Shown in pieces: positions 1-64,000 of a stretch of DNA of 64,000 nucleotides. Position numbers and translations under genes: made by a program. The stretch comes from Myxococcales bacterium 68-20 (GTDB lineage: Bacteria > Myxococcota_A > Polyangia > Polyangiales > Polyangiaceae): positions 189,915 through 253,914 of the forward strand of contig MKVQ01000040.1 of the NCBI GenBank assembly GCA_001899635.1, written 5' to 3'. Numbering within the stretch: the stretch's first letter is position 1; every line of letters starts with the position of its first letter. The notes under the pieces were generated by a model. That model was not told the DNA's origin, searched no databases, and saw only the letters and a program-made list of their open reading frames with translations.

Positions 1-30
1 AAAGCCGCCCCGAGCGTATAAGCTTGAAGG

Positions 31-3000
31 GTGCGCTTCCGAAGACTCCTCCCGCTGGCCGCTCTCGGTCTTTCGGTAGCGCTGGTCGCGCCGCATGCGA
101 GTGGAGACGACTTCGATCCGCGCGGTCGCAAGAAGCCGGGCGCCCCGGCGAGGCCGGGCGGGAAGCCGACCGGGAAGCCCGGCGGCGCAGCCCGGCCTCC
201 GGCAGGCGGCGGTGCCGCGGCGCGGCCCGGCGGACGGCCCACGGGCAACCCCGATGTCGGCCAGACGCAGACGGTCCTCATCGATCGCTACACGAAGATC
301 GTCCTCGCGCAGCCGGGGTCTCCATTCCCGCTCCAGCGTCTCGCGCAGCTCTATCGCGACAAGGACGGCAACCTCGCCGAGCTCGTGAAGGACTTCGAGG
401 CGCGCGCCGCGCAGAGCGGCGCCGAGCAGTACGCGGCGACCGTCACGCTCGCCGGCATCCACAAGATCGACGGCCGCGCCGAAGACGCGATCACGACGTA
501 CGAGAAGGCGATCGCGCTGAAGAACAACGATCCCGTCGCGCTCCTCGCGCTCGCGCGCCTCCTCCAGGACCGCGGCGACGTCGCCACCGCGCGCAAGCAC
601 TACGAGCAGGCGCTCGCTCTCCAGACCGTCGCCGCGGACAAGGAGCAGACCGTCCGCACGCTGATGACGCTCGCGCTCGATGCGAAGGACTGGGCCGGCG
701 CGAAGAGCTTCCACCGTGAGCTCGTGAAGATGCAGCCGCAGAGCCTCTTCGTGAAGGGCGAGCTCGGGCGAGAGCTGTTCCTGCGCGCCGAGTACGAGCG
801 CTCCGAGTCCGAGTTCAAAGAGCTCGTGAGCGCCGCCACCGGCGACAACCGCGCGCTCGCGCCCGCGCTGAAGGACCTCGGCAAGGCGCAGGCGAAGGCG
901 CACAAGAACGCAGACGCGCTCGCCACGCTGAAGCGGGCGCTCCAGGCGGCCGGCCAGGAAGCCGCCGTCCGCGCCGAGATCTACGAGACGATCACCGAGA
1001 TCTACCGCGCCGATCAGCAGCTCCCGGTGCTCATCAAGCAGATCGAGGACGAGCGCCCGTCGGACTTCCAGCGCCTCGCGATCCTCGGTGCGCTCTACGA
1101 GGAGACCGGCGACAGCGCGAAGGCGCTCCAGGCCTACTCCAAGGCGCTCGCCGTCAACCCGCGCCACATCGACCTTCGCCTCAAGATGATCCGCGTCCTG
1201 CAATCGCAGGGCGAGCTCGACAAGGCGATCGCCGAGTACGAAGCGCTCATCCGCGCGGCTCCGAACAACCCGCAGTTCGTGTTCGATCAGTGCGAGGCGC
1301 TCATGCAGCGCGGCGATCGCACGCGCGCGCTCAAGCTGCTCACCGAGCTCGAGGCCCGCGGTCAGAACGACGAAGAGGTGCTCTCGCGCGTCGCGGACTT
1401 CTATGGACGCATCGGCGAGAACGAGAAGTCGATGAAGGTGCTCACGCGCCTCTCGAGCATCGGCACGAACGATCCCGGTCACCTCGTCGACCTCGGCGAC
1501 CGTCACTTCCAGGACGGCAACACGCAGCTCGCGGTGCAGACCTGGCGGCGCATCCTCACCACCGTCACGCCGCGTGCTCGCGCGCTCGCCGCGCTCGGCG
1601 AGGTCTATCTGGAGCACGACATGCTCCAGGACGCGCTCGCTTCGTTCCGCGAAGCGGTGCAGCTCGAGCCGCAGACGCTCGGCTACAAGAAGCAGCTCGC
1701 CGGCGCGCTGGAGCGATCGAAGAGCTTCCGGGATGCGCGCGTCATCTGGACGGAGCTTGCAGAGAAGGCCAAGGCGAGCGGCGACAAGATCCTCGCACGC
1801 GAGGCCCGCTCGCGCATCGTCACGCTCTGGGGCTTCGAGCGTGTCCTCGATGCGCAGATCGCGCCGCTCCAGGCGAAATTCGCGAAGGCGCCGCCCGACG
1901 TCGAGGCCGGACGCATGCTCGCCGAGGTGCAGCTCCACCTTCGCAAGCTGGCCGACGCGGAGGCGACGCTGCGCAAGGTCGTCGCCGCGGCGCCGGGCGA
2001 CGCTGACAGCTACCTCGCGCTCGAGCGCGTGCTCGTCCAGCAGAACAAGACCCAGGACGCGATCGCGGTGCTCGAGAAGCTCGTCGCGGTCGATCCGAAG
2101 AGCGCCCGTCAGCTCTATCAGCGCATGGCGCAGTACGCCTTGCAGCTCTATCGCGACGACGACGCGATCAAGTACGCCGCGCGCGCCGTCGAGCTGAACC
2201 CCGACGACGCCGAAGGTCATCGCCGCCTCGGCGAGATGTATCGCCAGAAGCAGGACGTCGAGCGCGCGATCGTCGAGTTTCGCGCGGCGATCGCGAAGAA
2301 CGACCGCCTCTTCATCGTGTACCTCGAGCTCGCCGATCTGCTCCTCACGAAGGGCCAGGGCGACGAGGCCGACCGCCTCTTTCGTCGCGTCATCCGCGGC
2401 GCTCCCGACGAGGAGCTCGTCTCACGCGCGGCGCGCCTCTCGATGCAGATCAACCTCGGCAAAGGCACGCTCGAGTCGCTCGAGCAGGAGCTCTTGCCGC
2501 TCGCGATCGGCAATCCGCAGAAGAAGGTCTACCGGCGGCTCCTCGTCGAGATCTACGGCAACCTCACCTTCGCGCTCGTCCAGCGCGTGAAGCACGGTAG
2601 CGGCAAGGACGCGGAAGAGGCCCGAGTAGCGCTCCAGCGCGTCGGCGGCCGCGCGGTGAAGCCGCTGCTCGACGCGCTCGCCGACGGCGATGCCGGGCAG
2701 CAGCGCGTCGCGATCGACGTGCTCGGCTACGTGCAGAACAAGAACGCGTCGGCGGCGCTCTTCGCGTTCGCGACCGGTCAAGCCGAAGGTCCGCTGCGCA
2801 CGCGCGCGATGCTCGCCTGTGGTGCCCTCCGCGACGCGGCGCTGCTGCCGAAGTACGAGGCGCTCCTCTTCCCGAAGAGCGAGGGCGGAGGCGGCGAGGC
2901 CATGGCGTCGGACTCGGTCGCGCGCGCCGCGAGCTGGGCGGTCGCGAAGCTCGGCGACAAACGCGCGATCCCGCTCCTGCGGAAGGTCGTGCAGAGCGGG

Positions 3001-4185
3001 ACGCCCGACATGCGCGCGTTCGCGGTGCTCGGGCTCGGCGCGCTGAAGGACAAGTCCAGCGTCGCGCTCGTCGCGCAGACGGCGAAATCGCTCGAGGCAG
3101 GGACGTCGGCCCGCGCCGCCGCCGCATACGCGCTCGGCGAGCTCGGCGCCGAGTCGGAGGCGACGTCTCTCGTCACGATCGCCGAGGGCACCGACGCTCT
3201 ACCCCGGCAGATGGCGATCCTCGCGCTCGCGCGAATGGGCGCTGCGCACAAGGAGCGGACCGAGCCGGTCGGTGGGAAGGCGGCCCTGAACGCGATCGCC
3301 GACGCCGTGTTCGCCGGTGACGGCGAGGGCGCGCGCGCACGTCGCTCGTCCGATACGCTCCGCCAGGCGGCGACCGCAGCGCTCGTCCTCCTCGCCACGA
3401 AGGCTGGGGCGGACGCGCATCCCGACGCGCTGCCGGCGCCCGATGAAGACGTCGACGCCGAGACGACGCTCGACCAGCTCGTACCGCGGAGCCTCACAGT
3501 GAAGGACCGCGCGGCGACGCTCGTGCTCTTCGCCCCGACGTTGGAGCGTGCGGCGAAGGGAGCGCTCGCGACCTCGACGGAGCGGGCTCGGGCCGTGTTG
3601 GATGCGATGAGCGCAAGCGAAGGCGCCTTCGAGCCGTTCCTCTCCGCGTCCGAGGATGGCCCCGAGCTCGCTGCGGCGCGCGCCAAGATCAGCGAGATCG
3701 CGACCGCGCTCGAGCCGAGCATCGTCGCGCTCTCGCGGCATCCGGACCCCACCATGCGGACGAAGGCGATCGTGCTGCTGGCGCGTTCGAAGTCGGACGC
3801 GGCGGGGACGGCGATCGCGCAGGCCGTCACCGACTCGAGCGAGAGCGTCCAGCGGGTGGCGCTCGCATCGCTTGGCCGCCACGCCGATCAGAAGACCGCA
3901 CAGGCGGTCGCGAAGGTGATGCGAGGCCACGAGAGCTGGGCGATGCGCGTGCTTGCCGCCCAGGCGCTCGGCCGTCTCGGCGCGGCGGGTGCAAGCGTGG
4001 ATGCGACGCGGCACCTCACGGAGGCCGCGACGAAGGAGCCCTACGCGCTCGTTCGCGAGGCCGCGCTCGTCGCGCTCGCGAGCTACGACAAGAGCGAGGC
4101 GAGCCAGCTCGCGGCCCACATGGCGGAGCACGATGCCGAGCCGCGTGTCCGCGAGACTGCGGCGAAGATTCGAAGCGCGCGCTGA
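31..4185 (+). CDS. Exported giant TPR/HEAT-repeat protein
   Basis: A 1384-residue protein with a signal peptide at residues 1-26 (MRFRRLLPLAALGLSVALVA) and a Pro/Gly/Ala-rich linker to about residue 75. Successive TPR units run from about 80 to 850 (for example YEKAIALKNNDPVALLALAR and YSKALAVNPRHIDLRLK). From about residue 866 the repeats change to HEAT/PBS-lyase type, as in RAVKPLLDALADGDAGQQR, and continue to the end. The GTG start is the first possible one because an in-frame TGA lies 6 bases upstream. Such solenoids act as protein-interaction scaffolds, here in the periplasm or on the surface. No catalytic motif is visible, so the specific role is unknown. The TPR-to-HEAT order is seen in other large myxobacterial proteins. 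Confidence 0.9.
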   Translation: MRFRRLLPLAALGLSVALVAPHASGDDFDPRGRKKPGAPARPGGKPTGKPGGAARPPAGGGAAARPGGRPTGNPDVGQTQTVLIDRYTKIVLAQPGSPFPLQRLAQLYRDKDGNLAELVKDFEARAAQSGAEQYAATVTLAGIHKIDGRAEDAITTYEKAIALKNNDPVALLALARLLQDRGDVATARKHYEQALALQTVAADKEQTVRTLMTLALDAKDWAGAKSFHRELVKMQPQSLFVKGELGRELFLRAEYERSESEFKELVSAATGDNRALAPALKDLGKAQAKAHKNADALATLKRALQAAGQEAAVRAEIYETITEIYRADQQLPVLIKQIEDERPSDFQRLAILGALYEETGDSAKALQAYSKALAVNPRHIDLRLKMIRVLQSQGELDKAIAEYEALIRAAPNNPQFVFDQCEALMQRGDRTRALKLLTELEARGQNDEEVLSRVADFYGRIGENEKSMKVLTRLSSIGTNDPGHLVDLGDRHFQDGNTQLAVQTWRRILTTVTPRARALAALGEVYLEHDMLQDALASFREAVQLEPQTLGYKKQLAGALERSKSFRDARVIWTELAEKAKASGDKILAREARSRIVTLWGFERVLDAQIAPLQAKFAKAPPDVEAGRMLAEVQLHLRKLADAEATLRKVVAAAPGDADSYLALERVLVQQNKTQDAIAVLEKLVAVDPKSARQLYQRMAQYALQLYRDDDAIKYAARAVELNPDDAEGHRRLGEMYRQKQDVERAIVEFRAAIAKNDRLFIVYLELADLLLTKGQGDEADRLFRRVIRGAPDEELVSRAARLSMQINLGKGTLESLEQELLPLAIGNPQKKVYRRLLVEIYGNLTFALVQRVKHGSGKDAEEARVALQRVGGRAVKPLLDALADGDAGQQRVAIDVLGYVQNKNASAALFAFATGQAEGPLRTRAMLACGALRDAALLPKYEALLFPKSEGGGGEAMASDSVARAASWAVAKLGDKRAIPLLRKVVQSGTPDMRAFAVLGLGALKDKSSVALVAQTAKSLEAGTSARAAAAYALGELGAESEATSLVTIAEGTDALPRQMAILALARMGAAHKERTEPVGGKAALNAIADAVFAGDGEGARARRSSDTLRQAATAALVLLATKAGADAHPDALPAPDEDVDAETTLDQLVPRSLTVKDRAATLVLFAPTLERAAKGALATSTERARAVLDAMSASEGAFEPFLSASEDGPELAAARAKISEIATALEPSIVALSRHPDPTMRTKAIVLLARSKSDAAGTAIAQAVTDSSESVQRVALASLGRHADQKTAQAVAKVMRGHESWAMRVLAAQALGRLGAAGASVDATRHLTEAATKEPYALVREAALVALASYDKSEASQLAAHMAEHDAEPRVRETAAKIRSAR

Positions 4186-4345
4186 AGGAGAGCGAGCGGG
4201 CGAAAGGGCCCGTCCCGCGCCTCGAGCCACCGACGTCTCCGTTCCGTCCAGGACGGCCCAAGCGCGATCCCCACGGCAATTTGCCGGGTAGAACTAGGGT
4301 CGACTTCACCCTTCGCACGTCGGCACTCACAAGAGCACGAGGGCG

Positions 4346-5281
4346 ATGCAACCCTCCTGTCACCTCGATGAGGATGTGGCGACGCGCAATCGTACTAGTT
4401 CAAGAACTGGGCCCATGGGCAGCTCGCTCCCGAACTTCGGAAGTATCGATCTCGACCTCGTCGAAGAGGCGGGACCGAGCCCTGCCACGCACAGGCGGCA
4501 CACGCCGAGCTTCGGAGAGCTCGATCTCGCATCGATCGGCGCCGTGCTCGCGGACGAGAGCGCGTCGACCGAAGCGTCGACCGAGCCTTCCCAGCCTCAG
4601 TCCGGGGAGCCGCAGTCGCCCGGCCGGTACTCGTATCCGCCCCTGCGGGAGACGCCCACGCGCGAGAGCCTCGAGGCGGTGAAGCTCGCGGAGGAAGAGA
4701 CGCGGATCGCGAAGGCCGAGGTCGTCGCCGATGCGCTCTCGCTCTCCCGGGACATCATCGACTCGGAGAGCGCCACCCGTGTCGGGTTCATCGAAGAGTC
4801 GTCGCCTTCCGCGCGGCGCAATGCGCCATCGGCCTCGGGGGTCGCCTCTCGTGACGATCGCGTCGCCGCGATGCGTGAGCTCTATGCGCAAGGGAACGCC
4901 GACGCTGCGCTCGCGCTCGCCTCGGAGGTCGCCTCCGAGATCGACGCGATGCTGGGCGGCGATCCCTACGGCGGCCTCATTCCCGTCGTCAGCGACGACG
5001 ACAGCGACGAGGACGGCAGCGAAGCGCACACGGCCATCGTCGAAGCATCGGCCGACAGCTCCCGCCTCGCTGCGATGACCTCGCGGCAAGTCCCCCGTCT
5101 CCTCGTAGGACCGAAGGAGATCGCGAAGCTGCCGATGGATCCGCGCGCCGCGTTCATCCTCGGGCACATCGACGGCATTCAGTCGATGGAGGAGATCCTC
5201 GACGTCTGCGCGATGCCCGAAGCCGATGCGCTCGAGCTCGTCGAGCGTCTTCGCGCGATGGGTGTCATCGCGCTCCACTGA
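4346..5281 (+). CDS. Myxobacterial regulatory-type protein with C-terminal helical domain
   Basis: A 311-residue cytoplasmic protein without signal peptide or membrane segment. The N-terminal 150 residues are acidic and low-complexity, with two similar short motifs (FGSIDLDLVEE and FGELDLASIG). The C-terminal ~50 residues (LPMDPRAAFILGHIDGIQSM, then MPEADALELVERLRAMGVI) match a domain common in deltaproteobacterial and myxobacterial regulators, often found beside DUF4388 proteins. That domain has no assigned biochemical function. ATG 4346 has GAGGG just upstream. ATG 4415 (MGSSLPNF) is an alternative start that would place the first FGSIDLDL motif at the N-terminus. Confidence 0.75.
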   Translation: MQPSCHLDEDVATRNRTSSRTGPMGSSLPNFGSIDLDLVEEAGPSPATHRRHTPSFGELDLASIGAVLADESASTEASTEPSQPQSGEPQSPGRYSYPPLRETPTRESLEAVKLAEEETRIAKAEVVADALSLSRDIIDSESATRVGFIEESSPSARRNAPSASGVASRDDRVAAMRELYAQGNADAALALASEVASEIDAMLGGDPYGGLIPVVSDDDSDEDGSEAHTAIVEASADSSRLAAMTSRQVPRLLVGPKEIAKLPMDPRAAFILGHIDGIQSMEEILDVCAMPEADALELVERLRAMGVIALH

Positions 5282-5299
5282 CGGCCGGCGCGCTGCGCG

Positions 5300-5460
5300 C
5301 TAGGGCACCGATCAGCTTGCGGACCGAGTATTTCCGCCGAGTTCCGAGCAGCGCTAGGAGCGACGACGACGGATACTGAAGTATCCGGAGGAGGAGCGAC
5401 GAAGCGATGCGACGGAAATCGGCGGAAAGACGACGGGAGCAAGCTGATTGGTGCTCTAGG
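5300..5460. repeat. Long imperfect inverted repeat (MITE/REP-like hairpin)
   Basis: The left end (ctagggcaccgatcagcttg) is nearly the reverse complement of the right end (caagctgattggtgctctag). Internal matches continue (tttccgccga against tcggcggaaa), and the centre is a perfect ggatac-tgaa-gtatcc hairpin at 5371-5386. The whole element could fold into a ~160-nt rod. It fills the gap between the regulatory protein and the next lipoprotein and ends directly at that gene's preferred ATG. It has no coding potential. It could be a mobile MITE-like element or a structured 5' untranslated region. Confidence 0.75.
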
Positions 5461-5997
5461 ATGCCGCCCGTGCGAATCATCGCCGGTGCCGCCGTCGTGC
5501 TCGTGAGCATGCTCGCGGTCGCCGGCTGCCGTGATGCTTCGCGCTTCTCGACCCGAGGCGATCGCTTCCAGGGCAGCGTCGTGAAGGGGAGCTTCGTTCG
5601 ATCCGGAATCGGGGAGGACACACAGCTCTGCCTTACGCTCGACACGGATCGCCTCCAGGACGCTCCGGGCACCCTCACCACATCCGACGGTCGCTTCCAG
5701 GCGGCACCGCTCCGTCCGATCCCGCAGATCTGGCACGACCCACTCTCCACCCTCAACTTCGGCGATGGCCGCGTTCAAAATCTCGTCTATGCCGTCTCGC
5801 CCCGGTCGGGCGACGCCGGCGAGGCTGAGACCGAGGACGTGCTGGCCGTCATTTCGCTCATGCAGACCGATCACATCGAGGTGCGCTTGATTCGCGGCGC
5901 GCCGCAGACCGACGCCGGGCCACCGCCCCCCGGCAGCTCGCGGGCTCTCTTCGGCGTCTTCAACCTCGATCGGCAGCTCGGACCGTGCGCGTTCTAG
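5461..5997 (+). CDS. Small putative lipoprotein
   Basis: A 178-residue protein. Starting at ATG 5461 gives MPPVRIIAGAAVVLVSMLAV followed by lipobox V-A-G-C, so it should be lipidated at Cys23 and exported. The mature part has no recognised domain and few cysteines; its middle contains several short beta-type stretches (GDRFQGSVVKGSFV). An upstream ATG at 5407 would add 18 charged residues encoded inside the inverted repeat and is less likely. The end overlaps tsaD by 13 bases, so the two are probably co-transcribed. Function unknown. Confidence 0.7.
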   Translation: MPPVRIIAGAAVVLVSMLAVAGCRDASRFSTRGDRFQGSVVKGSFVRSGIGEDTQLCLTLDTDRLQDAPGTLTTSDGRFQAAPLRPIPQIWHDPLSTLNFGDGRVQNLVYAVSPRSGDAGEAETEDVLAVISLMQTDHIEVRLIRGAPQTDAGPPPPGSSRALFGVFNLDRQLGPCAF

Positions 5998-7037
5998 GAA
6001 TCGAGTCCTCGTGTGACGAGACGGGAGCTGCCGTCGTCGACGACACCGGTCGTGTGCTCTCCGACGTCGTGCAGAGCCAGATCGACCTCCATGCGCCGTA
6101 CGGCGGCGTCATTCCCGAGCTCGCCTCGCGCGATCATCTGAGGAACCTCAACCCCGTGGTCGACGAGGCGCTTGCCCGAGCTGGGCTCACGCTCTCCGAT
6201 CTCGACGGCATCGCGGTGACGAACCGGCCCGGCCTCGTCGGCGCGCTCCTCGTCGGCGTCCAGGCAGCGAAGGGGCTCGCGTGGGCAACCGGCGTTCCGC
6301 TCGTCGGGGTCGATCACCTCGTCGGTCACCTGCTGGCCGTCTACCTCCGTCGCAAGGAGACCTCACCCGAGCCGCCCGAGCTGCCGTTCGTCGCGCTCCT
6401 GGCATCGGGGGGCCACACGGCGATCTATCGCGTCGACGGCATGCGAGCGTCGGACGTGCGCGAGCTCGGCGCCACGCGCGACGACGCCGCGGGTGAAGCG
6501 TTCGACAAGGTGGCGAAGCTGCTCGGCCTCGGATACCCGGGCGGGCCCGTCATCGATCGCCTCGCGAAGCAGGGCAACCCCGAGGCGGTCCCGCTGACGC
6601 TGCCGATGGCGCATGCGCGATCGTTCGAGATGAGCTTCTCCGGGATCAAGACGCAGGTGGCAGCGCTCGTGCGCGATCGCCCACGCAAGAGCGAGCAAGA
6701 GATCGCCGACCTCTGCGCGTCCTTCCAGGCGGCCGTCACCGGCGTGCTCGCCAAGAAGCTGATCGCGGCGGCGCGTGCGGAGGGCGTGAAGACGGTGGTC
6801 CTCGGCGGTGGCGTCGCGGCGAACAGCGAGCTCCGCGAGCGGACGACGAAGCTTGCTGGAGAGCACGGCATTCGCGCCGTCCTGCCCGAGCTCGCGAGCT
6901 GCACCGACAACGCGGCGATGATCGCCTACGCCGGCGTCGCGCGGCTCCGTGCGGGCGAGCGCGACGGCTGGGACCTCGTGGCGACCAGCACGACCTCACT
7001 CCCACGAACGACGCGCAAAGGCCGCGGCTCGCGCTAG
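5985..7037 (+). CDS. tsaD: tRNA N6-adenosine threonylcarbamoyltransferase TsaD
   Basis: A 350-residue member of the Kae1/TsaD ASKHA family. It transfers the threonylcarbamoyl group from TC-AMP to A37 of ANN-decoding tRNAs, working with TsaB and TsaE. The N-terminus GIESSCDETGAAVVDD, the metal-binding H-x3-H in DHLVGHLLAVYL, the ASGGHT loop and the late CTDNAAMIAYAG motif are all present. Length is typical. The GTG start overlaps the preceding lipoprotein by 13 bases and has no competing start. TsaB and TsaE genes are not in this window. Confidence 0.97.
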   Translation: MRVLGIESSCDETGAAVVDDTGRVLSDVVQSQIDLHAPYGGVIPELASRDHLRNLNPVVDEALARAGLTLSDLDGIAVTNRPGLVGALLVGVQAAKGLAWATGVPLVGVDHLVGHLLAVYLRRKETSPEPPELPFVALLASGGHTAIYRVDGMRASDVRELGATRDDAAGEAFDKVAKLLGLGYPGGPVIDRLAKQGNPEAVPLTLPMAHARSFEMSFSGIKTQVAALVRDRPRKSEQEIADLCASFQAAVTGVLAKKLIAAARAEGVKTVVLGGGVAANSELRERTTKLAGEHGIRAVLPELASCTDNAAMIAYAGVARLRAGERDGWDLVATSTTSLPRTTRKGRGSR

Positions 7038-7062
7038 CCCGCGCTGCATCGCTCGACCTGCC

Positions 7063-7080
7063 GGCCGCTCTCGAGCGGCC
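7063..7080. terminator. Hairpin after tsaD
   Basis: ggccgct and agcggcc form a perfect 7-bp stem around a CTCG loop, 26 bases past the tsaD stop. No T-tract follows, so it is only a candidate transcript end between the convergent tsaD and leftward sensor-kinase genes. Confidence 0.4.
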
Positions 7081-7092
7081 CCGCGGCTCGGT

Positions 7093-7176
7093 TCAGCGGC
7101 AGGCGATGAGGAAGCCGGCCACGAACGCGACGCCCCACAAGGGAAGAAGAAGCCGAAGGAGCTCGTCGCGGTCCAT
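7093..7176 (-). CDS. Possible 27-residue single-pass membrane peptide
   Basis: An ATG frame of 27 codons gives MDRDELLRLLLPLWGVAFVA plus FLIACR after a glycine: a charged N-terminus followed by one clean hydrophobic helix. GGAGGAG lies 9 bases upstream of the ATG (7186-7192), a strong ribosome site. A longer in-frame start at 7269 adds 31 mostly polar residues. It is co-oriented with, and about 200 bases downstream of, the histidine kinase gene, so it could be a small modulator of that kinase. Without homologues it remains a candidate. The rest of the 334-base gap between tsaD and the kinase shows only the small dyad cgacgaaacgtcg near 7220-7233. Confidence 0.4.
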   Translation of the reverse strand: MDRDELLRLLLPLWGVAFVAGFLIACR

Positions 7177-7371
7177 GGGGTCGGGCTCCTCCGAAGCAAG
7201 GTGCGCGCCGAGCCAAATGTCGACGAAACGTCGTCGATTGTAGCTTCGCGAATACAAGATCCACGGCATCCGACGTCCGCGCACGACTCGAATGTCATAC
7301 CCCCCCGAGCCTCGACTGAGCACGCGTACAGGGCTGTTTTTACGGCGGATCGGAACGAGCGGTGAACGACG

Positions 7372-9132
7372 TCAGGTGCGCGCCGGCAGTGTCACGCGGA
7401 ACGTCGCGCCCTCACCAGGCGCTCGTGTCCCAAGGGCCGAGACCTCGCCGCCGTGCGCCTCCGCGACGGCCTTCACGAGCGCGAGGCCGAGGCCGCTTCC
7501 GTGTCGCTTCGGGCCCGGGCGATCGATGTCGGGCCGCGCGAGGGCGCGCGTGGTGAAGAAGCGATCGAACACACGAGGCAGATCCTCCGCGGCGATCCCG
7601 GGGCCGGTGTCGGAGATCTCGAGCGCGACGATCTCGCTGCCCGCGGCCGCGGCGGGCTCGCGACGGACCACGATCCGCACCGAGCCGCCCTTGCCGGCGA
7701 ACGAGGCTGCGTTGTCGACGAGGTTGCGGACGAGCGAGTCGAGCCGAGGCGCTACGCCGACGACGATCGTATCGGGATCGGCCTCGACGACGAATGTGAC
7801 GTCCTCGAACGAGTCGCTCGCCGCCGTTGCGACGCCGTTCGCCAGCGCGCCGAGATCGACGTCCGCGCGCGCCTCGTTCGGCATGCCGGCCTCGGCTCGG
7901 GCGAGCTCGAGGAACTGCGAGACTAGCGCGTCGAGGCGTCCGCTCGAGTCCGAGAGGATCTTCGCGAGCCGTGCGGCGCGCTTCTCGTCGGCGCCGCCGG
8001 AGGCGAGCGATTCGGCGCATGCGCGGATGGCGGCGACGGGGTTCTTGAACTCGTGGACGAGGTCGGCGACGAACGCCTCGTTGGCGCGGCGACGCTGGTC
8101 GAGCGCGCCGAGCAGATCGTTGAACGCCTCGGCGAGATCGCGGACCTCGTCGCCGCCGCTGAGGTCGATGTCGGCGCGCGGGTTCGCGCTCTTCGCCTTC
8201 TCGAGCACGCGCTCGCGGAGCCACTCGATCGGTCGCACCATGCGCCGTCCCATCCACCAGGAGAAGACGAGCGCGAACGGCAGCATCACGATCGAGAGCC
8301 GCGCGAGGTGATACCGGAGGTCGTAGAGCGCACGCACCGCCCGCCGAGACGATTCCTGCGCGTAGACGACATGGGGGCGGCCGTCGAGCGTCACCGCCCG
8401 TGCTGCATGGCACACGAGGAGCTTGCCGGCGGGAGAGACCCGGCAGCCGGTGACGACGGTCGGCTCGTTCGGCGGGGGCGGCCCCGAACGAAACGCGGTC
8501 GAGACGGGAGCGGCGGAGCTCTCGTCGGGCTTTCGCGCGATCGCGAAGGGGTAGGCGTGGCTGCTCTCCTCCAGGAGCGGAGGCGGAGGAGGCGCGAGCG
8601 TGGTCGCCCAGCCGGTCACCTTCACGACCTCGGGGCGCTTCGTGACGGGGCCGAGCGTCTCGTCGAACTCGCGCAGCGTCGGTGCTCCGTCGGGACCGAA
8701 GAAGAGCGTGCCGATCTGATGCACGAGGTCGGTGCCGCGATCGGCGTCGAGATCGAACCGCGTCGCGCCGTCGTCGCGCACGACGCGGATGCGGGTCCCC
8801 CGGCGCGCTGCGATCTCGTCGAGGCGAGCCTCCATGTCGGCGGAGTCCGTCTCGGCAGTGTTCGCGATCGCCTCGGCGGCCTCGTCCGCGGAGGTCTTCG
8901 TCTCCCACTGGAGCTTGCCGCCGATATCGCGCTCCATGAGGCTCCATCCGACGACGATGAGCTGCGGGAGCACGAGCATCGCGAGCGCCATCAGCAGCGC
9001 GTTCGTGCGGAGCGAGGGGCGCAGATGGGAAAGGCGCGCCGGCGGCTTGGGAGGGAGGGCGTGGCGGCTCCCTTCGACCGCGCCCCAGCGGCCGCTGAAG
9101 GACCAGGCGCCGAGCTTGAGTCGCCAGCTCAA
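7372..9132 (-). CDS. Sensor histidine kinase
   Basis: A 586-residue membrane kinase partnered with the upstream OmpR-type regulator. TM1 is near residues 43-62 (MALAMLVLPQLIVVGWSL). An extracytoplasmic sensor region of about 200 residues follows, then TM2 (IVMLPFALVFSWWMG) and a HAMP-like linker. The HisKA helix carries the phospho-accepting His in FVADLVHEFKNPVAAIRA. The ATPase domain has N-box RNLVDNAASF, G1 DTGPGIA, F-box FDRFF and G2 GSGLGLALV. The TTG start is chosen because it overlaps the regulator's stop (TTGA), implying translational coupling. The frame stays open far upstream, but that part lies antiparallel in frame to the regulator gene and is not coding. The signal sensed is unknown. 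Confidence 0.9.
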   Translation of the reverse strand: MSWRLKLGAWSFSGRWGAVEGSRHALPPKPPARLSHLRPSLRTNALLMALAMLVLPQLIVVGWSLMERDIGGKLQWETKTSADEAAEAIANTAETDSADMEARLDEIAARRGTRIRVVRDDGATRFDLDADRGTDLVHQIGTLFFGPDGAPTLREFDETLGPVTKRPEVVKVTGWATTLAPPPPPLLEESSHAYPFAIARKPDESSAAPVSTAFRSGPPPPNEPTVVTGCRVSPAGKLLVCHAARAVTLDGRPHVVYAQESSRRAVRALYDLRYHLARLSIVMLPFALVFSWWMGRRMVRPIEWLRERVLEKAKSANPRADIDLSGGDEVRDLAEAFNDLLGALDQRRRANEAFVADLVHEFKNPVAAIRACAESLASGGADEKRAARLAKILSDSSGRLDALVSQFLELARAEAGMPNEARADVDLGALANGVATAASDSFEDVTFVVEADPDTIVVGVAPRLDSLVRNLVDNAASFAGKGGSVRIVVRREPAAAAGSEIVALEISDTGPGIAAEDLPRVFDRFFTTRALARPDIDRPGPKRHGSGLGLALVKAVAEAHGGEVSALGTRAPGEGATFRVTLPART

Positions 9133-9863
9133 TCGTCCTTCCAGCGATAGCCCGCGCCGATCACCGTCTCGATCCGATCGAACGCTGCGTCGACCGCCTC
9201 GAGCTTCCTGCGGAGGCGGCGCACGTACGTGTCGATGATGCGCTCGGCGACGACCGAGTCGTCCCCGCGCACGATCTCGAGCAAGCGATCGCGCGAGAGG
9301 ACGATCCCAGCACGGCTCGCGAGCGCCTCGAGCAGCCGGAACTCGGTGACCGTGACCACGATGGGCGCCTTCGCATAGCGGACCTCGAGGCGCTCGGGGA
9401 ACAGCTCGAGCGCGCCGCGCGCGACTGGACGTTCGGCGTCTGCCGACCTGCGCCGAGTCTCGCGGCGCAGGAGCGCCGCGATGCGCGCGAGGAGGACGCG
9501 CGTGCTGAACGGCTTCGCGACATAGTCGTCGGCGCCGAGCTCGAGGCCGACCGCTTCGTCGATCTCGTTGTCGCGCGACGTGAGCAGGACGAGCGGCACG
9601 CCATCGCCGGCTTCGCGGAGCCGCCGGCAGAGCGACATTCCGTCGAGGCCAGGCATGTTGACGTCGCTCACGACCGCGTCCGGCCGATCGGCCTGCACGC
9701 GTTCGAGCCCACGCATGCCGTCGGGGGCTGTGAGGACCTCGTGGCCTGCGTCCTCGAACGCGATCGACAGCGCGTCGAGGAGGGAAGCGTCGTCGTCGAT
9801 GAGCAGGATCCGGGACAATGGTGCCGGGGCAGAGCATAGCGCGAGCATTCCGGACGCGAGCAT
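9129..9863 (-). CDS. OmpR/PhoB-family response regulator
   Basis: A 244-residue two-component regulator. The receiver domain begins at about residue 18 (SRILLIDDD), with the phosphorylatable Asp in VVSDVNMPGLDG (about residue 67), the conserved Thr/Ser in LLTSRD and Lys in YVAKPFS. The C-terminal winged helix (TEFRLLEALASRAG, then VRRLRRKLE and GAGYRWK) binds DNA. ATG 9863 is used; ATG 9848 or the TTG just before SRILL would remove a short non-conserved leader. The start region contains a 13-bp direct repeat. The stop overlaps the kinase start. Confidence 0.92.
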   Translation of the reverse strand: MLASGMLALCSAPAPLSRILLIDDDASLLDALSIAFEDAGHEVLTAPDGMRGLERVQADRPDAVVSDVNMPGLDGMSLCRRLREAGDGVPLVLLTSRDNEIDEAVGLELGADDYVAKPFSTRVLLARIAALLRRETRRRSADAERPVARGALELFPERLEVRYAKAPIVVTVTEFRLLEALASRAGIVLSRDRLLEIVRGDDSVVAERIIDTYVRRLRRKLEAVDAAFDRIETVIGAGYRWKDD

Positions 9864-9868
9864 TCCGG
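9841..9868. repeat. 13-bp direct repeat at the regulator start
   Basis: gcgagcattccgg occurs at 9841-9853 and 9856-9868, two bases apart. It spans the first codons of the leftward response regulator and supplies two alternative ATG codons (9863 and 9848). It is probably a local duplication. Confidence 0.6.
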
Positions 9869-10493
9869 CACACAGGGATCCACGACCGGATGAAGCCGCT
9901 CCGGACGCGAGATGAATCCCCGATGAAATGCGGGGTGCCGTTTGCGCACGGACGCTTGCCGGGAGCCTCTCCGAGCGCCGGCGCGCTGGCCGAAGACCCG
10001 CACTCGCGTCCTTCGCTCCGGATCGACCGCGCTGGGATCCGAGCGGGAAAATAAAAAACGCCGCGGCGGGCTCGGGGGGGGGGAAGCCTCGCCGCAGCGC
10101 TGACCACTCTTTATGCGGGTTCTGTGCCAGATGCTAACTATTGGAGATCACGTGCGCAGAACCATACGGTCGTGCAAGGGCGAAGGATCACGCGGACAAC
10201 TTCGAAATGCGCGTTCGAGCCATCCACGCGGGAGCGGGCGGCCGGCTCGGTGCTCGCAGCGCGTCGACGTCCCCGTCGGGAGGGCGCGAACGCACGCGTG
10301 TCACTGACCTTCCCGGCGGGTCGGGTGGTGGACGGCCGGCGGATCTCCTCGCGCCTGGCGAAGCGTGGAGCGCCGTGCACTCTCGCTCGTCTTGCGACCA
10401 CGCGTCTCGATCGGAGCAGGTGATCGACGCGCGTCCGAAAGTTGGCCCGATGCTCCGTTCCTTCTTATTCGGATTGAGGTCCGGAGGAATTCG
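9864..10493. other. 630-base intergenic region between divergent genes
   Basis: This region separates the leftward regulator from the rightward PilZ gene. No convincing coding frame is present; the open frames are Arg/Ser-rich shadows. It holds a leftward terminator-like hairpin with a run of ten G (10048-10098). On the minus strand at 10113-10130 there is a weak sigma-54-like match, ctggcac-N6-cgcat, with correct GG-N10-GC spacing. The GGAGG ribosome site of the PilZ gene lies at 10483-10487. Promoters for both genes must lie here but no strong -35/-10 pair is obvious. Confidence 0.5.
10048..10098 (-). terminator. Leftward intrinsic-terminator-like hairpin
   Basis: Read on the minus strand, gctgcggcgaggc pairs with gcccgccgcggc around a C-rich loop and is followed directly by TTTTTTATTTT. 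This is a good rho-independent terminator, yet no leftward gene ends here. It lies in the 5' leader region of the response regulator, 185 bases ahead of its ATG. It could attenuate that operon or end a short unannotated leftward RNA. Confidence 0.55.
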
Positions 10494-12236
10494 ATGAGCA
10501 ATACACATGATCGCCGAGCGCCGGGAACGGCGCGCATGCCGTTCGATGCGATGGTCGAGGTTGGGGGCGCGCTCGGCCCATCGTTCGAGGCGCAGGCGGT
10601 CAACCTGTCCGAGGAAGGCATGTCGCTCCGTACGGCATACCTCCCCGAGGTCGGCCAGCCGGTGATGTGCCGCTTCGAGGGAGGGCCGGGGATGTCCGTC
10701 GTGGCCGCCGGAGAGGTCCTCTGGAAGGACGACATGGGCGACGGAGGCGAGTTCGGCATTCGCTTCACGAACCTCGACGGTGCGAGCGCCGCCGCGCTCC
10801 AGCAGATCCTCGGGACGTCGCAGGACGGTCAGCGCCAGCCGGACCAGGGCCGCAAGGTGCGGCTCCACATCGAGGGCCTCGCTTCGCCGATGCGCGCGCG
10901 GATCAAGGATCAGATGGCGTCGGGCGTGACCGCGTACAGCGAGCTCGGCTTCCTCCAGATGGGCAGGCCGCTCGAGCTCGAAGATGCGGCGACGGGCAAT
11001 CGCCGTCCCGCGATGATCGATCGCGTCGAGGTGGAGCTGGGCGAAGGCTCGCGGATCCCGCAGCTCGTCGTCTCGCTCCGATACGACGATGAGGACGCAC
11101 GCGCAGCATCGCTCGCGCCGATCGAGGTTCCGATCGACGATCCGGGCGAGCACACGCCGCACGATCCGCCGCAGATGGAAGCGGCCTCGGCGCACGAGGA
11201 CCAGCACGAAGACGAGGTCGCGGTGGAGCCCCCGATGATGGCGGAGGCCCAGGCGGCGATCGACGAGGCGAGCCGACCGGAAGAGGCGGGCATCGACGAG
11301 GAGTCGAACAAGCTGAAGAGCGCCTTCACGCGCAACGCGGCGAAGATCACGCCGGCGATCACGTCGTTGGCGAAGCGCGCCAAGGTGGCGGCAGCGCTCC
11401 TCGCCGCGCGAGCTCGCCGCGGCAACAGCACGGGCAACGACGTCGAGATCCCGGTCCGTCGCACGACGGCGCCGGCGCCCGGCGGTGGTCTCCACACCTC
11501 CGGTCGCAAGGTCGTCCGCGGGAGCGTCGCCGACGAGCGGACCGCGGAAGCCGTGACCGCGCCGAAGCCGCGCCTCGAGATCACGAAGAAGCGGGCCGCG
11601 ATCGCGGCGTCGATCGGCATCGCGACGGTCCTCGTCTTCATCGCGCTCCGCAAGCCCGCACCGGCCCCGCAGCTCGCGAGCGCCCCGCCGGCCGATCCGG
11701 TCGCGGCCGCGGCCCCGAGCGCGCCGGACCCGATGGCTCTCCCGGCAGCGCCGGTTCCGCCGCCCGCCGATCCGCTCGCCGCTGCTGCGGCCGCGATGGG
11801 CAACGGTGGCCCGACGCCGATCGCTGCGAGGCCGGGCAAGCCGACGCCGTTCACGAACGGTCCGGTCGGCTCGCACCCGACGATCATCAAGATCAAGATG
11901 GACGGCCCCGTCGAGGGGATCCTCGGCGCGACGCAGCCGACCGGCTTCACGGTCGTGACGCCGAACCGCAAGGTGCTCGCTCCGGCGGGCTCGCTCGCCT
12001 CGAAGGACACGCGCCTCGAGGGCGTGCACATCACGAACGACACCGACGGCGCCGAGCTCACCGTCTCGTTCAAGGACGGCGTTCCGAACTACATCGTCCG
12101 CGCGCGCGGCGAGACGCTCGAGCTGGTGCTCGCCAAGGCAGGCGGCACGAGCAAGGCCGCGGCGAGCACGAAGAAGAAGGCGACACCGACGACCACCACC
12201 ACGAGCGCCAAGAACAAGAAGCAGCAGCAGCGCTGA
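10494..12236 (+). CDS. PilZ-domain protein with C-terminal AMIN-like domain
   Basis: A 580-residue protein. Residues ~12-105 form a PilZ-type domain (MPFDAMVEVGGALG, then QAVNLSEEGMSLRT), typical of c-di-GMP effectors; the arginine pair RRAPGTAR precedes it. A second beta-rich domain spans ~120-205. A long acidic/Ala-rich linker leads to a transmembrane helix near residues 370-385 (AAIAASIGIATVLVFIALR). A Pro/Ala-rich spacer and an AMIN-like beta domain follow (TIIKIKMDGPVEGI to ELVLAKAG), a fold that binds peptidoglycan or secretin partners in AmiC and PilQ. It could link cytoplasmic c-di-GMP to the cell wall or pilus machinery. Start ATG 10494 has GGAGG 6 bases upstream. Terminator hairpins follow. 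Confidence 0.82.
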   Translation: MSNTHDRRAPGTARMPFDAMVEVGGALGPSFEAQAVNLSEEGMSLRTAYLPEVGQPVMCRFEGGPGMSVVAAGEVLWKDDMGDGGEFGIRFTNLDGASAAALQQILGTSQDGQRQPDQGRKVRLHIEGLASPMRARIKDQMASGVTAYSELGFLQMGRPLELEDAATGNRRPAMIDRVEVELGEGSRIPQLVVSLRYDDEDARAASLAPIEVPIDDPGEHTPHDPPQMEAASAHEDQHEDEVAVEPPMMAEAQAAIDEASRPEEAGIDEESNKLKSAFTRNAAKITPAITSLAKRAKVAAALLAARARRGNSTGNDVEIPVRRTTAPAPGGGLHTSGRKVVRGSVADERTAEAVTAPKPRLEITKKRAAIAASIGIATVLVFIALRKPAPAPQLASAPPADPVAAAAPSAPDPMALPAAPVPPPADPLAAAAAAMGNGGPTPIAARPGKPTPFTNGPVGSHPTIIKIKMDGPVEGILGATQPTGFTVVTPNRKVLAPAGSLASKDTRLEGVHITNDTDGAELTVSFKDGVPNYIVRARGETLELVLAKAGGTSKAAASTKKKATPTTTTTSAKNKKQQQR

Positions 12237-12258
12237 TCGACCGCCAACGGCGATCGGA

Positions 12259-12293
12259 AAAGCGGGCCGGGAGCGATTGCTCTCGGCCCGCTT
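12259..12293. terminator. Bidirectional terminator hairpin
   Basis: aagcgggccgggagc and gctctcggcccgctt form a 15-bp stem (one G-T pair) around GATT. It lies between the convergent PilZ and carboxyltransferase genes, and can serve both strands. Confidence 0.75.
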
Positions 12294-12307
12294 CGCTGTG
12301 GCGCACC

Positions 12308-12329
12308 GATTCGCCCGAAAGGGCGAATC
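12308..12329. terminator. Second hairpin with GAAA tetraloop
   Basis: gattcgccc-GAAA-gggcgaatc is a perfect 9-bp stem with a GNRA-type tetraloop just past the carboxyltransferase stop. It probably acts with the neighbouring hairpin as part of the convergent terminator. Confidence 0.6.
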
Positions 12330-12334
12330 ACGAG

Positions 12335-13921
<1,587 letters not shown>

Positions 13922-14047
13922 CGATCGCGTTACATAGCGTGCCCGCGGGGACCATGACAGCGCGATCAGTCGCCCGTCGGGACGACCGCCGGCACACATG
14001 GCGGCCTGGCTTCCAGGGGGCAGCCCTCCTATTCTCGGGTTTGGACA

Positions 14048-15781
14048 ATGAGCGATTTGGTCGTGCCCAGTCCGTACCCCGCTGCCGGCGACATCGTCGA
14101 CGGCAAGTACAAGATCGAGAAGATGCTGGGGGAGGGCGGCATGGGGGCGGTCGCGCGCGCGACGCACGTCGTCCTCGGCGGCACGCTCGCGCTCAAGTTC
14201 ATGAACCCGCAGTTCATGAGCTTCCCCGGTGCGGTCGAGCGCTTCGTCAACGAGGGGCGCGCGAGCAAGGCGATCAAGAGCGACCACGTCTTGCCCGTCA
14301 CGGACGTCGGGCTCCTGCCGAACGGCACGCCCTACCTCCTGATGGAGTGCCTCTACGGGCTCGACCTCGCGGATCTGCTCGCCCGCGACGGGCCGTCGGG
14401 ACTCCCGGTCGAGCGGGCGGTCCACTTCGTCGTCCAGATCCTCCGCGGTCTGCAGGCCGCGCACGCGATCGGGATCATCCATCGCGACATGAAGCCTTCG
14501 AACTGCTTCGTGGTGACCCACGACGGCGAAGACGACTTCGTGAAGATCCTCGACTTCGGCATCAGCAAGGTCGTGCAGCCGGGCAGCTCGTCGCTCACGC
14601 AGACGAACTCGGCGCTCGGGACGCCGCTCTACATGTCGCCGGAGCAGGCTCGGAGCCCGCGCGACGTCGACACGCGATCGGATCTCTACTCCGTCGGCGT
14701 CATCCTCTACGAGCTCCTATCGGGGCGGACGCCGTTCTTCTCCGAGAGCGGCGAGTTCACCGAGATCCTCTTCCAGCTCTTCACCGCGGATCCGCCGCCG
14801 ATCCAGCAGATGCGTGCCGATCTGTCCGACGCGCTTGCGGCGGTCGTCCACAAGGCGCTCGCGCGCGAGGTCGGCGATCGCCATGCGACGGCGCTCGAGC
14901 TGGCCGAGGCGCTCGTCCCCTTCGCGAGCGAGAAGTCGCTGGCGCTCGTCGAGCGCATGCGCGGGTTCAAGCCGCCGACGAAGGAATCGATCATCCCGAT
15001 GGAAGGGCTGCCCACATCGATGGCTGCGTTCTCGCAGCTCCAGCGAGGGCACACGGACGTGATGGCGAACCGGCCGTCGACGGACGTTCAGAAGGGCTCG
15101 CCGGTCACCGAGATCCTGGCCGACGCACCCAGGCCCGTCCAGGTGAAGACCGAGGTGCTCAGGGTCGACGGAAAGAGCGCGCCGCCTGGGCACGTCGCGG
15201 CGGTCCCGGAGCTCTTCGCGATGCGTGCGCGTCCGGACGAGGCCCTCGTTCGAACGCAGCTCGAGCTCGATCCCCCCCATGCTTCGAGGCCCCCGAGCCA
15301 CCGGCCCGAGAAGCCGATCACGGGTGTCCAGACCGACCTCGGCGCCGCTCGGGACGCGACGGCGGTCGAGCAGGGCGTCGCGCCGCCTTCCCGCTCGCCG
15401 CTCGTCTATGCGTTGCCGGTCGTCGCATTGCTCGGCATCGCGGGAGGCGTGGGCTTCTTCGTTTCGCAGGGCGGCCAGACCGCGACGAAGCCGGAGCCGC
15501 CGCCGCCCGCCAGCGTCGTCGTCCCGTCGGTGTCGGTGTCGGTGCCGGTCTCGGCCACGCCGGTCGCGTTGGCCGACTCGGCTGCTCCGGTCGCGTTGGC
15601 CGTCTCGGCCTCGGCTGCTCCGGTCGTTTCGGCCACGGCGGCCGTCTCGGCGTCGGTCGCCGTCACGCCGAGCGCCGGCGTCGTGCCATCCGCGAAGCCT
15701 CCGCGACAGAAGCCTGCTCCGACCCAGCCGGCGGACCCGACGGACGACTTCGGTCTCGACACCAAGCTCAAAAAACACTGA
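14048..15781 (+). CDS. Serine/threonine protein kinase, membrane-anchored
   Basis: A 577-residue Hanks-type (PknB-like) kinase. The cytoplasmic catalytic domain covers about residues 20-290: glycine loop [15 protein letters not shown] Lys in LALKFM, catalytic loop [14 protein letters not shown], and [11 protein letters not shown] linker of ~150 residues leads to one transmembrane helix ([18 protein letters not shown]) near residue 460. A periplasmic tail rich in Ala/Val/Ser (nt 15530-15690) is built of tandem-like segments. No PASTA domain is present. The divergent carboxyltransferase start lies 126 bases away, so the gap holds both promoters. Confidence 0.93.
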
Positions 15782-15853
15782 ACGCGGATGCCTTCGGCCC
15801 GTCGTCGATGTCAGGTGGCGATTGGTCGGATCCTTCGTGATCTCCTACAAACG

Positions 15854-15871
15854 CGGCCCCACGGGGGGCCG
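15854..15871 (+). terminator. Candidate terminator between the kinase and TPR-PEGA genes
   Basis: cggcccc and ggggccg form a 7-bp GC stem with a 4-base loop followed by tattgaatta. It sits 70 bases past the kinase stop and 30 bases before the next start. Confidence 0.5.
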
Positions 15872-15902
15872 TATTGAATTAGCCTGACGCCGAGATCCGA
15901 AC

Positions 15903-17105
15903 ATGATGCGCTCGGCCCGAAGAATCGCTCTCGCCGTCTCCATCACGCTCGTCGTCCCTCCCGTCCTGACCGCGATGCCGCGGACGGCATGGGCGCAGGC
16001 GAACAAGTCGATCCGCGACTCGCTCCCTCTCGAAGCACGCGGGCACTGGGATGCCGGTGTCGCGCTCGCGAAGCGCGAGAACTGGGACGGTGCGCGTACC
16101 AGCTTCAAGGCGGCGTACGACCTCTCGAAGAACCCGCGCGTGCTCTTCAACATCGGCGTCGCCGAGAAGGAGCTCAAACGCTACGCCGCGGCGCTCGAGC
16201 TGTTCAAGCGAGAGCTCGCCGAAGGTCAGGGACAGCTCTCTCCCGGTGAAGAGAGCGACGTCAAGGCGGCGATCGCCGGCCTCGAGCGACTCGTCGCTCA
16301 GCTCACGATCGACGTGAGCGAGAAGGACGCCGACGTCTTCATCGACAACGACAAGATCGACAACTCGAAGCTGCCCGGTCCGATCACGGTGCAGCTCGGC
16401 GAGCGCCGCATTCGCGCGGTGAAACCCGGCTTCGCTGAGGCGGTCGAGTCGATCCAGCTCGCCGGTGGCACCAAGGGCACCGTCACGCTGAAGCTCCACC
16501 CGCTCGTGAAGACGTCGCGCGTCAACGTGTCGGTCGTCGGGCCGCCGAACGCGGTCGTGAAGGTCGACGGCAAGGAGGTCGGCCCTGCTCCCTACGCCGG
16601 GCAGGTCGTCGTCGCCGCCGATCCCCACGAGTTCTCCGCCGAGGCGCCCGGTTACGTCACCGCCAAGCAGAGCGTCATCGTGAAGGACGGCGAGGTCCTG
16701 AACCTCACGCTCCAGCTCGCGGCCGAGCAGGAGAAGGGAAAGCTGGTCGTCGTCGCGAAGCCCGAGGGGGCGACGATCGAGATCGACGGCAAGGCGGTCG
16801 GCGCCACCCGCTGGGAGGGGCCGGTCGACGCCCGCACCCACCAGGTGGTCGTCAAGAAGCAGGGGTTCTACACCTGGAGCTACGACGTCGACGTCCCGAA
16901 GGGGGGCGAGCGCTCCGTCAGCGCGAGCCTGAACGAGGATCGCAACACGAGCTTCGTCCCGTGGCTGATCGGCTCGCTCGTCGTGGGCGCGGCGCTCACG
17001 GTCGGCATCGTTCTCCTCGCGACGCCTCCGGATCAGCAGTTGGTCGACGGGACGCTCACTCCCTACAAGGTCGGGACCCAGAGCATGCCCGGGATTCGCT
17101 TCTGA
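15903..17105 (+). CDS. Exported TPR-PEGA protein
   Basis: A 400-residue protein with a signal peptide (MMRSARRIALAVSITLVVPP, cleavage near AWAQA). A TPR-like module covers ~45-100 (WDGARTSFKAAYDLSKNPRV, then ALELFKRELAEG). Three PEGA-type beta modules follow, with cores VFIDNDKI, VVKVDGKEVGPAPYAG and IEIDGKAVGATRWEG. A C-terminal hydrophobic helix (WLIGSLVVGAALTVGIVLL) is near residue 365, suggesting membrane anchoring. PEGA domains are surface-layer-like modules; this architecture is abundant in myxobacteria and of unknown function. It lies just downstream of a Ser/Thr kinase gene, separated by a hairpin. Confidence 0.85.
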   Translation: MMRSARRIALAVSITLVVPPVLTAMPRTAWAQANKSIRDSLPLEARGHWDAGVALAKRENWDGARTSFKAAYDLSKNPRVLFNIGVAEKELKRYAAALELFKRELAEGQGQLSPGEESDVKAAIAGLERLVAQLTIDVSEKDADVFIDNDKIDNSKLPGPITVQLGERRIRAVKPGFAEAVESIQLAGGTKGTVTLKLHPLVKTSRVNVSVVGPPNAVVKVDGKEVGPAPYAGQVVVAADPHEFSAEAPGYVTAKQSVIVKDGEVLNLTLQLAAEQEKGKLVVVAKPEGATIEIDGKAVGATRWEGPVDARTHQVVVKKQGFYTWSYDVDVPKGGERSVSASLNEDRNTSFVPWLIGSLVVGAALTVGIVLLATPPDQQLVDGTLTPYKVGTQSMPGIRF

Positions 17106-17253
17106 ACCGCAGCGAGGCGCGTCATGGCGGGGCGCAACGCGTCGTCGCTCGCCGTCACTCGCGCCGGACGCCGTCACACGTTTGGTGGACTCGCCCCGCC
17201 TGGCCCCTCATGTCACGTTGAACAGTCGTTCTTCTTCTTTGGAGCATAGACGC

Positions 17254-19509
17254 ATGCGTTCCTTCGTCCGTCGCGCAACGATCGTCGGTGTTTGCCTCGG
17301 CGCTTCCGTGGTGGGGGCCGGCTGCGAGGCCAAGAAGGCGACCGAGTACGTCGCTGGCATCTCGACGCAGATGACCGTCCCGCGCGATCTGAAGGCGGTC
17401 CGCGTCGAGGTGAACGTCGGCGGGTTCCAGACCTTCTGCCAGGGCTACAAGGTCTATGACGGCAAGGTTCAGCTGCCGCGCAGCCTCGGGGCCTACCCGA
17501 ACAGCGAGAACGCGCTCAAGACGAACCTCCCGGTCACCTACACCATCGTCGGTCTGACCGAGGACTTCGATTCGGCGTCGGAGAACCCGCTCTTCGCGAT
17601 TTGCGCGCAGCCGAAGGTCGGGGAGAACGGCGCACGCATCCTGCGCCGCAGCCGCCAGCCGTACGTCCCGGACGAGATCCTCTTCCTCCCGATGCCGCTC
17701 AAGTACTCCTGCTACGACAAGGCGTGCGGGGAGGACGAGACGTGCAAGGGCGGGAAGTGCGTCCCCGCCAGCCTCACGCAGGAGCAGGCGAAAGCGACCT
17801 TCTCCCGGTACACGCCCGAGCTCCTCGACGGGACGGGCGGCGAGTGCTTCTCGACGTCGCTCTGTCTCGGCGCCGCGGCGCCGGCGATCGTCGTCGACGC
17901 CGACACGTGCACGTATGCCGTCGCGAACACGCCGAGCGCGCCTCCGCCGCTCGATCCGAAGGCCGATCCCTTCCGCCAGCAGCCGTGTGATCTCCCCGAA
18001 GAGTGCGGGAGCAAGCGCTGTACGATCGTCGACCCCGGCGCGGTGTCGCCCGACAAGAAGGGACGCTGCGAGCCGCTCGCGGCCGATACCCCGTGGGCGG
18101 GCACGAACGTGGAGATCGTCTACAACGGCGGTCTCAACCGCGAGATCCTCGATCTCGATCCGGAGGAGGGCTTCGTGCTTCCCGATCCGGCGAACCCGCA
18201 GCGTTTCCAGCTCGCGCCCGGGCTTTGTGACATGGTCAAGGGCACCGCCGTCAACACGGGGCCGGGCGCCAAGGACGCCGGGCTCACCTGCGAGACGAAC
18301 GCCGACTGCAAGTCGGACGCTTGCGACAAGAGGTTCGCGGCGCCGGGCTGCACGCAGAACTGCGGCGTCTGCGGCTCCGGTCATCGCATCACCTCCGTCC
18401 GTGCGAGCGGCACCTGCCAAGCAAAGCGCATCACGCAGCCCTTCTGCGCGGCCGATCAGCTCGCGCAGATGGGGACCGACGAAAGCGGCGTCGCGCCGAA
18501 CGCGACGCCGCCGGAGTGCAGCACCGTGGAGCTCAAGCCCCCGCGTGCGGCGCTCATGGTCCTCGTCGACAACACGCAGGCGCACTCTGCGTTCTTCAAC
18601 AGCGACCAGATCAAGGCGATCGAGTTCCCGCTGAAGGACCCCGCGTTCGAGAAGACCGACCTCGGGCTCATCTACGCTCCGGTCGCGAGCAATGGCTGCG
18701 CCATCGATGCTCCACCGGTCCTCCCGTTCGAGCCCGCGGCAACGAGCCGGACGAAGCTGATCGACAACTTCCTCGGGTTCGCCAACGCTCCGGCGACGCT
18801 CCTTCCGGGAGCACCCAACTACGAGGGCGCCCTCGCGAGCAGCTACGCGGCGCTGACGGCGCTGCCGAACACGTCGTACTTCAAGCGCGCGGTGGTCATC
18901 ATCGGCAACCGTGACTTCAACACCGAGTCGTGTGGGAACATCGCCGGCACTCCGGCGAACCTCGCCGAGGCGGCGCGTACGGCTCCGGCCGATCCGACGA
19001 AGCCGATCAGCACGTACGTGATCCAGCTCGCGAAGACGGATCCGAACAAGGCGCTCGGTGACGACGTGCTCGACCCAGGCCTCGGCGCGCTCTTGACGGC
19101 GGGCAGCACGGCCCTGGTGAACCCGGACGCGCGCGGGCAGAAGAAGAACGCGAAGGACTCGTTCCAGCAGGTCATCAACTCGCTTGCCACGTGCGTGTAC
19201 GACGTCGCGGACACGGCGAAGGCGCCGGCGGCGGACGACATCCTCTCGTTCAGCGATCCGCTCTTCGGAACGACGACGAAGATCGAGGCGAACCCCACGA
19301 ACAGCTGCACCACGGAGGGAGTTCCGGGCTCGGGTTGGAGCTACGGCGCTTCGGGCAGCCCGGGGACGAAGCGGATCTTCCTCTGCGAGCAGAGCTGCGC
19401 CGCGTACCGCTCGACCCTCGCGCAGGCCTCGGACTTCGCCCTCCTCTACGAGAAGCCGCCGATCGCGGTCCCGATGTTCGCGCACCGCAAGTCGTGCGAG
19501 CCGAAGTGA
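17254..19509 (+). CDS. Large Cys-containing lipoprotein with VWA-like region
   Basis: A 751-residue lipoprotein: MRSFVRRATIVGVCLGASV then lipobox V-G-A-G-C. ATG 17254 has GGAG 7-8 bases upstream, and the frame upstream of it lacks features. The first half contains scattered cysteine pairs (CYDKACGEDETCKGGKC, CQAKRITQPFC). From about residue 430 the chain resembles a degraded von Willebrand A fold: ALMVLVDNTQAHSAFF (D-x-T in place of D-x-S-x-S), and a later FKRAVVIIGNRDF strand. The C-terminus has paired cysteines. Probably surface-exposed; ligand unknown. It is the first gene of the accessory lipoprotein region. Confidence 0.78.
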   Translation: MRSFVRRATIVGVCLGASVVGAGCEAKKATEYVAGISTQMTVPRDLKAVRVEVNVGGFQTFCQGYKVYDGKVQLPRSLGAYPNSENALKTNLPVTYTIVGLTEDFDSASENPLFAICAQPKVGENGARILRRSRQPYVPDEILFLPMPLKYSCYDKACGEDETCKGGKCVPASLTQEQAKATFSRYTPELLDGTGGECFSTSLCLGAAAPAIVVDADTCTYAVANTPSAPPPLDPKADPFRQQPCDLPEECGSKRCTIVDPGAVSPDKKGRCEPLAADTPWAGTNVEIVYNGGLNREILDLDPEEGFVLPDPANPQRFQLAPGLCDMVKGTAVNTGPGAKDAGLTCETNADCKSDACDKRFAAPGCTQNCGVCGSGHRITSVRASGTCQAKRITQPFCAADQLAQMGTDESGVAPNATPPECSTVELKPPRAALMVLVDNTQAHSAFFNSDQIKAIEFPLKDPAFEKTDLGLIYAPVASNGCAIDAPPVLPFEPAATSRTKLIDNFLGFANAPATLLPGAPNYEGALASSYAALTALPNTSYFKRAVVIIGNRDFNTESCGNIAGTPANLAEAARTAPADPTKPISTYVIQLAKTDPNKALGDDVLDPGLGALLTAGSTALVNPDARGQKKNAKDSFQQVINSLATCVYDVADTAKAPAADDILSFSDPLFGTTTKIEANPTNSCTTEGVPGSGWSYGASGSPGTKRIFLCEQSCAAYRSTLAQASDFALLYEKPPIAVPMFAHRKSCEPK

Positions 19510-19564
19510 TCTAGCCGTCGTCGCGACGCTGTAGCTCTCGCTCGACCCGGCAGCGGCTCGATCA

Positions 19565-19578
19565 CTTACGAACGTAAG
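19565..19578. promoter_or_regulatory. Small dyad in the intergenic gap
   Basis: cttacgaacgtaag is a near-perfect dyad in the 206-base gap ahead of the exported ~340-residue protein and the ECF sigma gene. It is a possible operator; nothing else in the gap is recognisable. Confidence 0.25.
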
Positions 19579-19715
19579 CGACGTCGACGCTGTCGAATCG
19601 CTCGAGCCGTTCTGGAGACCTTGTCTCGCGTCAGGGATGGACGAGCTCGGGTACGCCGAGGAGGCCGGGACTTGTTTCGGTTCTCGTGACGTGATTTCGA
19701 GTACCCTCGCGCGAG

Positions 19716-20738
19716 GTGCGCCGGCGACACCGCTCGATTCTTCGACTCTGGAGGGTGGCGTGCGCGCTCGTTCTCGCGGTCGTTTCGTTCGACAGCACCG
19801 CGAAGGCCGCCTCGTTCCATTTGACCTGGGATGCGCCGCAGGGCTGTCCCTCCCGGGAGGAGATCGTCGCGGCGACGCTCGCGCGGCTGAAGCGCCCCAT
19901 CGGGGCAGGACGCGAGTTCTTCGTGTACGGAACGGTCAGCGCGCTCGAATCCGAGTTCGTCGTCTTTCTCACGCTGAAGGATGATCGCGGGCAGGAGCTC
20001 GGCGAGCGCGAGGTGCGGGTCGCCGGACGGACCTGTGCCGACATCGAAGAGCCGTCGTCGCTCGTCCTCGCGATGATGATCGCCGTCGCGCTTCCGCACG
20101 ATCGTCCTGCCACAGAAGCCGAGCCCCGCGCGCATCACGGCCCGCCGCCTCGTCGAGACCCGCGCGCACCGCAGCCTCTGGCGCCGGCCCCCGCTCACTC
20201 CGCGGCGCTTGCACCTCCGCGGATACGACACGTCGCGCTGTCGGGGGCGGCCGTCGGCGCCTTCGGCACGTTGCCAGGGATGGGCTACGGCCTGGCGATT
20301 CGGAGCCTCTATTCGTCGGGGGCCCTCGCCGGCGCGCTGGAGGCGGGGTTTCTCGACAGCGGCGCGGTGCGGGCTGGGACGGAGGCGATGGGGTTTCGGC
20401 TCCTCGAGCTGTCGGCGCGGGCAGGCGTCGTGGCGCTGCGCTCCGGGCGCGTCGAGCTCGTGCCGCATGTCGTCTTGCGGGGTGGTGTCCTTCGTCTCTC
20501 TCCGATGGGGTTCTCGCTCGTGCAGAGCACCGCGCGCGGCGCCGGGTTCCTCGGCGCCGGCATGCTCGCTCGGCTGAGGGTCGCTCCGCATGTCCTCGTC
20601 GAGGCCCTCCCGGAGATGCAGGCGGCCCTCATCCGCGACGAGATCCAGGTCGTCGATGCCGGCAAGCTCTACCACGTGCACCGAGCCGCGCCCGTGGAGG
20701 GGCGGCTTTCCATCGGGCTGAGCTACGAATTTCGATAA
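19716..20738 (+). CDS. Exported protein, myxobacterial family (paralogue of 32429-33457)
   Basis: A 340-residue protein with an Arg-rich N-terminus and signal peptide (VACALVLAVVSFDSTAKAAS). The mature N-terminus carries FHLTWDAPQGCPSREEIV and a later TCADIEEPSSLVLAMMIAVA, the same W-x-GCP and TC patterns as its paralogue in this window. The C-terminal half is Gly-rich alternating hydrophobic sequence compatible with an outer-membrane beta barrel, ending in SYEFR with the terminal aromatic penultimate pattern. The GTG start at 19716 has GCGAGG directly upstream. It sits 33 bases before an ECF sigma gene and may be part of that operon. Function unknown. Confidence 0.75.
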   Translation: MRRRHRSILRLWRVACALVLAVVSFDSTAKAASFHLTWDAPQGCPSREEIVAATLARLKRPIGAGREFFVYGTVSALESEFVVFLTLKDDRGQELGEREVRVAGRTCADIEEPSSLVLAMMIAVALPHDRPATEAEPRAHHGPPPRRDPRAPQPLAPAPAHSAALAPPRIRHVALSGAAVGAFGTLPGMGYGLAIRSLYSSGALAGALEAGFLDSGAVRAGTEAMGFRLLELSARAGVVALRSGRVELVPHVVLRGGVLRLSPMGFSLVQSTARGAGFLGAGMLARLRVAPHVLVEALPEMQAALIRDEIQVVDAGKLYHVHRAAPVEGRLSIGLSYEFR

Positions 20739-20771
20739 ATCGACCGCTACGCTCTCTCGAGGACGAGAAGA

Positions 20772-21347
20772 ATGCCCTGCCGCACGCATAGGGCAGACGT
20801 GCATGTCTCGACCCTGCAGGTAACCGTCACCGAGGCGGAAGCTTCGGCGAAGGTTGCTGCGTCGGCCCGAGCGACCGTCGGAGCGCTCTTCGCGAACGAG
20901 GTCGCCTTCGTCTGGCGCTCGATGCGCCGGTTCGGAGTCGCCGAAGCCGACCTCGAGGACCAGGCGCAGGAGGTGTTCATCGTCGCTCACAAGCGACTCG
21001 ACAGCTGGGATGGTCGTCATCCTCGTGCGTGGCTCTACGAGATCGCCCGGCGCTGCGCTGCGGCGTATCACAGGACCGGCCATCGCCGGCACGAGCGGGT
21101 CGTCCAGGACCTTCCCGAGGGCAGCGATCGGCACGATCCGTCCGCGGGCGCCGAGCTCGACCTCCTGAGCCGCATCATCGCGACGCTCGACGAGGACAAA
21201 CGAACGGTCTTCATTCTTCACGAGGTCGAAGAGATGCCGATGCGCGAGGTCGCCTTGGCAGTCGAGTGTCCCTTGAAGACCGCCTACACGCGTCTGTACG
21301 CGGCGCGGCGCGAGCTCTCTCTTGCGCTCGAGGAGAAGAAGAAGTGA
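20772..21347 (+). CDS. ECF-family RNA polymerase sigma factor (module 1)
   Basis: A 191-residue sigma factor with region 2 at about residues 45-110 (EVAFVWRSMRRFGV, then DLEDQAQEVFIVAHKRLDSW, WLYEIARRCAAAY) and region 4 at 130-185 (LDEDKRTVFILHEVEEMPM, AYTRLYAARREL). There is no region 3, as expected for the ECF class. The stop overlaps the GTG start of a membrane-anchored partner (GTGA), the usual sigma/anti-sigma arrangement. It probably directs transcription of its own operon and of the lipoprotein genes downstream; that target is inference. Confidence 0.9.
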   Translation: MPCRTHRADVHVSTLQVTVTEAEASAKVAASARATVGALFANEVAFVWRSMRRFGVAEADLEDQAQEVFIVAHKRLDSWDGRHPRAWLYEIARRCAAAYHRTGHRRHERVVQDLPEGSDRHDPSAGAELDLLSRIIATLDEDKRTVFILHEVEEMPMREVALAVECPLKTAYTRLYAARRELSLALEEKKK

Positions 21348-22207
21348 CCCTCGACCCATTCGATCGCGACGACACCGCGCCCAACGATGGCTCACCCGCG
21401 CTCCGCGCGCTCGTGCGTTCGACGCCTCGGGAGGCCCCGACAAGCGCAGCGATCGCGCGCATGGCCACGCACCTGGTGGCGGCGGGCGCCATCGAACAGC
21501 CGGTGCCGTCTCCCACCTCGCACGTGACGAGCCGGCGGAGTCACCATGCGCTGGGCGCCCTCGGGCTCGCCATCGTCGTCGGTGGCGTGGCTGGCACCTG
21601 GCTCTCGTCGGCCTCGTCGCTCCCGGCGGCCGAAGTGGCCCTGTCGTCGCCCGCCCCCCCCGAAGCGACCTCGTTCACGGAGCGAGTCCTGCCGAACGCT
21701 CCGACGACAGCGCCGTCCGCTGCCGAGCCCGTGGTCTCGGTCGACGACCTGCCGTCGACGCCTGCCACCTCGCTCGCCGGGACGGCACGTGTCTCGAGTC
21801 GTACGACGGGTGAGCTCCCAAACGCGCGTCGGGGAGCCACCGTCGCATCGCCGGCCCTCGCGCCGTCCAGCGCCGCGCCGTTTCGGTCTCCGTCGCAGGA
21901 GCCCGCCGCCATCGCCGTCTCCGAGCTCGAGCTCATGAGGCGCGCGGAGGAATCGTTCCCCGCTCATCCGGAGCGCACCCTCGCCCTCGCCGCCGAGCAC
22001 GCGCGTGCGTACCCCGAGGGGCAGTTCGTACAGGAGCGAGAGGTCCTCGCCGTGGAGGCCCTCGCTCGCCTCGGACGTCGCGACGAGGCGACACGGCGAG
22101 CGCTCGCCGTCGTCGAGCGCTTTCCACGCACGCCCTATGCAGCTCGCCTGGAGCTCGCAACGAATCAGCCGCTCATGCGATCGCGGCCGTCGCTCTTGCG
22201 GCCCTGA
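21344..22207 (+). CDS. Membrane-anchored anti-sigma-like protein with TPR-like C-terminus (module 1)
   Basis: A 287-residue protein translationally coupled to the ECF sigma gene (GTGA overlap). A short cytoplasmic N-terminus (~residues 1-60) precedes one transmembrane helix (HALGALGLAIVVGGVAGTWL). A Ser/Thr/Pro/Ala linker leads to a helical C-terminal domain with HPERTLALAAEHARAYPEG and ARLGRRDEATRRALAV, resembling BamD/YbgF-type tetratricopeptide pairs. No zinc-binding ZAS motif (HxxxCxxC) is visible in the N-terminus, so it is an unconventional anti-sigma candidate. The C-terminal domain is homologous to that of the protein at 37221-37997, which also follows a sigma gene. Confidence 0.75.
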   Translation: MTLDPFDRDDTAPNDGSPALRALVRSTPREAPTSAAIARMATHLVAAGAIEQPVPSPTSHVTSRRSHHALGALGLAIVVGGVAGTWLSSASSLPAAEVALSSPAPPEATSFTERVLPNAPTTAPSAAEPVVSVDDLPSTPATSLAGTARVSSRTTGELPNARRGATVASPALAPSSAAPFRSPSQEPAAIAVSELELMRRAEESFPAHPERTLALAAEHARAYPEGQFVQEREVLAVEALARLGRRDEATRRALAVVERFPRTPYAARLELATNQPLMRSRPSLLRP

Positions 22208-22233
22208 CCCTTCCCCTCACCCACAGGTTCGAG

Positions 22234-23418
22234 ATGTCCCGACGCATCGCGCGCTGCATTGCGCCACTGTTCGTCTTCATTCCGCTGACGTCCCTCTTCA
22301 GCGGCTGCGGAGAACGCGTCACCGTCGCCGAGAAGGTCGAGGCGGCTCCCCCGACGTTCGCGTCGCCCGACGCGGATGCGCCCGAGGCCGCGAGCGGGCT
22401 CACCCAGTATTGCCCGTCCGACGAGTGTCCGACGGGGTATACGACGTGCCCGCTCTCGAGCTTCCGCTGCGAGGTGAACTTCCTGACGGACCGCAACAAC
22501 TGCGGAGCCTGCGGCGTCGTCTGTCCTGCGCTCGACTATGAGCGAGGCGCGCTGTTCGAATGTGTGGACGGCGCGTGCGCGATGCAATGCGTGCAGAACT
22601 TTGCGGACTGTGACGGGCTCTTGGACAACGGATGTGAAGTTCGCATCGATACGAATGATGACTGTGGTGTGTGCGGAAATAAGTGCGCTCCCGACCAGCC
22701 ATGCAATCAAGGAATAAATGGTTTGGAGTGTGGATGCCCGGACGGGAAAATCTACTGTGGTGAAGCGGGGTGCGTCGATTCCGATTGGGATGATGCGCAC
22801 TGCGGTGTGTGTGGCAACGCTTGTGACCCTGGGGCGATCGAGAACAACACGTACAAGGGTTGTGTTAAGGGGGAGTGCGGAAGGACTAAGTGTGCAGGCC
22901 TGTGGGGCAACTGTGACAATGACCCGAGCAACGGGTGTGAAGCGCCGCTCGATACCGACGACAACTGCTCGGCGTGCGGTGCGGCTTGCGGGGACGCTCA
23001 GAAGTGTCGGTGGTTTTTCCAATTTCCTGTGCCGCCCTTCTTGGCGTGCGCCTGTCCGGAGGGGCGGTCGTTTTGTGAGATCGGCTTGATCGACTATGAT
23101 GACCGTGGACCCCTTCCCGTCGGAAATTGTCATGACTTTAGCTCCGACGAGGGCGCCTGCGGTGGATGTGGCGTTACTTGTCGTTCGCTTCGGCACAATT
23201 GTGAATTCGGAGTCTGTCGGCTGAACTGCCTCGACGGGACCGCGGACTGCAATGGAAGTGAGATCGACGGCTGCGAGGTCAACACGAACGCCGATCCGAG
23301 CAACTGTGGAGGTTGCGGGATTGAGTGCGATGGGGTCGCGGGCCAGGCGTGTGTCGGTGGACGATGCGTCGTAAAGCCTTGCGATGACGTGGACGCGGGA
23401 GGAGGGATGACGCGATGA
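22234..23418 (+). CDS. Cys-rich repeat lipoprotein
   Basis: A 394-residue lipoprotein: MSRRIARCIAPLFVFIPLTS and lipobox F-S-G-C. The mature chain has repeated DNCGACGxxC-type units (NNCGACGVVC, DDCGVCGNKC, AHCGVCGNAC, DNCSACGAAC, GACGGCGVTC, SNCGGCGIEC), each preceded by an acidic N-G-C-E motif. Regular disulfide-linked modules are likely and the protein should sit on the cell surface. The middle of the gene (about 22590-23260) is visibly less GC-rich in third positions than its neighbours. It starts 26 bases after the anti-sigma-like gene and its stop overlaps the next ATG (ATGA). Binding partner unknown. Confidence 0.85.
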   Translation: MSRRIARCIAPLFVFIPLTSLFSGCGERVTVAEKVEAAPPTFASPDADAPEAASGLTQYCPSDECPTGYTTCPLSSFRCEVNFLTDRNNCGACGVVCPALDYERGALFECVDGACAMQCVQNFADCDGLLDNGCEVRIDTNDDCGVCGNKCAPDQPCNQGINGLECGCPDGKIYCGEAGCVDSDWDDAHCGVCGNACDPGAIENNTYKGCVKGECGRTKCAGLWGNCDNDPSNGCEAPLDTDDNCSACGAACGDAQKCRWFFQFPVPPFLACACPEGRSFCEIGLIDYDDRGPLPVGNCHDFSSDEGACGGCGVTCRSLRHNCEFGVCRLNCLDGTADCNGSEIDGCEVNTNADPSNCGGCGIECDGVAGQACVGGRCVVKPCDDVDAGGGMTR

Positions 23419-24611
23419 TCTCGCGATGCTTGCTGGTGGCCGTCGTGACGACTGCAGCGACCGCGGCGCTCGTCGCGTGCGCGACGAACGAAGGCGAGGT
23501 GTTCGCACCTCCTTCGGATGTGCCGTACGAGGTTCCGAAGGTGGACGCCGCGCCAGACGCCGCCGACCCGGTGGCGTGTGCGGATTGCGAGTACTTTCCA
23601 AGCGAATGCACGGACGACGTGCTGTGTCCGCACGCGTCGCTCGACCCACTCTCCCCGGAGTCACTGCTCCACCCGCTCGCCGACGTTCTGACGATCCGTG
23701 GCCGTGGACCCAGTGACGTCTGGCTCAGTGGTGCTCTCGGCACGTTCGCTCATTTCGACGGAGCCGCCTGGAAGCGCTCGGACCTCGGCGCCGGTGAGAC
23801 GCAGCGCGCGCTCTGGCTCCGAGATTCGGAGGAGATCAGCTTCGGCGGCCTGACGAAGTTCTTTGTGCGCGGTGCCGACGGAGCCGAGGGGGTAGATGCG
23901 GGGCTGTCCGCCGACGGTTGGAGCGCTCGCCAGTTTCCGTCGACGCCGAGCACCTGGAACCTCTACGCGGCGCTCGTCAAGACGGCGTGGGCGACCTCCG
24001 GTCCGGACGTCCTATGGGTCGGCGTAGATGGCGGGGCGGACGCGTGCGGCCTTTGGCGTGTGCGCCATACACTCCCGTCGACGCTGACAATCACGGAGGT
24101 CATACCGGCCGAGACGTGCAGGTTGCTGCGCGTGACGGAGATCTTGGGACTGCATAGCGCGTCCGCAGACGTGCTTTGGGCGGTGGGAGGACGTGGCGCG
24201 GCGGTTCGGATCGACGGACCGAACGAGACGACGCCTACCTACCGCATCTTGAATTCCCAGACGACGAACGCGCTCCGCGGTGTGTGGGCGGCGTCGGACA
24301 CGGACGTGTGGGCGGTGGGAACCGTGGGGACGATCCGCCGTTGCCGCGGCGACGTGCATCTCTGGGAGGCCGTCGACGACGTCCCGACGAACGAAGCGCT
24401 GAACGCCGTTTGGGGAACGTCCGCGTCGGACATCTGGGCCGTCGGCGACGCCGGCGTCGTCCTTCACTACGACGGAGCTCGCTGGTCACGTGTGAAGGTC
24501 GCCGGTCTCGGCGTGGCGCGCCCTGATCTTTACAGCGTATGGTCGCCTGCGCCCGGGCACGTGTGGATCGGTGGGCAGGGCGTGGTGCTCTCGCTCGGAG
24601 GAAAGCCATGA
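23415..24611 (+). CDS. VWAVG-repeat (beta-propeller-like) lipoprotein
   Basis: A 398-residue lipoprotein (MISRCLLVAVVTTAATAALV, lipobox L-V-A-C). The chain has propeller-like blades marked by DVWLSGALGTFAHFDG, DVLWAVGGRG, DVWAVGTVGTIRRC, DIWAVGDAGVVLHYDG and HVWIGGQGVV, spaced about 45-60 residues apart. Similar blades occur in BNR/YCF48-like proteins. A Cys pair (CADCEYFPSEC) precedes the propeller. The ATG overlaps the upstream stop and its own stop overlaps the next ATG, both ATGA. Fragments of this gene reappear as debris at 29117-29228. Confidence 0.85.
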   Translation: MISRCLLVAVVTTAATAALVACATNEGEVFAPPSDVPYEVPKVDAAPDAADPVACADCEYFPSECTDDVLCPHASLDPLSPESLLHPLADVLTIRGRGPSDVWLSGALGTFAHFDGAAWKRSDLGAGETQRALWLRDSEEISFGGLTKFFVRGADGAEGVDAGLSADGWSARQFPSTPSTWNLYAALVKTAWATSGPDVLWVGVDGGADACGLWRVRHTLPSTLTITEVIPAETCRLLRVTEILGLHSASADVLWAVGGRGAAVRIDGPNETTPTYRILNSQTTNALRGVWAASDTDVWAVGTVGTIRRCRGDVHLWEAVDDVPTNEALNAVWGTSASDIWAVGDAGVVLHYDGARWSRVKVAGLGVARPDLYSVWSPAPGHVWIGGQGVVLSLGGKP

Positions 24612-25909
24612 GAGCGATCTTTCTAATCGGGTGTTCGGTTGTCGCGCTCGGAACGGGGATCGCGTGCGCGAGCTCGGAAGACGACGCGCACCGTATGCCA
24701 GACGAAGAGTCGAATTCGGACGCCGCGGACGGCGCGTTTGACGCGTCGACCGAGGACGTGGGGGTGGTTGAGCCGCCTCCGCCAGCGACGTGCACCTCCG
24801 CCGGCTGGTGCCTCACCGAGCTGCCGGACGCCGATCTGACGCTCATCGACATTTGGCCGCTCAAAGGACGCGCGTTTGCGGCGGCCGTCAGCGCGTCGCT
24901 CGGGGCCAAAATCATGGAGTGGAGCGACGCCGATCAACGCTGGGCGTACATCGACGACGAAACGCAGAACGAAAACGGGTTGGGTCGTTACGTCGGTCGC
25001 ATATGGGCGCCCAACGCGGACGAAGTCTACTACACCGTGGAGCCTGGCTACGTTTACCACGGCACGCGCGGAGCGATGACGTGGTCGTGGGAGCGCGAGC
25101 TCCTCGTTCCGACGCTGATCGCGACGGTGGGGCAGGACTTGTCGGCGCCCGCCGCGGGCGCGCCAGAGACGGCTTCGCTCGGCGTCTGGGGGACGTCCAG
25201 TGGTGACGTTTACGCATGGCGCGCAAATACGATCTATCGTCGTACGAGCGTCGACGGCGGCGCTCCGAAGTGGGTCGAGGAGTACCGCGACGGCACGTCG
25301 ACCGGCTCCGCAATCTTCTCGGCCGCAGCCTCGGAGGGAGGAGACATCTGGTTCGGCGGCGTCAACAGTGGGAGCGCGTGTCCCCTGCTCTTGCGGAAGG
25401 GCCCTGACGGGTACCAGACGGTCTTCCGAACCGAGTTCAAGGTCGTGATTGTTCCGGCCGTGCGTATAGAGTGCGCGCCAATTCCCGGAGTTCCCTCGCT
25501 CGAACGGCGGAACGAGCCCTCGAACATTCCCGGCATGGGGCCACTGAGCGACCTCCAGGTCGGAGCTGACGGCGAAGTCACGGCGCTCTGGCGCCCGTCG
25601 ACGCTTACGCGGTTCATTCCCCGGGACGGCGGCTACGACTATGTAGCAGAAGTTGTCGTCAAAAAGAGAAAGGGGGGGGCGAATCTCGAGGCTTCGTCGC
25701 TTTGGGTGCAAGGTGACGAGGCGTGGCTCACCGCTTCGGGGTTGGTGAGTCGGGGGCCAGTGGCCGGGGACGCGGACGCATTCGGTCTCTCGACTGTGGC
25801 ACTCAATGGACTTCCGCACGTCAAGCCGCTGTATCGAATCCGGGGAACAGATGCTTCCAACCTTTGGGCAGTCGGAGCTCGCTATGCGTTTCACAAGACG
25901 GCGCCCTAA
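24608..25909 (+). CDS. Lipoprotein with degenerate propeller repeats
   Basis: A 433-residue lipoprotein: MRAIFLIGCSVVALGTGIAC, lipobox at Cys20. An Asp/Glu/Ala-rich spacer follows, then CTSAGWCLTELPDADLTLI and weak blade-like motifs (RIWAPNADEVYYTVEPG, GVWGTSSGDVYAWRAN, DIWFGGVNSG, ASNLWAVGARYAFHK). Paralogous in design to the preceding gene but more divergent. It is translationally coupled to it (ATGA), and the next gene starts 1 base after the stop. No enzyme motif; probable surface protein. Confidence 0.8.
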   Translation: MRAIFLIGCSVVALGTGIACASSEDDAHRMPDEESNSDAADGAFDASTEDVGVVEPPPPATCTSAGWCLTELPDADLTLIDIWPLKGRAFAAAVSASLGAKIMEWSDADQRWAYIDDETQNENGLGRYVGRIWAPNADEVYYTVEPGYVYHGTRGAMTWSWERELLVPTLIATVGQDLSAPAAGAPETASLGVWGTSSGDVYAWRANTIYRRTSVDGGAPKWVEEYRDGTSTGSAIFSAAASEGGDIWFGGVNSGSACPLLLRKGPDGYQTVFRTEFKVVIVPAVRIECAPIPGVPSLERRNEPSNIPGMGPLSDLQVGADGEVTALWRPSTLTRFIPRDGGYDYVAEVVVKKRKGGANLEASSLWVQGDEAWLTASGLVSRGPVAGDADAFGLSTVALNGLPHVKPLYRIRGTDASNLWAVGARYAFHKTAP

Positions 25910-25910
25910 C

Positions 25911-27242
25911 ATGGACTTTGGAAAGCTGCTCGCGCTTGCCGTCCCCGCGTCGCTCGCCGCCGCGGTGGGCTGCTTCAGCTCCGACGAGGCGGACCTCGCC
26001 GTGCCGCCGCCACCGGTGAGCGACGCGTCGAGCGACGGCGGATCGAGTGTCGGTCACGACGCGGGTGAGTCGCCGGACCCCACGAGCGACGCGGGCTTTG
26101 GTGACGTCGAGCCACTGCCGATCGAATGCGCGTCGCCGCCGTGTGCGACCGCGCTCGTGACGACGTTTCCCGGGAGGTACGGCGTCACGGGGGAAGGGTT
26201 CTGCGCGGTGCTCGCCGATGGAACGGTCGCCTGTTGGGGCGCGAACCACTCCGGGCAGCTCGGGCGCGGGGAAGCGGGAGCTTCAGTTTTCTCCTCCAGC
26301 ACGCCCGAGCGTGTGCTCGGTCTCGAACGGATCGTCGAGCTCGAGCACATGTGCGCCCTCGACGAGGACGGCGCAGTCTGGTGTTGGGGGTACGCGCCTC
26401 TCCTCAGGGACACGGAGTGGTGGATGCCTACGGTGGAGCGGACGCCGGTGCGGCTCGATCTTCCGCCGGCGGCGCACGTAGGCTTCGCACCTTCGGTGGG
26501 ATGCATTGCTACCCGCGACGGCGCCTTGCTCTGCTGGGGCTCGAACGATACGGGGCAACTTCCCACGACGGGACAGCAGTATCAGTTCTTCGGGGTGACC
26601 GAGATCGAGCTTCCGCCGGGCCCGCCCATCCGACGAATCGCCGTCGGGAACGCCACGTTCTTCATTCGTGAGGACGGCTCCGCGCTCTCTGTCGGTGCGG
26701 GCCAGGCCATCGCGCGCCTCTCGTCGTTGTTCAATGATCCGAATCCCGGCCGCATCGAGCTCGACGGGGTTCGCGCGCTGGATGTCGTGGACACCAACGT
26801 GTGCGCTACGGCACGCGGTGTCGGCTACTGCTGGGGAGACAAGCTTCCCGGAGCGCTCGATGCATACGGCCGGGCGTTCCCGAGGGGGCTCGTGCTCCCC
26901 GAACCCATCGTCGATATTGCGACTACGCCTGTCTTTACCAAGGTCGACGGGGAGGATATTCCCTTCCGCTGGTGTGCCGTCTCCGTTTCAGGCGCCGTTT
27001 ACTGCTGGGGGTTCAACCGGAACGGTCAGGCGGGCACGGGCACGAAGGAGTACGTCAACGACGCGGCGCGCGTCGTCGGTCTCCCCGCTCCTGCGGTCTC
27101 GGTCAAGACAACGCTGAGCACGACGTGTGCGCTCCTCACGACCGGCAAGGTCTACTGTTGGGGCGGCAACTACGACGGTCAACTCGGCAACGGACAAACT
27201 CGAGGTATGGCCCTGGTTCCGGAGGAGGTCATCCTTCCATGA
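25911..27242 (+). CDS. RCC1-repeat lipoprotein
   Basis: A 443-residue lipoprotein beginning MDFGKLLALAVPASLAAAVG with Cys21 as lipid site. After an Asp/Ser-rich spacer come RCC1-type blades: DGTVACWGANHSGQLG, DGAVWCWGYAPL, DGALLCWGSNDTGQLP, VGYCWGDKLPG, GAVYCWGFNRNGQAG and GKVYCWGGNYDGQLGNG, each with one Cys in the C-W-G core. RCC1 propellers bind proteins or ligands; here it is presumably on the surface. ATG 25911 is 1 base after the previous stop; its stop overlaps the next ATG. Confidence 0.87.
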   Translation: MDFGKLLALAVPASLAAAVGCFSSDEADLAVPPPPVSDASSDGGSSVGHDAGESPDPTSDAGFGDVEPLPIECASPPCATALVTTFPGRYGVTGEGFCAVLADGTVACWGANHSGQLGRGEAGASVFSSSTPERVLGLERIVELEHMCALDEDGAVWCWGYAPLLRDTEWWMPTVERTPVRLDLPPAAHVGFAPSVGCIATRDGALLCWGSNDTGQLPTTGQQYQFFGVTEIELPPGPPIRRIAVGNATFFIREDGSALSVGAGQAIARLSSLFNDPNPGRIELDGVRALDVVDTNVCATARGVGYCWGDKLPGALDAYGRAFPRGLVLPEPIVDIATTPVFTKVDGEDIPFRWCAVSVSGAVYCWGFNRNGQAGTGTKEYVNDAARVVGLPAPAVSVKTTLSTTCALLTTGKVYCWGGNYDGQLGNGQTRGMALVPEEVILP

Positions 27243-29041
27243 TGAGTTTCAAGCGTTCACGCGTCATTGGTGCGGTCAGTGTCGCCGTTGTCGGCGTCGC
27301 GCTCTCGCTGCTCGGTAGTGCGTGCAAGAGCGATCGTGCCGTATTCAGCGCCCCCGAAGAGACGTTCATCGCGGCCGAGGTCGACGCAGGGGAGTGCGCG
27401 GCCCAGTGCTCGCTCGATGGTCGATCGGTCATCCGCTCGTGCGACGGCGAGGTCATCGAGACGTGCGCCGCGCACCTGGCATGTGGCGGCGGGGCTTGCC
27501 AAGCGCCGTGCGCAGCGGCGGCCGCCGACCGAAGCTCGAACGGCTGCGAGTTCTTCTTTCAGATCCCGCGCTACGACCCGGCGAAATTCGACCAGTCGTG
27601 CGCCGCGACGTTCGTTGTCAATACGTCGCTCGAGCCTGTCGAGATCGCCCTCGCATACGAAGGCAGGAAGCTTGACCTTTCCGGCGCCCTCTTTCGCACG
27701 AACCCCGGCGACGCGACCCTGATCCCTCACACCGGGCCGATCGCGCCGGGCGAGAGCGCCATTCTGTTCCTCTCCGATCGTGATCCCGAGGTGGCGCCGC
27801 CGTCGCCATATGACCTTTACCGCGGGCGAATCGCGTGCCCTTCCGGTGTCGTGCCCGCGCTCGTCGGCGAGCTCCCGGGCGGTACGCGCATCGCGTCGGC
27901 AATGCACCTCACGACGAACGTGCCGGTTGGCCTTTCGATGATTTACCCGTTCGGCGGCGCGCGGAGCTTCCTGCCGTCGGCGACCCTTTTGCTGCCCGTT
28001 GCGACATGGGCAAAACAGAACATGATCATCAACGGGTGGGAGGCCAACGCTACGGGGCCCGCCTCCCAGATCTACGCATCCGAGGATGACACCGAGATCA
28101 CGATCCTCCCGAAGGTGGACATTCAGGGGAGCATCGGCGTGAAGGCGGCGCGCAAGAACATGCCGGTGACCTACCGCCTCGACCGAGGGCAGCTCCTTCA
28201 GCTCGTGCAGCGCGAGGAGCTCTCCGGGAGCATTGTCGAGTCGACCAAGCCGATCACGACCTTCGGCGGTCATGGCTGTGCGTTCGTCCCCTCGAGCGAC
28301 CTGGGGCCGTGCGACACGCTCCACCAACAGATCCCGTCGTTCGATCAGTGGGGCTCGGAATACGTCGGCGTCGGCTACCGCCCGCGCTTCGGGAACGAGC
28401 ATGAGCCGATGGCCTATCGCATCGTCGCGGCGCGGGATGGGACGCAACTCGATTACGACCCCGAGATTCCACCTGGTGCTCCGACGACGCTCTCGCGCGG
28501 CGAGGTCGCTCACTTCGTGCGAGGCACGGGCGATCCCATCGTCATCCGCACTCAGGATGCGGAACACCCAATCTACGTCGGCGCGTACATGTCGAGCTGT
28601 ACGGAAGGCTTCAACAAGGTGTCGTTCGAGGGGGCCGGGGATCCCGAGTTCGTCAACGTCATCCCGAGTGGTCAGTACTTGAACTCATACAGCTTTTACT
28701 CGGACCCGACCTATAAGGACTCGTCGCTTGTCATCGTTCGCGCGAAGACGCGCGGCGAGTTCAAGGACGTCTGGCTCGAATGCGCCGGGCAGAACCTCAC
28801 CGACTTTCGGCCGATCGGAACCCGCGGGGAGTATGAGTTCACACGCGTCGACCTTGCGAAATCCGGCCAGGCGGGACAGAAGTTCGGTGACCGCGTGTGC
28901 CGCAATGGCCTTCAGCGTCTGAAGAGCGACGGCCCGTTCACGGCGACGGTCTGGGGCTGGGACTACGCCGCGAGCTACGCCTATCCGGGCGGCATGGCGC
29001 TCCGAAAGCTCGTCAACACGCCGCTCGACCCGATTCGCTGA
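27239..29041 (+). CDS. IgGFc-binding-domain lipoprotein
   Basis: A 600-residue lipoprotein (MMSFKRSRVIGAVSVAVVGV, lipobox G-S-A-C). A short Cys-rich N-terminal segment (CAAQCSLDGRSVIRSC, CGGGACQAPC) is followed by a domain resembling the IgGFc-binding N-terminal family: ITILPKVDIQGSIG, YRLDRGQLLQLVQREELSGS, TKPITTFGGHGCAFVP, CDTLHQQIPSFDQWGSEYV, and FTATVWGWDYAASYAYPGG. The family name comes from human FCGBP; in bacteria it is an adhesin-like surface module. ATG 27239 overlaps the RCC1 stop (ATGA). It is the last gene of the coupled lipoprotein operon. Confidence 0.87.
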   Translation: MMSFKRSRVIGAVSVAVVGVALSLLGSACKSDRAVFSAPEETFIAAEVDAGECAAQCSLDGRSVIRSCDGEVIETCAAHLACGGGACQAPCAAAAADRSSNGCEFFFQIPRYDPAKFDQSCAATFVVNTSLEPVEIALAYEGRKLDLSGALFRTNPGDATLIPHTGPIAPGESAILFLSDRDPEVAPPSPYDLYRGRIACPSGVVPALVGELPGGTRIASAMHLTTNVPVGLSMIYPFGGARSFLPSATLLLPVATWAKQNMIINGWEANATGPASQIYASEDDTEITILPKVDIQGSIGVKAARKNMPVTYRLDRGQLLQLVQREELSGSIVESTKPITTFGGHGCAFVPSSDLGPCDTLHQQIPSFDQWGSEYVGVGYRPRFGNEHEPMAYRIVAARDGTQLDYDPEIPPGAPTTLSRGEVAHFVRGTGDPIVIRTQDAEHPIYVGAYMSSCTEGFNKVSFEGAGDPEFVNVIPSGQYLNSYSFYSDPTYKDSSLVIVRAKTRGEFKDVWLECAGQNLTDFRPIGTRGEYEFTRVDLAKSGQAGQKFGDRVCRNGLQRLKSDGPFTATVWGWDYAASYAYPGGMALRKLVNTPLDPIR

Positions 29042-29052
29042 CCGACCCCGTC

Positions 29053-29099
29053 GGCGCCGCCCCGCGCGAACGGGAACGTTCCCGGTCGCGCGCGGCGCC
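29053..29099. terminator. Strong hairpin ending the lipoprotein operon
   Basis: ggcgccgccccgcgcgaa and cgcgcgcggcgcc are the outer arms, and cgggaac-gttcccg is the inner palindrome. It begins 12 bases after the IgGFc stop. No T-tract follows. Confidence 0.55.
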
Positions 29100-29116
29100 T
29101 CCCCAATCGCCCGTGC

Positions 29117-29255
29117 ACGAAGCGCTCAACGGCGTGCTTTGCGTGTCCTGTTGTTGCGCTGGTCGCGCGTGAAGATCGCGGGGCTCGGTGAAGCGCGCTC
29201 TGATCTCTACACCGTGTGGTCGCCTGCGACACGCTCCATCAGCAGGTCCCGTCGT
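29117..29255 (+). pseudogene. Chimeric remnant of propeller and IgGFc lipoprotein genes
   Basis: Three short segments match genes upstream in this window. 29117-29147 resembles 24391-24421 (acgaagcgct-aacg core). 29159-29228 is about four-fifths identical to 24482-24551 and still reads RWSRVKIAGLGEARSDLYTV. 29226-29255 matches 28311-28340 at 27 of 30 bases (gcgacacgctccatcagcag). The first two are in parental order with about 50 bases lost between them; the third joins to a different gene. The composite has no start or complete domain. It looks like the scar of a deleted paralogous cassette. Confidence 0.75.
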
Positions 29256-29629
29256 CCGGAGCTCGTGAAGTATGACCCGTCCGGAGCGGTCCTGCTCAGG
29301 TGCTCGTCGGCACGCTGTGTCGCTTCCGCGCTCGCTTCCGCCCATCACGCCCCGCGCGACATCGTCCATCAACTGCAGGACGGGTCCGGTCCGCGTGATC
29401 GGTTCGCGAGACCGTCCGATGCTCCACCTTGGGCGGTCGCCGAGCCCCCACGAGTCGACAACCCGATCGCGATCACGGACGGCCGAAGTGCGAGCGAGTG
29501 ACCGACAGATGCGGGAGCGTTCGCAGATGAGACACGACTCACTGCGCCGAGCTCGCGCTCCTTCTGGGGACGGCTGCTATGACCCACAACGATCGCGGGC
29601 GACCGGAGTGCGCTACAGTCGCGCTCACG

Positions 29630-30577
29630 ATGAAGGGTACTTCCTTTCCTGTCACCATCCCTCTCCTCCTCTCCATCTTCGCAGTCGCATGCACCAGCGG
29701 AGCGGGTGGCGACAGCGGCAACGCCGGGTCCAGCGGGTCCAGCGGGTCTAGCGGATCCAGCGGATCCAGCGATGCTGGAAGCGCTTGCACCGAATTTCAC
29801 GCAGGCGGCATCAACGACGCCGCCATCGGCGGTAGTGCGCAGAGTCAGGTCGGCGCTCAGGTGGCCGCGGACATGGCGGGGGCCGCGGCGAAACAGCTCG
29901 CCGACCTCACTCAGTCGTGTACGAAGATCGCGATGGCGCTCGACACACCGAGTGAGCAGCGTTCGGCGGCCGAGGCGAAGACCGAGCCGATCGAGAAGGT
30001 GAAGGCGTGGTGCGCAATCGCCGCCACCACCCTCCGCGCAGCGAGGGTGAAGGCCGGCGGCATGACCAGGGTCGACTTCCAACCGGCCAGGTGCAGGCTG
30101 TCGGTCGACGAAAAGGCTGCCTGCCAAGGGAGATGCTCCGGAGCGCCGTGTGACGTCGTGGCGAATCCGATGACGTGCGTCAATGGCACGTTGTCGAACG
30201 GCGTTTGCGAAGGCGGCACGCTCGAAGGCGGTTGCATGGTGGACGCGAAGTGCGACGCGAACTGCGACCTCAGCGTGATATGCGCCGCGGAGTGTCCCGC
30301 ACCAAGCGTCACGGCCTCGGTGATGGGGGCCGCCGATCCGGCGACCGCGACGAAGCTCGAGGCCGTGCTTCAAGCTGACCTCCCCGCGGTGCTCGCGCTC
30401 CGCGCTCATTTCGAGGCGGAAGCCTCTGCGACCACCACCGTCACGGGCAACCTCGTGTCGATCACCGACATCAAGACCGCGTGCATTCCGATGGTTGTCT
30501 CGGCGGCGGCCGGCGCGGCCGCGGAGATCGTCGCAGGCTTCCACGCGGCGGAGGACGTCGTCGCGACCGTCAGGTAA
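29630..30577 (+). CDS. Lipoprotein with GSS-repeat spacer
   Basis: A 315-residue lipoprotein (MKGTSFPVTIPLLLSIFAV, lipobox A-V-A-C). Directly after the lipid site is a flexible spacer made of repeated G-S-S units encoded by a 9-bp tandem repeat. The mature domain is Ala-rich and helical, interrupted by a Cys cluster (CQGRCSGAPCDVV, CVNGTLSNGVCEGG, CDANCDLSVICAAEC). This Cys-cluster pattern recurs in uncharacterised Sorangiineae lipoproteins. An in-frame ATG at 29579 would destroy the signal peptide. Function unknown. Confidence 0.8.
   Translation: MKGTSFPVTIPLLLSIFAVACTSGAGGDSGNAGSSGSSGSSGSSGSSDAGSACTEFHAGGINDAAIGGSAQSQVGAQVAADMAGAAAKQLADLTQSCTKIAMALDTPSEQRSAAEAKTEPIEKVKAWCAIAATTLRAARVKAGGMTRVDFQPARCRLSVDEKAACQGRCSGAPCDVVANPMTCVNGTLSNGVCEGGTLEGGCMVDAKCDANCDLSVICAAECPAPSVTASVMGAADPATATKLEAVLQADLPAVLALRAHFEAEASATTTVTGNLVSITDIKTACIPMVVSAAAGAAAEIVAGFHAAEDVVATVR
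29726..29772 (+). repeat. 9-bp tandem repeat coding G-S-S
   Basis: About five copies of ggg/gga-tcc/tct-agc (consensus gcgggtcca) lie in frame within the lipoprotein above. Copy number can change without frameshift, altering spacer length between the lipid anchor and the folded domain. Confidence 0.7.
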
Positions 30578-30709
30578 GTCCCTGGACGATGCGCGAGACG
30601 ATCAGGAATCTTTGGCAGCTGCGGCTGAGACGTGACGGTGGCTGAACCCGAAGCGACGGCGACGTTTCTTCGGTTCGGCCTCTCGCCACGGCTCTCAGGC
30701 AAGGAAGGG

Positions 30710-31120
30710 TCAGGGGTCGATCGGGACGGTCCAGCGGGTGCGGCAGTCGGCGTGTACGACTCCGAGGTTCGCGTCGCTCGCGAGCATCGGGAACGCAACG
30801 TCGCTTCCCTCTTCGAACGGTTCCGCGCAAACGGCGCAGAGCCCGGACCGCTTCGCACTTCCGATCTCACACGGAACACGGCGGCGCGGCCGCGTGTCGG
30901 GGGCGGGACGGCGCCGTGCCTGAGGTTCTGCTCGGGTCGCATAGGCCGTCCACGCCGATGCCGTGAAAGCTTCGTCCCACGGGTCGGCCGCCTTCGCGAC
31001 CACACGGTAGCCGCCGTCGCGGATCAGTTTGCAGGCGAGGTACGCAGCAGATCGGGCCTCGTGCTCGTTCGCCGAGCCCGCGAGCGCGATGAGCTTCTCA
31101 ATCCGATCGATGCTGCTCAT
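30710..31120 (-). CDS. DUF2786-like protein with C-terminal zinc-ribbon pattern
   Basis: A 136-residue cytoplasmic protein. The N-terminus MSSIDRIEKLIALAGSANEH then ARSAAYLACKLIRDGGYRV matches the DUF2786 helical module (K-I-x-x-L-L-A-L-A...E-A-x-x-A). The C-terminal part holds CAVCAEPFEEGSDVAF and later VVHADC, a Cx2C...Hx2C arrangement suggesting one metal site. ATG 31120 starts exactly at the conserved domain. DUF2786 proteins are often phage- or mobile-element-associated and of unknown function; nothing mobile is visible here. Confidence 0.7.
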   Translation of the reverse strand: MSSIDRIEKLIALAGSANEHEARSAAYLACKLIRDGGYRVVAKAADPWDEAFTASAWTAYATRAEPQARRRPAPDTRPRRRVPCEIGSAKRSGLCAVCAEPFEEGSDVAFPMLASDANLGVVHADCRTRWTVPIDP

Positions 31121-31266
31121 GGATTGCCCGAGATACCACACGGGAACCACGTTGTTCAGCGGGGTAGAGCTCTCGCCGACGAGGTCCTGCCCTTGTGGAA
31201 CGCTCTTGCCGTATCCGTCGCGTCGTCTTGCCAAGGCACGCCCGCGTCACCACCTCGTGTGGAGCG

Positions 31267-32322
31267 CTACGGAAGACGGAAATCCTTCACGACGGCCATG
31301 TGCTGCATGTTGGTCGCGGCGCTGTCACCGAGCTGAACCGGGGCCACGTCTGCGATGGGGGTGTAGACGCGGCTGTCGAACACGAGCCCGTTCGCGAAGG
31401 TGTTCGAATTGATGACGGTCGCGATTTGATGCGCGGCGAGCGCCTGGTTCGCGAGGACCCCATCGTACGGCTTCGTGCGCGATGCGTTCGTGTTGCCGTT
31501 GCCGCTCGCGTCGGCCGGGTGCGGCCCGGACGTCTTGACCATCTGAGCGAACGTCGTCATGCAGGACTCGGAGCGGTTGTCGGTGTTGAAGTTTCCGCCG
31601 ATGACGACGTAGTCGCCGTCCGCGACGACCTTCCGGAGCTCGGTGACGAGCGCCGTCGCCGCCGCGTTGCGTTGGCCGGCGCCCGACGTCACGAGGTGAA
31701 CGCTCACCGCCCAGAGCGGGTGCGGCCCCGGTACGTCGATCTTCGCATACGTGAAGCCGCGGTTGCTGACCTGGGGATCGCTCCACTGCCCGGATGTGAG
31801 GATCGGGTAGCGGCTGATCACGCCCGTCGGGATCTGACGGCCTGGTTCACGGTAATAGCTGTAGTCCGCACCGAATGTCTCCGTGACGAACGTACGGATC
31901 TCGTCGACCGCATTCTGTCCGTAGTTGAACTCCTGGATCAGCGTGATGTCCGGCTCGAGCCCCTTTAGGATGCGTGCGCCGTGGCCGGGCGTGTACGACT
32001 GCACTGTGCCGCTCGTGAGGTTCGCGGCGACGATGCGGATCGTCGTCGGGGAGCTCGGGTCGCCGGCGTCGGTGCCGCCGTCCATGCCTGCGTCGACGCC
32101 AGCGTCGGGCTCGACCCCCGCCTCGACGTCAGTGTCCGCGTCGCTGCTCGCGTCGGGGGCGTGGCCCGCGTCGATCTCGTCTCCGGCCTGGGCGTCGGGC
32201 AGGTCTTCCCCGGCCGGTGTACCGCCATCGGGTGCTGCGGACGGGGGCGGAGCGCTGGTGTCGCCGCACGCGATCATTCCGACGAGGAGGAGTCTGACGA
32301 AGCTGACGAACGGACGACGCAT
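31267..32322 (-). CDS. Lipoprotein of the endonuclease/exonuclease/phosphatase fold
   Basis: A 351-residue lipoprotein: MRRPFVSFVRLLLVGMIAC with Cys19 lipidated. An Asp/Ala/Gly-rich spacer (~25-85) precedes an EEP (DNase I-like) domain: IRIVAANLTSG (Asn), DITLIQEFNYG (catalytic Glu), WAVSVHLVTSG (His), VVIGGNFNTD (Asp/Asn position of GDFN is Gly-Gly-Asn-Phe-Asn) and the final NMQHMAVVKDF (His). The GDFN aspartate is replaced, so catalysis may be altered. Possible roles are surface nuclease or phosphodiesterase. The start is chosen for the lipobox. Confidence 0.8.
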   Translation of the reverse strand: MRRPFVSFVRLLLVGMIACGDTSAPPPSAAPDGGTPAGEDLPDAQAGDEIDAGHAPDASSDADTDVEAGVEPDAGVDAGMDGGTDAGDPSSPTTIRIVAANLTSGTVQSYTPGHGARILKGLEPDITLIQEFNYGQNAVDEIRTFVTETFGADYSYYREPGRQIPTGVISRYPILTSGQWSDPQVSNRGFTYAKIDVPGPHPLWAVSVHLVTSGAGQRNAAATALVTELRKVVADGDYVVIGGNFNTDNRSESCMTTFAQMVKTSGPHPADASGNGNTNASRTKPYDGVLANQALAAHQIATVINSNTFANGLVFDSRVYTPIADVAPVQLGDSAATNMQHMAVVKDFRLP

Positions 32323-32428
32323 GAAGGGCGCGACGATACCCGCGCCTCGTCCTTGCTGGTGCCTTCTCGGACGAACCGCCGACACATGAGCTCCGATACG
32401 GCCAACGAGCTCATGTGTGGGCGCGCCC

Positions 32429-33457
32429 TCAGAACACGAAACCGCACGCGAGCTGGCCTTCGACGCGCGCGGCGGACGGCTGGTGGAGGCTCCGTTGCCC
32501 CTCTGCAGCGGAGACGACGGCGAACGACGGCTGAAGGAGCGTCGGGCCCGCGCGTACGTCGAGACCGAGCTGAACATTGCGAGCGGGCGACCACGAGGCA
32601 CCAAGGCCGAAGAACGGAACCGCTTCCGCGCGCACGGCGTCGGCCGTCTTCGAGCCTTTGCCCCGTGCCCGGATCGCGTCGAGCTCGACACCTCCGCACA
32701 CGCGCGTGGTGAAGGTCGCTACGTGAACCAGAGCTCCCGCTCTGCAGAGATCGGCCGCCACGCCCAGTGCGTCGAAAGTCGCCCCCAGCGTCCCCAGGAC
32801 CTGAGCTTGAGGTACGGCGGCGCGCACGGAGAGCCGCGCACTCCACGGACCCGTCTCGTAGCTTCCGGCGACCGTGGGGCCCCACGCCAGCGACGGAAGA
32901 ACACCCGCTCCCGTCCATGTCCCTCCGCTCACGATGAACCGAGAGCGTCTCTCCTCGCGCGGAGCCGGCCACTGCGCTTGCCGCGGTGGCTCGAGCGGCC
33001 TCGACAACGCCAGCGACTCCGGTTCGGGTGTCCGATCCGATGACGGCATGAGCTCGGCGATTTCGTCGCTGCGCGCAGGCGGCGCCGCCCGCATCGCGGC
33101 GAGCGCCACGAGGAGCGCCGACGCGCGAGCGAGCTCCGCGCAGGTATCGGCCTCGAGCATGCGCTCACCGGCTCCGCGGATGGTCCGGGTTCGAATCCAG
33201 ACCCGCCACGGGTCACCCCGAGCGGCGGGAGGCTGGATCTCCGTCCTCGCGAGCACCGTCTCGACCGCCGCTGCGCGCTCCATCTCGCGGTGGACGCGCG
33301 CGACGACGCTCTTCGCATCGGGACAGCCCGGCACGGTCGGCCAATCGACACGCACCGTCGCCGGCGTCGTCGCCGGCGCCGCGCGCGTGCTCGTCGTGAA
33401 CGACGAGACGGCGAGGACGACGCCGATCGACGTGACGCTCCGCGCGAGTCCGAGCAT
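32429..33457 (-). CDS. Exported protein, paralogue of 19716-20738
   Basis: A 342-residue protein with signal peptide MLGLARSVTSIGVVLAVSSF. The mature N-terminus has VRVDWPTVPGCPDAKSVV and later EADTCAELARASALLVALAA, matching the W-x-GCP and TC motifs of its paralogue near the first ECF module. The C-terminal half is Gly-rich alternating sequence consistent with a beta barrel, ending in GQLACGFVF with terminal Phe. A GTG at 33481 would add 8 residues. It lies on the same strand as, and downstream of, the second ECF module (with two genes between). Confidence 0.78.
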   Translation of the reverse strand: MLGLARSVTSIGVVLAVSSFTTSTRAAPATTPATVRVDWPTVPGCPDAKSVVARVHREMERAAAVETVLARTEIQPPAARGDPWRVWIRTRTIRGAGERMLEADTCAELARASALLVALAAMRAAPPARSDEIAELMPSSDRTPEPESLALSRPLEPPRQAQWPAPREERRSRFIVSGGTWTGAGVLPSLAWGPTVAGSYETGPWSARLSVRAAVPQAQVLGTLGATFDALGVAADLCRAGALVHVATFTTRVCGGVELDAIRARGKGSKTADAVRAEAVPFFGLGASWSPARNVQLGLDVRAGPTLLQPSFAVVSAAEGQRSLHQPSAARVEGQLACGFVF

Positions 33458-33669
33458 GGGCTTCACTGTAGATGAAGCCACTCGAGATGAAGCGATCTCG
33501 CGCGTCGCTCCGGCTCGGTCTCGGCTGAGCGCAGCCGTTCGATGTTCTACTCAGCCGAAGCCGTCCCTCGTGCGCTCTTCCAGGCGGTACCTACGCGCGC
33601 TGTTCCGGTGCGACGACATTTGCCTCTCTGAAACGACGGGATCGGAACCGCCTGTTTGCGCGGGCTCGC

Positions 33670-35604
33670 TTACCAGGACACGAACGTCGGCGAGAGCCGT
33701 CGCGTCGTCGTTCCGTCGCCGAGCTGGCCATGGCCGTTGAATCCCCAGCAGCGGGCAGAGCCACCGCTGACGAGCGCACAGCTGAAGCTTGAGCCCGCGA
33801 TGAGCCCTTCGACGCCGGAGAGGTTCGGGACGGCGGTGGGGGTCAGCCTGTCCATCATCGTTCCGTCGCCGAGCTCGCCATCGATGTTGGATCCCCAGCA
33901 GCGGACCGAGCCATCGTCGAGATGCGCGCAGGTATGATAGCCGCCCCCGGCGAGCCCTTTGACGCCGGAGAGGTTCGGGATGGCGGTGGGGGTCGACCTG
34001 TCCGTCATCGTTCCGTCGCCGAGCTGGCCAGTGCTGTTGGATCCCCAGCAGCGGACAGAGCCATCGTCGAGGCGCGCGCAGGTGTGATCACTGCCCGCGG
34101 CCAGGTGGGTCACGCCGGAGAGGTTCGGGATGGCGGTGGGGATCGACCTGTTCGTCGTCGTTCCGTCGCCGAGCTGGCCGCTGATGTTCCAGCCCCAGCA
34201 GCGGACAGTGCGATCGGCGAGCAGCGCGCAGCTGTGGTACGCCCCCGTCGCGAGCGCGGTGACGTCTTCGATGTCGGGGATGGCGGTGGGGGTCGACCTG
34301 TCCGTCGTCGTTCCGTCGCCGAGCTGGCCGAACGTGTTGCGTCCCCAGCAGCGGACGGAGCCGTCGTCGAGGCGAGCGCAGGTGTGGTACTGGCCCGCGG
34401 GAGCGAGCGCAGTGACGTCGGAGAGGTTGGGGATGATGGTCGGTGTCAGCCTGCGCGTGGTCGTTCCGTCGCCAAGCTGGCCGTAGAGGTTGTCTCCCCA
34501 GCAAGCAACGGAGCCATCGGTGAGGCTGGCGCACGTGTGTCCACTGCCCGCGGCGAGACTTGCGACGTTGGCGAGACCGGCGACGGTGGTGGGGGTCGGC
34601 TTGCTCGTCGTCGTTCCGTCGCCGAGCTGCCCATCCAAGTTGGATCCCCAGCAGCGGAGGGAGCCGTCCGTGAAGCGCGCGCAGGTGTGAGAAGAGCCCG
34701 CGACGAGCCCGGCGGCGCCGCCTGCAGCGGGCTCGGCAATACATGCGGTGGCGTTCGTGGTCGTGCTCGTCTGCCCGGCGGGGCAGGTCGTGCACTCGCG
34801 ATCCATGACGGCTGTGCCGGCCAGGGTCACGTAGCTGCCTGGCATGCACGAGGTCCAGGCCCTGCAGCTCGGCGCGTCGACCATCGTGCTGAAGGTCTCG
34901 TTCGCGCATGCCGCGCACGTGCGGTCGGCGGTGGCGCTTCCGCTCGTGGTGACTGCCTGCCCGGCCACGCAGTGAGTCCACCCAACGCAGGCGGTCGCCG
35001 AATTGCCGTCGTGATCCCAGGTGCCGCTCGCGCACGCCTCCTTGGGCGCCCCACCACCGGCGCAATGGGTCCCGATCTCACAGGGCGCGCACACGGGCGC
35101 CGCCGACGCCGTTCCCGTGGCCGTTTGCACCGTGCCCGCGGCGCATGCGCCGATCGGAACGCAGGCGTCCTGGTTCGGGGACGGAGAATACGTGCCCTCT
35201 GCGCAGGGCGTGCACTGTCGGTCGGAGACGTCGTTGCCGGGAGTGCTCACGTGACTGCCCGGCGCGCAGGTCTTCCACGGGGTACAGCTCGCGGCATTGG
35301 TCGTCGTGCTGAAGGTCCCGCTCGCGCACCCTGCGCACGACCGGTCGGCGGTCGCCGAGGGGGCGCTCACGACGTAGGTCCCCGGCGTGCACGTCGACCA
35401 GGCGACGCAGCCCTGGTTGTTCCAAGTCCCTTCTTCGCACGCGCGAGGACCGGCTCCGCTGTCCACGCTGCCGCCATCCTCACCACTCGGGACGCTCGCG
35501 TCGTTCGACGCACTCGAGACTTCGTCGGTGCATGCGCCGAGCAGAAGGACGAGGGTGATCGTGGAGACCGGCAAAGCAATACTGGCCACTCGTACTGTTC
35601 TCAT
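33670..35604 (-). CDS. Lipoprotein with TNFR-like Cys repeats fused to seven RCC1 repeats
   Basis: A 644-residue lipoprotein (MRTVRVASIALPVSTITLVL, lipobox L-G-A-C). Residues ~55-295 hold Cys-rich units resembling TNFR/GCC2-GCC3 modules: CTPGTYVVSAPSATADRSC, CASGTFSTTTNAASC, CAPGSHVSTPGNDVSDRQC, and more. Residues ~300-644 are seven RCC1 blades of near-identical sequence (for example GQLGDGTTT), enough for one complete seven-bladed propeller. ATG 35604 has AGGGAG about 7 bases upstream. Probable surface ligand-binding protein, member of the second ECF module region. Confidence 0.88.
   Translation of the reverse strand: MRTVRVASIALPVSTITLVLLLGACTDEVSSASNDASVPSGEDGGSVDSGAGPRACEEGTWNNQGCVAWSTCTPGTYVVSAPSATADRSCAGCASGTFSTTTNAASCTPWKTCAPGSHVSTPGNDVSDRQCTPCAEGTYSPSPNQDACVPIGACAAGTVQTATGTASAAPVCAPCEIGTHCAGGGAPKEACASGTWDHDGNSATACVGWTHCVAGQAVTTSGSATADRTCAACANETFSTMVDAPSCRAWTSCMPGSYVTLAGTAVMDRECTTCPAGQTSTTTNATACIAEPAAGGAAGLVAGSSHTCARFTDGSLRCWGSNLDGQLGDGTTTSKPTPTTVAGLANVASLAAGSGHTCASLTDGSVACWGDNLYGQLGDGTTTRRLTPTIIPNLSDVTALAPAGQYHTCARLDDGSVRCWGRNTFGQLGDGTTTDRSTPTAIPDIEDVTALATGAYHSCALLADRTVRCWGWNISGQLGDGTTTNRSIPTAIPNLSGVTHLAAGSDHTCARLDDGSVRCWGSNSTGQLGDGTMTDRSTPTAIPNLSGVKGLAGGGYHTCAHLDDGSVRCWGSNIDGELGDGTMMDRLTPTAVPNLSGVEGLIAGSSFSCALVSGGSARCWGFNGHGQLGDGTTTRRLSPTFVSW
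33690..34710 (-). repeat. Tandem ~147-bp coding repeats (RCC1 blades)
   Basis: Seven tandem units share blocks such as ccgtcgccgagctggcc and ccccagcagcgga. Sequence similarity is high at DNA level, so recent expansion or recombination between units is likely. They coincide with the RCC1 blades of the lipoprotein above. Confidence 0.8.
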
Positions 35605-36009
35605 GACTTGCTCCCTGTTCTTCCTTCGTGCGTCCCGTGTCGAGGGTTGTTGGAAGTGGGTATTCCAATTCTCAATTCAGCGGGTTTGATGCTCAGGACA
35701 GTCTCCATGGACGGCGTGAGGCGCTTCGCGCGTGCGACGCGCGGAGTGCCTCACGCGGAGATCCGTCCTTCGACCTCCCGTTGGCCATCCCCATCTGCGA
35801 TCGTCATGGCCGGCAAGCCCCGGCGCAGCGCGAGGGGGCCTCCGTCGGGCACGCTGCCGAATGAGTCGTGCGCGTGAATCGTGCTCGATGGTTGGGGCTC
35901 GCGCCTCAACCACCCGTAGTGGTGGGCCTTTGGCCCGCGTTGAATCGAGCTGCTGCGTCGACTGGTGTTGTCCTCGTCGTTCCTTGTGAGGATTACGTAC
36001 TTTGAACGG
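35605..36009. other. 405-base gap with a dispersed repeat copy
   Basis: No convincing gene. It must contain the leftward promoter of the TNFR/RCC1 lipoprotein and the 3' end region of the VWA operon. A dispersed repeat copy lies at 35891-35949. Short hairpins such as ggcctttggcc are within that copy. Confidence 0.6.
35891..35949 (+). repeat. Dispersed intergenic repeat, copy A
   Basis: ttggggctcgcgcc followed by accacccg matches, at roughly 80% over about 60 bases, the reverse strand of 50149-50208 (copy B). It lies between the RCC1 lipoprotein start and the VWA lipoprotein stop. Confidence 0.65.
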
Positions 36010-37242
36010 TCAAAATACGTCGCATGCTTTCCTGACGGCCTCGAGGGTACCGTCGAGAATGCCGCTGAAGTCCTCGCAGATCTCGCGATGGCTGCCGCGT
36101 TCTCCGAACGAATCGGCGAAGCGCGCCAGGGGCGTCGCGTAGCCCGTGAAGACGAACCAGCAGAGCTCCCACGGCGGCGGCTTGGTTGCGCACTCTGCGC
36201 ACACGCGAGGGCGAGAGTCTGGCATGCAGTCCGGTGGCAGGGGATCCGGGCACGTCGTCGTGCAGCAGCACGCGTCTCCGGGGACGAGATCGCAGTAGTC
36301 CCTCCACTGGCCCGCCAGGTCGTCCTCGTATCCCACGTTCGAGGCTGTGTTTGTAAGAACGGAGTACCACGGCGCTATCCGCGAACCGTCGTGGCTGACG
36401 GTCATCACGACCACGCCTTCCTCGCGCCCGCACTTGAGGGCGAGGAGCTGCTTTCTCCAGTCCTCAACCTTTGCGCTGTCGAGCTCCGCCGCCGTGTTGC
36501 CTGCGTCGCTCACGATCACCACGACGAGGAGGGCATCGTCGCGCAAGAATCCTTCGTTGCAGCCTCCCTTTTGGTTCTCCACGCCGAGCGCCGCGAACAT
36601 GGCGCCGATCGGTCGCTCGTTTCCGTCACCGAGAGTGCCGACGGAGGCGCTGCACAAGAAACGCTCCTCCACGTTCTCGTCTTTTGACGTGAGATACCGG
36701 CGTCCCTCGGGGAAGTTGCAGTTGCGGTTCGAGGCGTTCGCTCCCACCGGATACACGACGCCCGCACCGAGCGTGGAGTCGCACACGCTCCGCTCGGAGA
36801 TCGATGCACAAGCGAAGCCCGTGCAGAGGCCTTGGTTTTCCCCGACCGATGCGTCGAACCCAATCGCGGGACACAAGCGATTGCAGGTTCCGTCTTGGCC
36901 CGAGGCGTCGGTATCGACGACCATCAGGTGAAAGTCGGAGCGGTCGAGCTGGGTCGTGATCTGCTCGAGGAACGTCGGGAACGCTTCTTTCAACCTACGC
37001 TGCGCGCTCCCCATCGACGGCGAGTTGTCGACGACGAAGAGGATGTCCACCATGTTGCAGCCGAGGCCCGCGCACGCGTCTCCCGGTGGAGGAGGCGGTA
37101 CGAGGCCCGGTTCGGTAGGAGCCGGCGCCGCGGCGTCGTTGTCCCACGCGACGATGGCCTCGGTACTGGCGCAGCTCGCGAGGCTGACGAGGCCGGAGAG
37201 TGCGGCCATTGCAATGAGAACTATCGGTCGGATTCGTTGCAT
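36010..37242 (-). CDS. VWA-domain lipoprotein
   Basis: A 410-residue lipoprotein (MQRIRPIVLIAMAALSGLVS, lipobox L-A-S-C). A Pro-rich spacer leads to a von Willebrand A domain with an intact MIDAS: FVVDNSPSMGS (D-x-S-x-S), a Thr/Asp in MVVDTDASGQDG, and strand LLVVVIVSDAGN. Many cysteines (CNRLCP, CCCTTTCPDPLPPDC) follow, so the domain is disulfide-stabilised. The start overlaps the preceding anti-sigma-like gene by 22 bases, so it belongs to that ECF operon. It may act as a metal-dependent adhesin. Confidence 0.85.
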   Translation of the reverse strand: MQRIRPIVLIAMAALSGLVSLASCASTEAIVAWDNDAAAPAPTEPGLVPPPPPGDACAGLGCNMVDILFVVDNSPSMGSAQRRLKEAFPTFLEQITTQLDRSDFHLMVVDTDASGQDGTCNRLCPAIGFDASVGENQGLCTGFACASISERSVCDSTLGAGVVYPVGANASNRNCNFPEGRRYLTSKDENVEERFLCSASVGTLGDGNERPIGAMFAALGVENQKGGCNEGFLRDDALLVVVIVSDAGNTAAELDSAKVEDWRKQLLALKCGREEGVVVMTVSHDGSRIAPWYSVLTNTASNVGYEDDLAGQWRDYCDLVPGDACCCTTTCPDPLPPDCMPDSRPRVCAECATKPPPWELCWFVFTGYATPLARFADSFGERGSHREICEDFSGILDGTLEAVRKACDVF

Positions 37243-37997
37243 GACAAACGCACCTGGGGCGCGAGCGGAGAATTGGGATAGGCAGAGAGAAACCGAGAAG
37301 CGACGACGCACGCCTCGCCGTCCCGGCCGAGCGCCGAGAGCGCGAGAGCACGTTGCGCTTCGAACTCGGGGCCGAGGACACCCCGCGGGAACTCGCGTGC
37401 GTGCTGGTCGATGAGCGCAAGGGCGTGCGACGGATGTTTCGACTGGATTGCCGCGTTCGTCTCGGCGAGGAGCAAGACCTCGGCGTCGAGGGTGCCGGCG
37501 CGGCGTGCACTCTTCACCGTCGCCGGTGCCGGATTCACGGAGGGCAACTTCGCAGGATCGTCCATCGTGAGGACCGGTATCGAGTCGGTGCTTGGCCCTC
37601 TCTCGTCGGTATCCGGCGCCCGCTGCGAGTCGGTGCCGGGATCCGGAGACGGGGCTGCCGTGACCGCACTGCCCGAGGCAGCGTCGTTCGGTCCGGTCGT
37701 CGAGAGGCCGACTGTCCTGCCGCGTGGCGCAACCATCGAATACGTCGCTGCCGAGAGTCCCGCGACCGAGATCGCGATCGTCGCGAGCTTGATGAAGCGC
37801 GAGCGGACTCTGAAGCGCGGGATATTGGCGGCGGCGCCCGGCGTCCGGAGCGCGCTCGACATCGAGGCAGGCACGTCACGTCGGAAGGAGACGCGCGAGG
37901 ACAGCCCTGCTTTGACTCGCAGCGCGTCGTCCGTCGTCGGTGAACCGAGCGCGTCTGCCGATCGAATGAACTGCTCGAACTCGTCGTCGGAGCTCAT
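37221..37997 (-). CDS. Membrane-anchored anti-sigma-like protein with TPR-like C-terminus (module 2)
   Basis: A 258-residue protein. N-terminal cytoplasmic part (MSSDDEFEQFIRSADALGS), one transmembrane helix near residues 70-88 (LATIAISVAGLSAATYSMVA), Asp/Pro/Thr-rich linker, then a helical domain with HPSHALALIDQHAREFPRG and LSALGRDGEACVVASRF, which aligns with the C-terminal domain of the partner protein at 21344-22207. ATG overlaps the ECF sigma stop (ATGA) and has GGAGGTT upstream. It is probably the regulator of that sigma factor. No ZAS zinc motif is present. Confidence 0.78.
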   Translation of the reverse strand: MSSDDEFEQFIRSADALGSPTTDDALRVKAGLSSRVSFRRDVPASMSSALRTPGAAANIPRFRVRSRFIKLATIAISVAGLSAATYSMVAPRGRTVGLSTTGPNDAASGSAVTAAPSPDPGTDSQRAPDTDERGPSTDSIPVLTMDDPAKLPSVNPAPATVKSARRAGTLDAEVLLLAETNAAIQSKHPSHALALIDQHAREFPRGVLGPEFEAQRALALSALGRDGEACVVASRFLSAYPNSPLAPQVRLSCNESDR

Positions 37998-38533
37998 CGT
38001 AACCTCCAGGCGTCTCTTGCCTTGGCGCGCTCCCACGCGGCGCGCACTGCCTCTCGTGCGTGCCGGAGACGTGAGGCCACGGTGTTGCTACTGACTCCCA
38101 GCAGATGACCGATCTCGGTCGCGTTGAGCCCTTCGAGCTCCGCCATGACGAAGACCTCGCGTTTGTCGTCGTCGAGGCCGTCGAGGATCGATTGCAGCAA
38201 CGTGACGGCTTCCTTTTGCGTGACGGCCGCCTCTGGATGCACCCCCTCGGTGGCGATGGCATCGACCTCGACCCCGCCATCGCCGGCAGGACCGCTGCTC
38301 CGACGTCGCTTGAAGTTGCGGACGATCCCGAACGTGACGCCGAAGACCCAGCTCTTCAGTGACGAGCGGCCCTCGAAATCGTCGAGCCGCCCGTAGAGCG
38401 TGAGGAACACCTCCTGGACGACGTCGTCCAGGCTGTGCTGAGGCACGCCGAGACGAGCCGCCCACCGCCACACCAGCGGGAAGTACTGCTCGTAGACCTC
38501 GAGGAAGTCGGCCCTGTCCTCGCGCGTGCCCAT
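37994..38533 (-). CDS. ECF-family RNA polymerase sigma factor (module 2)
   Basis: A 179-residue sigma factor from ATG 38533 (MGTREDRADFLEVYEQYFP). Region 2 includes WRWAARLGVPQHSLDDVVQE and LKSWVFGVTFGIVRNFKRR. Region 4 includes LDDDKREVFVMAELEGLNAT and IGHLLGVSSNTVASRLRHA. A further ATG at 38587 would add 18 residues without conserved features. The stop overlaps the anti-sigma-like gene. It heads the operon sigma, anti-sigma-like, VWA lipoprotein. Confidence 0.9.
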   Translation of the reverse strand: MGTREDRADFLEVYEQYFPLVWRWAARLGVPQHSLDDVVQEVFLTLYGRLDDFEGRSSLKSWVFGVTFGIVRNFKRRRSSGPAGDGGVEVDAIATEGVHPEAAVTQKEAVTLLQSILDGLDDDKREVFVMAELEGLNATEIGHLLGVSSNTVASRLRHAREAVRAAWERAKARDAWRLR

Positions 38534-38911
38534 CTCGGCATGTCCGCTCCGCGGACGCGAAAGCAAGGCACGTGCGATGACGTGCACGTACGCCTAGTGT
38601 CGGTCGAACGCGTAGGTCGTCAATGAAAATACCGGGGGAGAGCCGGTCCTTCGTTTCCACCCCGCTGTCGCGCTTACGAGACGGTGCCGGCGCTCGCTTT
38701 CATTAGCTGCGGTAAGTCGGCGTGCTCGGTACCGGACCGGCGCAGCAAGTCACCATCGGGCGACCACCGCAGGCGACGAAGCTCGCGACGACGAGAGCCG
38801 TCACCAAGACCACCGCGACGCGAGCCCGCCCCGGTCGCTCGGGAAACCGTCCGACGGCAACTCGACGACGACCTCGATTCAGAGTGAGTCGTTGTCGCGT
38901 GCTGTTGGCCG
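38534..38911. other. 378-base gap with a possible tiny lipoprotein
   Basis: Between two leftward genes. The left half contains the short hydrophobic frame listed separately (38703-38813). Promoter elements of the sigma operon should lie at 38534-38700, but no clear ECF-type GGAAC/-10 pair was found. Confidence 0.5.
38703..38813 (-). CDS. Possible 36-residue lipoprotein
   Basis: A frame reads VVLVTALVVASFVACGG then RPMVTCCAGPVPSTPTYRS. This is a hydrophobic stretch ending in a lipobox-like F-V-A-C, followed by a short Cys-containing tail. The only nearby starts are GTG codons inside the hydrophobic stretch; the charged residues upstream (RPGRARVA) lack a start codon. It could be a small entericidin-like lipoprotein or chance. 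It follows the PEGA gene by about 100 bases on the same strand. Confidence 0.25.
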   Translation of the reverse strand: MVLVTALVVASFVACGGRPMVTCCAGPVPSTPTYRS

Positions 38912-40690
38912 TCAGGGGCCGAACATCATGCCCAGCACCGGACCGACGAAGACCTGGACGTTCGACGCCAGCTCGTAGGACGGCGTGCTGAGACCGCGGA
39001 AGCCGAGCGAGTGCCCGCCTTCCTGCTGTGTCCTGGGGTTCTCCCGACCGTTCATGAACGAGCCCGGCGTCTCGAGGAACATCTGGACGCCGAGTGACAG
39101 CGCAACGCCGGGGGAGAGGCGATACATCACCGACGGCTCGATCGAGACCACCGGGCTCGCGTAGGTCACGCCGTCGCTGACGAACACGTCGCGAAGGCCC
39201 GAGCCGTCCTTCGCCGTCGTGAGGCGGTCGACGGACATCAGTCGATAGGAGACGCCCGCACCGGCGGCGACGCCGACGCGAACCTTCGTCGACTGCCACG
39301 TCAGGCGGACGCGGGCGAGGGCCATGCCGCCGGCCCGGCGGAGATTGAACTCCTCGCGCCGTGCCGGATCCGGACCGATGCCCGGATCGGTGTTGGTCGC
39401 GTTCCAGTCGTTCTTCAGCGTTCGCTGGTCGTAGTGCCCGGCGGCGTAGAGCTCGATCCCGACCGGATCCCAGTGGTAGCCGATGAACCCACCGAGGCCG
39501 CCGCCGATGCCGTCCGGTGTCTCGCAGGAGACGAGCGCGGCGACCTGGCTCTTGGACTCGCACCGCTGCTGGATCGAGCTTCCGGTGCCGCCCGGCGTCA
39601 GCAGGCCCAGGAGCCCGAAGCCTCCGTAGATCCCTTCGAGGCGCTCGGTCTCTTGGACCGGCCCGGTCGAGATCGTCGAGCTGAGCTTCAAGGTGACCGT
39701 GCGTGCGAGCGGCTCCCTCTCTTTGACGACGAGGTCTTCCTCGAACGGGTCGTACCCCTCGCGCGTGATCTTCAGCCGGTGGGTGCCCGCGGGGATGTCG
39801 CCGATGAAGCTGCCCTCGCCGACGAGCTTGTCGTCGATGTAGATGAGGCCCTTCGCGTCGCTGGTGCCGATCTTGATCGAGGCGCTGTTTGCGGAGGCGA
39901 CGAGCTCGACCTCGTGCGTCTTTCCGCGTTCGACGGTGACCTTCTGCGGGGTCGCGACGAGGCCCGTGCTGCGAGCACCGATGTCGTGCTGCCCGGCCTC
40001 GACCTCGCCGGTCCACGGGGCGTCACCCATGTCGACGCCATCGACGGTGACGCGGATCGCCTTGCCGGTCTTCTCCTTGACGACGAGCTTGCCCTTGGTC
40101 GCCCTTGGGGTGAGCGTGGCTTGAACCGTGGTCGTGGTGCCGGCACCGACGTTCGGCGACTGGTCGAACGGGAGGAAGCCGTCCTTCGTCACGTGGACCC
40201 GCCGCGCGCCCGTCGCGACGCGAATCGGACCGGTGAGGGGAGAGGTGCCCACCTTCTTCCCGTCGACGACGACCTCCGCGCCCGGTTCGTTGACGGTGAT
40301 CGTGAGGGCGCCCGTCTTCTCGTCGAGCTCCTTGAGGCGCGCCTCTGCGGTCTTCTTCTTCGCGGCGGGGGCCTTCGCGCCGTACTTCTCGAGCCACTCG
40401 GTATACGCCGCGTGGGCCTCGGCGAGGTGCCCGCCGTCCTGGTAAAGCGCGTTCGCCAGACCCTCGAGCGCCTCGCTGCTCGGCTGCGCCTTGTTCGCCG
40501 CGTCGAACGAGCGAGCGGCCGTCGCCCAGTCCTTCGACTTCACCGCCTTGTTCGCATCGGCGAGCGAGGCCTTCGCGTCGCCCGAGGGCTGCGCGAACGA
40601 GGTCGACGCGGTCAGGACGACCGAGGGCAAGAGCGCAGCGGTGACGACGGCGGCAACGCGACGCCGCACCCGCGGGGGCAAGAGAGCCAT
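38912..40690 (-). CDS. Exported TPR-PEGA protein with C-terminal outer-membrane-type domain
   Basis: A 592-residue protein. Signal peptide (MALLPPRVRRRVAAVVTAAL, cleavage near SFAQP). A TPR-like pair covers ~30-100 (WATAARSFDAANKAQPSSE). Four PEGA-like modules follow: GAEVVVDGKKVGTSPLTG, IRVTVDGVDMGDAPWTGE, SASIKIGTSDAKGLIYIDD and YDPFEEDLVV. From ~360 the chain is Gly-rich with barrel-like strands (GGLGGFIGYHWDPVGIELYA) and ends NVQVFVGPVLGMMFGP. It is probably an envelope protein. ATG 40690 is chosen for the signal peptide; the open frame upstream is not conserved. Confidence 0.83.
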   Translation of the reverse strand: MALLPPRVRRRVAAVVTAALLPSVVLTASTSFAQPSGDAKASLADANKAVKSKDWATAARSFDAANKAQPSSEALEGLANALYQDGGHLAEAHAAYTEWLEKYGAKAPAAKKKTAEARLKELDEKTGALTITVNEPGAEVVVDGKKVGTSPLTGPIRVATGARRVHVTKDGFLPFDQSPNVGAGTTTTVQATLTPRATKGKLVVKEKTGKAIRVTVDGVDMGDAPWTGEVEAGQHDIGARSTGLVATPQKVTVERGKTHEVELVASANSASIKIGTSDAKGLIYIDDKLVGEGSFIGDIPAGTHRLKITREGYDPFEEDLVVKEREPLARTVTLKLSSTISTGPVQETERLEGIYGGFGLLGLLTPGGTGSSIQQRCESKSQVAALVSCETPDGIGGGLGGFIGYHWDPVGIELYAAGHYDQRTLKNDWNATNTDPGIGPDPARREEFNLRRAGGMALARVRLTWQSTKVRVGVAAGAGVSYRLMSVDRLTTAKDGSGLRDVFVSDGVTYASPVVSIEPSVMYRLSPGVALSLGVQMFLETPGSFMNGRENPRTQQEGGHSLGFRGLSTPSYELASNVQVFVGPVLGMMFGP

Positions 40691-40763
40691 CGGGCGCGAG
40701 GTTACATCACTCCGGGACGTCGCGACCACCTGGTTGCGGCGCGATGGCGCCCTGGAAACCCGC

Positions 40764-41927
40764 CTATTCGGCGGCAGGCTCGGGGGGATCGATGTACGCG
40801 ACTTCCTCGCCACGGAACGTCCGGAGCACCGTCCGTCCCGGCTCGCGCGCGACCACGTAGTCGGGCGTGACGGGGACCTTTCCGCGTCCGGCGGGGGTGT
40901 CACAGATGAACTTCGGGAGCGCGATGCCGGAGAGACGACCCTGGAGTCGTTCCATGATCGCGATGCCCTTCGCGAGCGGCGTGCGGAGGTGGCCCGTTCC
41001 GCGGACTGGATCGGCGGTGAGGAGGTAATACGGACGCACGCGGGCGCGGACGAGACCGCGGAACAGCTTCTCGAGGACGTCGGCGTCGTCGTTGATCCCG
41101 GCGAGGAGCACCGACTGGTTCATCACCGGAAAGCCCGCGTCGGCGAGACGCGTGCACGCGCCGATCGACTCGGGGGTGAGCTCCTTCGGGTGGTTGAAAT
41201 GGGTCATCACCCATACCGGGTGATGCTTGCGGAGCGCGTCGAGCAGCTCGCCCGTCACGCGCATCGGCAGGGTGACCGGGACGCGGGTCGCGAGACGGAT
41301 CGTCTCGACGGTGGGGATGGCGCGGATGCGGGTGAGGAGGCGATCGAGGCGCTCGGTCGCCATCGCCATCGGGTCACCGCCGCTCACGATGACGTCGCGG
41401 ATCTCGGGATGCGCGGCGATCCACGCGAGCGCGGGCTCGAGCCGCTCGAGCGGCGCGGGCCCGCCGCCGTCACCGACCATGCGCGAGCGCGTGCAGAAGC
41501 GGCAATAGACGGCGCAGCGATCGGTCGCGAGGAGCAGGACGCGATCGGGGTAGCGACGAACGAGGTGGGGAGCGACCTCGTGCTCGACCTCGCCGAGGGG
41601 GTCGACCATGTCGCCGTGCACCTCGCGCGCCTCGAGCGCACGCGGCACGCACTGGCGCCGGATGGGACACGTGGGGTCGTGGCGATCGCAGAGCGCGAGG
41701 TAGTACGGCGTGACGGCGATCGGCAGGCCCTCGAGCTCTGCGCGGCGCGCGCCCTCGATCTCGTCGGGGGTCAGCTCGAGCACCTTCGCGAGGTCTTCCA
41801 CGCTGCGCGCGGACTCGCGGAGCTGCGCGTGCCAGTCGTTCGGCCCGGGCGGGGCCGAGCTGGTGTGCGCGCTCTCGCTCGTGCCTTTGACACGGACGAG
41901 AGCCTCGGGAGAGATGATGCTTGCCAC
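40764..41927 (-). CDS. KamA-family radical SAM protein (lysine 2,3-aminomutase type)
   Basis: A 387-residue radical SAM enzyme. It binds a 4Fe-4S cluster through CAVYCRFC (Cx3Cx2C) and uses SAM and PLP to shift an amino group in L-lysine or on EF-P lysine 34. The lysine-binding aspartates of the family are present in LLTADPVRGTGHLRT and LPKFICDTPAGRGK. The upstream helical part (SVEDLAKVLELTPDEIEGAR) is typical. It is longer than EpmB (~340) and near KamA (~420), so the substrate is not settled. The GTG start has GAGGGAG close upstream and lies 7 bases past the PpiC-type gene stop, so they form an operon. Confidence 0.88.
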   Translation of the reverse strand: MASIISPEALVRVKGTSESAHTSSAPPGPNDWHAQLRESARSVEDLAKVLELTPDEIEGARRAELEGLPIAVTPYYLALCDRHDPTCPIRRQCVPRALEAREVHGDMVDPLGEVEHEVAPHLVRRYPDRVLLLATDRCAVYCRFCTRSRMVGDGGGPAPLERLEPALAWIAAHPEIRDVIVSGGDPMAMATERLDRLLTRIRAIPTVETIRLATRVPVTLPMRVTGELLDALRKHHPVWVMTHFNHPKELTPESIGACTRLADAGFPVMNQSVLLAGINDDADVLEKLFRGLVRARVRPYYLLTADPVRGTGHLRTPLAKGIAIMERLQGRLSGIALPKFICDTPAGRGKVPVTPDYVVAREPGRTVLRTFRGEEVAYIDPPEPAAE

Positions 41928-41934
41928 GGCTCCC

Positions 41935-43014
41935 TCAGCGCCCGGCGTCGGCAGCGGAAGGTGTGCCGGGGTTGGCGGGCGCCTGTGGCGACGGGACAGC
42001 CGACGAGGACCCGAGATTGACCTTCACCGTCGCGAGCGCGGACTCGTCGATCTCGACCTTCACGCTCTTCCTCAGCTCGGCAATGAGCGCGTCTTCCTTC
42101 GCGCGCAGCTTGTCCTGAGCGAGCTTCACGCGGATGCTCCGCTCGGCCTCGTCGTAGGAGCGCTCGTGAGGAGGGATCTTCTGCGTGAGGCGTACGACGT
42201 AGAAGCGGCCGCCGGAGGGGACGACCTTGGAATGGACGCCGCCGAGGTCTTCGATCTCGAAGACCGCTGCACGGACCTCCGCGGGGACGCGGGGGTTGTC
42301 TCCGCGCGGATCGCCGGGAGGAGCGATGATGCCGAGGTCGCCGGCGAGATCGACCGGGACGTTGGCGCGGGCCTGCGCGTCGAGCGACTTGCTGCGGACC
42401 AGCTCACCCCACTGCGCGGCCCCAGGGGTCTTCTTGGCCGCGGCGAGCACGCCCTGCGCGTCGGCCTCGCTCGCGACCATGACGACGGAGACGCGGCGGC
42501 GCTCCGGGTCCTTGTATTCTGCACGGTGCGCCTCGAACCAGGCGCGGACCTCCGACTCGGGCACGTCGGCGGGCGTCGGGGCGCCTTTGCGCGCCTCGGC
42601 GAGCATCGCGTCGCGGAGGATCGCCCGGAGCTCCTGCTGGGCAAGGGGATCCTTGTCGTAGCCCTTGGCCGTCGCCTCCATCGCGAGGAGCTCGACGGTG
42701 ATCATCTCGTCGAGGAGCTCCTTGCGACGTTCGGCCGACTGGTACCGGAGCCGATCGAACTGGTCCATGTGCTCGAGCGCGGCGGTGTAGTCGCCGAGCG
42801 TGATCGTCGTGTCGCCGACCCGCGCGAGGACCTGCGCGGCTTGCTCGTCGGTCAGGAGCGTCGTCGGAGAGGGCCCAGCATCGGACGCTTTGCTGCCGTC
42901 GCACGACTTGCAGCCGACGACCGCTGAGCTGCCCGCGAGGACCGCGATGGCGATGGCGAGCGTGACGCCACGGTGTCGGCGCTTCTGGATCGTGTCCTGC
43001 TGAGGCCTCGTCAC
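41935..43014 (-). CDS. PpiC/SurA-type peptidyl-prolyl isomerase lipoprotein
   Basis: A 359-residue lipoprotein with a charged N-terminus (TRPQQDTIQKRRHRG), hydrophobic core and lipobox V-V-G-C. A SurA-like helical N-domain (~65-150; ALEHMDQFDRLRYQSAERR) is followed by a parvulin domain (~170-300) with ERRRVSVVMVASEADAQGVL, AGDLGIIAPPGD and SKVVPSGGRFYVVRLTQKI. It likely helps fold outer-membrane or secreted proteins. The GTG start is the last before the signal sequence. A frame extension upstream is not conserved. It is divergent from pyrH across a 171-base gap. Confidence 0.88.
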   Translation of the reverse strand: MTRPQQDTIQKRRHRGVTLAIAIAVLAGSSAVVGCKSCDGSKASDAGPSPTTLLTDEQAAQVLARVGDTTITLGDYTAALEHMDQFDRLRYQSAERRKELLDEMITVELLAMEATAKGYDKDPLAQQELRAILRDAMLAEARKGAPTPADVPESEVRAWFEAHRAEYKDPERRRVSVVMVASEADAQGVLAAAKKTPGAAQWGELVRSKSLDAQARANVPVDLAGDLGIIAPPGDPRGDNPRVPAEVRAAVFEIEDLGGVHSKVVPSGGRFYVVRLTQKIPPHERSYDEAERSIRVKLAQDKLRAKEDALIAELRKSVKVEIDESALATVKVNLGSSSAVPSPQAPANPGTPSAADAGR

Positions 43015-43185
43015 GGCCGCGAAACCTAGCACAATGCCCGCGCCTGCGCCGGGGAGGAGGCTCGGGCACGTCCCGGCGACGGCCGTCCCGAGCTCGAGCC
43101 TCCGCACCGGCCGGCGTGCGCTTCTGCGCGTCGGGTGCGGCTCGCTGTTGCGTGCGGGAGCCGTGCCGGGTAATCACCCCCCCAC

Positions 43186-43971
43186 ATGCGCGATCCCCTC
43201 CAAGGGCCGCAATCCGGTCCACGCCTCGACACCATCGCGCCGCCCGCGCGCGATTCCCGTCTCCGCTACCGTCGCATCATTCTGAAGCTCAGCGGAGAAG
43301 CTCTTTGCGGCTCGGCAGGCGGCTTCGGCATCCAGCCCGAAGTCCTCCGCGCGACGGCCCAAGAGCTCGCCGAGGTCTGGAACGCCGGTGTCCAGGTCGG
43401 CATCGTCGTCGGCGGCGGCAACATCTTCCGCGGCCTCAAGGGCGCCAGCGCCGGCATGGACCGCGCGCAGAGCGACTACATGGGCATGCTCGCGACCGTC
43501 ATCAACTCGCTCGCGCTCCAGGATGCGCTCGAGCAGGCCGGCGTCCCCACGCGCGTGCAGACGGCGATCGAGATCCGCCAGATCGCCGAGCCGTACATCC
43601 GGCGGCGTGCGGTCCGTCACTTCGAGAAGGGACGCTTCGTCATCTTCGCGGCCGGTACGGGCAACCCGTACTTCTCGACGGACACCGCTGCTGCGCTCCG
43701 CGCGATGGAGGTCCACGCGGACGCGCTCTTCAAGGCCACGAAGGTCGAGGGCGTCTACGACAAGGACCCGGTCAAGCACCCCGACGCGAAGATGTACGAC
43801 CGCATGGCCTTCGCCCGGTTCATCAACGATCGAATCGGCGTGATGGACTCGACCGCGGCCACGCTCTGCCGTGACAACAACATGCCGATTCGCGTCTTCA
43901 AGCTGACGACGCCCGGCAACATCAAGCGCGTCGTCTTCGGCGAGCCGATCGGCACGACCGTCGAGGGCTGA
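43186..43971 (+). CDS. pyrH: UMP kinase PyrH
   Basis: A 261-residue amino-acid-kinase-family enzyme that phosphorylates UMP to UDP. Conserved segments: [20 protein letters not shown] (phosphate-binding), [33 protein letters not shown], the [20 protein letters not shown] signature, and [20 protein letters not shown]. The N-terminal ~25 residues precede the core and vary in the family; an internal start could be used. The length is slightly above the usual 235-245. tsf and frr, common neighbours of pyrH, are not adjacent here. Confidence 0.96.
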
Positions 43972-44047
43972 GCAGAACGCGGGGTGGGCGCATGCTTGCG
44001 CTCGCCCGATGACCTCCGCTGGATCGCTTCCTGCGTGATCGGATCCG

Positions 44048-44311
44048 ATGCGATCGGATCTTCAGGCAGCTCCCCTGTTCATCGGTGGTGTCGCGGTCGG
44101 GCTCATCCTCGCCGGCGTGCCACTCCTCGCCATCGAGGCAATTCGCCGCGTGCGAGCGCGGCGCGTGAGTCAGATGGTGTTCATCGACGGCGTGTATCCG
44201 ATCGATGAGATCGTGCTCGACGCCCGACCGGCAGAGGAGGGGAACTCCACCGAGCCACCTCGTCTGGTGAGCGAGATGCCGGAGTTCGCTCCGATGAGCC
44301 AGCGCTGGTAG
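44048..44311 (+). CDS. Small single-pass membrane protein
   Basis: An 87-residue protein: one hydrophobic helix at residues 8-30 (APLFIGGVAVGLILAGVPLL) followed by a basic stretch (RRVRARRVS) and an acidic C-terminal tail. The basic run after the helix suggests the tail is cytoplasmic. No strong ribosome site is present. It lies between pyrH and a convergent kinase gene, 76 bases after pyrH. Function unknown; plausible but not certain gene. Confidence 0.55.
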   Translation: MRSDLQAAPLFIGGVAVGLILAGVPLLAIEAIRRVRARRVSQMVFIDGVYPIDEIVLDARPAEEGNSTEPPRLVSEMPEFAPMSQRW

Positions 44312-44331
44312 AGCTCGGGCGCGACTGCGTA

Positions 44332-45555
44332 TCAGGCCGAGCGCTGGGCAGGGCGGAGCAGCTGGGTCGGCTCGTCCCATTCGTTCTCCGCGCGCGCGTG
44401 GTGCACCGGCGGATGCTCGCTCGCGTGGCGGCCGGTCTGGACGCTGCGAAGGCGGCGCGCGTTGAGGGCAGCCTTCGCCTCGAGCAGATCGCCCTGGAAT
44501 TCGGCGGCCGACGAGTAGCGGAAGGACGCGTCACGCTCCATCGCGCGGGCGACGATCCGATCGAGGACGAGCGGGATCTCCGGACGGAGCGAGCGAAGCG
44601 GCGGGAGCGAGCGGACGAGCACCGAGACGACGACCTCGCGCGCGTCCTTTCCGGGGAACGCGCGCTGACCCGAGAGGACCTCGTAGAGGATGACACCGAC
44701 GGCGTAGAGGTCGATGCGCGCGTCGAACTCGCGCTTGCCGGAGACCTGCTCGGGCGACATGTACTCGGGCGTCCCGACGACCTGACCTGCGCGCGTGAGC
44801 GTCGCGTCGTCGCGGAGCATCGCCGCCGCGCGTCGGCACATGCCGAAGTCGAGTAGCTTCACGAGCGGTCCGCAGCCGCTCCGCGGGACGAGGAACACGT
44901 TGTCCGGCTTCACGTCGCGGTGGACGACGCCGACTGCGTGCGCGGCGTCGAGCGCGGAGAGGAGCTGGAGCGCGATGTCGATCGCGTCCTCCGGCGAGAG
45001 TCGACCGAGGCGGTGGAGGCAGCGGGTGAGGGTCTCGCCGTGGAGGCGCTCCATCACGAGGTAGGGGCGCCCGTCTTCGAGATTGCCGGCGTCGGACACC
45101 GCGCAGACGTTGGGGTGATGAATCGCGGCCGCGGCGCGCGCCTCACGGGCGAGGCGAGCGTTGGCTTGGACGTCACGTGCGCCCTCCTTGATCATCTTGA
45201 GCGCCACGAGCCGGCCGAGACGGAGATCGTGAGCCTCGTAGACGATGGCGCAGCCGCCACGACCGAGCTCGGCGCGCAGCGCGTAACGACCGGCGAGCGC
45301 GGTCGGGCGCGGCGCTCTCGAGTCACGCGTTCCCGGCGCAGCGTAGTTGGGGCTCGTGCTCCAGCCACTCGCAGCGTTCGGCCGCCCGCTCGCGTGGAGG
45401 TGTCCCGGCGTCCTCGATCGATCGGTCACGGAGGCCAGGTGTGCAACGCTCGTACCGTGCGGGCGGCCGGGGCACGGACGATCCAGATCGTGCAGCTCCT
45501 CCTGCGCAGAGGAGAGAGAATTCACGGCGTTCGTCGGGTATCGGTCTCGGCTCAC
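44332..45555 (-). CDS. Serine/threonine protein kinase
   Basis: A 407-residue Hanks-type kinase. The catalytic domain spans ~90-350: LGRGGCAIVYEAHDLRLGRL (glycine loop), VALKMI (Lys), HRDVKPDNVFLV, DFGMCRRA, and GTPEYMSPEQ. The N-terminal ~85 residues are low-complexity and possibly disordered; a GTG at 45429 would shorten them. No transmembrane segment is present, so it is soluble. It lies downstream of the dapF/REC operon on the same strand with a 111-base gap. Targets unknown. Confidence 0.9.
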   Translation of the reverse strand: MSRDRYPTNAVNSLSSAQEELHDLDRPCPGRPHGTSVAHLASVTDRSRTPGHLHASGRPNAASGWSTSPNYAAPGTRDSRAPRPTALAGRYALRAELGRGGCAIVYEAHDLRLGRLVALKMIKEGARDVQANARLAREARAAAAIHHPNVCAVSDAGNLEDGRPYLVMERLHGETLTRCLHRLGRLSPEDAIDIALQLLSALDAAHAVGVVHRDVKPDNVFLVPRSGCGPLVKLLDFGMCRRAAAMLRDDATLTRAGQVVGTPEYMSPEQVSGKREFDARIDLYAVGVILYEVLSGQRAFPGKDAREVVVSVLVRSLPPLRSLRPEIPLVLDRIVARAMERDASFRYSSAAEFQGDLLEAKAALNARRLRSVQTGRHASEHPPVHHARAENEWDEPTQLLRPAQRSA

Positions 45556-45666
45556 CCTTCGAGGACGCTGGGCGAAAGCGGTATCACTGGATCTCTTTCG
45601 CCGGATCGATCGCGGACAGCGGCACCCGGCTGGAGCACGGAGCGAACGCCGTCGCCTTCCGGTGAC

Positions 45667-47067
45667 TCAGGAGCCCGTGTCGGCGTCGAGCGCTGTCCGG
45701 ATCAGGCTTGCGACCTGGATCGGGCTCGACTCGTCGACCACGCCGAACACCGCGCGCGCGTCGAGGATGGTCACGGCCACGGATCCGCAGGCCTCCTCGA
45801 GAGGCTGGGCCGCGCCCTCGTCGAGACGCACCACGACGGCTGCGCCTGCGAGGGCCATCGGCCAGAGCGGCGCGTATGCAGGCACGAGCGGCAATGCGAC
45901 GACGTCGAGCTCCACGCCGTCGCCGAGACGGATCGTGGAAAGCGAGTGGGGGACGGGCAGCGGCGGTGCCGGGTCCGCCGGCGGTACCGCGTCGGCGAGT
46001 GAGAGGACCGTGTGTCCGAGGACGGCGAGGCGGGCCGCCGTCGCGGCGACGACGAGGCGTGCGGCGCCCACGAAGCCGGCCGTCTTCGCGCGAGCCGCCG
46101 AGGCGCGCACGAGGTGAAGCTGGTCGGCGCCGCAGAGCTGCACGCGCGAGGACGCGTGTCCGAGCTGCTTGATCCGGCCCTTCGCGTCGAGCCGGATGGC
46201 GGCATCGAGGATGTCGGCGTCGGAGTGAGGGAGCTCGTCGAGCAGCTCGTCGAGCATGGCCGGCACCCGGAGGCGCGCGAGCACGTGCTGATCGATCGCG
46301 TGGAGAGCTTCGCCGGTGCTGCCGTCGGCCGCGATCAGCGTTCCGTTCGGGAGTGTGCCGGCGCGCTCTCGGAGCTCGGTCGCCTTCTCGGCGAGCGCGC
46401 GGGCCTCCTCGACGAGCGCGCGCGTGGGCACGTTGATCCGCCGCATGATCGCGGGGGCGCCGGGCGCGAAGGTCGCGGTTCCCTCCCGCTCGGAGAGCAT
46501 GCGCGTGATCGCCTTCAGGCCTTCGAGCCGGACGTACACGGCGTCGACGACCTCGCCGGAGGCGATGCGTACCTCGCCGGAGCCCTTCGATGTCGAGACC
46601 GTCAGCGTTCCCGAGCGCCTCTCGGTCGAGAGGACGACGAGGAGATCGGCGAGCGGCGCGTGCTCGAGCGAATGCGACGAAGGCGCGAGGCTGAGATGCC
46701 GGGGATGGTCCGAGTTGCCGGGCGGCTTCGCGAGCTCGCCGATGCGCGCGATGATCCGGTCGACGTCCTTGCGGACGATCCGCGAGTCGCTCTCGGTCCC
46801 CGTCTCCGACTCGACGAGCACGATCAGCGGCGGAACCTGCGGCAGCTCCACCGAGAGAGCGTCGATGACACCGAGGTTTCCGTCGAGCGGCTCGGCGACC
46901 TCGCGCGCGGCGATCACGACGTCGTACGCTCCCGCCTTCGCGCGCTCGCATGCCATCTGCGAGCCATTCGCGAGCGAGACCTTGAGCCCGCGCTCACGGA
47001 GCACACCCGCGAGCTCGGCGAGCGCATCGACGTCGTGGTCGACGAGGAGGACACGACTAGCCGGCAT
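45667..47067 (-). CDS. Response regulator with DUF4388 domain
   Basis: A 466-residue protein. An N-terminal receiver-like domain (MPASRVLLVDHDVDALAELA, then YDVVIAAREVAEP) lacks the usual phospho-Asp: the beta-3 end is VVIAARE instead of D-x-x-M-P. A DUF4388 domain follows (~155-235; LEHAPLADLLVVLSTERRSG and VRIASGEVVDAVYV). The C-terminal half contains helical stretches and a beta/alpha segment (LVVAATAARLAVLGHTVLSL to VVVRLDEGAAQPL) that may be a degenerate MglA-like fold without P-loop. The start overlaps the upstream regulator by 11 bases. A regulator of motility or signalling is likely. Confidence 0.8.
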   Translation of the reverse strand: MPASRVLLVDHDVDALAELAGVLRERGLKVSLANGSQMACERAKAGAYDVVIAAREVAEPLDGNLGVIDALSVELPQVPPLIVLVESETGTESDSRIVRKDVDRIIARIGELAKPPGNSDHPRHLSLAPSSHSLEHAPLADLLVVLSTERRSGTLTVSTSKGSGEVRIASGEVVDAVYVRLEGLKAITRMLSEREGTATFAPGAPAIMRRINVPTRALVEEARALAEKATELRERAGTLPNGTLIAADGSTGEALHAIDQHVLARLRVPAMLDELLDELPHSDADILDAAIRLDAKGRIKQLGHASSRVQLCGADQLHLVRASAARAKTAGFVGAARLVVAATAARLAVLGHTVLSLADAVPPADPAPPLPVPHSLSTIRLGDGVELDVVALPLVPAYAPLWPMALAGAAVVVRLDEGAAQPLEEACGSVAVTILDARAVFGVVDESSPIQVASLIRTALDADTGS

Positions 47068-48790
47068 TCGGTGCTCCGACGGCGGAGAGACGGCGCTCGA
47101 TGATGTCCGCGAGGAGCGGATCGGCGGCGTGCACACCTTGGAAGCGCTCGCCGACGATTCGACCGCAGCAGACCCACGTGTTGTGCTCGGCCTCGATCAC
47201 GATCGCCTCGACGTTGTCGCAGCCGGGCTCGGAGCGGACGTCGTGGACGCGCGGTGTCCCGACCTGACGCGCCGCTGCCGCGAGCCCGAGGCCGGGCTGG
47301 AGGGTCGTCGTCACCAGGGATTCGCCGCCGCGTTGTGCTTCCTTGCAGGCGCGCGCGGCGAGCGCGAAGAGCGCCGAGCATGCGATGTCGAGCGGGTACG
47401 AAGAGCGCGGCCCCGCGTCCAGCATCGGGCGGGAGAGCAGCGCGTCGACGATCTCGTTCAGCTGGAGGCCGTCAAGCGAGAGCGCATGCACCGGCGAGCG
47501 AGCGTCGTCGACGGCGCGTGCGCGGGCCGTCTTCACGAGCCGCCGGAGCGTCGTCCCGTCGTGCGGGAACGTGGCGACGCCGACGGCGACGGGCGGCCCC
47601 TTGCTGCGAGGGTCCGGCGATCGGGAGCTGCCGCTTCCGCTCTGTCCGCCGCTGAAATGAGAGCCACGCGGCCTGGCGCGACGATCACCGAGGAGCCGCG
47701 CGAGAATGCGGCGGCGGCAGGACTGGGCGCCGAGGCCGGTGGTCTCCGGCAAGAACACGAGGAGATCTCCGTCCTCGAGGCCGCAAAGCGCGTCGGTCGT
47801 GCGGACGATGTCGGCGATCTCGCGCGTGGCCTCCTCACGTCGGTTCGGCCTGTCGCCGGGGATCGTGATCGCCAGGACGCTGCATCGCCGGTCGTGTCGC
47901 TGTGCGAGCGTGAGCAGGCGATCGGCGACGGTGCGGAAGTGCTTCGGCGGGAAGACGCGCACGCTCTCGTCGATCGGATCCTGACGGTCGACGATCGAGA
48001 GCATCGCGGCGGCGAGGTCGGCGAGCTGGGCGATGTCCGCCTCCACCGCGGCCGGAGCGCGGTCGAGGATGAGCATGCCGATCGGGCCCGAGGCCACGAT
48101 GAGTGGAACGACGCGGGCCGCGCGTGCCTGGACGAGACGCGAGAGGTCGGCGGGGGCGCAGGTCGATGGCAGATCGAGCGCCGTGCCGACCGAGGCGAGC
48201 AAGACGCGCTCGCTGTCGTCGTCGCCGAACGTCGCGTAGAGCGCGACGCCCTGCGCGGAGCTGAGCTGCGAGACGCCGTCCACGATCGTCCGTACGGCGT
48301 CCGAGGGAGCGGCGCCGCGTGCGAAGCGGACGAGCCGATCGTACGTCTCCAGGCGCTTGCGCTCGCGGGCGAGCTTCGCCTCGAGGGTCGTCACCTCGCG
48401 CTTGCGTGCCTGCTCGGCCTTCACGTCGTCGAGGACGCGCGCGATGGCCTCGCCGGTCGGGGGCGCGACGAGGACGCCGCCGGCGCCGAGCGAGAGAGCC
48501 TCGGGGCCTCGATCGAGCTCGGCCGGATGCAGGACGATCTGCACGCGAACGCCGGGCGACACACTCGGCAGGTGATGGCAGAGCGCAAGAGCCGCGCCGC
48601 CCTCCACGCGGAGCTCCACGAAGGCGACGTCGATGCGGCCTTCGGTGGCGACCTTCACCGCCTCCTCGACGGAGGCTGCCGTGAGATGGAGGTCGCCTGC
48701 GTCGTGGACCACGTGCGCGAGCGCGCGGCGTACGTCCTCGTCCTCGACGACGACGAGCACGCGGAGCGACGCAGCCTGGCTCGCGCTCAT
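47057..48790 (-). CDS. REC-GAF-degenerate GGDEF protein
   Basis: A 577-residue signalling protein. N-terminal receiver-like domain (~8-125; ASLRVLVVVEDEDVRRALAH) has FVELRVEGG where D-x-x-M-P is expected. A coiled linker (~125-165; RKREVTTLEAKLARERKRLE) precedes a GAF-like domain (~165-310; SSAQGVALYATFGDDDSERV). A GGDEF-like domain follows (~330-470) in which the catalytic GGDEF is replaced (CGLEDGDLLVFLPETTG), so it should not make c-di-GMP; VAVGVATFPHDG is the late conserved strand. ATG overlaps the dapF stop (ATGA). Confidence 0.82.
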   Translation of the reverse strand: MSASQAASLRVLVVVEDEDVRRALAHVVHDAGDLHLTAASVEEAVKVATEGRIDVAFVELRVEGGAALALCHHLPSVSPGVRVQIVLHPAELDRGPEALSLGAGGVLVAPPTGEAIARVLDDVKAEQARKREVTTLEAKLARERKRLETYDRLVRFARGAAPSDAVRTIVDGVSQLSSAQGVALYATFGDDDSERVLLASVGTALDLPSTCAPADLSRLVQARAARVVPLIVASGPIGMLILDRAPAAVEADIAQLADLAAAMLSIVDRQDPIDESVRVFPPKHFRTVADRLLTLAQRHDRRCSVLAITIPGDRPNRREEATREIADIVRTTDALCGLEDGDLLVFLPETTGLGAQSCRRRILARLLGDRRARPRGSHFSGGQSGSGSSRSPDPRSKGPPVAVGVATFPHDGTTLRRLVKTARARAVDDARSPVHALSLDGLQLNEIVDALLSRPMLDAGPRSSYPLDIACSALFALAARACKEAQRGGESLVTTTLQPGLGLAAAARQVGTPRVHDVRSEPGCDNVEAIVIEAEHNTWVCCGRIVGERFQGVHAADPLLADIIERRLSAVGAPNAG

Positions 48791-49659
48791 CGTGGCGCGG
48801 CCTCTCGTGTGGCGACGCGACCCGAGAAGACATGGCGCGCGGGGCCGCGCATGATCGCGTGTCCCTTTGCGTCGAGCCGGATGTGGAGCACGCCGCCCGG
48901 AAGCTTCACGGCGACCTCGGTGTTGGCCGGTGACCAGCCCTTCTCCACGGCGACCGCGACGGTCGCGCACGCGCCGGTCCCGCAGGCCTGCGTGATGCCG
49001 ACGCCCCGCTCCCAGACCACCAGATCGATCTCCGTGGGCGATCGCACGACGGCGAACTCCACGTTCGTCCCCGCCGGGAAGCGCGGGTGCTTCTCCACGC
49101 GCGGGCCGATGCGCCGAATGTCGTCCATGGAGGCCGCACGTCGCGTGATCGCGTGCGGGTTGCCGGCATCACCGAGGGAGAGCTCCCAGACGTCGCCGTC
49201 GAGGTCGAGGCGGACGTCTTCGGTCCAGCGCACGACCCCCATGTCGACGGTGATGAGGCCGCGCTCGTCCCGGTCGTCGATCGTGCAGGGCTTCACGCCC
49301 GCGTCGGTGTCGAAGGTGAGCGTCCCGTCGATGACCCCGCGTGTGCGCGCCACGTGGAGCGCGACGCAGCGGAGCCCGTTCCCGCACATCTCCGGGATCG
49401 AGCCGTCCGCATTGATGACGACCATGCGCCCGGCCGCGCCCGAGGTCTTCGCGGGGAGGACGAGGAGCACGCCGTCGGCGCCGATGCCGAGCCTGCGGTC
49501 ACAGAGCTCGCGTGCGCGTTCGACCGACACGGCATCCGTGCGCTCTGCCTCGACGACGACGAAATCGTTGCCGAGGCCTTCGTACTTGTAGAAGCCGAGA
49601 TCTCCTCCGTCGTTCGGAGCGAGCTGCCCAGCTCTTGCGGAGCTCTCGAGGCCCACCAT
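48787..49659 (-). CDS. dapF: Diaminopimelate epimerase DapF
   Basis: A 290-residue epimerase converting LL- to meso-diaminopimelate for lysine and peptidoglycan. Both active-site cysteines are present in PEMCGNGLRC and QACGTGACAT. Other signatures: YEGLGNDFVVV, GIGADGVLLV and DAGNPHAI. ATG 49659 (MVGLESSARAG) is used; ATG 49695 would add 12 residues. Its stop overlaps the REC-GAF gene start, an unusual coupling of a biosynthetic enzyme to signalling genes. dapA and dapB lie 12 kb away in the same window. Confidence 0.95.
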   Translation of the reverse strand: MVGLESSARAGQLAPNDGGDLGFYKYEGLGNDFVVVEAERTDAVSVERARELCDRRLGIGADGVLLVLPAKTSGAAGRMVVINADGSIPEMCGNGLRCVALHVARTRGVIDGTLTFDTDAGVKPCTIDDRDERGLITVDMGVVRWTEDVRLDLDGDVWELSLGDAGNPHAITRRAASMDDIRRIGPRVEKHPRFPAGTNVEFAVVRSPTEIDLVVWERGVGITQACGTGACATVAVAVEKGWSPANTEVAVKLPGGVLHIRLDAKGHAIMRGPARHVFSGRVATREAAPR

Positions 49660-49731
49660 ACGCACGACTGACGTTATCACGGCCGGCGCATGCATGCGTG
49701 CGCGCCGTGCGTGCGTGCCGCGCGGGCGCCG

Positions 49732-50049
49732 TCACACGGGTCGGAGTAGCCGGGCGAGTAGGGTGTTTTCGTCGAGCCCGGCCGGGTCGACGGCGACGAG
49801 CTTCTTCTGCGAGGTCTCGCCGCGAACGATTGTGACGTTTCGCCGGGGCAGCCCCAGCGCCGCCGCGAGCACCCGCACGAGCTCTTCGTTCGCGGCGCCG
49901 TCGACCGGAGGCGCCGCCAGGGCCACCTCCAGCGCGTCGCCGCGAGGCCCCACGATGCGGCTCTTCTTCGCGCGCGGCTTCGCGTGCACCTCGAAGCGCA
50001 TCGCCCCGTCCTTCTCGCTGAGCTTGATCGTCACGCTTCCCGACGCCAC
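49732..50049 (-). CDS. DUF167/YggU-family protein
   Basis: A 105-residue protein of the small DUF167 (YggU) family. The family signature is clear: VHAKPRAKKSRIVGPRGDAL then APPVDGAANEELVRVLAAAL and VTIVRGETSQKKLV. The GTG start (MASGSVTIK) is the first in frame. Its function is not established; it often lies in operons with YggT, ProC or septation genes. Here it lies 72 bases upstream of dapF on the same strand. Confidence 0.92.
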   Translation of the reverse strand: MASGSVTIKLSEKDGAMRFEVHAKPRAKKSRIVGPRGDALEVALAAPPVDGAANEELVRVLAAALGLPRRNVTIVRGETSQKKLVAVDPAGLDENTLLARLLRPV

Positions 50050-50106
50050 ATCTGGCAGAGTAGCGAGAGCATGTCACGTCCAGGGCGGTTCACCATCGGC
50101 GAAGTA

Positions 50107-50207
50107 GGGGCTGGCGCCGCGACAACCCGCAGAGCTGAGTCCTCGGCTCGCGTCGACTCCATGCGCGCCGCAGGCGCACCTCTGCGGGTGGTCGGGGCGC
50201 GAGCCCC
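50107..50207. repeat. Inverted pair of the dispersed repeat (copies B and C)
   Basis: 50107-50134 (ggggctggcgccgcgacaac, then ccgcagag) and 50180-50207 are reverse complements with only three mismatches over 28 bases, flanking a 45-base loop with its own gagtc/gactc dyad. The right arm plus loop on the minus strand matches copy A at 35891-35949. It occupies the gap between yggU and the aroKB gene, ending 58 bases before its ATG. It could fold into a stable hairpin in the aroKB leader. Confidence 0.7.
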
Positions 50208-50264
50208 AAACGCGCACGTCGCGCTCGTAGCGGGCCTCTGCGCCAAGCTCACCGTGGAGTCCTG

Positions 50265-51842
50265 ATGCGTACCGTCGTGCTCAGCGGTTTCATGGCCACC
50301 GGCAAGAGCACCATCGGTCGCCTCGTCGCCGAGAAGCTCGGGCTGCCGTTCCTCGACACCGACGCGATCCTCGCAGAGGAGGTCGGCCGGCCCGTGGGCG
50401 AGATCTTCGCGGCAGAGGGCGAGGCGCGCTTTCGCGATCACGAAGCACGGATCATCCAGCCGCTGCTCGCAGACGGCGTTCCGCGCGTGCTCTCGTTCGG
50501 CGGCGGCTCGATGACGATCCCGCGCGTGCGTCACGCCGCGCTCGAGGCGGCGACCGTCGTGACGCTGACGGCCACGCCCGAGACGATCGCGGCGCGCGTG
50601 CCCTCGCCGACGGATCGTCCGAACCTCGGAGCAGCCTCGGTGCTCGATCGCGCGCGTGACCTCATCGCCCTCCGTCGCGAGGTCTACGGCGAGTGCCACG
50701 CGTCGATCGCGACGGACGGGCGCGCACCCGAGGAGATCGCAGCGTGCATCGTCGAGCTCGCGCGTCGCGATACCGTCGCGATCCCGCTCGGCGTGCGCTC
50801 GTACGTGGTGGAGCTGACTCACGGCCGCCCCGACGTCCTCGGCGCGGCGCTGAAAGAGCTCGCCCCGTCGAGCATCGTCACGGTGACGGACGAAAACCTC
50901 GTCACCATGCGCGGCGCCTGGCTCGACGCAGCGCTCGCATCGCTCGGTCTCCGTGAGACGCGCATCGTCCTGTCCCCGGGCGAGGCGAACAAGACGCTCG
51001 CCTCGATCTCCCGCATCTGGGACGCCGCGCTCTCCGAGGGCGTCGATCGGCAAGCCGTCGTCGTCGCGTTCGGTGGAGGCGTCGCCGGCGACCTCGCGGG
51101 CTTCGCCGCCTCGACGCTCCTCCGCGGCGTCCGCTGCGTGCAGGTCCCGACCTCGCTCCTCTCGATGGTCGACTCGTCGGTGGGCGGCAAGACGGGCTTC
51201 GACCATGCTGCAGGGAAGAACCTCCTCGGCGCGTTTTTCCAGCCGTCGCGTGTCGTCATCGACCTCGAGCACCTGAAGACTCTGCCGCCGCGCGAGCGTC
51301 GGGCCGGCCTTGCGGAGGTGGTGAAGATCGCGCTCGTGCGCGAGCCGCCGCTGCTCGAGCTCCTCGAGTCACGCGCCGAGGCGATCGCGCGTGGTGACCG
51401 GGACGTTCTGCGCGACGTCGTCCGGGCGTCGGTGATCGCGAAGATGCGCGTCGTGCGCGAGGACGAGCACGAGACCGGCGCGCGCGCGCTCCTCAACCTC
51501 GGGCATACGCTGGGCCACGCGCTCGAGTCGCACGGCGGATACGCGCGCTGGCTCCACGGCGAAGCGGTCGCGATCGGCACGGTGCTCGAGATCGCCGCCG
51601 CGGAGCGTCTCGGCCTCACGCCGGCGGGGACGAGCGAGCGCGCTGCGTCGCTGTTCGAGCGCTTCGGCCTCCCGACGACGGTCGACCTCGCCACCGTGGA
51701 CGCGGCGTGGCCCTACGTGATGAGCGACAAGAAGCGGACGCTGTCGGCAGTGAAGCTGCCGGTCGTGACGGGCCCCGGCGAAGGTCGGGTGGAGCGCGTC
51801 GAGCTCGATGCGCTGCGCGCGGCCGTCACGGGCGCCGAATGA
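50265..51842 (+). CDS. aroKB: Fused shikimate kinase / 3-dehydroquinate synthase (AroK-AroB)
   Basis: A 525-residue bifunctional enzyme. Residues 1-165 are shikimate kinase: P-loop GFMATGKSTIG, Asp/Arg in FLDTDAILAEE and FRDHEARI, and GGGSM. Residues ~175-525 are dehydroquinate synthase: SPGEANKTLASISRIWDAAL, FGGGVAGDLAGFAAST, QVPTSLLSMVDSSVGGKTGF, and metal ligands in EVVKIA, NLGHTLGHALE and LHGEAVAIG. The two catalyse steps 5 and 2 of the shikimate pathway. The two enzymes are adjacent genes in many bacteria; fusion is uncommon. ATG 50265 begins directly at the kinase core. Confidence 0.95.
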   Translation: MRTVVLSGFMATGKSTIGRLVAEKLGLPFLDTDAILAEEVGRPVGEIFAAEGEARFRDHEARIIQPLLADGVPRVLSFGGGSMTIPRVRHAALEAATVVTLTATPETIAARVPSPTDRPNLGAASVLDRARDLIALRREVYGECHASIATDGRAPEEIAACIVELARRDTVAIPLGVRSYVVELTHGRPDVLGAALKELAPSSIVTVTDENLVTMRGAWLDAALASLGLRETRIVLSPGEANKTLASISRIWDAALSEGVDRQAVVVAFGGGVAGDLAGFAASTLLRGVRCVQVPTSLLSMVDSSVGGKTGFDHAAGKNLLGAFFQPSRVVIDLEHLKTLPPRERRAGLAEVVKIALVREPPLLELLESRAEAIARGDRDVLRDVVRASVIAKMRVVREDEHETGARALLNLGHTLGHALESHGGYARWLHGEAVAIGTVLEIAAAERLGLTPAGTSERAASLFERFGLPTTVDLATVDAAWPYVMSDKKRTLSAVKLPVVTGPGEGRVERVELDALRAAVTGAE

Positions 51843-52071
51843 CGGCGCCCATGACAACTGCTCGAGCGGTGCCTTCGTGATCCCGAGAGCCTCCTGGAGG
51901 CACCGCGATCGAAGTGACGCCGTGCTCGCTCGTGCGCGAGCATGTGGCGACGTTCCTGGCGCACTCCCGCGAGAGCCACGGCTCGCCGCTCTCTCGCTAC
52001 GCTCTGCGCTCCAGACGCGCTCGGGCAGGAGCGGCGACGGCTGACCCACGACCGTCGCGCGATGATCGGAT

Positions 52072-52797
52072 TCAGAACGTGAAGCCGCCGTCGACCTCGA
52101 GCGTCGTCCCGTTGACGTAGTCGTTCTCGAAGACCGCTTGGATCATCTTCGCGATGTCGTCGGGAAGCCCGATGCGGCCGGCGGGGATACGCTGCTTGTA
52201 CGCCGCGACCCGGGGCTCGGGGATGCTGCGGAACATCGGGGTGTCGATGAGCCCTGGGGCGATCGCGACGACGCGGATCTTGAAGAACGCGAGCTCCTGT
52301 GCCCACGTGCGCGTGAGCGCGTCGACGGCTGCCTTCGTCGCGGCGTAGGCCGATTGCCCGGCATTGCCACGACGCGAGATCGACGAGAGGTTCACGATCG
52401 CGCCCTTCGACTTCGCACGGATCATGTGCGTGATCGCCGCGCGGGCGACGAGGAACGTCCCGGTGAGGTTCGTCTGCAGCGTGTCGTTCCAGCTCTCGAG
52501 GTCGAGCGTCTCGATGCCACCGCGCGTGAGTTTCACCAGCGCCCCGTCGCGCAGGATCGCCGCGTTGTTGACGACGCCGTCGATCCGGCCGTACTCGGCG
52601 GCGATCCGGTCGACCGCGGTCGCGACGGCGGCGGGATCGCGCACGTCGGCCTCGACCGAGAGCGCGCCATCGAGGGCACATGGGACCTTGTCGATGGCGC
52701 CGACATGTGCGCCGGCATGCACGAGACGCTCGACGACCGCGCGGCCGATTCCGCCCGCAGCTCCAGTGACGACGACGACGCGATCAGTCAGGTCCAT
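52072..52797 (-). CDS. SDR-family 3-oxoacyl-ACP reductase-like enzyme
   Basis: A 241-residue short-chain dehydrogenase/reductase. Rossmann TGAAGGIGRAVVERL (TGxxxGIG), NNAAI, Ser in IVNLSSISRRG, and catalytic Y-x3-K in SAYAATKAAVD are all present. The N-terminus MDLTDRVVVVTG and APGLIDTPMF are typical of FabG-like enzymes using NAD(P)H. It starts 6 bases after the lpxD stop, so they are co-transcribed. Substrate unknown; a role in hydroxy-fatty acid supply to lipid A is possible but unproven. Confidence 0.85.
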   Translation of the reverse strand: MDLTDRVVVVTGAAGGIGRAVVERLVHAGAHVGAIDKVPCALDGALSVEADVRDPAAVATAVDRIAAEYGRIDGVVNNAAILRDGALVKLTRGGIETLDLESWNDTLQTNLTGTFLVARAAITHMIRAKSKGAIVNLSSISRRGNAGQSAYAATKAAVDALTRTWAQELAFFKIRVVAIAPGLIDTPMFRSIPEPRVAAYKQRIPAGRIGLPDDIAKMIQAVFENDYVNGTTLEVDGGFTF

Positions 52798-52803
52798 CGA
52801 TGT

Positions 52804-53736
52804 TCAGCTCCGAGGCTTGTTCCAGAATCGCTCGGGGAGGAGCGCCGCCGGCTGCCCCATCGTCTTCGCGAAGTCGGGCACGTCCTTGACGACGACAGAC
52901 CCGAGGCCGACCGTCGCCTCGCGTCCGATACGGACGTTGTCGACGATGGTCGCGCTCGGCGCGATCCACGCGTGGTCGCCGATCACCACGCTGCCTGCGA
53001 TCTGCGCGGTGCCGATGATGACCGCGTGCTCGCCGATCACGACGTTGTGCGCGATGTGGACGAGGTTGTCGATCTTCGCGCCCTTCTTCACGATCGTGTC
53101 CGCGAGCGACCCGCGATCGATGCACGCGTTCGCGCCGATGTCGACGTCGTCCTCGATCACGACGCCCCCGATGTGCGGGAAATGCTCCCACGTTCCATCG
53201 GCTGCGCGCTGGTAACCGAAGCCGGACGTGCCGATCACGGCGCCTGCGTGGATCGTGACGTCGTTGCCGATGCGAACGCCGTCGTAGAGGTGGACGTTTC
53301 CGTGGAGCACCGAGCCTCGGCCGATCGTGCAGCGACCGATGTTGCAGCCCGGACCGACGTGGGCCGTGGGATCAATGTGCGCGTCGGGATGCACGACCGC
53401 GCTCGGATGGACGCCGGCAGGCGGCTTCGGTGGAGCGAACCACGCCCGCACGAGGCGAAGGAACTCGAGCCGCGGGTCGGCGACGACGATGATCGCCTTG
53501 TCCGCCGGCGGATCCGCGAGCTCGGTCAGCTCCGAACCGCAGAGGATGACGGAAGCCTTCGTTTTTCGGAGCCACGCCTCGGCGCTGCCGTACCCGGGAC
53601 GGATGAACGCAAGCCCTCCCGGCTCGGCGGTGTCGAGCGTCACCGGTCGGCTGAACGTCACCGCGCGTGACCCATGGAACGCGAGGACCACGTTACCGAG
53701 GCGGTCGAGGACTTCAGGGATGCCGTGCAGGGTCAT
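52804..53736 (-). CDS. lpxD: UDP-3-O-acylglucosamine N-acyltransferase LpxD-like
   Basis: A 310-residue acyltransferase with an N-terminal uridine-binding-like domain (~1-100; [20 protein letters not shown]) and a left-handed beta-helix of hexapeptide repeats (~105-290; [20 protein letters not shown]). The LpxD catalytic region is present: GTSGFGY, the [20 protein letters not shown] strand and [12 protein letters not shown]. It adds 3-hydroxyacyl to UDP-3-O-acylglucosamine in lipid A synthesis. The other lpx genes are not nearby. A related LpxD-like sugar acyltransferase cannot be excluded. Confidence 0.88.
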
Positions 53737-53957
53737 GGCCGCCGAAGGCTAGAGGGCGGCTGCGCGCGATTCCAGCGAATACCAGCGCGGAGGTCGGGTT
53801 GGAGCACGCAGGGGCTCGACGGAGGCGCGCGCGGTCATTGCCGCGGAGCTCCAAAGGCAGCCTCGACGCGGATGCGAGCGCGCCCTCGGCGGAGCAGGTA
53901 GCGGAGGCGTGGACGGAGGAGCTGAAGACGCGGCTCGACGACGTCGTGATCGGCGCG

Positions 53958-55334
53958 CTACTTCTTCATCGCAGCGTAGAAGACCGCGTCGCGGCGGCGC
54001 ACGCGGAGGAGGAGCTGCCCGTCCTTCGCGGCCTCGGAGAGCTGCGTAGCTGACGGCTCGGAGAGCCCGTCCGCCTCGACGATGACGTCACCCGGCTTGA
54101 GACCGGCGCGATCGGCCGACGAGCCCGGCGCGATGCTCGTGATGACGGGAAGGGGCTTCGCCGGAAGCCCGAGCTGCGCCGCCTGCTGGGCGGTGAGATC
54201 GCGCACCGTGAGGCCGAGTCCAGCCTGCGGGACGCCCTGCTGCTGCACGGGGAGGGGAGGTACTGCCGCCTCGGGCCGTGCCGTCAGGAGCGTGCTCGAG
54301 CCGTAACGCTTTCCGTCGCGGATGATCTCGAGGTTCACGGTCTGGCCGACCTCGTGGGCGATCACCTCGCGAACGAGCTCGCGACCGTCGGTGACCTTCT
54401 TCCCTCCGACGGCGGCGATGATGTCCCCGGGCTTGATGTTCGCCTTCTGCGCCGGGCCGCCGTCGGTGATCGAGTTGACGAGGACGCCCGAGCGCGCGTC
54501 GGAGAGCTTGAGCGCGCTCGCGAGCTCGGGGGTGAGGTCCTGGATGCCGACCCCGATCCAAGCGCGCTCGACCTTGCCCTTCTTCACGATCTGCTCGGCC
54601 ACGCGCCGCGCGAGGTTCGACGGGACGGCGAAGCCGATTCCGGCGCCGCGGCCGACGATCATCGTGTTGATGCCGAGGACGCTCCCGTTGAGATCGCAGA
54701 GCGGCCCGCCCGAGTTGCCAGGGTTGATGCTGGCGTCCGTCTGGAGGTAGTCCTCGATCGCGTTCATCCCGAGGCCGCCGCGACCTTTCGCGCTGAGGAC
54801 ACCGGTCGTGACGGTGTAGCCGAGCCCGAAGGGCGAGCCGATCGCGACGACCCACTCGCCCACGCGCGCGGCGTCGGAATCGGCGAACTTCGCGGCGGTG
54901 AGGCCGGGCGCGTCGATCTTGATGACTGCGAGGTCGGTCGAGGGATCGCGGCCGAGGAGCTTGGCGGAGAACAGGCGCCCGTCACGGAGCCGGACGTTGA
55001 TCGTGAGCGCGTGATCGATGACGTGGTTGTTCGTGAGGATCGCGCCGTCAGAGGTGAAGACGACGCCGGAGCCGGTGCCCCGGGCGATCGGCGAGTCCTG
55101 GTTCTTGCCGAAGAAGCGGAGGACCTGATCCGCGTTCTCGTCGCGCGCGGTCACTTCGATCTGCACGACGGCAGGGCTCACACGGTCGGCGACCGCGACG
55201 AACCCATCCGACAGCTTCTTCGCCTCGGCCTGCGCTGCTGCGGCGCCCTGTGCGAGCGCCGGGGGCGCGAGCGCTACCGCCGCGAGACCGAGCGAGAGGA
55301 CGGGAGCCAGACCGCGAATGCCGAAAGACCGCAT
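53958..55334 (-). CDS. degP: HtrA/DegP-family periplasmic serine protease
   Basis: A 458-residue protease/chaperone. Signal peptide from ATG 55334 (MRSFGIRGLAPVLSLGLAAV, cleavage near ALAQG), with GGAGG upstream. Trypsin-like domain: His in ILTNNHVIDH, Asp in DPSTDLAVIKI, Ser in INPGNSGGPLCDLNG. Two PDZ domains follow at about 280-365 (AWIGVGIQDLTPELASAL) and 380-450 (GLGLTVRDLTAQQAAQLGLP). It degrades or refolds damaged envelope proteins. The frame opens 33 codons further upstream but without signal. It precedes lpxD by 221 bases. Confidence 0.95.
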   Translation of the reverse strand: MRSFGIRGLAPVLSLGLAAVALAPPALAQGAAAAQAEAKKLSDGFVAVADRVSPAVVQIEVTARDENADQVLRFFGKNQDSPIARGTGSGVVFTSDGAILTNNHVIDHALTINVRLRDGRLFSAKLLGRDPSTDLAVIKIDAPGLTAAKFADSDAARVGEWVVAIGSPFGLGYTVTTGVLSAKGRGGLGMNAIEDYLQTDASINPGNSGGPLCDLNGSVLGINTMIVGRGAGIGFAVPSNLARRVAEQIVKKGKVERAWIGVGIQDLTPELASALKLSDARSGVLVNSITDGGPAQKANIKPGDIIAAVGGKKVTDGRELVREVIAHEVGQTVNLEIIRDGKRYGSSTLLTARPEAAVPPLPVQQQGVPQAGLGLTVRDLTAQQAAQLGLPAKPLPVITSIAPGSSADRAGLKPGDVIVEADGLSEPSATQLSEAAKDGQLLLRVRRRDAVFYAAMKK

Positions 55335-55506
55335 GAAGCCTCCGAAGGACACCTTGCAAGACCGAGGGCGTTGGCGTTGCCGTTCACCGAACGGTCTCGA
55401 AGGTTCGACGATTGTCGGAAAGGAACGTATCACCGGCCCCGATCGATCTCTCCTTTATCGGCAGAGATCGGGGCGGGCAGAACGTGGAGCGCGCGTCAGT
55501 CGCGGG

Positions 55507-56547
55507 TCAGGCGTAGCGCTCGACGATGCGCGACCACGGACGTGCGCCCGTGGAGAGGGCTCCCTCGTTCAATGGCCCCGAGGGAGGATCCAGATCCGTG
55601 AGCTCGAGCGTCGCTGCGCCGCGCATCGAGGCGAGCCGTCGGCCCAGCCGGACGAGCGTTGCCACGAGCGGTCGCGGATCGAGGGCCGGGTCGACGGCGA
55701 AGCGTCCGAGCAGACCTCGGCGCGCCGGGACGAACGGCGGATCGAGCGACATGACCGTGAGGCTCGAGCTCCCGCGGACGACCTGATGCTCGTCGACGAC
55801 CACGACCTCGCATTGATCGAGGGACCCGGCCGGACGTGCGAGGTGCGCCGCGAGCGCCCCGACGAAGGTCGCCTCGACGGCGCGCGGCCGATCGAAGCGG
55901 ATGTCTCCCTGACTGCGTCGTCGCGCCGCGAGCGACGTGTCGAGCATCGCGATCGCGAGCGCATCGTCGGGCGTCGCAAGGCGAGCGACCCACGGACCGC
56001 TCGAGGTGCCGGGATCATCGGCGCCGTCCGTGGCGAGTCGCGCCGTCCATGACACGGGCGAATAGCCGACCTTCGCGTAGAACGCGTGGGCAGGGTTCGG
56101 CTCGAGGACCTCGGCCGCCATCACGACGGGGGCGCCTCGGCTCATGTGCCGGGCGACCTGCGCGAGCGCCTCCAAGAGCGCGCGTCCGACGCCGCGTGAG
56201 CGCGTCCGCGTGGAGACGATCAGCGAGCGCACCTCGCAGGTGAACGGCGTCGTCTCGTCGATCCCGTGACGCTCGAACCAGCCCTCGACCTGACCGACGA
56301 TGCCGAGGTCGGTCTGGGCCACGAGGTGGATGTGCCGGCCGAGCACGGGCTGTCCGCCCCGCACCCGCGCGTCTTCCGAGAGGCGCTGTGCGAGCTGCTC
56401 GTAGACGCGAGGGTCACGCGTCCCGGCGTAGCCACCCCAGGCCTCGTGCGCGTCCCAGAGCTCGCGCCAGAGCCCGGCGATCGCGCGGCCCTCGTCGGCG
56501 TTGGCCGCGCGGACGATGACAGACGGAGCGTTCGTCACGGCGGCCAT
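55507..56547 (-). CDS. GNAT-type N-acetyltransferase, probable tandem-domain
   Basis: A 346-residue protein. The N-terminal GNAT domain (~10-165) has the acetyl-CoA motif TRSRGVGRALLEALAQVA and HAFYAKVGY near its end. The C-terminal half (~185-345) looks like a second, diverged GNAT fold (ARLATPDDALAIAMLDTS, then RGLLGRFAVDPALDPRPLVA) with no clear CoA loop. The start overlaps truA by 13 bases. Substrate unknown. Downstream, the 172-base gap to HtrA has no clear terminator. Confidence 0.78.
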   Translation of the reverse strand: MAAVTNAPSVIVRAANADEGRAIAGLWRELWDAHEAWGGYAGTRDPRVYEQLAQRLSEDARVRGGQPVLGRHIHLVAQTDLGIVGQVEGWFERHGIDETTPFTCEVRSLIVSTRTRSRGVGRALLEALAQVARHMSRGAPVVMAAEVLEPNPAHAFYAKVGYSPVSWTARLATDGADDPGTSSGPWVARLATPDDALAIAMLDTSLAARRRSQGDIRFDRPRAVEATFVGALAAHLARPAGSLDQCEVVVVDEHQVVRGSSSLTVMSLDPPFVPARRGLLGRFAVDPALDPRPLVATLVRLGRRLASMRGAATLELTDLDPPSGPLNEGALSTGARPWSRIVERYA

Positions 56548-57380
56548 CGCTCACCGGTGCCCTCGGGCAGCTCGAGGTCGATCGACGCGAGCGTCAGCCC
56601 ATGCGGCGGCGCGGTCTGACCGGCCAGCGCGCGATCCTTGCCGGCGATCGCACGCGCGATCGTGCCTTCTTCGAGATGACCGCGACCGACATCGACGAGC
56701 GTGCCGACGAGGATGCGCACCATGTTGTAGAGGAATGCGGTTCCTTCGATCGTGATGCTCCAGCGGCGCTGATCGTGTCGCGCGAGCTCGACCCCGTAGA
56801 TCGTGCGAACGGTCACGTCGCGCTCGTCACCGGCAGAACGGAACGCCGCGAAGTCGTGGGTGCCCACGATCGCTCTCGCCTCCCGCTCCATCCGGTCCAT
56901 GTCCATGTCGTAGCCGATCCTCCACGCGCGGTTGCAGAGCAGCGGGTCGCGCACCTTGTCGAAGAGGAGATCGTAACGGTAGCGCTTCTTCTTGCTGGCG
57001 AAGCGCGGCGAAAAACCGATCGGGACGATCTGAGCCGAGCGGACCGCGACATCTTCCGGCAGATGCTGGTTGAGCGTGAGCACCCAGCCGCGTGGCGGCA
57101 TGGCGATGTTCGCGTCGAACGCGGCGAGCTGACCCTCTGCATGAACACCGGCATCGGTGCGGCTCGTGCCTCGAGGTCCCGCTGCACGCGGATCGACCGC
57201 CAGGATTGCGCCGCGCAGCGTGTCTTCGACGGTCCGAGCGTCCTTCTGTGTCGCCCAGCCCGAGAACCCGGTTCCGTCGTAGGCGACCTGCACGAGGACG
57301 CCGATCCGCCGCTCGAGAGCGCTGCTCGTTCCCTCCGCCTCGTTCGTGGCTGGAGGCGGGCTCGGTCGACTCGTACTCAT
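56535..57380 (-). CDS. truA: tRNA pseudouridine synthase A TruA
   Basis: A 281-residue enzyme that makes pseudouridine at tRNA positions 38-40. Conserved: QVAYDGTGFSGWATQ, the catalytic Asp in TSRTDAGVHAEGQ, HDFAAFRSAGDE, and GTAFLYNMVRILVGTLVDVG. The N-terminal ~25 residues (STSRPSPPPATNEAEG) are an extra low-complexity leader. ATG 57380 overlaps the stop of the preceding lipoprotein (ATGA), and the truA stop lies inside the GNAT gene start. Confidence 0.95.
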   Translation of the reverse strand: MSTSRPSPPPATNEAEGTSSALERRIGVLVQVAYDGTGFSGWATQKDARTVEDTLRGAILAVDPRAAGPRGTSRTDAGVHAEGQLAAFDANIAMPPRGWVLTLNQHLPEDVAVRSAQIVPIGFSPRFASKKKRYRYDLLFDKVRDPLLCNRAWRIGYDMDMDRMEREARAIVGTHDFAAFRSAGDERDVTVRTIYGVELARHDQRRWSITIEGTAFLYNMVRILVGTLVDVGRGHLEEGTIARAIAGKDRALAGQTAPPHGLTLASIDLELPEGTGERWPP

Positions 57381-57649
57381 GAGCCGTCGATGTTGGCGTC
57401 GGAGCCGGCGTCGACCGCCGGGCTCGAGCCGTCGGTCGGAATGAGCGGCTCCTCGTCCTCTGGCGGATTGCTCGCGCCCGTGACGAGCGTGGGAGCGGGG
57501 ACGCAGGATCGCGCTGCGCAGAAGTTCGAGAGGCAATCCTCGTTGCGGAGGCACTCCTCACCGATGGGCCGGCGTGACTCGCCGCACGCGCCAACGAGCA
57601 ACACGGCGAGCGGGGCGAGCGCGCACCCGATGGCGAGCAGCGTCCGCAC
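57377..57649 (-). CDS. Small lipoprotein with Cys motif
   Basis: A 90-residue lipoprotein from GTG 57649: RTLLAIGCALAPLAVLLVGA then Cys lipid site. The mature part is short: GEECLRNEDCLSNFCAARSC (a C-x4-C-x4-C-x4-C pattern) then an acidic Pro/Asp/Ser tail. GGAGG sits inside the end of the upstream gene, 6 bases before the GTG. Its stop overlaps the truA start. Such small Cys lipoproteins are common in myxobacteria; function unknown. Confidence 0.7.
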   Translation of the reverse strand: MRTLLAIGCALAPLAVLLVGACGESRRPIGEECLRNEDCLSNFCAARSCVPAPTLVTGASNPPEDEEPLIPTDGSSPAVDAGSDANIDGS

Positions 57650-57651
57650 GC

Positions 57652-57927
57652 TCAGCCTCCGTCGGTGTCGGCGTCGGCGGAGATGTCGGCGTCGAGGTCG
57701 AGGCTCGCGTCGGTGACGCTCGAGTCGGTCCGACCTCCGCCTTCGGGAACGACGTCCGCGTCGCGCGTGCCGCCGGCGCTCGGCGCGCAGACGGCGGGGT
57801 CCGAGCAATCAGGGGTCACGCCGTCGACGCCGCACGCGCCGAGCTGGGTGGCTGCGAGAACGGCGAGCGCGGAGAAGCCCATGATTCCGAGCTTCGTCCT
57901 CTCGCTCGCGTTCTCGCTCGCGCCCAT
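57652..57927 (-). CDS. Small lipoprotein, Asp-rich tail
   Basis: A 91-residue lipoprotein (MGASENASERTKLGIMGFSA, lipobox L-G-A-C). The mature part has TPDCSDPAVC followed by an Asp/Ala-rich tail (LDLDADISADADTD). It starts 1 base after the TonB-like gene stop and ends 2 bases before the next small lipoprotein start, so it is part of the same tight operon. No domain assigned. Confidence 0.65.
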   Translation of the reverse strand: MGASENASERTKLGIMGFSALAVLAATQLGACGVDGVTPDCSDPAVCAPSAGGTRDADVVPEGGGRTDSSVTDASLDLDADISADADTDGG

Positions 57928-57928
57928 C

Positions 57929-58534
57929 TCACTGCCTCGGGACGAAGTTGATGGGGATGTTCACGTCGACGCAGCCGCCCTTCGGAGCCGAGAAGCTCGC
58001 GCCCCGGAAGTAGCCCGCCACGCACTGCGCGACCGACGGCGAGCCCATCTCGTTGCTCGCGATCCCGGCGGAGCACACCTGGCCGTTCGCGCCGATACGG
58101 ACGGCAACCGTGACCTTGCCGCGCAGCGTCGGATCCTGCGCGAGCGCGTTGTCGTAGCAGCGATGGGCCTGCTTGACGCGGAACTGGAGTCCGTTCTCGA
58201 GCTCGGAGCTGTTGACGCCCGAGCACTTTTTCGCGTCGCACTGGTTGTTGCTCGCCTGCGTGGCGACGACCTTCTTGCCGGCGTCCTCCGGTCCGGCGTC
58301 TTCGACCGGCGGAGGCAGCGGGATGTCCTCGTCCGGGTTGCGTCCGACGGTCGCCGCCGGAGGCGGCGCCGCGTCGATGTAGACGACGGGCGGCGGAGGA
58401 GGCGACTGCGACAACTTCCACGCGACGGCGCCGCCGATGAAGCCGACGAGCACGACCGCGATCACGACATACTTGCCGCTTCCGCTGGTAGGAACCCCGG
58501 CGGGGGAAGACGGAGGCGGTGCTTGCGAGGCCAT
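57929..58534 (-). CDS. TonB-like/AgmX-type C-terminal-domain protein
   Basis: A 201-residue protein. A short N-terminus precedes a transmembrane helix at ~22-42 (YVVIAVVLVGFIGGAVAWKL) and a Pro-rich linker (~45-85). The C-terminal domain, ELENGLQFRVKQAHRCYDNA then GKVTVAVRIGANGQVCSAGI and PKGGCVDVNIPINF, matches the energy-transducer-like C-terminal domain found in myxobacterial AgmX/PglI-type gliding proteins. Cysteines are conserved as a pair. It is the first gene of a five-gene operon that continues through two lipoproteins, truA and GNAT. Confidence 0.8.
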   Translation of the reverse strand: MASQAPPPSSPAGVPTSGSGKYVVIAVVLVGFIGGAVAWKLSQSPPPPPVVYIDAAPPPAATVGRNPDEDIPLPPPVEDAGPEDAGKKVVATQASNNQCDAKKCSGVNSSELENGLQFRVKQAHRCYDNALAQDPTLRGKVTVAVRIGANGQVCSAGIASNEMGSPSVAQCVAGYFRGASFSAPKGGCVDVNIPINFVPRQ

Positions 58535-58623
58535 CTAGAGCTTTACCTGAACCGAAGAGCGAAGGGCGGTGCCGAACAGCGCGCCCGCCGAGTATACGGA
58601 GATTTGGGTGGTGGTGAAGCGCG

Positions 58624-59220
58624 TCATTCGGGCGCGGCGTCATCCGTATCCGCGGCGGGATGCGCGGGATGCAGGTAAAGTGACAACGTCGTGTCGCCGT
58701 GACGTCGGCGCCGATCGAGCACGAGGTCGAGCGGAGCGGCGGGTTCGTCCGTCGAAGCGTGCTCCAGCACGAGGACGCCGGACGGGGCGAGGTGTCGTGC
58801 TGCCTTCGCCATGAGGTCGGCGAAACTGGGCTCCCTCACGTCAGCGTAGGGCGGATCGACGAGGACGAGGTCGAAAGGGCCCTCGACCGTGTCCAGCGCG
58901 CGTTCGACGCGGGTGGCAATCACGGTGACCTGCGCGCCGACGTCGAGCGCGCGGACGTTCTCGCGGATGGCCGTGATCGCCGGCCGGGCGCTCTCGACGA
59001 GGACCGCCGAGCGCGCGCCTCGTGAGATCGCCTCGAGCCCGAGCGCGCCCGACCCGGCATAGAGATCGAGGACGCGGGGGCCAAGCTCTTCCGCAAAGAC
59101 CCCAGCGGATGCCAGCATCGAGAAGAGGGCCTCGCGTACGCGATCGGACGTCGGCCGCGTCTCCTGACCTCGTGGAGCGGTCAGCGCTCGGGACCGGAAG
59201 CTACCGCCGGTGATGCGCAT
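58624..59220 (-). CDS. rsmD: 16S rRNA (guanine966-N2)-methyltransferase RsmD
   Basis: A 198-residue SAM-dependent methyltransferase acting on G966 of 16S rRNA. Conserved: MRITGGSFRSRALTAP, RPTSDRVREALFSML, the SAM loop LDLYAGSGALGLEAISRGA, and the catalytic DPPYAD. The C-terminal 25 residues are a His/Ala/Asp-rich extension. It is leftward and divergent from the exported protein gene at 59418; the TonB-like operon begins 89 bases after its stop. Confidence 0.95.
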   Translation of the reverse strand: MRITGGSFRSRALTAPRGQETRPTSDRVREALFSMLASAGVFAEELGPRVLDLYAGSGALGLEAISRGARSAVLVESARPAITAIRENVRALDVGAQVTVIATRVERALDTVEGPFDLVLVDPPYADVREPSFADLMAKAARHLAPSGVLVLEHASTDEPAAPLDLVLDRRRRHGDTTLSLYLHPAHPAADTDDAAPE

Positions 59221-59417
59221 CTGCTCCCCAGACTAGGCATAGATTGGGGCCGGCGTCCCAACGACCCGTCGTCGTGGGCCGACGTACCCGTTACCCGCGG
59301 CGTCCGGTGGTAGGCGTTTGGGCGCTTCGGGGCGCGATCCGGGGGCACGACGGTGCCCGGAGAAAGTGCTGGGCTCGCCTTTGCTCAGCACGATGGATCC
59401 ACGTTACGCTGCGGCCG

Positions 59418-60575
59418 ATGCCTCGTCGCTGGCTCGCGTTAGTCCTCACCGTGCTCGCCGTCGTCCTCTCGCCGCGCGGTGCGCGCGCCGATCAATCGAC
59501 GGCGCACAGCGTCTCGGTTGCCGTCCTCGCGCTCGACTCGGACGATGCCGAGGAGCAGGCCGACGCGCTCACGGGAGCGCTACGGTCGCGCATCCGCGCG
59601 GCCCAGGGCTGGTCGCTCGTCGAGACCTCGCAGTCGCTCGGCATGCTCACCGCTGCTCTTCGCTGCGCGACCAAGCCGATCAGCGCCGAATGCGAGCAGC
59701 GCATCGCCGAGCAGATCAAGTCCGAGCGCTACATCTTCGGCTACGTGACCAAGGGACCGCAGGCCGGACAGGTCACCGCCGAGATCCATCTCTACCAGAA
59801 GAGCAAGCCGGACACCGTCATCCGCGAGGCCTACGCGGACAACCTGAAGGACCAGAACGACGACACGCTCCGCAAGATCGCGCAGCGCGTCCTCGATCGT
59901 CTCGGAGGCAGCGCCGTCGGCACGATCATCGTCCGCATGGGCAACGAGAACGGCGAGGTCGTGATCGACGGAGACAAGCGCGTCCCGCTCGAGAACGGGA
60001 CCGCACGGATCGAGCTCTCGCCCGGCGGGCACTCCGTCGAGGTCGCCGCCGGCCGGACCACGCAGAAGCGCAATGTGCTCGTGACCGCCGGTAAGGAGAC
60101 CGTGGTCGACCTCGCGCTCGCGAGCACGGGCCCGACCGAACCGGTGAAGTCCGACAAGCCGTTCCCCACCCGCAAGGTCGTGGGTGGAGGCCTCATGCTC
60201 GGCGGCGCCGCGGCCGGTGCCATCGCGGTGATCAGCGCGCTCGCCTACGGCGATGCGCTCGACAAGGGGGAAACCATCCAGGCCTCGACGAACCCGCAGG
60301 ACGCCAAGCTCCCGGCGGGCAAGAAGGCCGACGACGTCTGCGGCAAGTCCCTCGCCTCCAACGAGGCGATCTGCAAGGCGAACGCCGATGCGAACAGCGC
60401 CTCCACGGTCGCGTGGGTGACCGGCATCGGCGGAGGTGTCCTCCTGCTCGCCGGCGCCTACTTCCTCTTCACCGACGGCGGCGATCAGGAGAAGGCGGCC
60501 GCGAAGAACAAGACCCGGCTCGTCCCGAGCGTCGGGCAGAGCTCGGGCGGCCTGATCCTCACGGGCAGCTTCTGA
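59418..60575 (+). CDS. Exported protein with PEGA-like module and C-terminal helices
   Basis: A 385-residue protein with signal peptide (MPRRWLALVLTVLAVVLSPR, cleavage near ARADQ). The N-domain (~25-160; SVAVLALDSDDAEEQADALT) resembles the FlgT/CsgG-like family of periplasmic domains. A PEGA-like module is near 175-230 (GEVVIDGDKRVPLENG, then GHSVEVAAGRTTQ). Two hydrophobic helices follow (VVGGGLMLGGAAAGAIAVIS and TGIGGGVLLLAGAYFLF). The start ATG 59418 gives the signal peptide; the frame extends upstream without features. A terminator hairpin follows. Confidence 0.8.
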   Translation: MPRRWLALVLTVLAVVLSPRGARADQSTAHSVSVAVLALDSDDAEEQADALTGALRSRIRAAQGWSLVETSQSLGMLTAALRCATKPISAECEQRIAEQIKSERYIFGYVTKGPQAGQVTAEIHLYQKSKPDTVIREAYADNLKDQNDDTLRKIAQRVLDRLGGSAVGTIIVRMGNENGEVVIDGDKRVPLENGTARIELSPGGHSVEVAAGRTTQKRNVLVTAGKETVVDLALASTGPTEPVKSDKPFPTRKVVGGGLMLGGAAAGAIAVISALAYGDALDKGETIQASTNPQDAKLPAGKKADDVCGKSLASNEAICKANADANSASTVAWVTGIGGGVLLLAGAYFLFTDGGDQEKAAAKNKTRLVPSVGQSSGGLILTGSF

Positions 60576-60591
60576 GTCGACGGCTCGCTCG

Positions 60592-60623
60592 AGAGCTGTC
60601 CAGAGATGCTGGACAGCTCTTTC
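60592..60623 (+). terminator. Intrinsic-type terminator
   Basis: agagctgtcca and tggacagctct form a perfect 11-bp stem with a 7-base loop, followed by ttc. It lies 17 bases after the exported-protein stop. On the minus strand it may also end the dapB transcript. Confidence 0.7.
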
Positions 60624-60695
60624 GCATCATCCTCTCTTCTCTTTGAGGGGGGACACCCCGCGAGCTCCCCGATCGTCCAATGCTCGGACGTCTCT

Positions 60696-61493
60696 TCAGG
60701 CGAGCACGTCGGCGAGTCGGTAGCGCCCGGCGGGGCGCCCGACCAGCCAGAGACCCGCGCGGAGCGCGCCGCGCGCGAAGAGATCGCGGCTCGACGCGCG
60801 ATGCGTCAGCTCGATCCGCTCGCCGTCACCGAAGAGGAACGCGGTGTGATCGCCGATGACGTCGCCGCCGCGCATCGCGAGGACGCCGACCTCCTCGGGT
60901 GAGCGGGCGCCCGGCTTGCCGTCGCGGCCGGTCACGAATCGCGGCTCTTTCCGGCCGGCGGACTCTCGCGCCGACTTCACGACCTCGGCGAGGCGGAGCG
61001 CGGTGCCGCTCGGCGCGTCCACCTTCATGCGGTGGTGCGTCTCGACGATCTCGGCGTCGTACCCTTCGCCGAGCGCGATCACTGCGCGTTCGAGGAGCGC
61101 CGAGAGCACGTGGATGCCGACGCTCATGTTCGGCTCCCACAAGACCGGGACCCGAGCCGCGGCGGCGTCGAGCGCGGCGTTCCCCGCGTCGTCGAGGCCG
61201 GTCGTCCCGCTCGCGATCGCGACGTTGCCCTTCACGCACACCTCGCAGGCGCGCGCCAGCACCGCAGGCGCGGAGAAGTCGATCAGCACCTCCGCACCGG
61301 AGGTCGCGATCGCGCCGAGGTCCGACGTGATCGTCGCCCCGATCGGGCCGACGCCTGCGAGCTCGCCGGCGTCCTTTCCCTCGTCGCCGGAGCCGATCGC
61401 GCAGACGACCTTCGAGCCGCCTTCGTGCGCGAGGCGGACGACCGCGCGGCCCATACGACCGTTGGCGCCGAGAACGGCGATGCGCGTGCTCAC
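60696..61493 (-). CDS. dapB: 4-hydroxy-tetrahydrodipicolinate reductase DapB
   Basis: A 265-residue NAD(P)H-dependent enzyme of the lysine/diaminopimelate pathway. It reduces the product of DapA. Motifs: dinucleotide GANGRMG at the N-terminus, SGTTGLDD, the catalytic ETHHRMKVDAPSGTA, and the C-terminal FARGALRAGLWL. The GTG start overlaps the dapA stop (GTGA), so the two are translationally coupled. Length is normal. Confidence 0.95.
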   Translation of the reverse strand: MSTRIAVLGANGRMGRAVVRLAHEGGSKVVCAIGSGDEGKDAGELAGVGPIGATITSDLGAIATSGAEVLIDFSAPAVLARACEVCVKGNVAIASGTTGLDDAGNAALDAAAARVPVLWEPNMSVGIHVLSALLERAVIALGEGYDAEIVETHHRMKVDAPSGTALRLAEVVKSARESAGRKEPRFVTGRDGKPGARSPEEVGVLAMRGGDVIGDHTAFLFGDGERIELTHRASSRDLFARGALRAGLWLVGRPAGRYRLADVLA

Positions 61494-62377
61494 CGGGCCT
61501 CGTACTTCTTCACTGCCGCGATCACCTTCGCTCGCGCCGGCTCCGAGATCCGCGCGAGCGGGCCACGGACGACGTCCTTCATCCGGCCGTGGTGGGCGAG
61601 CGCCGCCTTGACGGGCGAGGGGTTCGCCTCGACGAACATCGTCTCGTGCACGTTGCACAGCGCGAGGTGCTCGCGGCGGGCGTCGTCCCACTTGCCGTCG
61701 AGCGCGAGCCGCGTCGTCTTCGAGACCTCGGCCGGGTAGAGGTTCGACGTCACGCTGATCACGCCGCGGGCGCCGATCGAGATCATCGGGAGGGTGAGGG
61801 TGTCGTCGCCGGAGAGCACGCTGATGCGCGATCCGATCGTGCGGACGATCTCCTGTGCACGGAGGACGTTGCCGGTCGCCTCCTTCACCGCCACGACGTT
61901 CGGCGACGCTTCGCAGATGCGGGCGAGCGTGTCGGTCGTCAGGTCGATCCCGGTGCGGCCCGGGATGTTGTAGACGACGACCGGGACGTCGACGGACGCG
62001 GCCACGTCGACGTAGTGCTGGCGAAGGCCCTCCTGCGTCGGCTTGTTGTAGTAGGGCACGACGACCATCACGGCGTCGGCGCCGGCGCGCGCGGCGGCCT
62101 GCGATGCGTTGATCGTGCTTCGCGTCGCGTTGGTGCCGGTCCCGGCGAGGACGATGCACTTCCCCTTCGCGAGCTTCACGCAGCGGCGAACGAGCTCGAG
62201 CTGCTCCTCGTGATCGAGCGCGGGGCTCTCGCCCGTCGTGCCGCAGGGCACGATGCCCTGGACGCCGCCGGCGAGCTGTCCCTCGACGAGCTTGTCGAAG
62301 GCGTCCCAGTCGATCGACAGGTCGTCCTTGAACGGGGTGACGAGCGCGGTGAACGTGCCTTCGAAGCGGAGGGTCAT
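61490..62377 (-). CDS. dapA: 4-hydroxy-tetrahydrodipicolinate synthase DapA
   Basis: A 295-residue aldolase condensing pyruvate with aspartate semialdehyde. Active-site residues visible: Thr pair in PCGTTGESPAL, Tyr in VVPYYNKPTQEG, Schiff-base Lys in VVAVKEATGN, and Arg in YNIPGRTGIDL. ATG 62377 (MTLRFEG) is used; ATG 62416 would add 13 residues. It is the first gene of the dapA-dapB pair. Confidence 0.96.
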   Translation of the reverse strand: MTLRFEGTFTALVTPFKDDLSIDWDAFDKLVEGQLAGGVQGIVPCGTTGESPALDHEEQLELVRRCVKLAKGKCIVLAGTGTNATRSTINASQAAARAGADAVMVVVPYYNKPTQEGLRQHYVDVAASVDVPVVVYNIPGRTGIDLTTDTLARICEASPNVVAVKEATGNVLRAQEIVRTIGSRISVLSGDDTLTLPMISIGARGVISVTSNLYPAEVSKTTRLALDGKWDDARREHLALCNVHETMFVEANPSPVKAALAHHGRMKDVVRGPLARISEPARAKVIAAVKKYEAR

Positions 62378-62511
62378 GTCGCCAGCCTTTTTCGTATGGC
62401 GCCCAGCGTTATGCAAGAGACGAAGGTCTCCTGGCGGGAGGGGCGTCGCCCAAGACCATACACCTACATCGAGCGCGCTGCTGGACTCTGCCGGAGGCGG
62501 CGCGATCGGGC

Positions 62512-63255
62512 TCAGCGGTTCCGCGCGACCCGCTCGGCGAGGGCTGCGTGCAGCTCGCCGAGGTCGACCCGGTCGGGCTCAATCTCGCAGGCGATCGCGA
62601 GCTGCGCGAGCGCGCTTCGGTCCCGACCTTCGGCGAGGTGGAGGCTGGCGGCGGTGACGCGGTACTCCGCCCGGGTCGAGTCGAGCTCGATCGCTCGGGT
62701 CGCCGCTGCCATCGCCGAGTCGTAGCCGGACCTGGAGCGGAGGAGCGCACGGGCCCAGCGATGCTGGATGTACGCGTCGGTCGGGAGCTGCTCCACGATC
62801 CGCGCCCAGACCTCCGCTGCTGCGGCCCAGTCCTTCGCGACCTCGAGGGCCTCGGCCTGACGGCGGTTGATGCGCGTCTTCAGCACTTCCCTGAGGTACG
62901 CGTCGTACTCGGCGCGCTTTTGCGCGTTCGTGAGCGTCGCTTCGGCCACCGTCAACGCGTTGAAGACCGCGTCCACCTTGGCGCGAAGCGCGCCGATGTC
63001 CTTGCGGAACCACCGATCGGGATGGTGCTCCTTCGCGAGCGCGAAGTAGGCGCGCTTGATCGTCTTCGTGTCGTCCGTCGCGGCGACCCCGAGGAGGCGG
63101 TAGTGATCGATCCGGTTGAGCTTCTCGTAGAGCTCGGTGATCCGTCGCTGCATTGCCTCGGGCATCGCGATGGCGTGCATCGACGAGAGCGAGCTGGGAG
63201 GCGCCGGCGCCGAGTCCGGGTCACGATCGGGCTTTCGAGAGAGGCTTTCCTGCAT
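62512..63255 (-). CDS. J-domain protein with TPR-like C-terminus
   Basis: A 247-residue protein. The J-domain is at about residues 48-115 (IDHYRLLGVAATDDTKTIKR, then LAKEHHPDRWFRKD) with the HPD motif that stimulates DnaK ATPase. The C-terminal ~120 residues are helical repeats (DWAAAAEVWARIVEQLPTDA, ALAQLAIACEIEPDRVD) of TPR type. It has no zinc-finger or DnaJ C-terminal domain. It is a class III J-protein, probably a DnaK partner with its own client specificity; such proteins are common in myxobacteria. Confidence 0.87.
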   Translation of the reverse strand: MQESLSRKPDRDPDSAPAPPSSLSSMHAIAMPEAMQRRITELYEKLNRIDHYRLLGVAATDDTKTIKRAYFALAKEHHPDRWFRKDIGALRAKVDAVFNALTVAEATLTNAQKRAEYDAYLREVLKTRINRRQAEALEVAKDWAAAAEVWARIVEQLPTDAYIQHRWARALLRSRSGYDSAMAAATRAIELDSTRAEYRVTAASLHLAEGRDRSALAQLAIACEIEPDRVDLGELHAALAERVARNR

Positions 63256-63332
63256 GGGGGACGGCCGGGTGGCCTATCCCAACAATGATAGCAGCTCGAC
63301 GGCCCAGGGAAAGGCTCGGCGCGGCCCCGGGC

Positions 63333-64000
63333 TCAGACCTTCATGATCGCCGCCCAGTTGTCGGCGATCTCTTGCGGCGTCCACACCGTGTCCGGCCCCT
63401 CCTTGAACTTCCCAGCCGACTCGACGACCTTGAACGCGTACATGCGGGCGCCGGCGACGGCGAGGACGTGTCCGGTCTTGTCCCCGCAGAGATCGCTCCC
63501 GAGGAAGAGCGCTGCAGGGGCGATGTGCTCCGGCGTCATCGTCTCGACGTTCTGGAACGCCGGCAGGTCTTCGGTCATCCGCGTCTTCGCGATCGGGGCG
63601 AGCGCATTGACGGTGATCCGGTGCTTCTGGAGCTCGATCGCCATCGTCCGCGTGAGCCCGTAGATCCCGGCCTTCGCCGCGGCGTAGTTCGCCTGGCCGA
63701 AGTTGCCGAGCATGCCGCTCACGCTCGTGGTGTTGACGATCCGGCCTCCGCCCCCGCGGCTGACGGCGTGCTTGGCGAAGGCCTGCGAGACGAGGAACGT
63801 GCCCTTGAGGTGGACGGCGACGACCGAGTCCCAGAGCTCCTCGTCCATCTTCATGAACGTCTTGTCGCGCAGGATGCCCGCGTTGTTGACGAGGACGTCG
63901 ACCTTACCGAACGTCTCGACGCCGAGCGCGACCATCGCCTGCGCTCCTGCTGCCGTCGCGACCGAGTCGTGGCTCGCGACCGCGCGCCCACCGGCGGCCT
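63333..64000 (-). CDS. SDR-family (3R)-hydroxyacyl-CoA dehydrogenase-like, partial
   Basis: A truncated gene running off the right edge; at least 222 residues are present, lacking the N-terminal TGxxxGIG region. Visible: VLVNNAGILRDKTFMKM, Ser in IVNTTSVSGMLGN, catalytic Y-x3-K in NYAAAKAGIYGL. The long tail (VVESAGKFKEGPDTVWTPQE) is typical of the multifunctional-protein-2/17beta-HSD4-like group used in beta-oxidation. The upstream codons (AAGGRAVASHDSVATAAGA) fit the same group. An in-frame ATG at 63933-63935 is internal. Confidence 0.85.
   Translation of the reverse strand, partial: AAGGRAVASHDSVATAAGAQAMVALGVETFGKVDVLVNNAGILRDKTFMKMDEELWDSVVAVHLKGTFLVSQAFAKHAVSRGGGGRIVNTTSVSGMLGNFGQANYAAAKAGIYGLTRTMAIELQKHRITVNALAPIAKTRMTEDLPAFQNVETMTPEHIAPAALFLGSDLCGDKTGHVLAVAGARMYAFKVVESAGKFKEGPDTVWTPQEIADNWAAIMKV

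Follow-up and report, generated by a model that had tools for sequence, protein, structure and literature searches.

Why would one stretch of bacterial DNA carry two similar modules of an ECF sigma factor and a putative membrane anti-sigma factor, each next to lipoprotein genes? The stretch (the window) is 64,000 nucleotides from Myxococcales bacterium 68-20, whose genome is 11.9 Mb, of the Labilithrix type, and available as a draft assembly that has 52 contigs and an estimated contamination of 4.2%. An earlier note on this DNA had proposed a repeated, uncharacterised trans-envelope system in two modules. We still see a repeated trans-envelope ECF system, apparently uncharacterised and tied to lipoprotein genes, but it is not present twice. 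In roughly 100 cassette copies, a predicted three-gene surface-sensing switch fronts five genes for putative surface proteins. We did not find a description of such a mix-and-match cassette repertoire in the literature.

The two modules in the window

Gene calls and Pfam scans of the window gave the same gene orders as the earlier note. (Genes were called from codon usage and their starts are approximate.) Module 1 lies on the forward strand and is a typical eight-gene cassette, X-S-A-C-P2-P3-R-I. X (19716-20738) encodes a signal peptide, an N-terminal alpha/beta domain, a proline-rich linker, and a predicted C-terminal OmpA-like barrel (residues ~172-339). S (20772-21347) is an ECF sigma factor (Sigma70_r4_2, 8e-11; Sigma70_r2, 4.7e-9), and the putative anti-sigma gene A (21344-22207) overlaps it by 4 bp. 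C (22234-23418) encodes a cysteine-rich lipoprotein that resembles C_rich_MXAN6577 from NCBIfam (4.4e-19; 68.8 bits, below the cut-off of 100). The next two lipoproteins are P2 (23415-24611), with repeated VWG.S..D(I/V)WAVG motifs, and P3 (24608-25909), a WAVG-repeat protein in a slot that is filled by either the P2 or the P3 family. (The P2 repeats look propeller-like; the motif was read by eye and has no family match.) The cassette ends with an RCC1-repeat lipoprotein, R (25911-27242; RCC1_2 (PF13540), 1.4e-26; RCC1, 1e-21), and an IgGFc_binding lipoprotein, I (27239-29041; PF17517, 8.3e-100).

Module 2, on the reverse strand, is a divergent subtype. Its sigma factor (37994-38587, with the called start at 38533; Sigma70_r2, 1.5e-12) overlaps by 4 bp a putative anti-sigma factor with a transmembrane segment and a TPR domain (37221-37997; TPR_14, E = 0.0019, below the cut-off). 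Then come a VWA/MIDAS-adhesin-like lipoprotein, V (36010-37209), and a lipoprotein with RCC1 and TNFR-type cysteine-rich repeats (33670-35604; RCC1, 5.5e-65; TNFR_c6, 7.8e-21). The only Pfam match for V is VWA_2 (E = 0.066, below the cut-off), its NCBIfam matches to CglD and a MIDAS adhesin (~1e-6) are far below the cut-offs, and its family has 4 members among the loci we fetched. Further along is a second X (32429-33481), which belongs to the 122-protein X family. The closest paralogues of module 2's A (62% identity) and X (73%) are both on contig C43. Among the 26 window proteins scanned, none matched a mobile-element family in Pfam. Module 1's X, A, P2, and P3 had no Pfam match at all, and the cassette gives these proteins a context.

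The two A proteins share a C-terminal segment (HP..ALAL...HAR.FP.G, then LGR..EA), as the earlier note had seen; they are 37% identical over 68 amino acids (E = 8e-10). The note's remark that they lack a ZAS motif also holds more widely: HxxxCxxC is absent from all 88 partner proteins of X-S-A triples. A has a short cytoplasmic N-terminus, one transmembrane helix, a linker with a V-x-x-LP-type motif, and a C-terminal domain with two TPRs. (Counts of the linker motif come from whole proteins, and those of its shuffled control from residues 61-180.) A hydrophobic transmembrane segment is present in 86 of 88 family members. The periplasmic TPR-like domain that the note had proposed is predicted to have a TPR fold, with helices at residues 186-273 that mostly have a pLDDT of 96-98 in the structure model. 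The Foldseek neighbours of this domain are BamD, MamA, and YbgF (best E = 0.08; none at or below 0.001). They resemble A in the TPR fold only, as A is a transmembrane protein encoded behind an ECF gene. The cytoplasmic part is modelled as two short helices (residues 18-25 and 34-48) in a block with a pLDDT of 55-76, and neither A from the window matches an anti-sigma domain in Pfam or NCBIfam.

We considered domain-specific covariation as support for contacts between S and A or between X and A, and rejected it. The cytoplasmic part of A tracks S (partial r = 0.12) no better than X (0.19), and the TPR domain covaries more with S (0.45) than with X (0.32); neither result speaks for specific contacts.

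The earlier note had described a paralogous exported protein of ~340 amino acids in each module. The pairwise similarity is marginal (27% identity, E = 3e-4), but iterated profiles from either protein converge on equally many proteins, 122. The paralogy stands, and we would now describe X as a predicted outer-membrane barrel of the OmpA type that has an additional N-terminal domain (residues ~34-125), which is presumably periplasmic. The AlphaFold2 model of X has a mean pLDDT of 86.9, and its Foldseek neighbours are small barrels: OmpA (E = 4.8e-7), then Ail, NspA, and OmpX. The C-terminal phenylalanine signature of barrels is not general among X proteins (19 of 88 end in F and 28 in P), and the barrel assignment rests on the structure model. 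With a permissive pattern, a lipobox-like start is found in 10 of 70 X proteins and in 47-65 of 70 proteins for each of the lipoprotein genes. The latter suggests that the lipoproteins are on the surface.

Cassette copies in this genome and its relatives

At 114 sigma loci in this genome, A lies directly behind S in 106 and X before S in 95. The P2 family is at position +3 in 95 loci, and R is at position +5 in 84. Position +4 is filled in 88 loci (48 with P3 and 40 with P2). The full eight-gene order is found in 70 complete copies, which total 657 kb, and S and A overlap by 4 bp in 47 of these. (The set of 70 leaves out loci that are cut by the ends of contigs or stretches, contain a gene that the profiles did not label, or are fused or reordered.) About 115 copies have at least the sigma/anti-sigma and IgGFc ends. 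IgGFc_binding has 141 matches in this genome, and the neighbour count used 138 of them, leaving out three short fragments.

Since the stretches were chosen around matches to A (except for five extra ones: L070, L109, L148, L149, and L150), the adjacency of S and A in them is partly selected. In an unselected test, 82 of 117 A matches lie less than 1.5 kb behind a listed Sigma70_r2 match, where ~1.1 are expected, and there were 0 of 117 both downstream and on the opposite strand. (The sigma list contains 150 scored matches among 250 candidates.)

The earlier note had suggested a test of co-occurrence in other genomes. Outside this genome, X lies 0.3-2 kb upstream at 50 of the 105 listed A matches, in 27 genomes, and the downstream control gave 0. 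Across the family Polyangiaceae, A-like proteins are found in at least 56 of 59 genomes and X-like proteins in at least 50. The cassette as a whole is present in 23 of 80 named loci, with the same gene order in the bins ACE_MYX5, MYX7, and MYX8, and 32 of 33 IgGFc loci that we fetched from other genera do not have it. Within one genus, the copy number ranges from 0 to 141, which is a rough figure as the relatives' completeness is 72-100%. The relatives with cassettes are metagenome bins, with one genome per species, and the loci from our surveys of relatives are not all independent of one another.

Inheritance of the two halves and the junction between them

X-S-A is inherited as one block (the sensor half) and the mature C-P2-P3-R-I as another (the lipoprotein half). 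Across the 70 complete cassettes, whose copies have mean identities of 22-47% per gene, distance correlations are 0.74-0.78 among X, S, and A and 0.88-0.96 among the five lipoproteins. Between the halves, they are 0.04-0.13 (the largest of 300 S-A permutations gave 0.09). Nearest neighbours agree for 32-44 of 70 cassettes within halves and for 2-6 of 70 between halves. Similarly, the trees of the two halves have 1 of 67 splits in common, while the within-half controls have 39 and 40 of 67. Lipoprotein halves that are up to 85% identical lie behind sensor halves that are 27% identical, against a background of 28% across all pairs. That the halves do not coevolve in these 70 cassettes argues against a sensor that specifically reads its own lipoproteins.

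The blocks have been re-paired many times, and this has also happened between related species. In 13 of 20 named cassettes from related species, the nearest relatives of the two halves in this genome belong to different cassettes. For example, the sensor half of L156 is 84% identical in DNA to C40:522-525 kb, and its lipoprotein half is 82% identical to C17. (The flanks of L156 could be compared on the upstream side only.) The two halves stay paired in the other 7 of 20 cassettes, so re-pairing is common, though not every cassette shows it. When these 20 cassettes are taken by themselves, correlations between the halves are 0.37-0.62 and not near zero; this small set contains near-duplicate loci from related bins (such as L180/L195/L220 and L151/L165). 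On evolutionary time, then, a unit of putative surface proteins is exchanged independently of the unit that would control it.

The junction sits just after C's lipoprotein signal, as several comparisons support. In all 14 of the closest lipoprotein-half pairs (which have cassettes in common and are not independent), DNA homology starts 72-198 bp inside C, and the sliding distance correlation flips at about column 45 of the C alignment. In module 1, we predict the exchange junction at 22375-22435 on the forward strand, where the sensor half, which takes in the signal peptide and linker of C, meets the lipoprotein half. The right edge of the exchanged block is -16 to +86 from the stop codon of I in 14 of 14 pairs, and in one of them homology resumes beyond it. 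The left edge of the sensor half, which would include the promoter region of X, is expected at 19632-19715 on the forward strand. In 9 of the 12 closest sensor-half pairs, homology starts 19-84 bp upstream of the called start of X; in the others it starts at -605 (one pair) or inside X (two pairs).

The column identity of C rises at the junction, from ~0.5-0.6 to ~0.7. We rejected a special recombination site there: third-base conservation in columns 40-80 of C is 0.50, compared with 0.43 gene-wide, and other genes have bins that are equal or higher. Upstream of X, we searched the sensor clusters with dyad counts, 7-mers, and an EM motif search, and did not find a universal promoter motif, so autoregulation is unsupported. 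(The EM models scored 201.5 versus 207.4 for control genes at width 28, 121 versus 102 at width 8, and 132 versus 114 at width 10.) A weak element, TA[GCA]NNTCG, which we chose after looking, is upstream of 26 of 95 X genes and 84 of 812 controls.

What the cassettes might do

We lean, by a little, toward the view that a FecA/FecR/FecI-like switch of new composition drives exchangeable sets of surface lipoproteins and that recombination yields a combinatorial repertoire. An external cue would act on X, and the N-terminal domain of X would contact the TPR domain of A. A would then release S, and S would transcribe its own cassette, so that the cue would install whichever lipoprotein set is then behind that switch. 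Paralogous cassettes would swap such sets by homologous recombination. Each lineage would then have its own combinatorial repertoire of surface complexes, displayed under certain conditions, with possible uses in adhesion or in prey, kin, or phage interactions. More tentatively, we suggest that the ~100 cassettes are a combinatorial library, each with a barrel/TPR-anti-sigma/ECF switch, a five-lipoprotein complex, separately evolving halves, and a fixed recombination junction, by which lineages rewire which cue leads to which coat.

The reshuffling may also be neutral. After duplication, the lipoprotein genes, which are better conserved, could have undergone recombination or gene conversion that scrambled the pairings, leaving many near-redundant copies and no selected repertoire. 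A junction where the DNA conservation of C rises, without a special site, is what ordinary homologous recombination predicts. Also, in 11 pairs of neighbouring cassettes, the lipoprotein halves are more alike than average (59% versus 39%) and the sensor halves are not (27% versus 28%). Yet each of the eight genes is under purifying selection in its closest pairs (omega of 0.14-0.60, from 12 pairs for the lipoprotein genes and 8 for the sensor genes), the copy number varies widely within one genus, and the copies are so diverged that conversion does not seem to be homogenising them. We consider neutral concerted evolution unlikely. The wide distribution of A-like and X-like proteins in the family, often adjoining each other, and the scarcity of the cassette at IgGFc loci in other genera would also fit an ordinary ECF regulon of the envelope-stress or nutrient type. 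X-S-A would then be a general Polyangiaceae module, and the lipoproteins would be sensed, as feedback, in one regulon that was duplicated along instead of being an exchangeable output. This seems improbable given that the halves do not coevolve in this genome's 70 cassettes, which speaks against a sensor tuned to the lipoproteins linked to it. It is harder still to believe that assembly or binning mis-joined similar lipoprotein blocks behind different sensor blocks, even though the assembly is a draft with some estimated contamination and the cassette-bearing relatives are metagenome bins. The two most similar lipoprotein blocks are still 12% apart in DNA across 7 kb, which is too much for reads to collapse; many cassettes are inside long contigs (such as C43, at 751 kb); three bins have the same gene order; and in 7 of the 20 named cassettes both halves have stayed together.

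How would the switch that we favour compare to known systems? FecA-type barrels are large, plugged TonB-dependent receptors. FecA-FecR-FecI, as described in the review PMC9249621, shares with the cassette as we predict it an outer-membrane barrel with an extra N-terminal domain, a single-pass regulator with a periplasmic domain, an ECF sigma factor, and adjacent genes. In contrast, X is a ~340-residue OmpA-like predicted barrel with no match to TonB-dependent receptors, and A has a TPR domain, while Pfam and NCBIfam scans found no FecR domain in either A of the window. Also, the genes linked to the cassette's switch are a lipoprotein operon and not transport genes. PMC9249621 also counts 121 TonB-dependent proteins in Bacteroides thetaiotaomicron. 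Like class I anti-sigma factors, A is single-pass and encoded behind its ECF sigma factor, and it has no ZAS motif. The non-zinc members of that class lack the motif as well.

The SusC/SusD loci of Bacteroidetes, like the cassettes, are paralogous surface systems with many copies per genome, and place sigma/anti-sigma genes beside surface lipoprotein genes. We know of no stereotyped eight-gene cassette among them, nor of independent re-pairing of sensor and output. In the vlsE and VSG families, recombination renews the surface protein behind an expression unit. Here, by contrast, every set of lipoproteins comes with a sigma switch of its own, a five-gene block moves, and the exchange is known on evolutionary time. 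Cellulosome clostridia, which are Gram-positive, have SigI/RsgI systems, for which we know of no linked, exchangeable output operon. According to PMC6056542, these are paralogous sigma/anti-sigma pairs whose anti-sigma factor has an extracytoplasmic sensory module, and C. thermocellum has 8 of them, as compared to ~100 cassettes here.

These results bear on the reasons for the abundance of ECF sigma factors in some myxobacteria: at least 82 among the 150 listed sigma matches in this genome belong to one design. The logic of this design, with interchangeable sensor and output halves, is testable. The cassettes offer ~100 candidate sigma/anti-sigma pairs, and the natural re-pairings are ready-made experiments on the orthogonality of ECF sigma factors and promoters. 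They also bear on possible signalling from a small outer-membrane barrel by way of a TPR anti-sigma factor, and on how bacteria rewire the inputs to their surface composition.

Cassette architecture and copy number in the own genome

Both window modules described by the earlier note, each an ECF sigma factor and a putative anti-sigma factor beside lipoprotein genes, are present with the claimed gene order and domains. Module 1 (window 19716-29041, forward strand) encodes an exported protein that is predicted to form an outer-membrane barrel (X), the sigma factor (S), and a transmembrane protein with a TPR domain (A), which we call the sensor half, and then a lipoprotein half: a cysteine-rich lipoprotein (C), two WAVG-repeat lipoproteins (P2 and P3), an RCC1 lipoprotein (R), and an IgGFc_binding (PF17517) lipoprotein (I). 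Module 2 (38587-32429, reverse strand) is a subtype, S-A-V-R-X, in which a VWA/MIDAS-like lipoprotein (V; 4 members in the fetched own-genome loci) replaces C. The two sigma factors are 28% identical (165 columns), and the C-terminal segment claimed for the two A proteins is indeed common to both. Directly behind the X of module 2 is an endonuclease/exonuclease/phosphatase-family protein (31267-32322, reverse strand; PF03372, 9.9e-8), which is single-copy among the fetched loci. PEGA-domain proteins flank the module pair on either side, outside both modules (15903-17105, forward strand; 38912-40669, reverse strand).

The system is repeated, as proposed, but far beyond two modules. With the A of module 2 as the query, the own genome (11.9 Mb in 52 contigs; 98.4% complete, 4.2% contamination) has 117 matches (E up to 1). 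At least 82 of these are within 1.5 kb behind a same-strand Sigma70_r2 match (150 sigma matches listed), against an expectation of about 1.1 and no case in either control. We fetched the surroundings of the A matches and five more stretches (2.14 Mb once merged), called genes, and iterated profiles, which gave 114 S, 113 A, and 122 X. The two exported proteins of the window show only weak pairwise likeness, but a profile seeded by either one ends with the same number of members (122). At 106 of the 114 loci, the gene after S is A, although this adjacency was partly selected for by the fetching; X and the downstream genes were unselected. X precedes S on the same strand at 95 loci and divergently at 4 more, and X-S-A is directly contiguous at 88.

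With profiles from the module 1 lipoproteins, C is found at +2 from S (94/114 loci), P2 at +3 (95), P2 or P3 at +4 (88), R at +5 (84), and I at +6 (83). Seventy cassettes, including module 1, are complete and in order; their median span is 9,424 bp, and together they make up 5.5% of the genome (657 kb). In 47 of the 70, the S and A genes share 4 bp, and the median gap between A and C is 32 bp. The next cassette's X and S directly follow I at 8 of the 114 loci, with tandem runs on contigs C17, C12, C4, and C40; at 4 other loci, X lies behind I rather than before S. Counting from PF17517 instead (141 matches), S or A is upstream at cassette distance for 115 of the 138 matches kept, versus 8/138 for S at equal distance downstream. 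Two IgGFc_binding matches at G000:C48:255528-256006, short fragments read across a stop codon, lie close after an intact copy and are possibly cassette remnants in decay.

Independent evolution of the two halves

Across the 70 cassettes, pairwise distances correlate among X, S, and A (0.74-0.78) and among C, P2, P3, R, and I (0.88-0.96). Across halves, the correlation is 0.04-0.13 (the maximum for S-A among 300 permutations was 0.09). Nearest neighbours agree for 32-44 of the 70 within a half versus 2-6 across halves. Trees for the two halves have 1 of 67 splits in common, and one supported split (out of 48 and 53). This discord is more than mere noise, because trees from within a half share 39/67 splits (C+P2 vs. 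R+I) or 40/67 (S vs. X+A). The most similar lipoprotein halves reach 85% identity, and the sensor halves in front of them are at 27%, with an all-pairs background of 28%. A few pairs are alike in both halves (such as C48:542727 and C40:486877, at 69% and 62%). The lack of coevolution speaks against recognition by the switch of the lipoproteins linked to it.

For module 1 itself, the signal of re-pairing in these comparisons is modest. Its nearest lipoprotein half (C4:462094) is 53% identical, with sensor halves at 24%; its nearest sensor half (C21:64338) is 51% identical, with lipoprotein halves at 50%.

The 14 closest pairs of lipoprotein halves, which draw on overlapping sets of cassettes, all show DNA homology that begins 72-198 bp into C and ends -16 to +86 bp from the I stop codon; it resumes past I in one pair. 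In a sliding comparison, columns 0-45 of C (signal peptide, lipobox, and linker) correlate with the sensor half (0.33-0.34) and not the lipoprotein half (0.00-0.02), while columns 45-75 correlate with the lipoprotein half (0.79, versus 0.07). The unit that moves is thus mature C through I. C apparently leaves its secretion signal behind with the sensor half, whose homology starts 19-84 bp upstream of X in 9 of 12 pairs. We looked for a special DNA site at the junction in C and found none; homologous recombination at the first well-conserved stretch would suffice.

Cassettes and sensor modules in other genomes

A scan of named genomes with the I profile gave 115 loci, of which 80 were kept; many are truncated at the end of a contig. 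Of the 80, 23 have the cassette: 20 have exactly eight genes, and 3 have one more or one fewer. All 23 are from Labilithrix sp. bins ACE_MYX5, 7, and 8. Loci from Minicystis, Polyangium, Nannocystis, and Byssovorax have I without the cassette. Of 39 loci fetched from relatives, 6 come from congener G006, which is very probably the bin ACE_MYX7 once more, and 4 of these 6 have the cassette. The other 33 are from other genera, and 32 of them have I without it. The exception (L268/L194; contig JAHBWH010000274, ACE_MYX12) is P2-R-I-X-S-A on a 7.7-kb contig, in a bin assigned to another family, and may be due to horizontal transfer or binning error. PF17517 counts in 11 congeners, whose completeness is uneven, are 46, 17, 9, 9, 4, 3, 2, 2, 1, 1, and 0. 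Across 144 genomes sampled from the order, first-look candidates number 144 in the own genome and at most 22 outside the genus.

The sensor genes are more widespread: of 59 genomes from the family, at least 56 have A-like and at least 50 have X-like proteins. The families co-occur elsewhere, a point that the earlier note proposed to check. Outside the own genome, X is 531-1,593 bp upstream of A for 50 of the 105 A matches listed (27 genomes), and downstream for none; judged from the positions of X and A, the median gap (642 bp) has room for one ECF gene. Because A and X are widespread and often close together, and I mostly occurs without the cassette elsewhere, X-S-A appears to be the older module, common to the family, to which this genus coupled a lipoprotein operon before the whole was multiplied.

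Some loci vary in arrangement. In named Labilithrix bins, L159:2643-5146 and L174:2485-4925 have an inverted X-S-A beside C-P2-P3-R-I, with X adjoining C, so the sensor half can also be divergent; the region between X and C would need to serve as promoter for both sides. In L155 and L256 (probably one locus fetched twice), the otherwise standard cassette has one more RCC1-labelled gene, placed after A and before C: X-S-A-R-C-P2-P3-R-I. L161 (C at 4600) has C-P2-P3-R-I, but the 4.6 kb in front of it contain no labelled X-S-A, so it is a possible orphan output half.

Among the 20 named eight-gene cassettes, the nearest own-genome cassette is the same for both halves in 7 and different in 13. The across-half correlation (0.37-0.62) is above the own-genome values, in a small set with near-duplicate loci from related bins. 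The clearest apparent case of re-pairing between species is L156. Its sensor half matches C40:522-525 kb (80% protein, 84% DNA), and its upstream flank best matches the same place, inside the preceding cassette's I (87% DNA over 569 bp; next-best paralogues, 80%). Its lipoprotein half matches contig C17 (77% protein, 82% DNA), versus 45% for the C40 locus. The downstream flank of L156 has no match; a conserved flank is known on the upstream side alone. At L185, the lipoprotein half is 88% identical to contig C16 and the sensor half 64% to C6. The pattern at L177 may reflect the loss of one unit from a tandem pair.

A putative cell-surface switch

The AlphaFold2 prediction for X, made with 30 sequences (mean pLDDT 86.9), has an alpha/beta domain at the N-terminus followed by a C-terminal barrel, and the best Foldseek matches are OmpA, Ail, NspA, and OmpX. 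A has a hydrophobic transmembrane segment in 86 of 88 sequences and, as the earlier note stated, no ZAS motif (HxxxCxxC in 0/88); no recognised anti-sigma domain was found in it. The TPR-like periplasmic domain proposed there is also predicted, as a two-TPR domain at high model confidence (nearest folds BamD, MamA, and YbgF, all with E above 0.001). In the Pro-rich variable linker between the transmembrane helix and this domain is a short, conserved V-x-x-L-P-type motif, a candidate docking or protease site. It occurs in 65 of 88, versus about 7 in shuffled linkers, although the pattern was written after viewing the alignment and the control covers linkers only. Omega is below 1 in all eight genes (0.14-0.60, closest pairs).

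By analogy with FecA/FecR/FecI (PMC9249621), we infer that an external signal would pass through X to the periplasmic TPR domain of A, and that A would then set S free for transcription of the cassette. Searches for a promoter consensus for the cassettes and for contact-specific covariation found none.

If it works as proposed, the switch would be cell-surface signalling in its mode of action, but it lacks two features that define the Fec type, a TonB-dependent receptor and a FecR domain. Among the open-access matches listed, and in passages of PMC7406223, PMC9249621, PMC6056542, and PMC8999054, we found no account of this cassette, of how it was amplified, or of the reshuffling of its two parts. 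Their novelty is provisional because the comparison covers the open-access literature. The switch itself resembles known signalling; what we provisionally offer as the novel case is the combinatorial library of cassettes.
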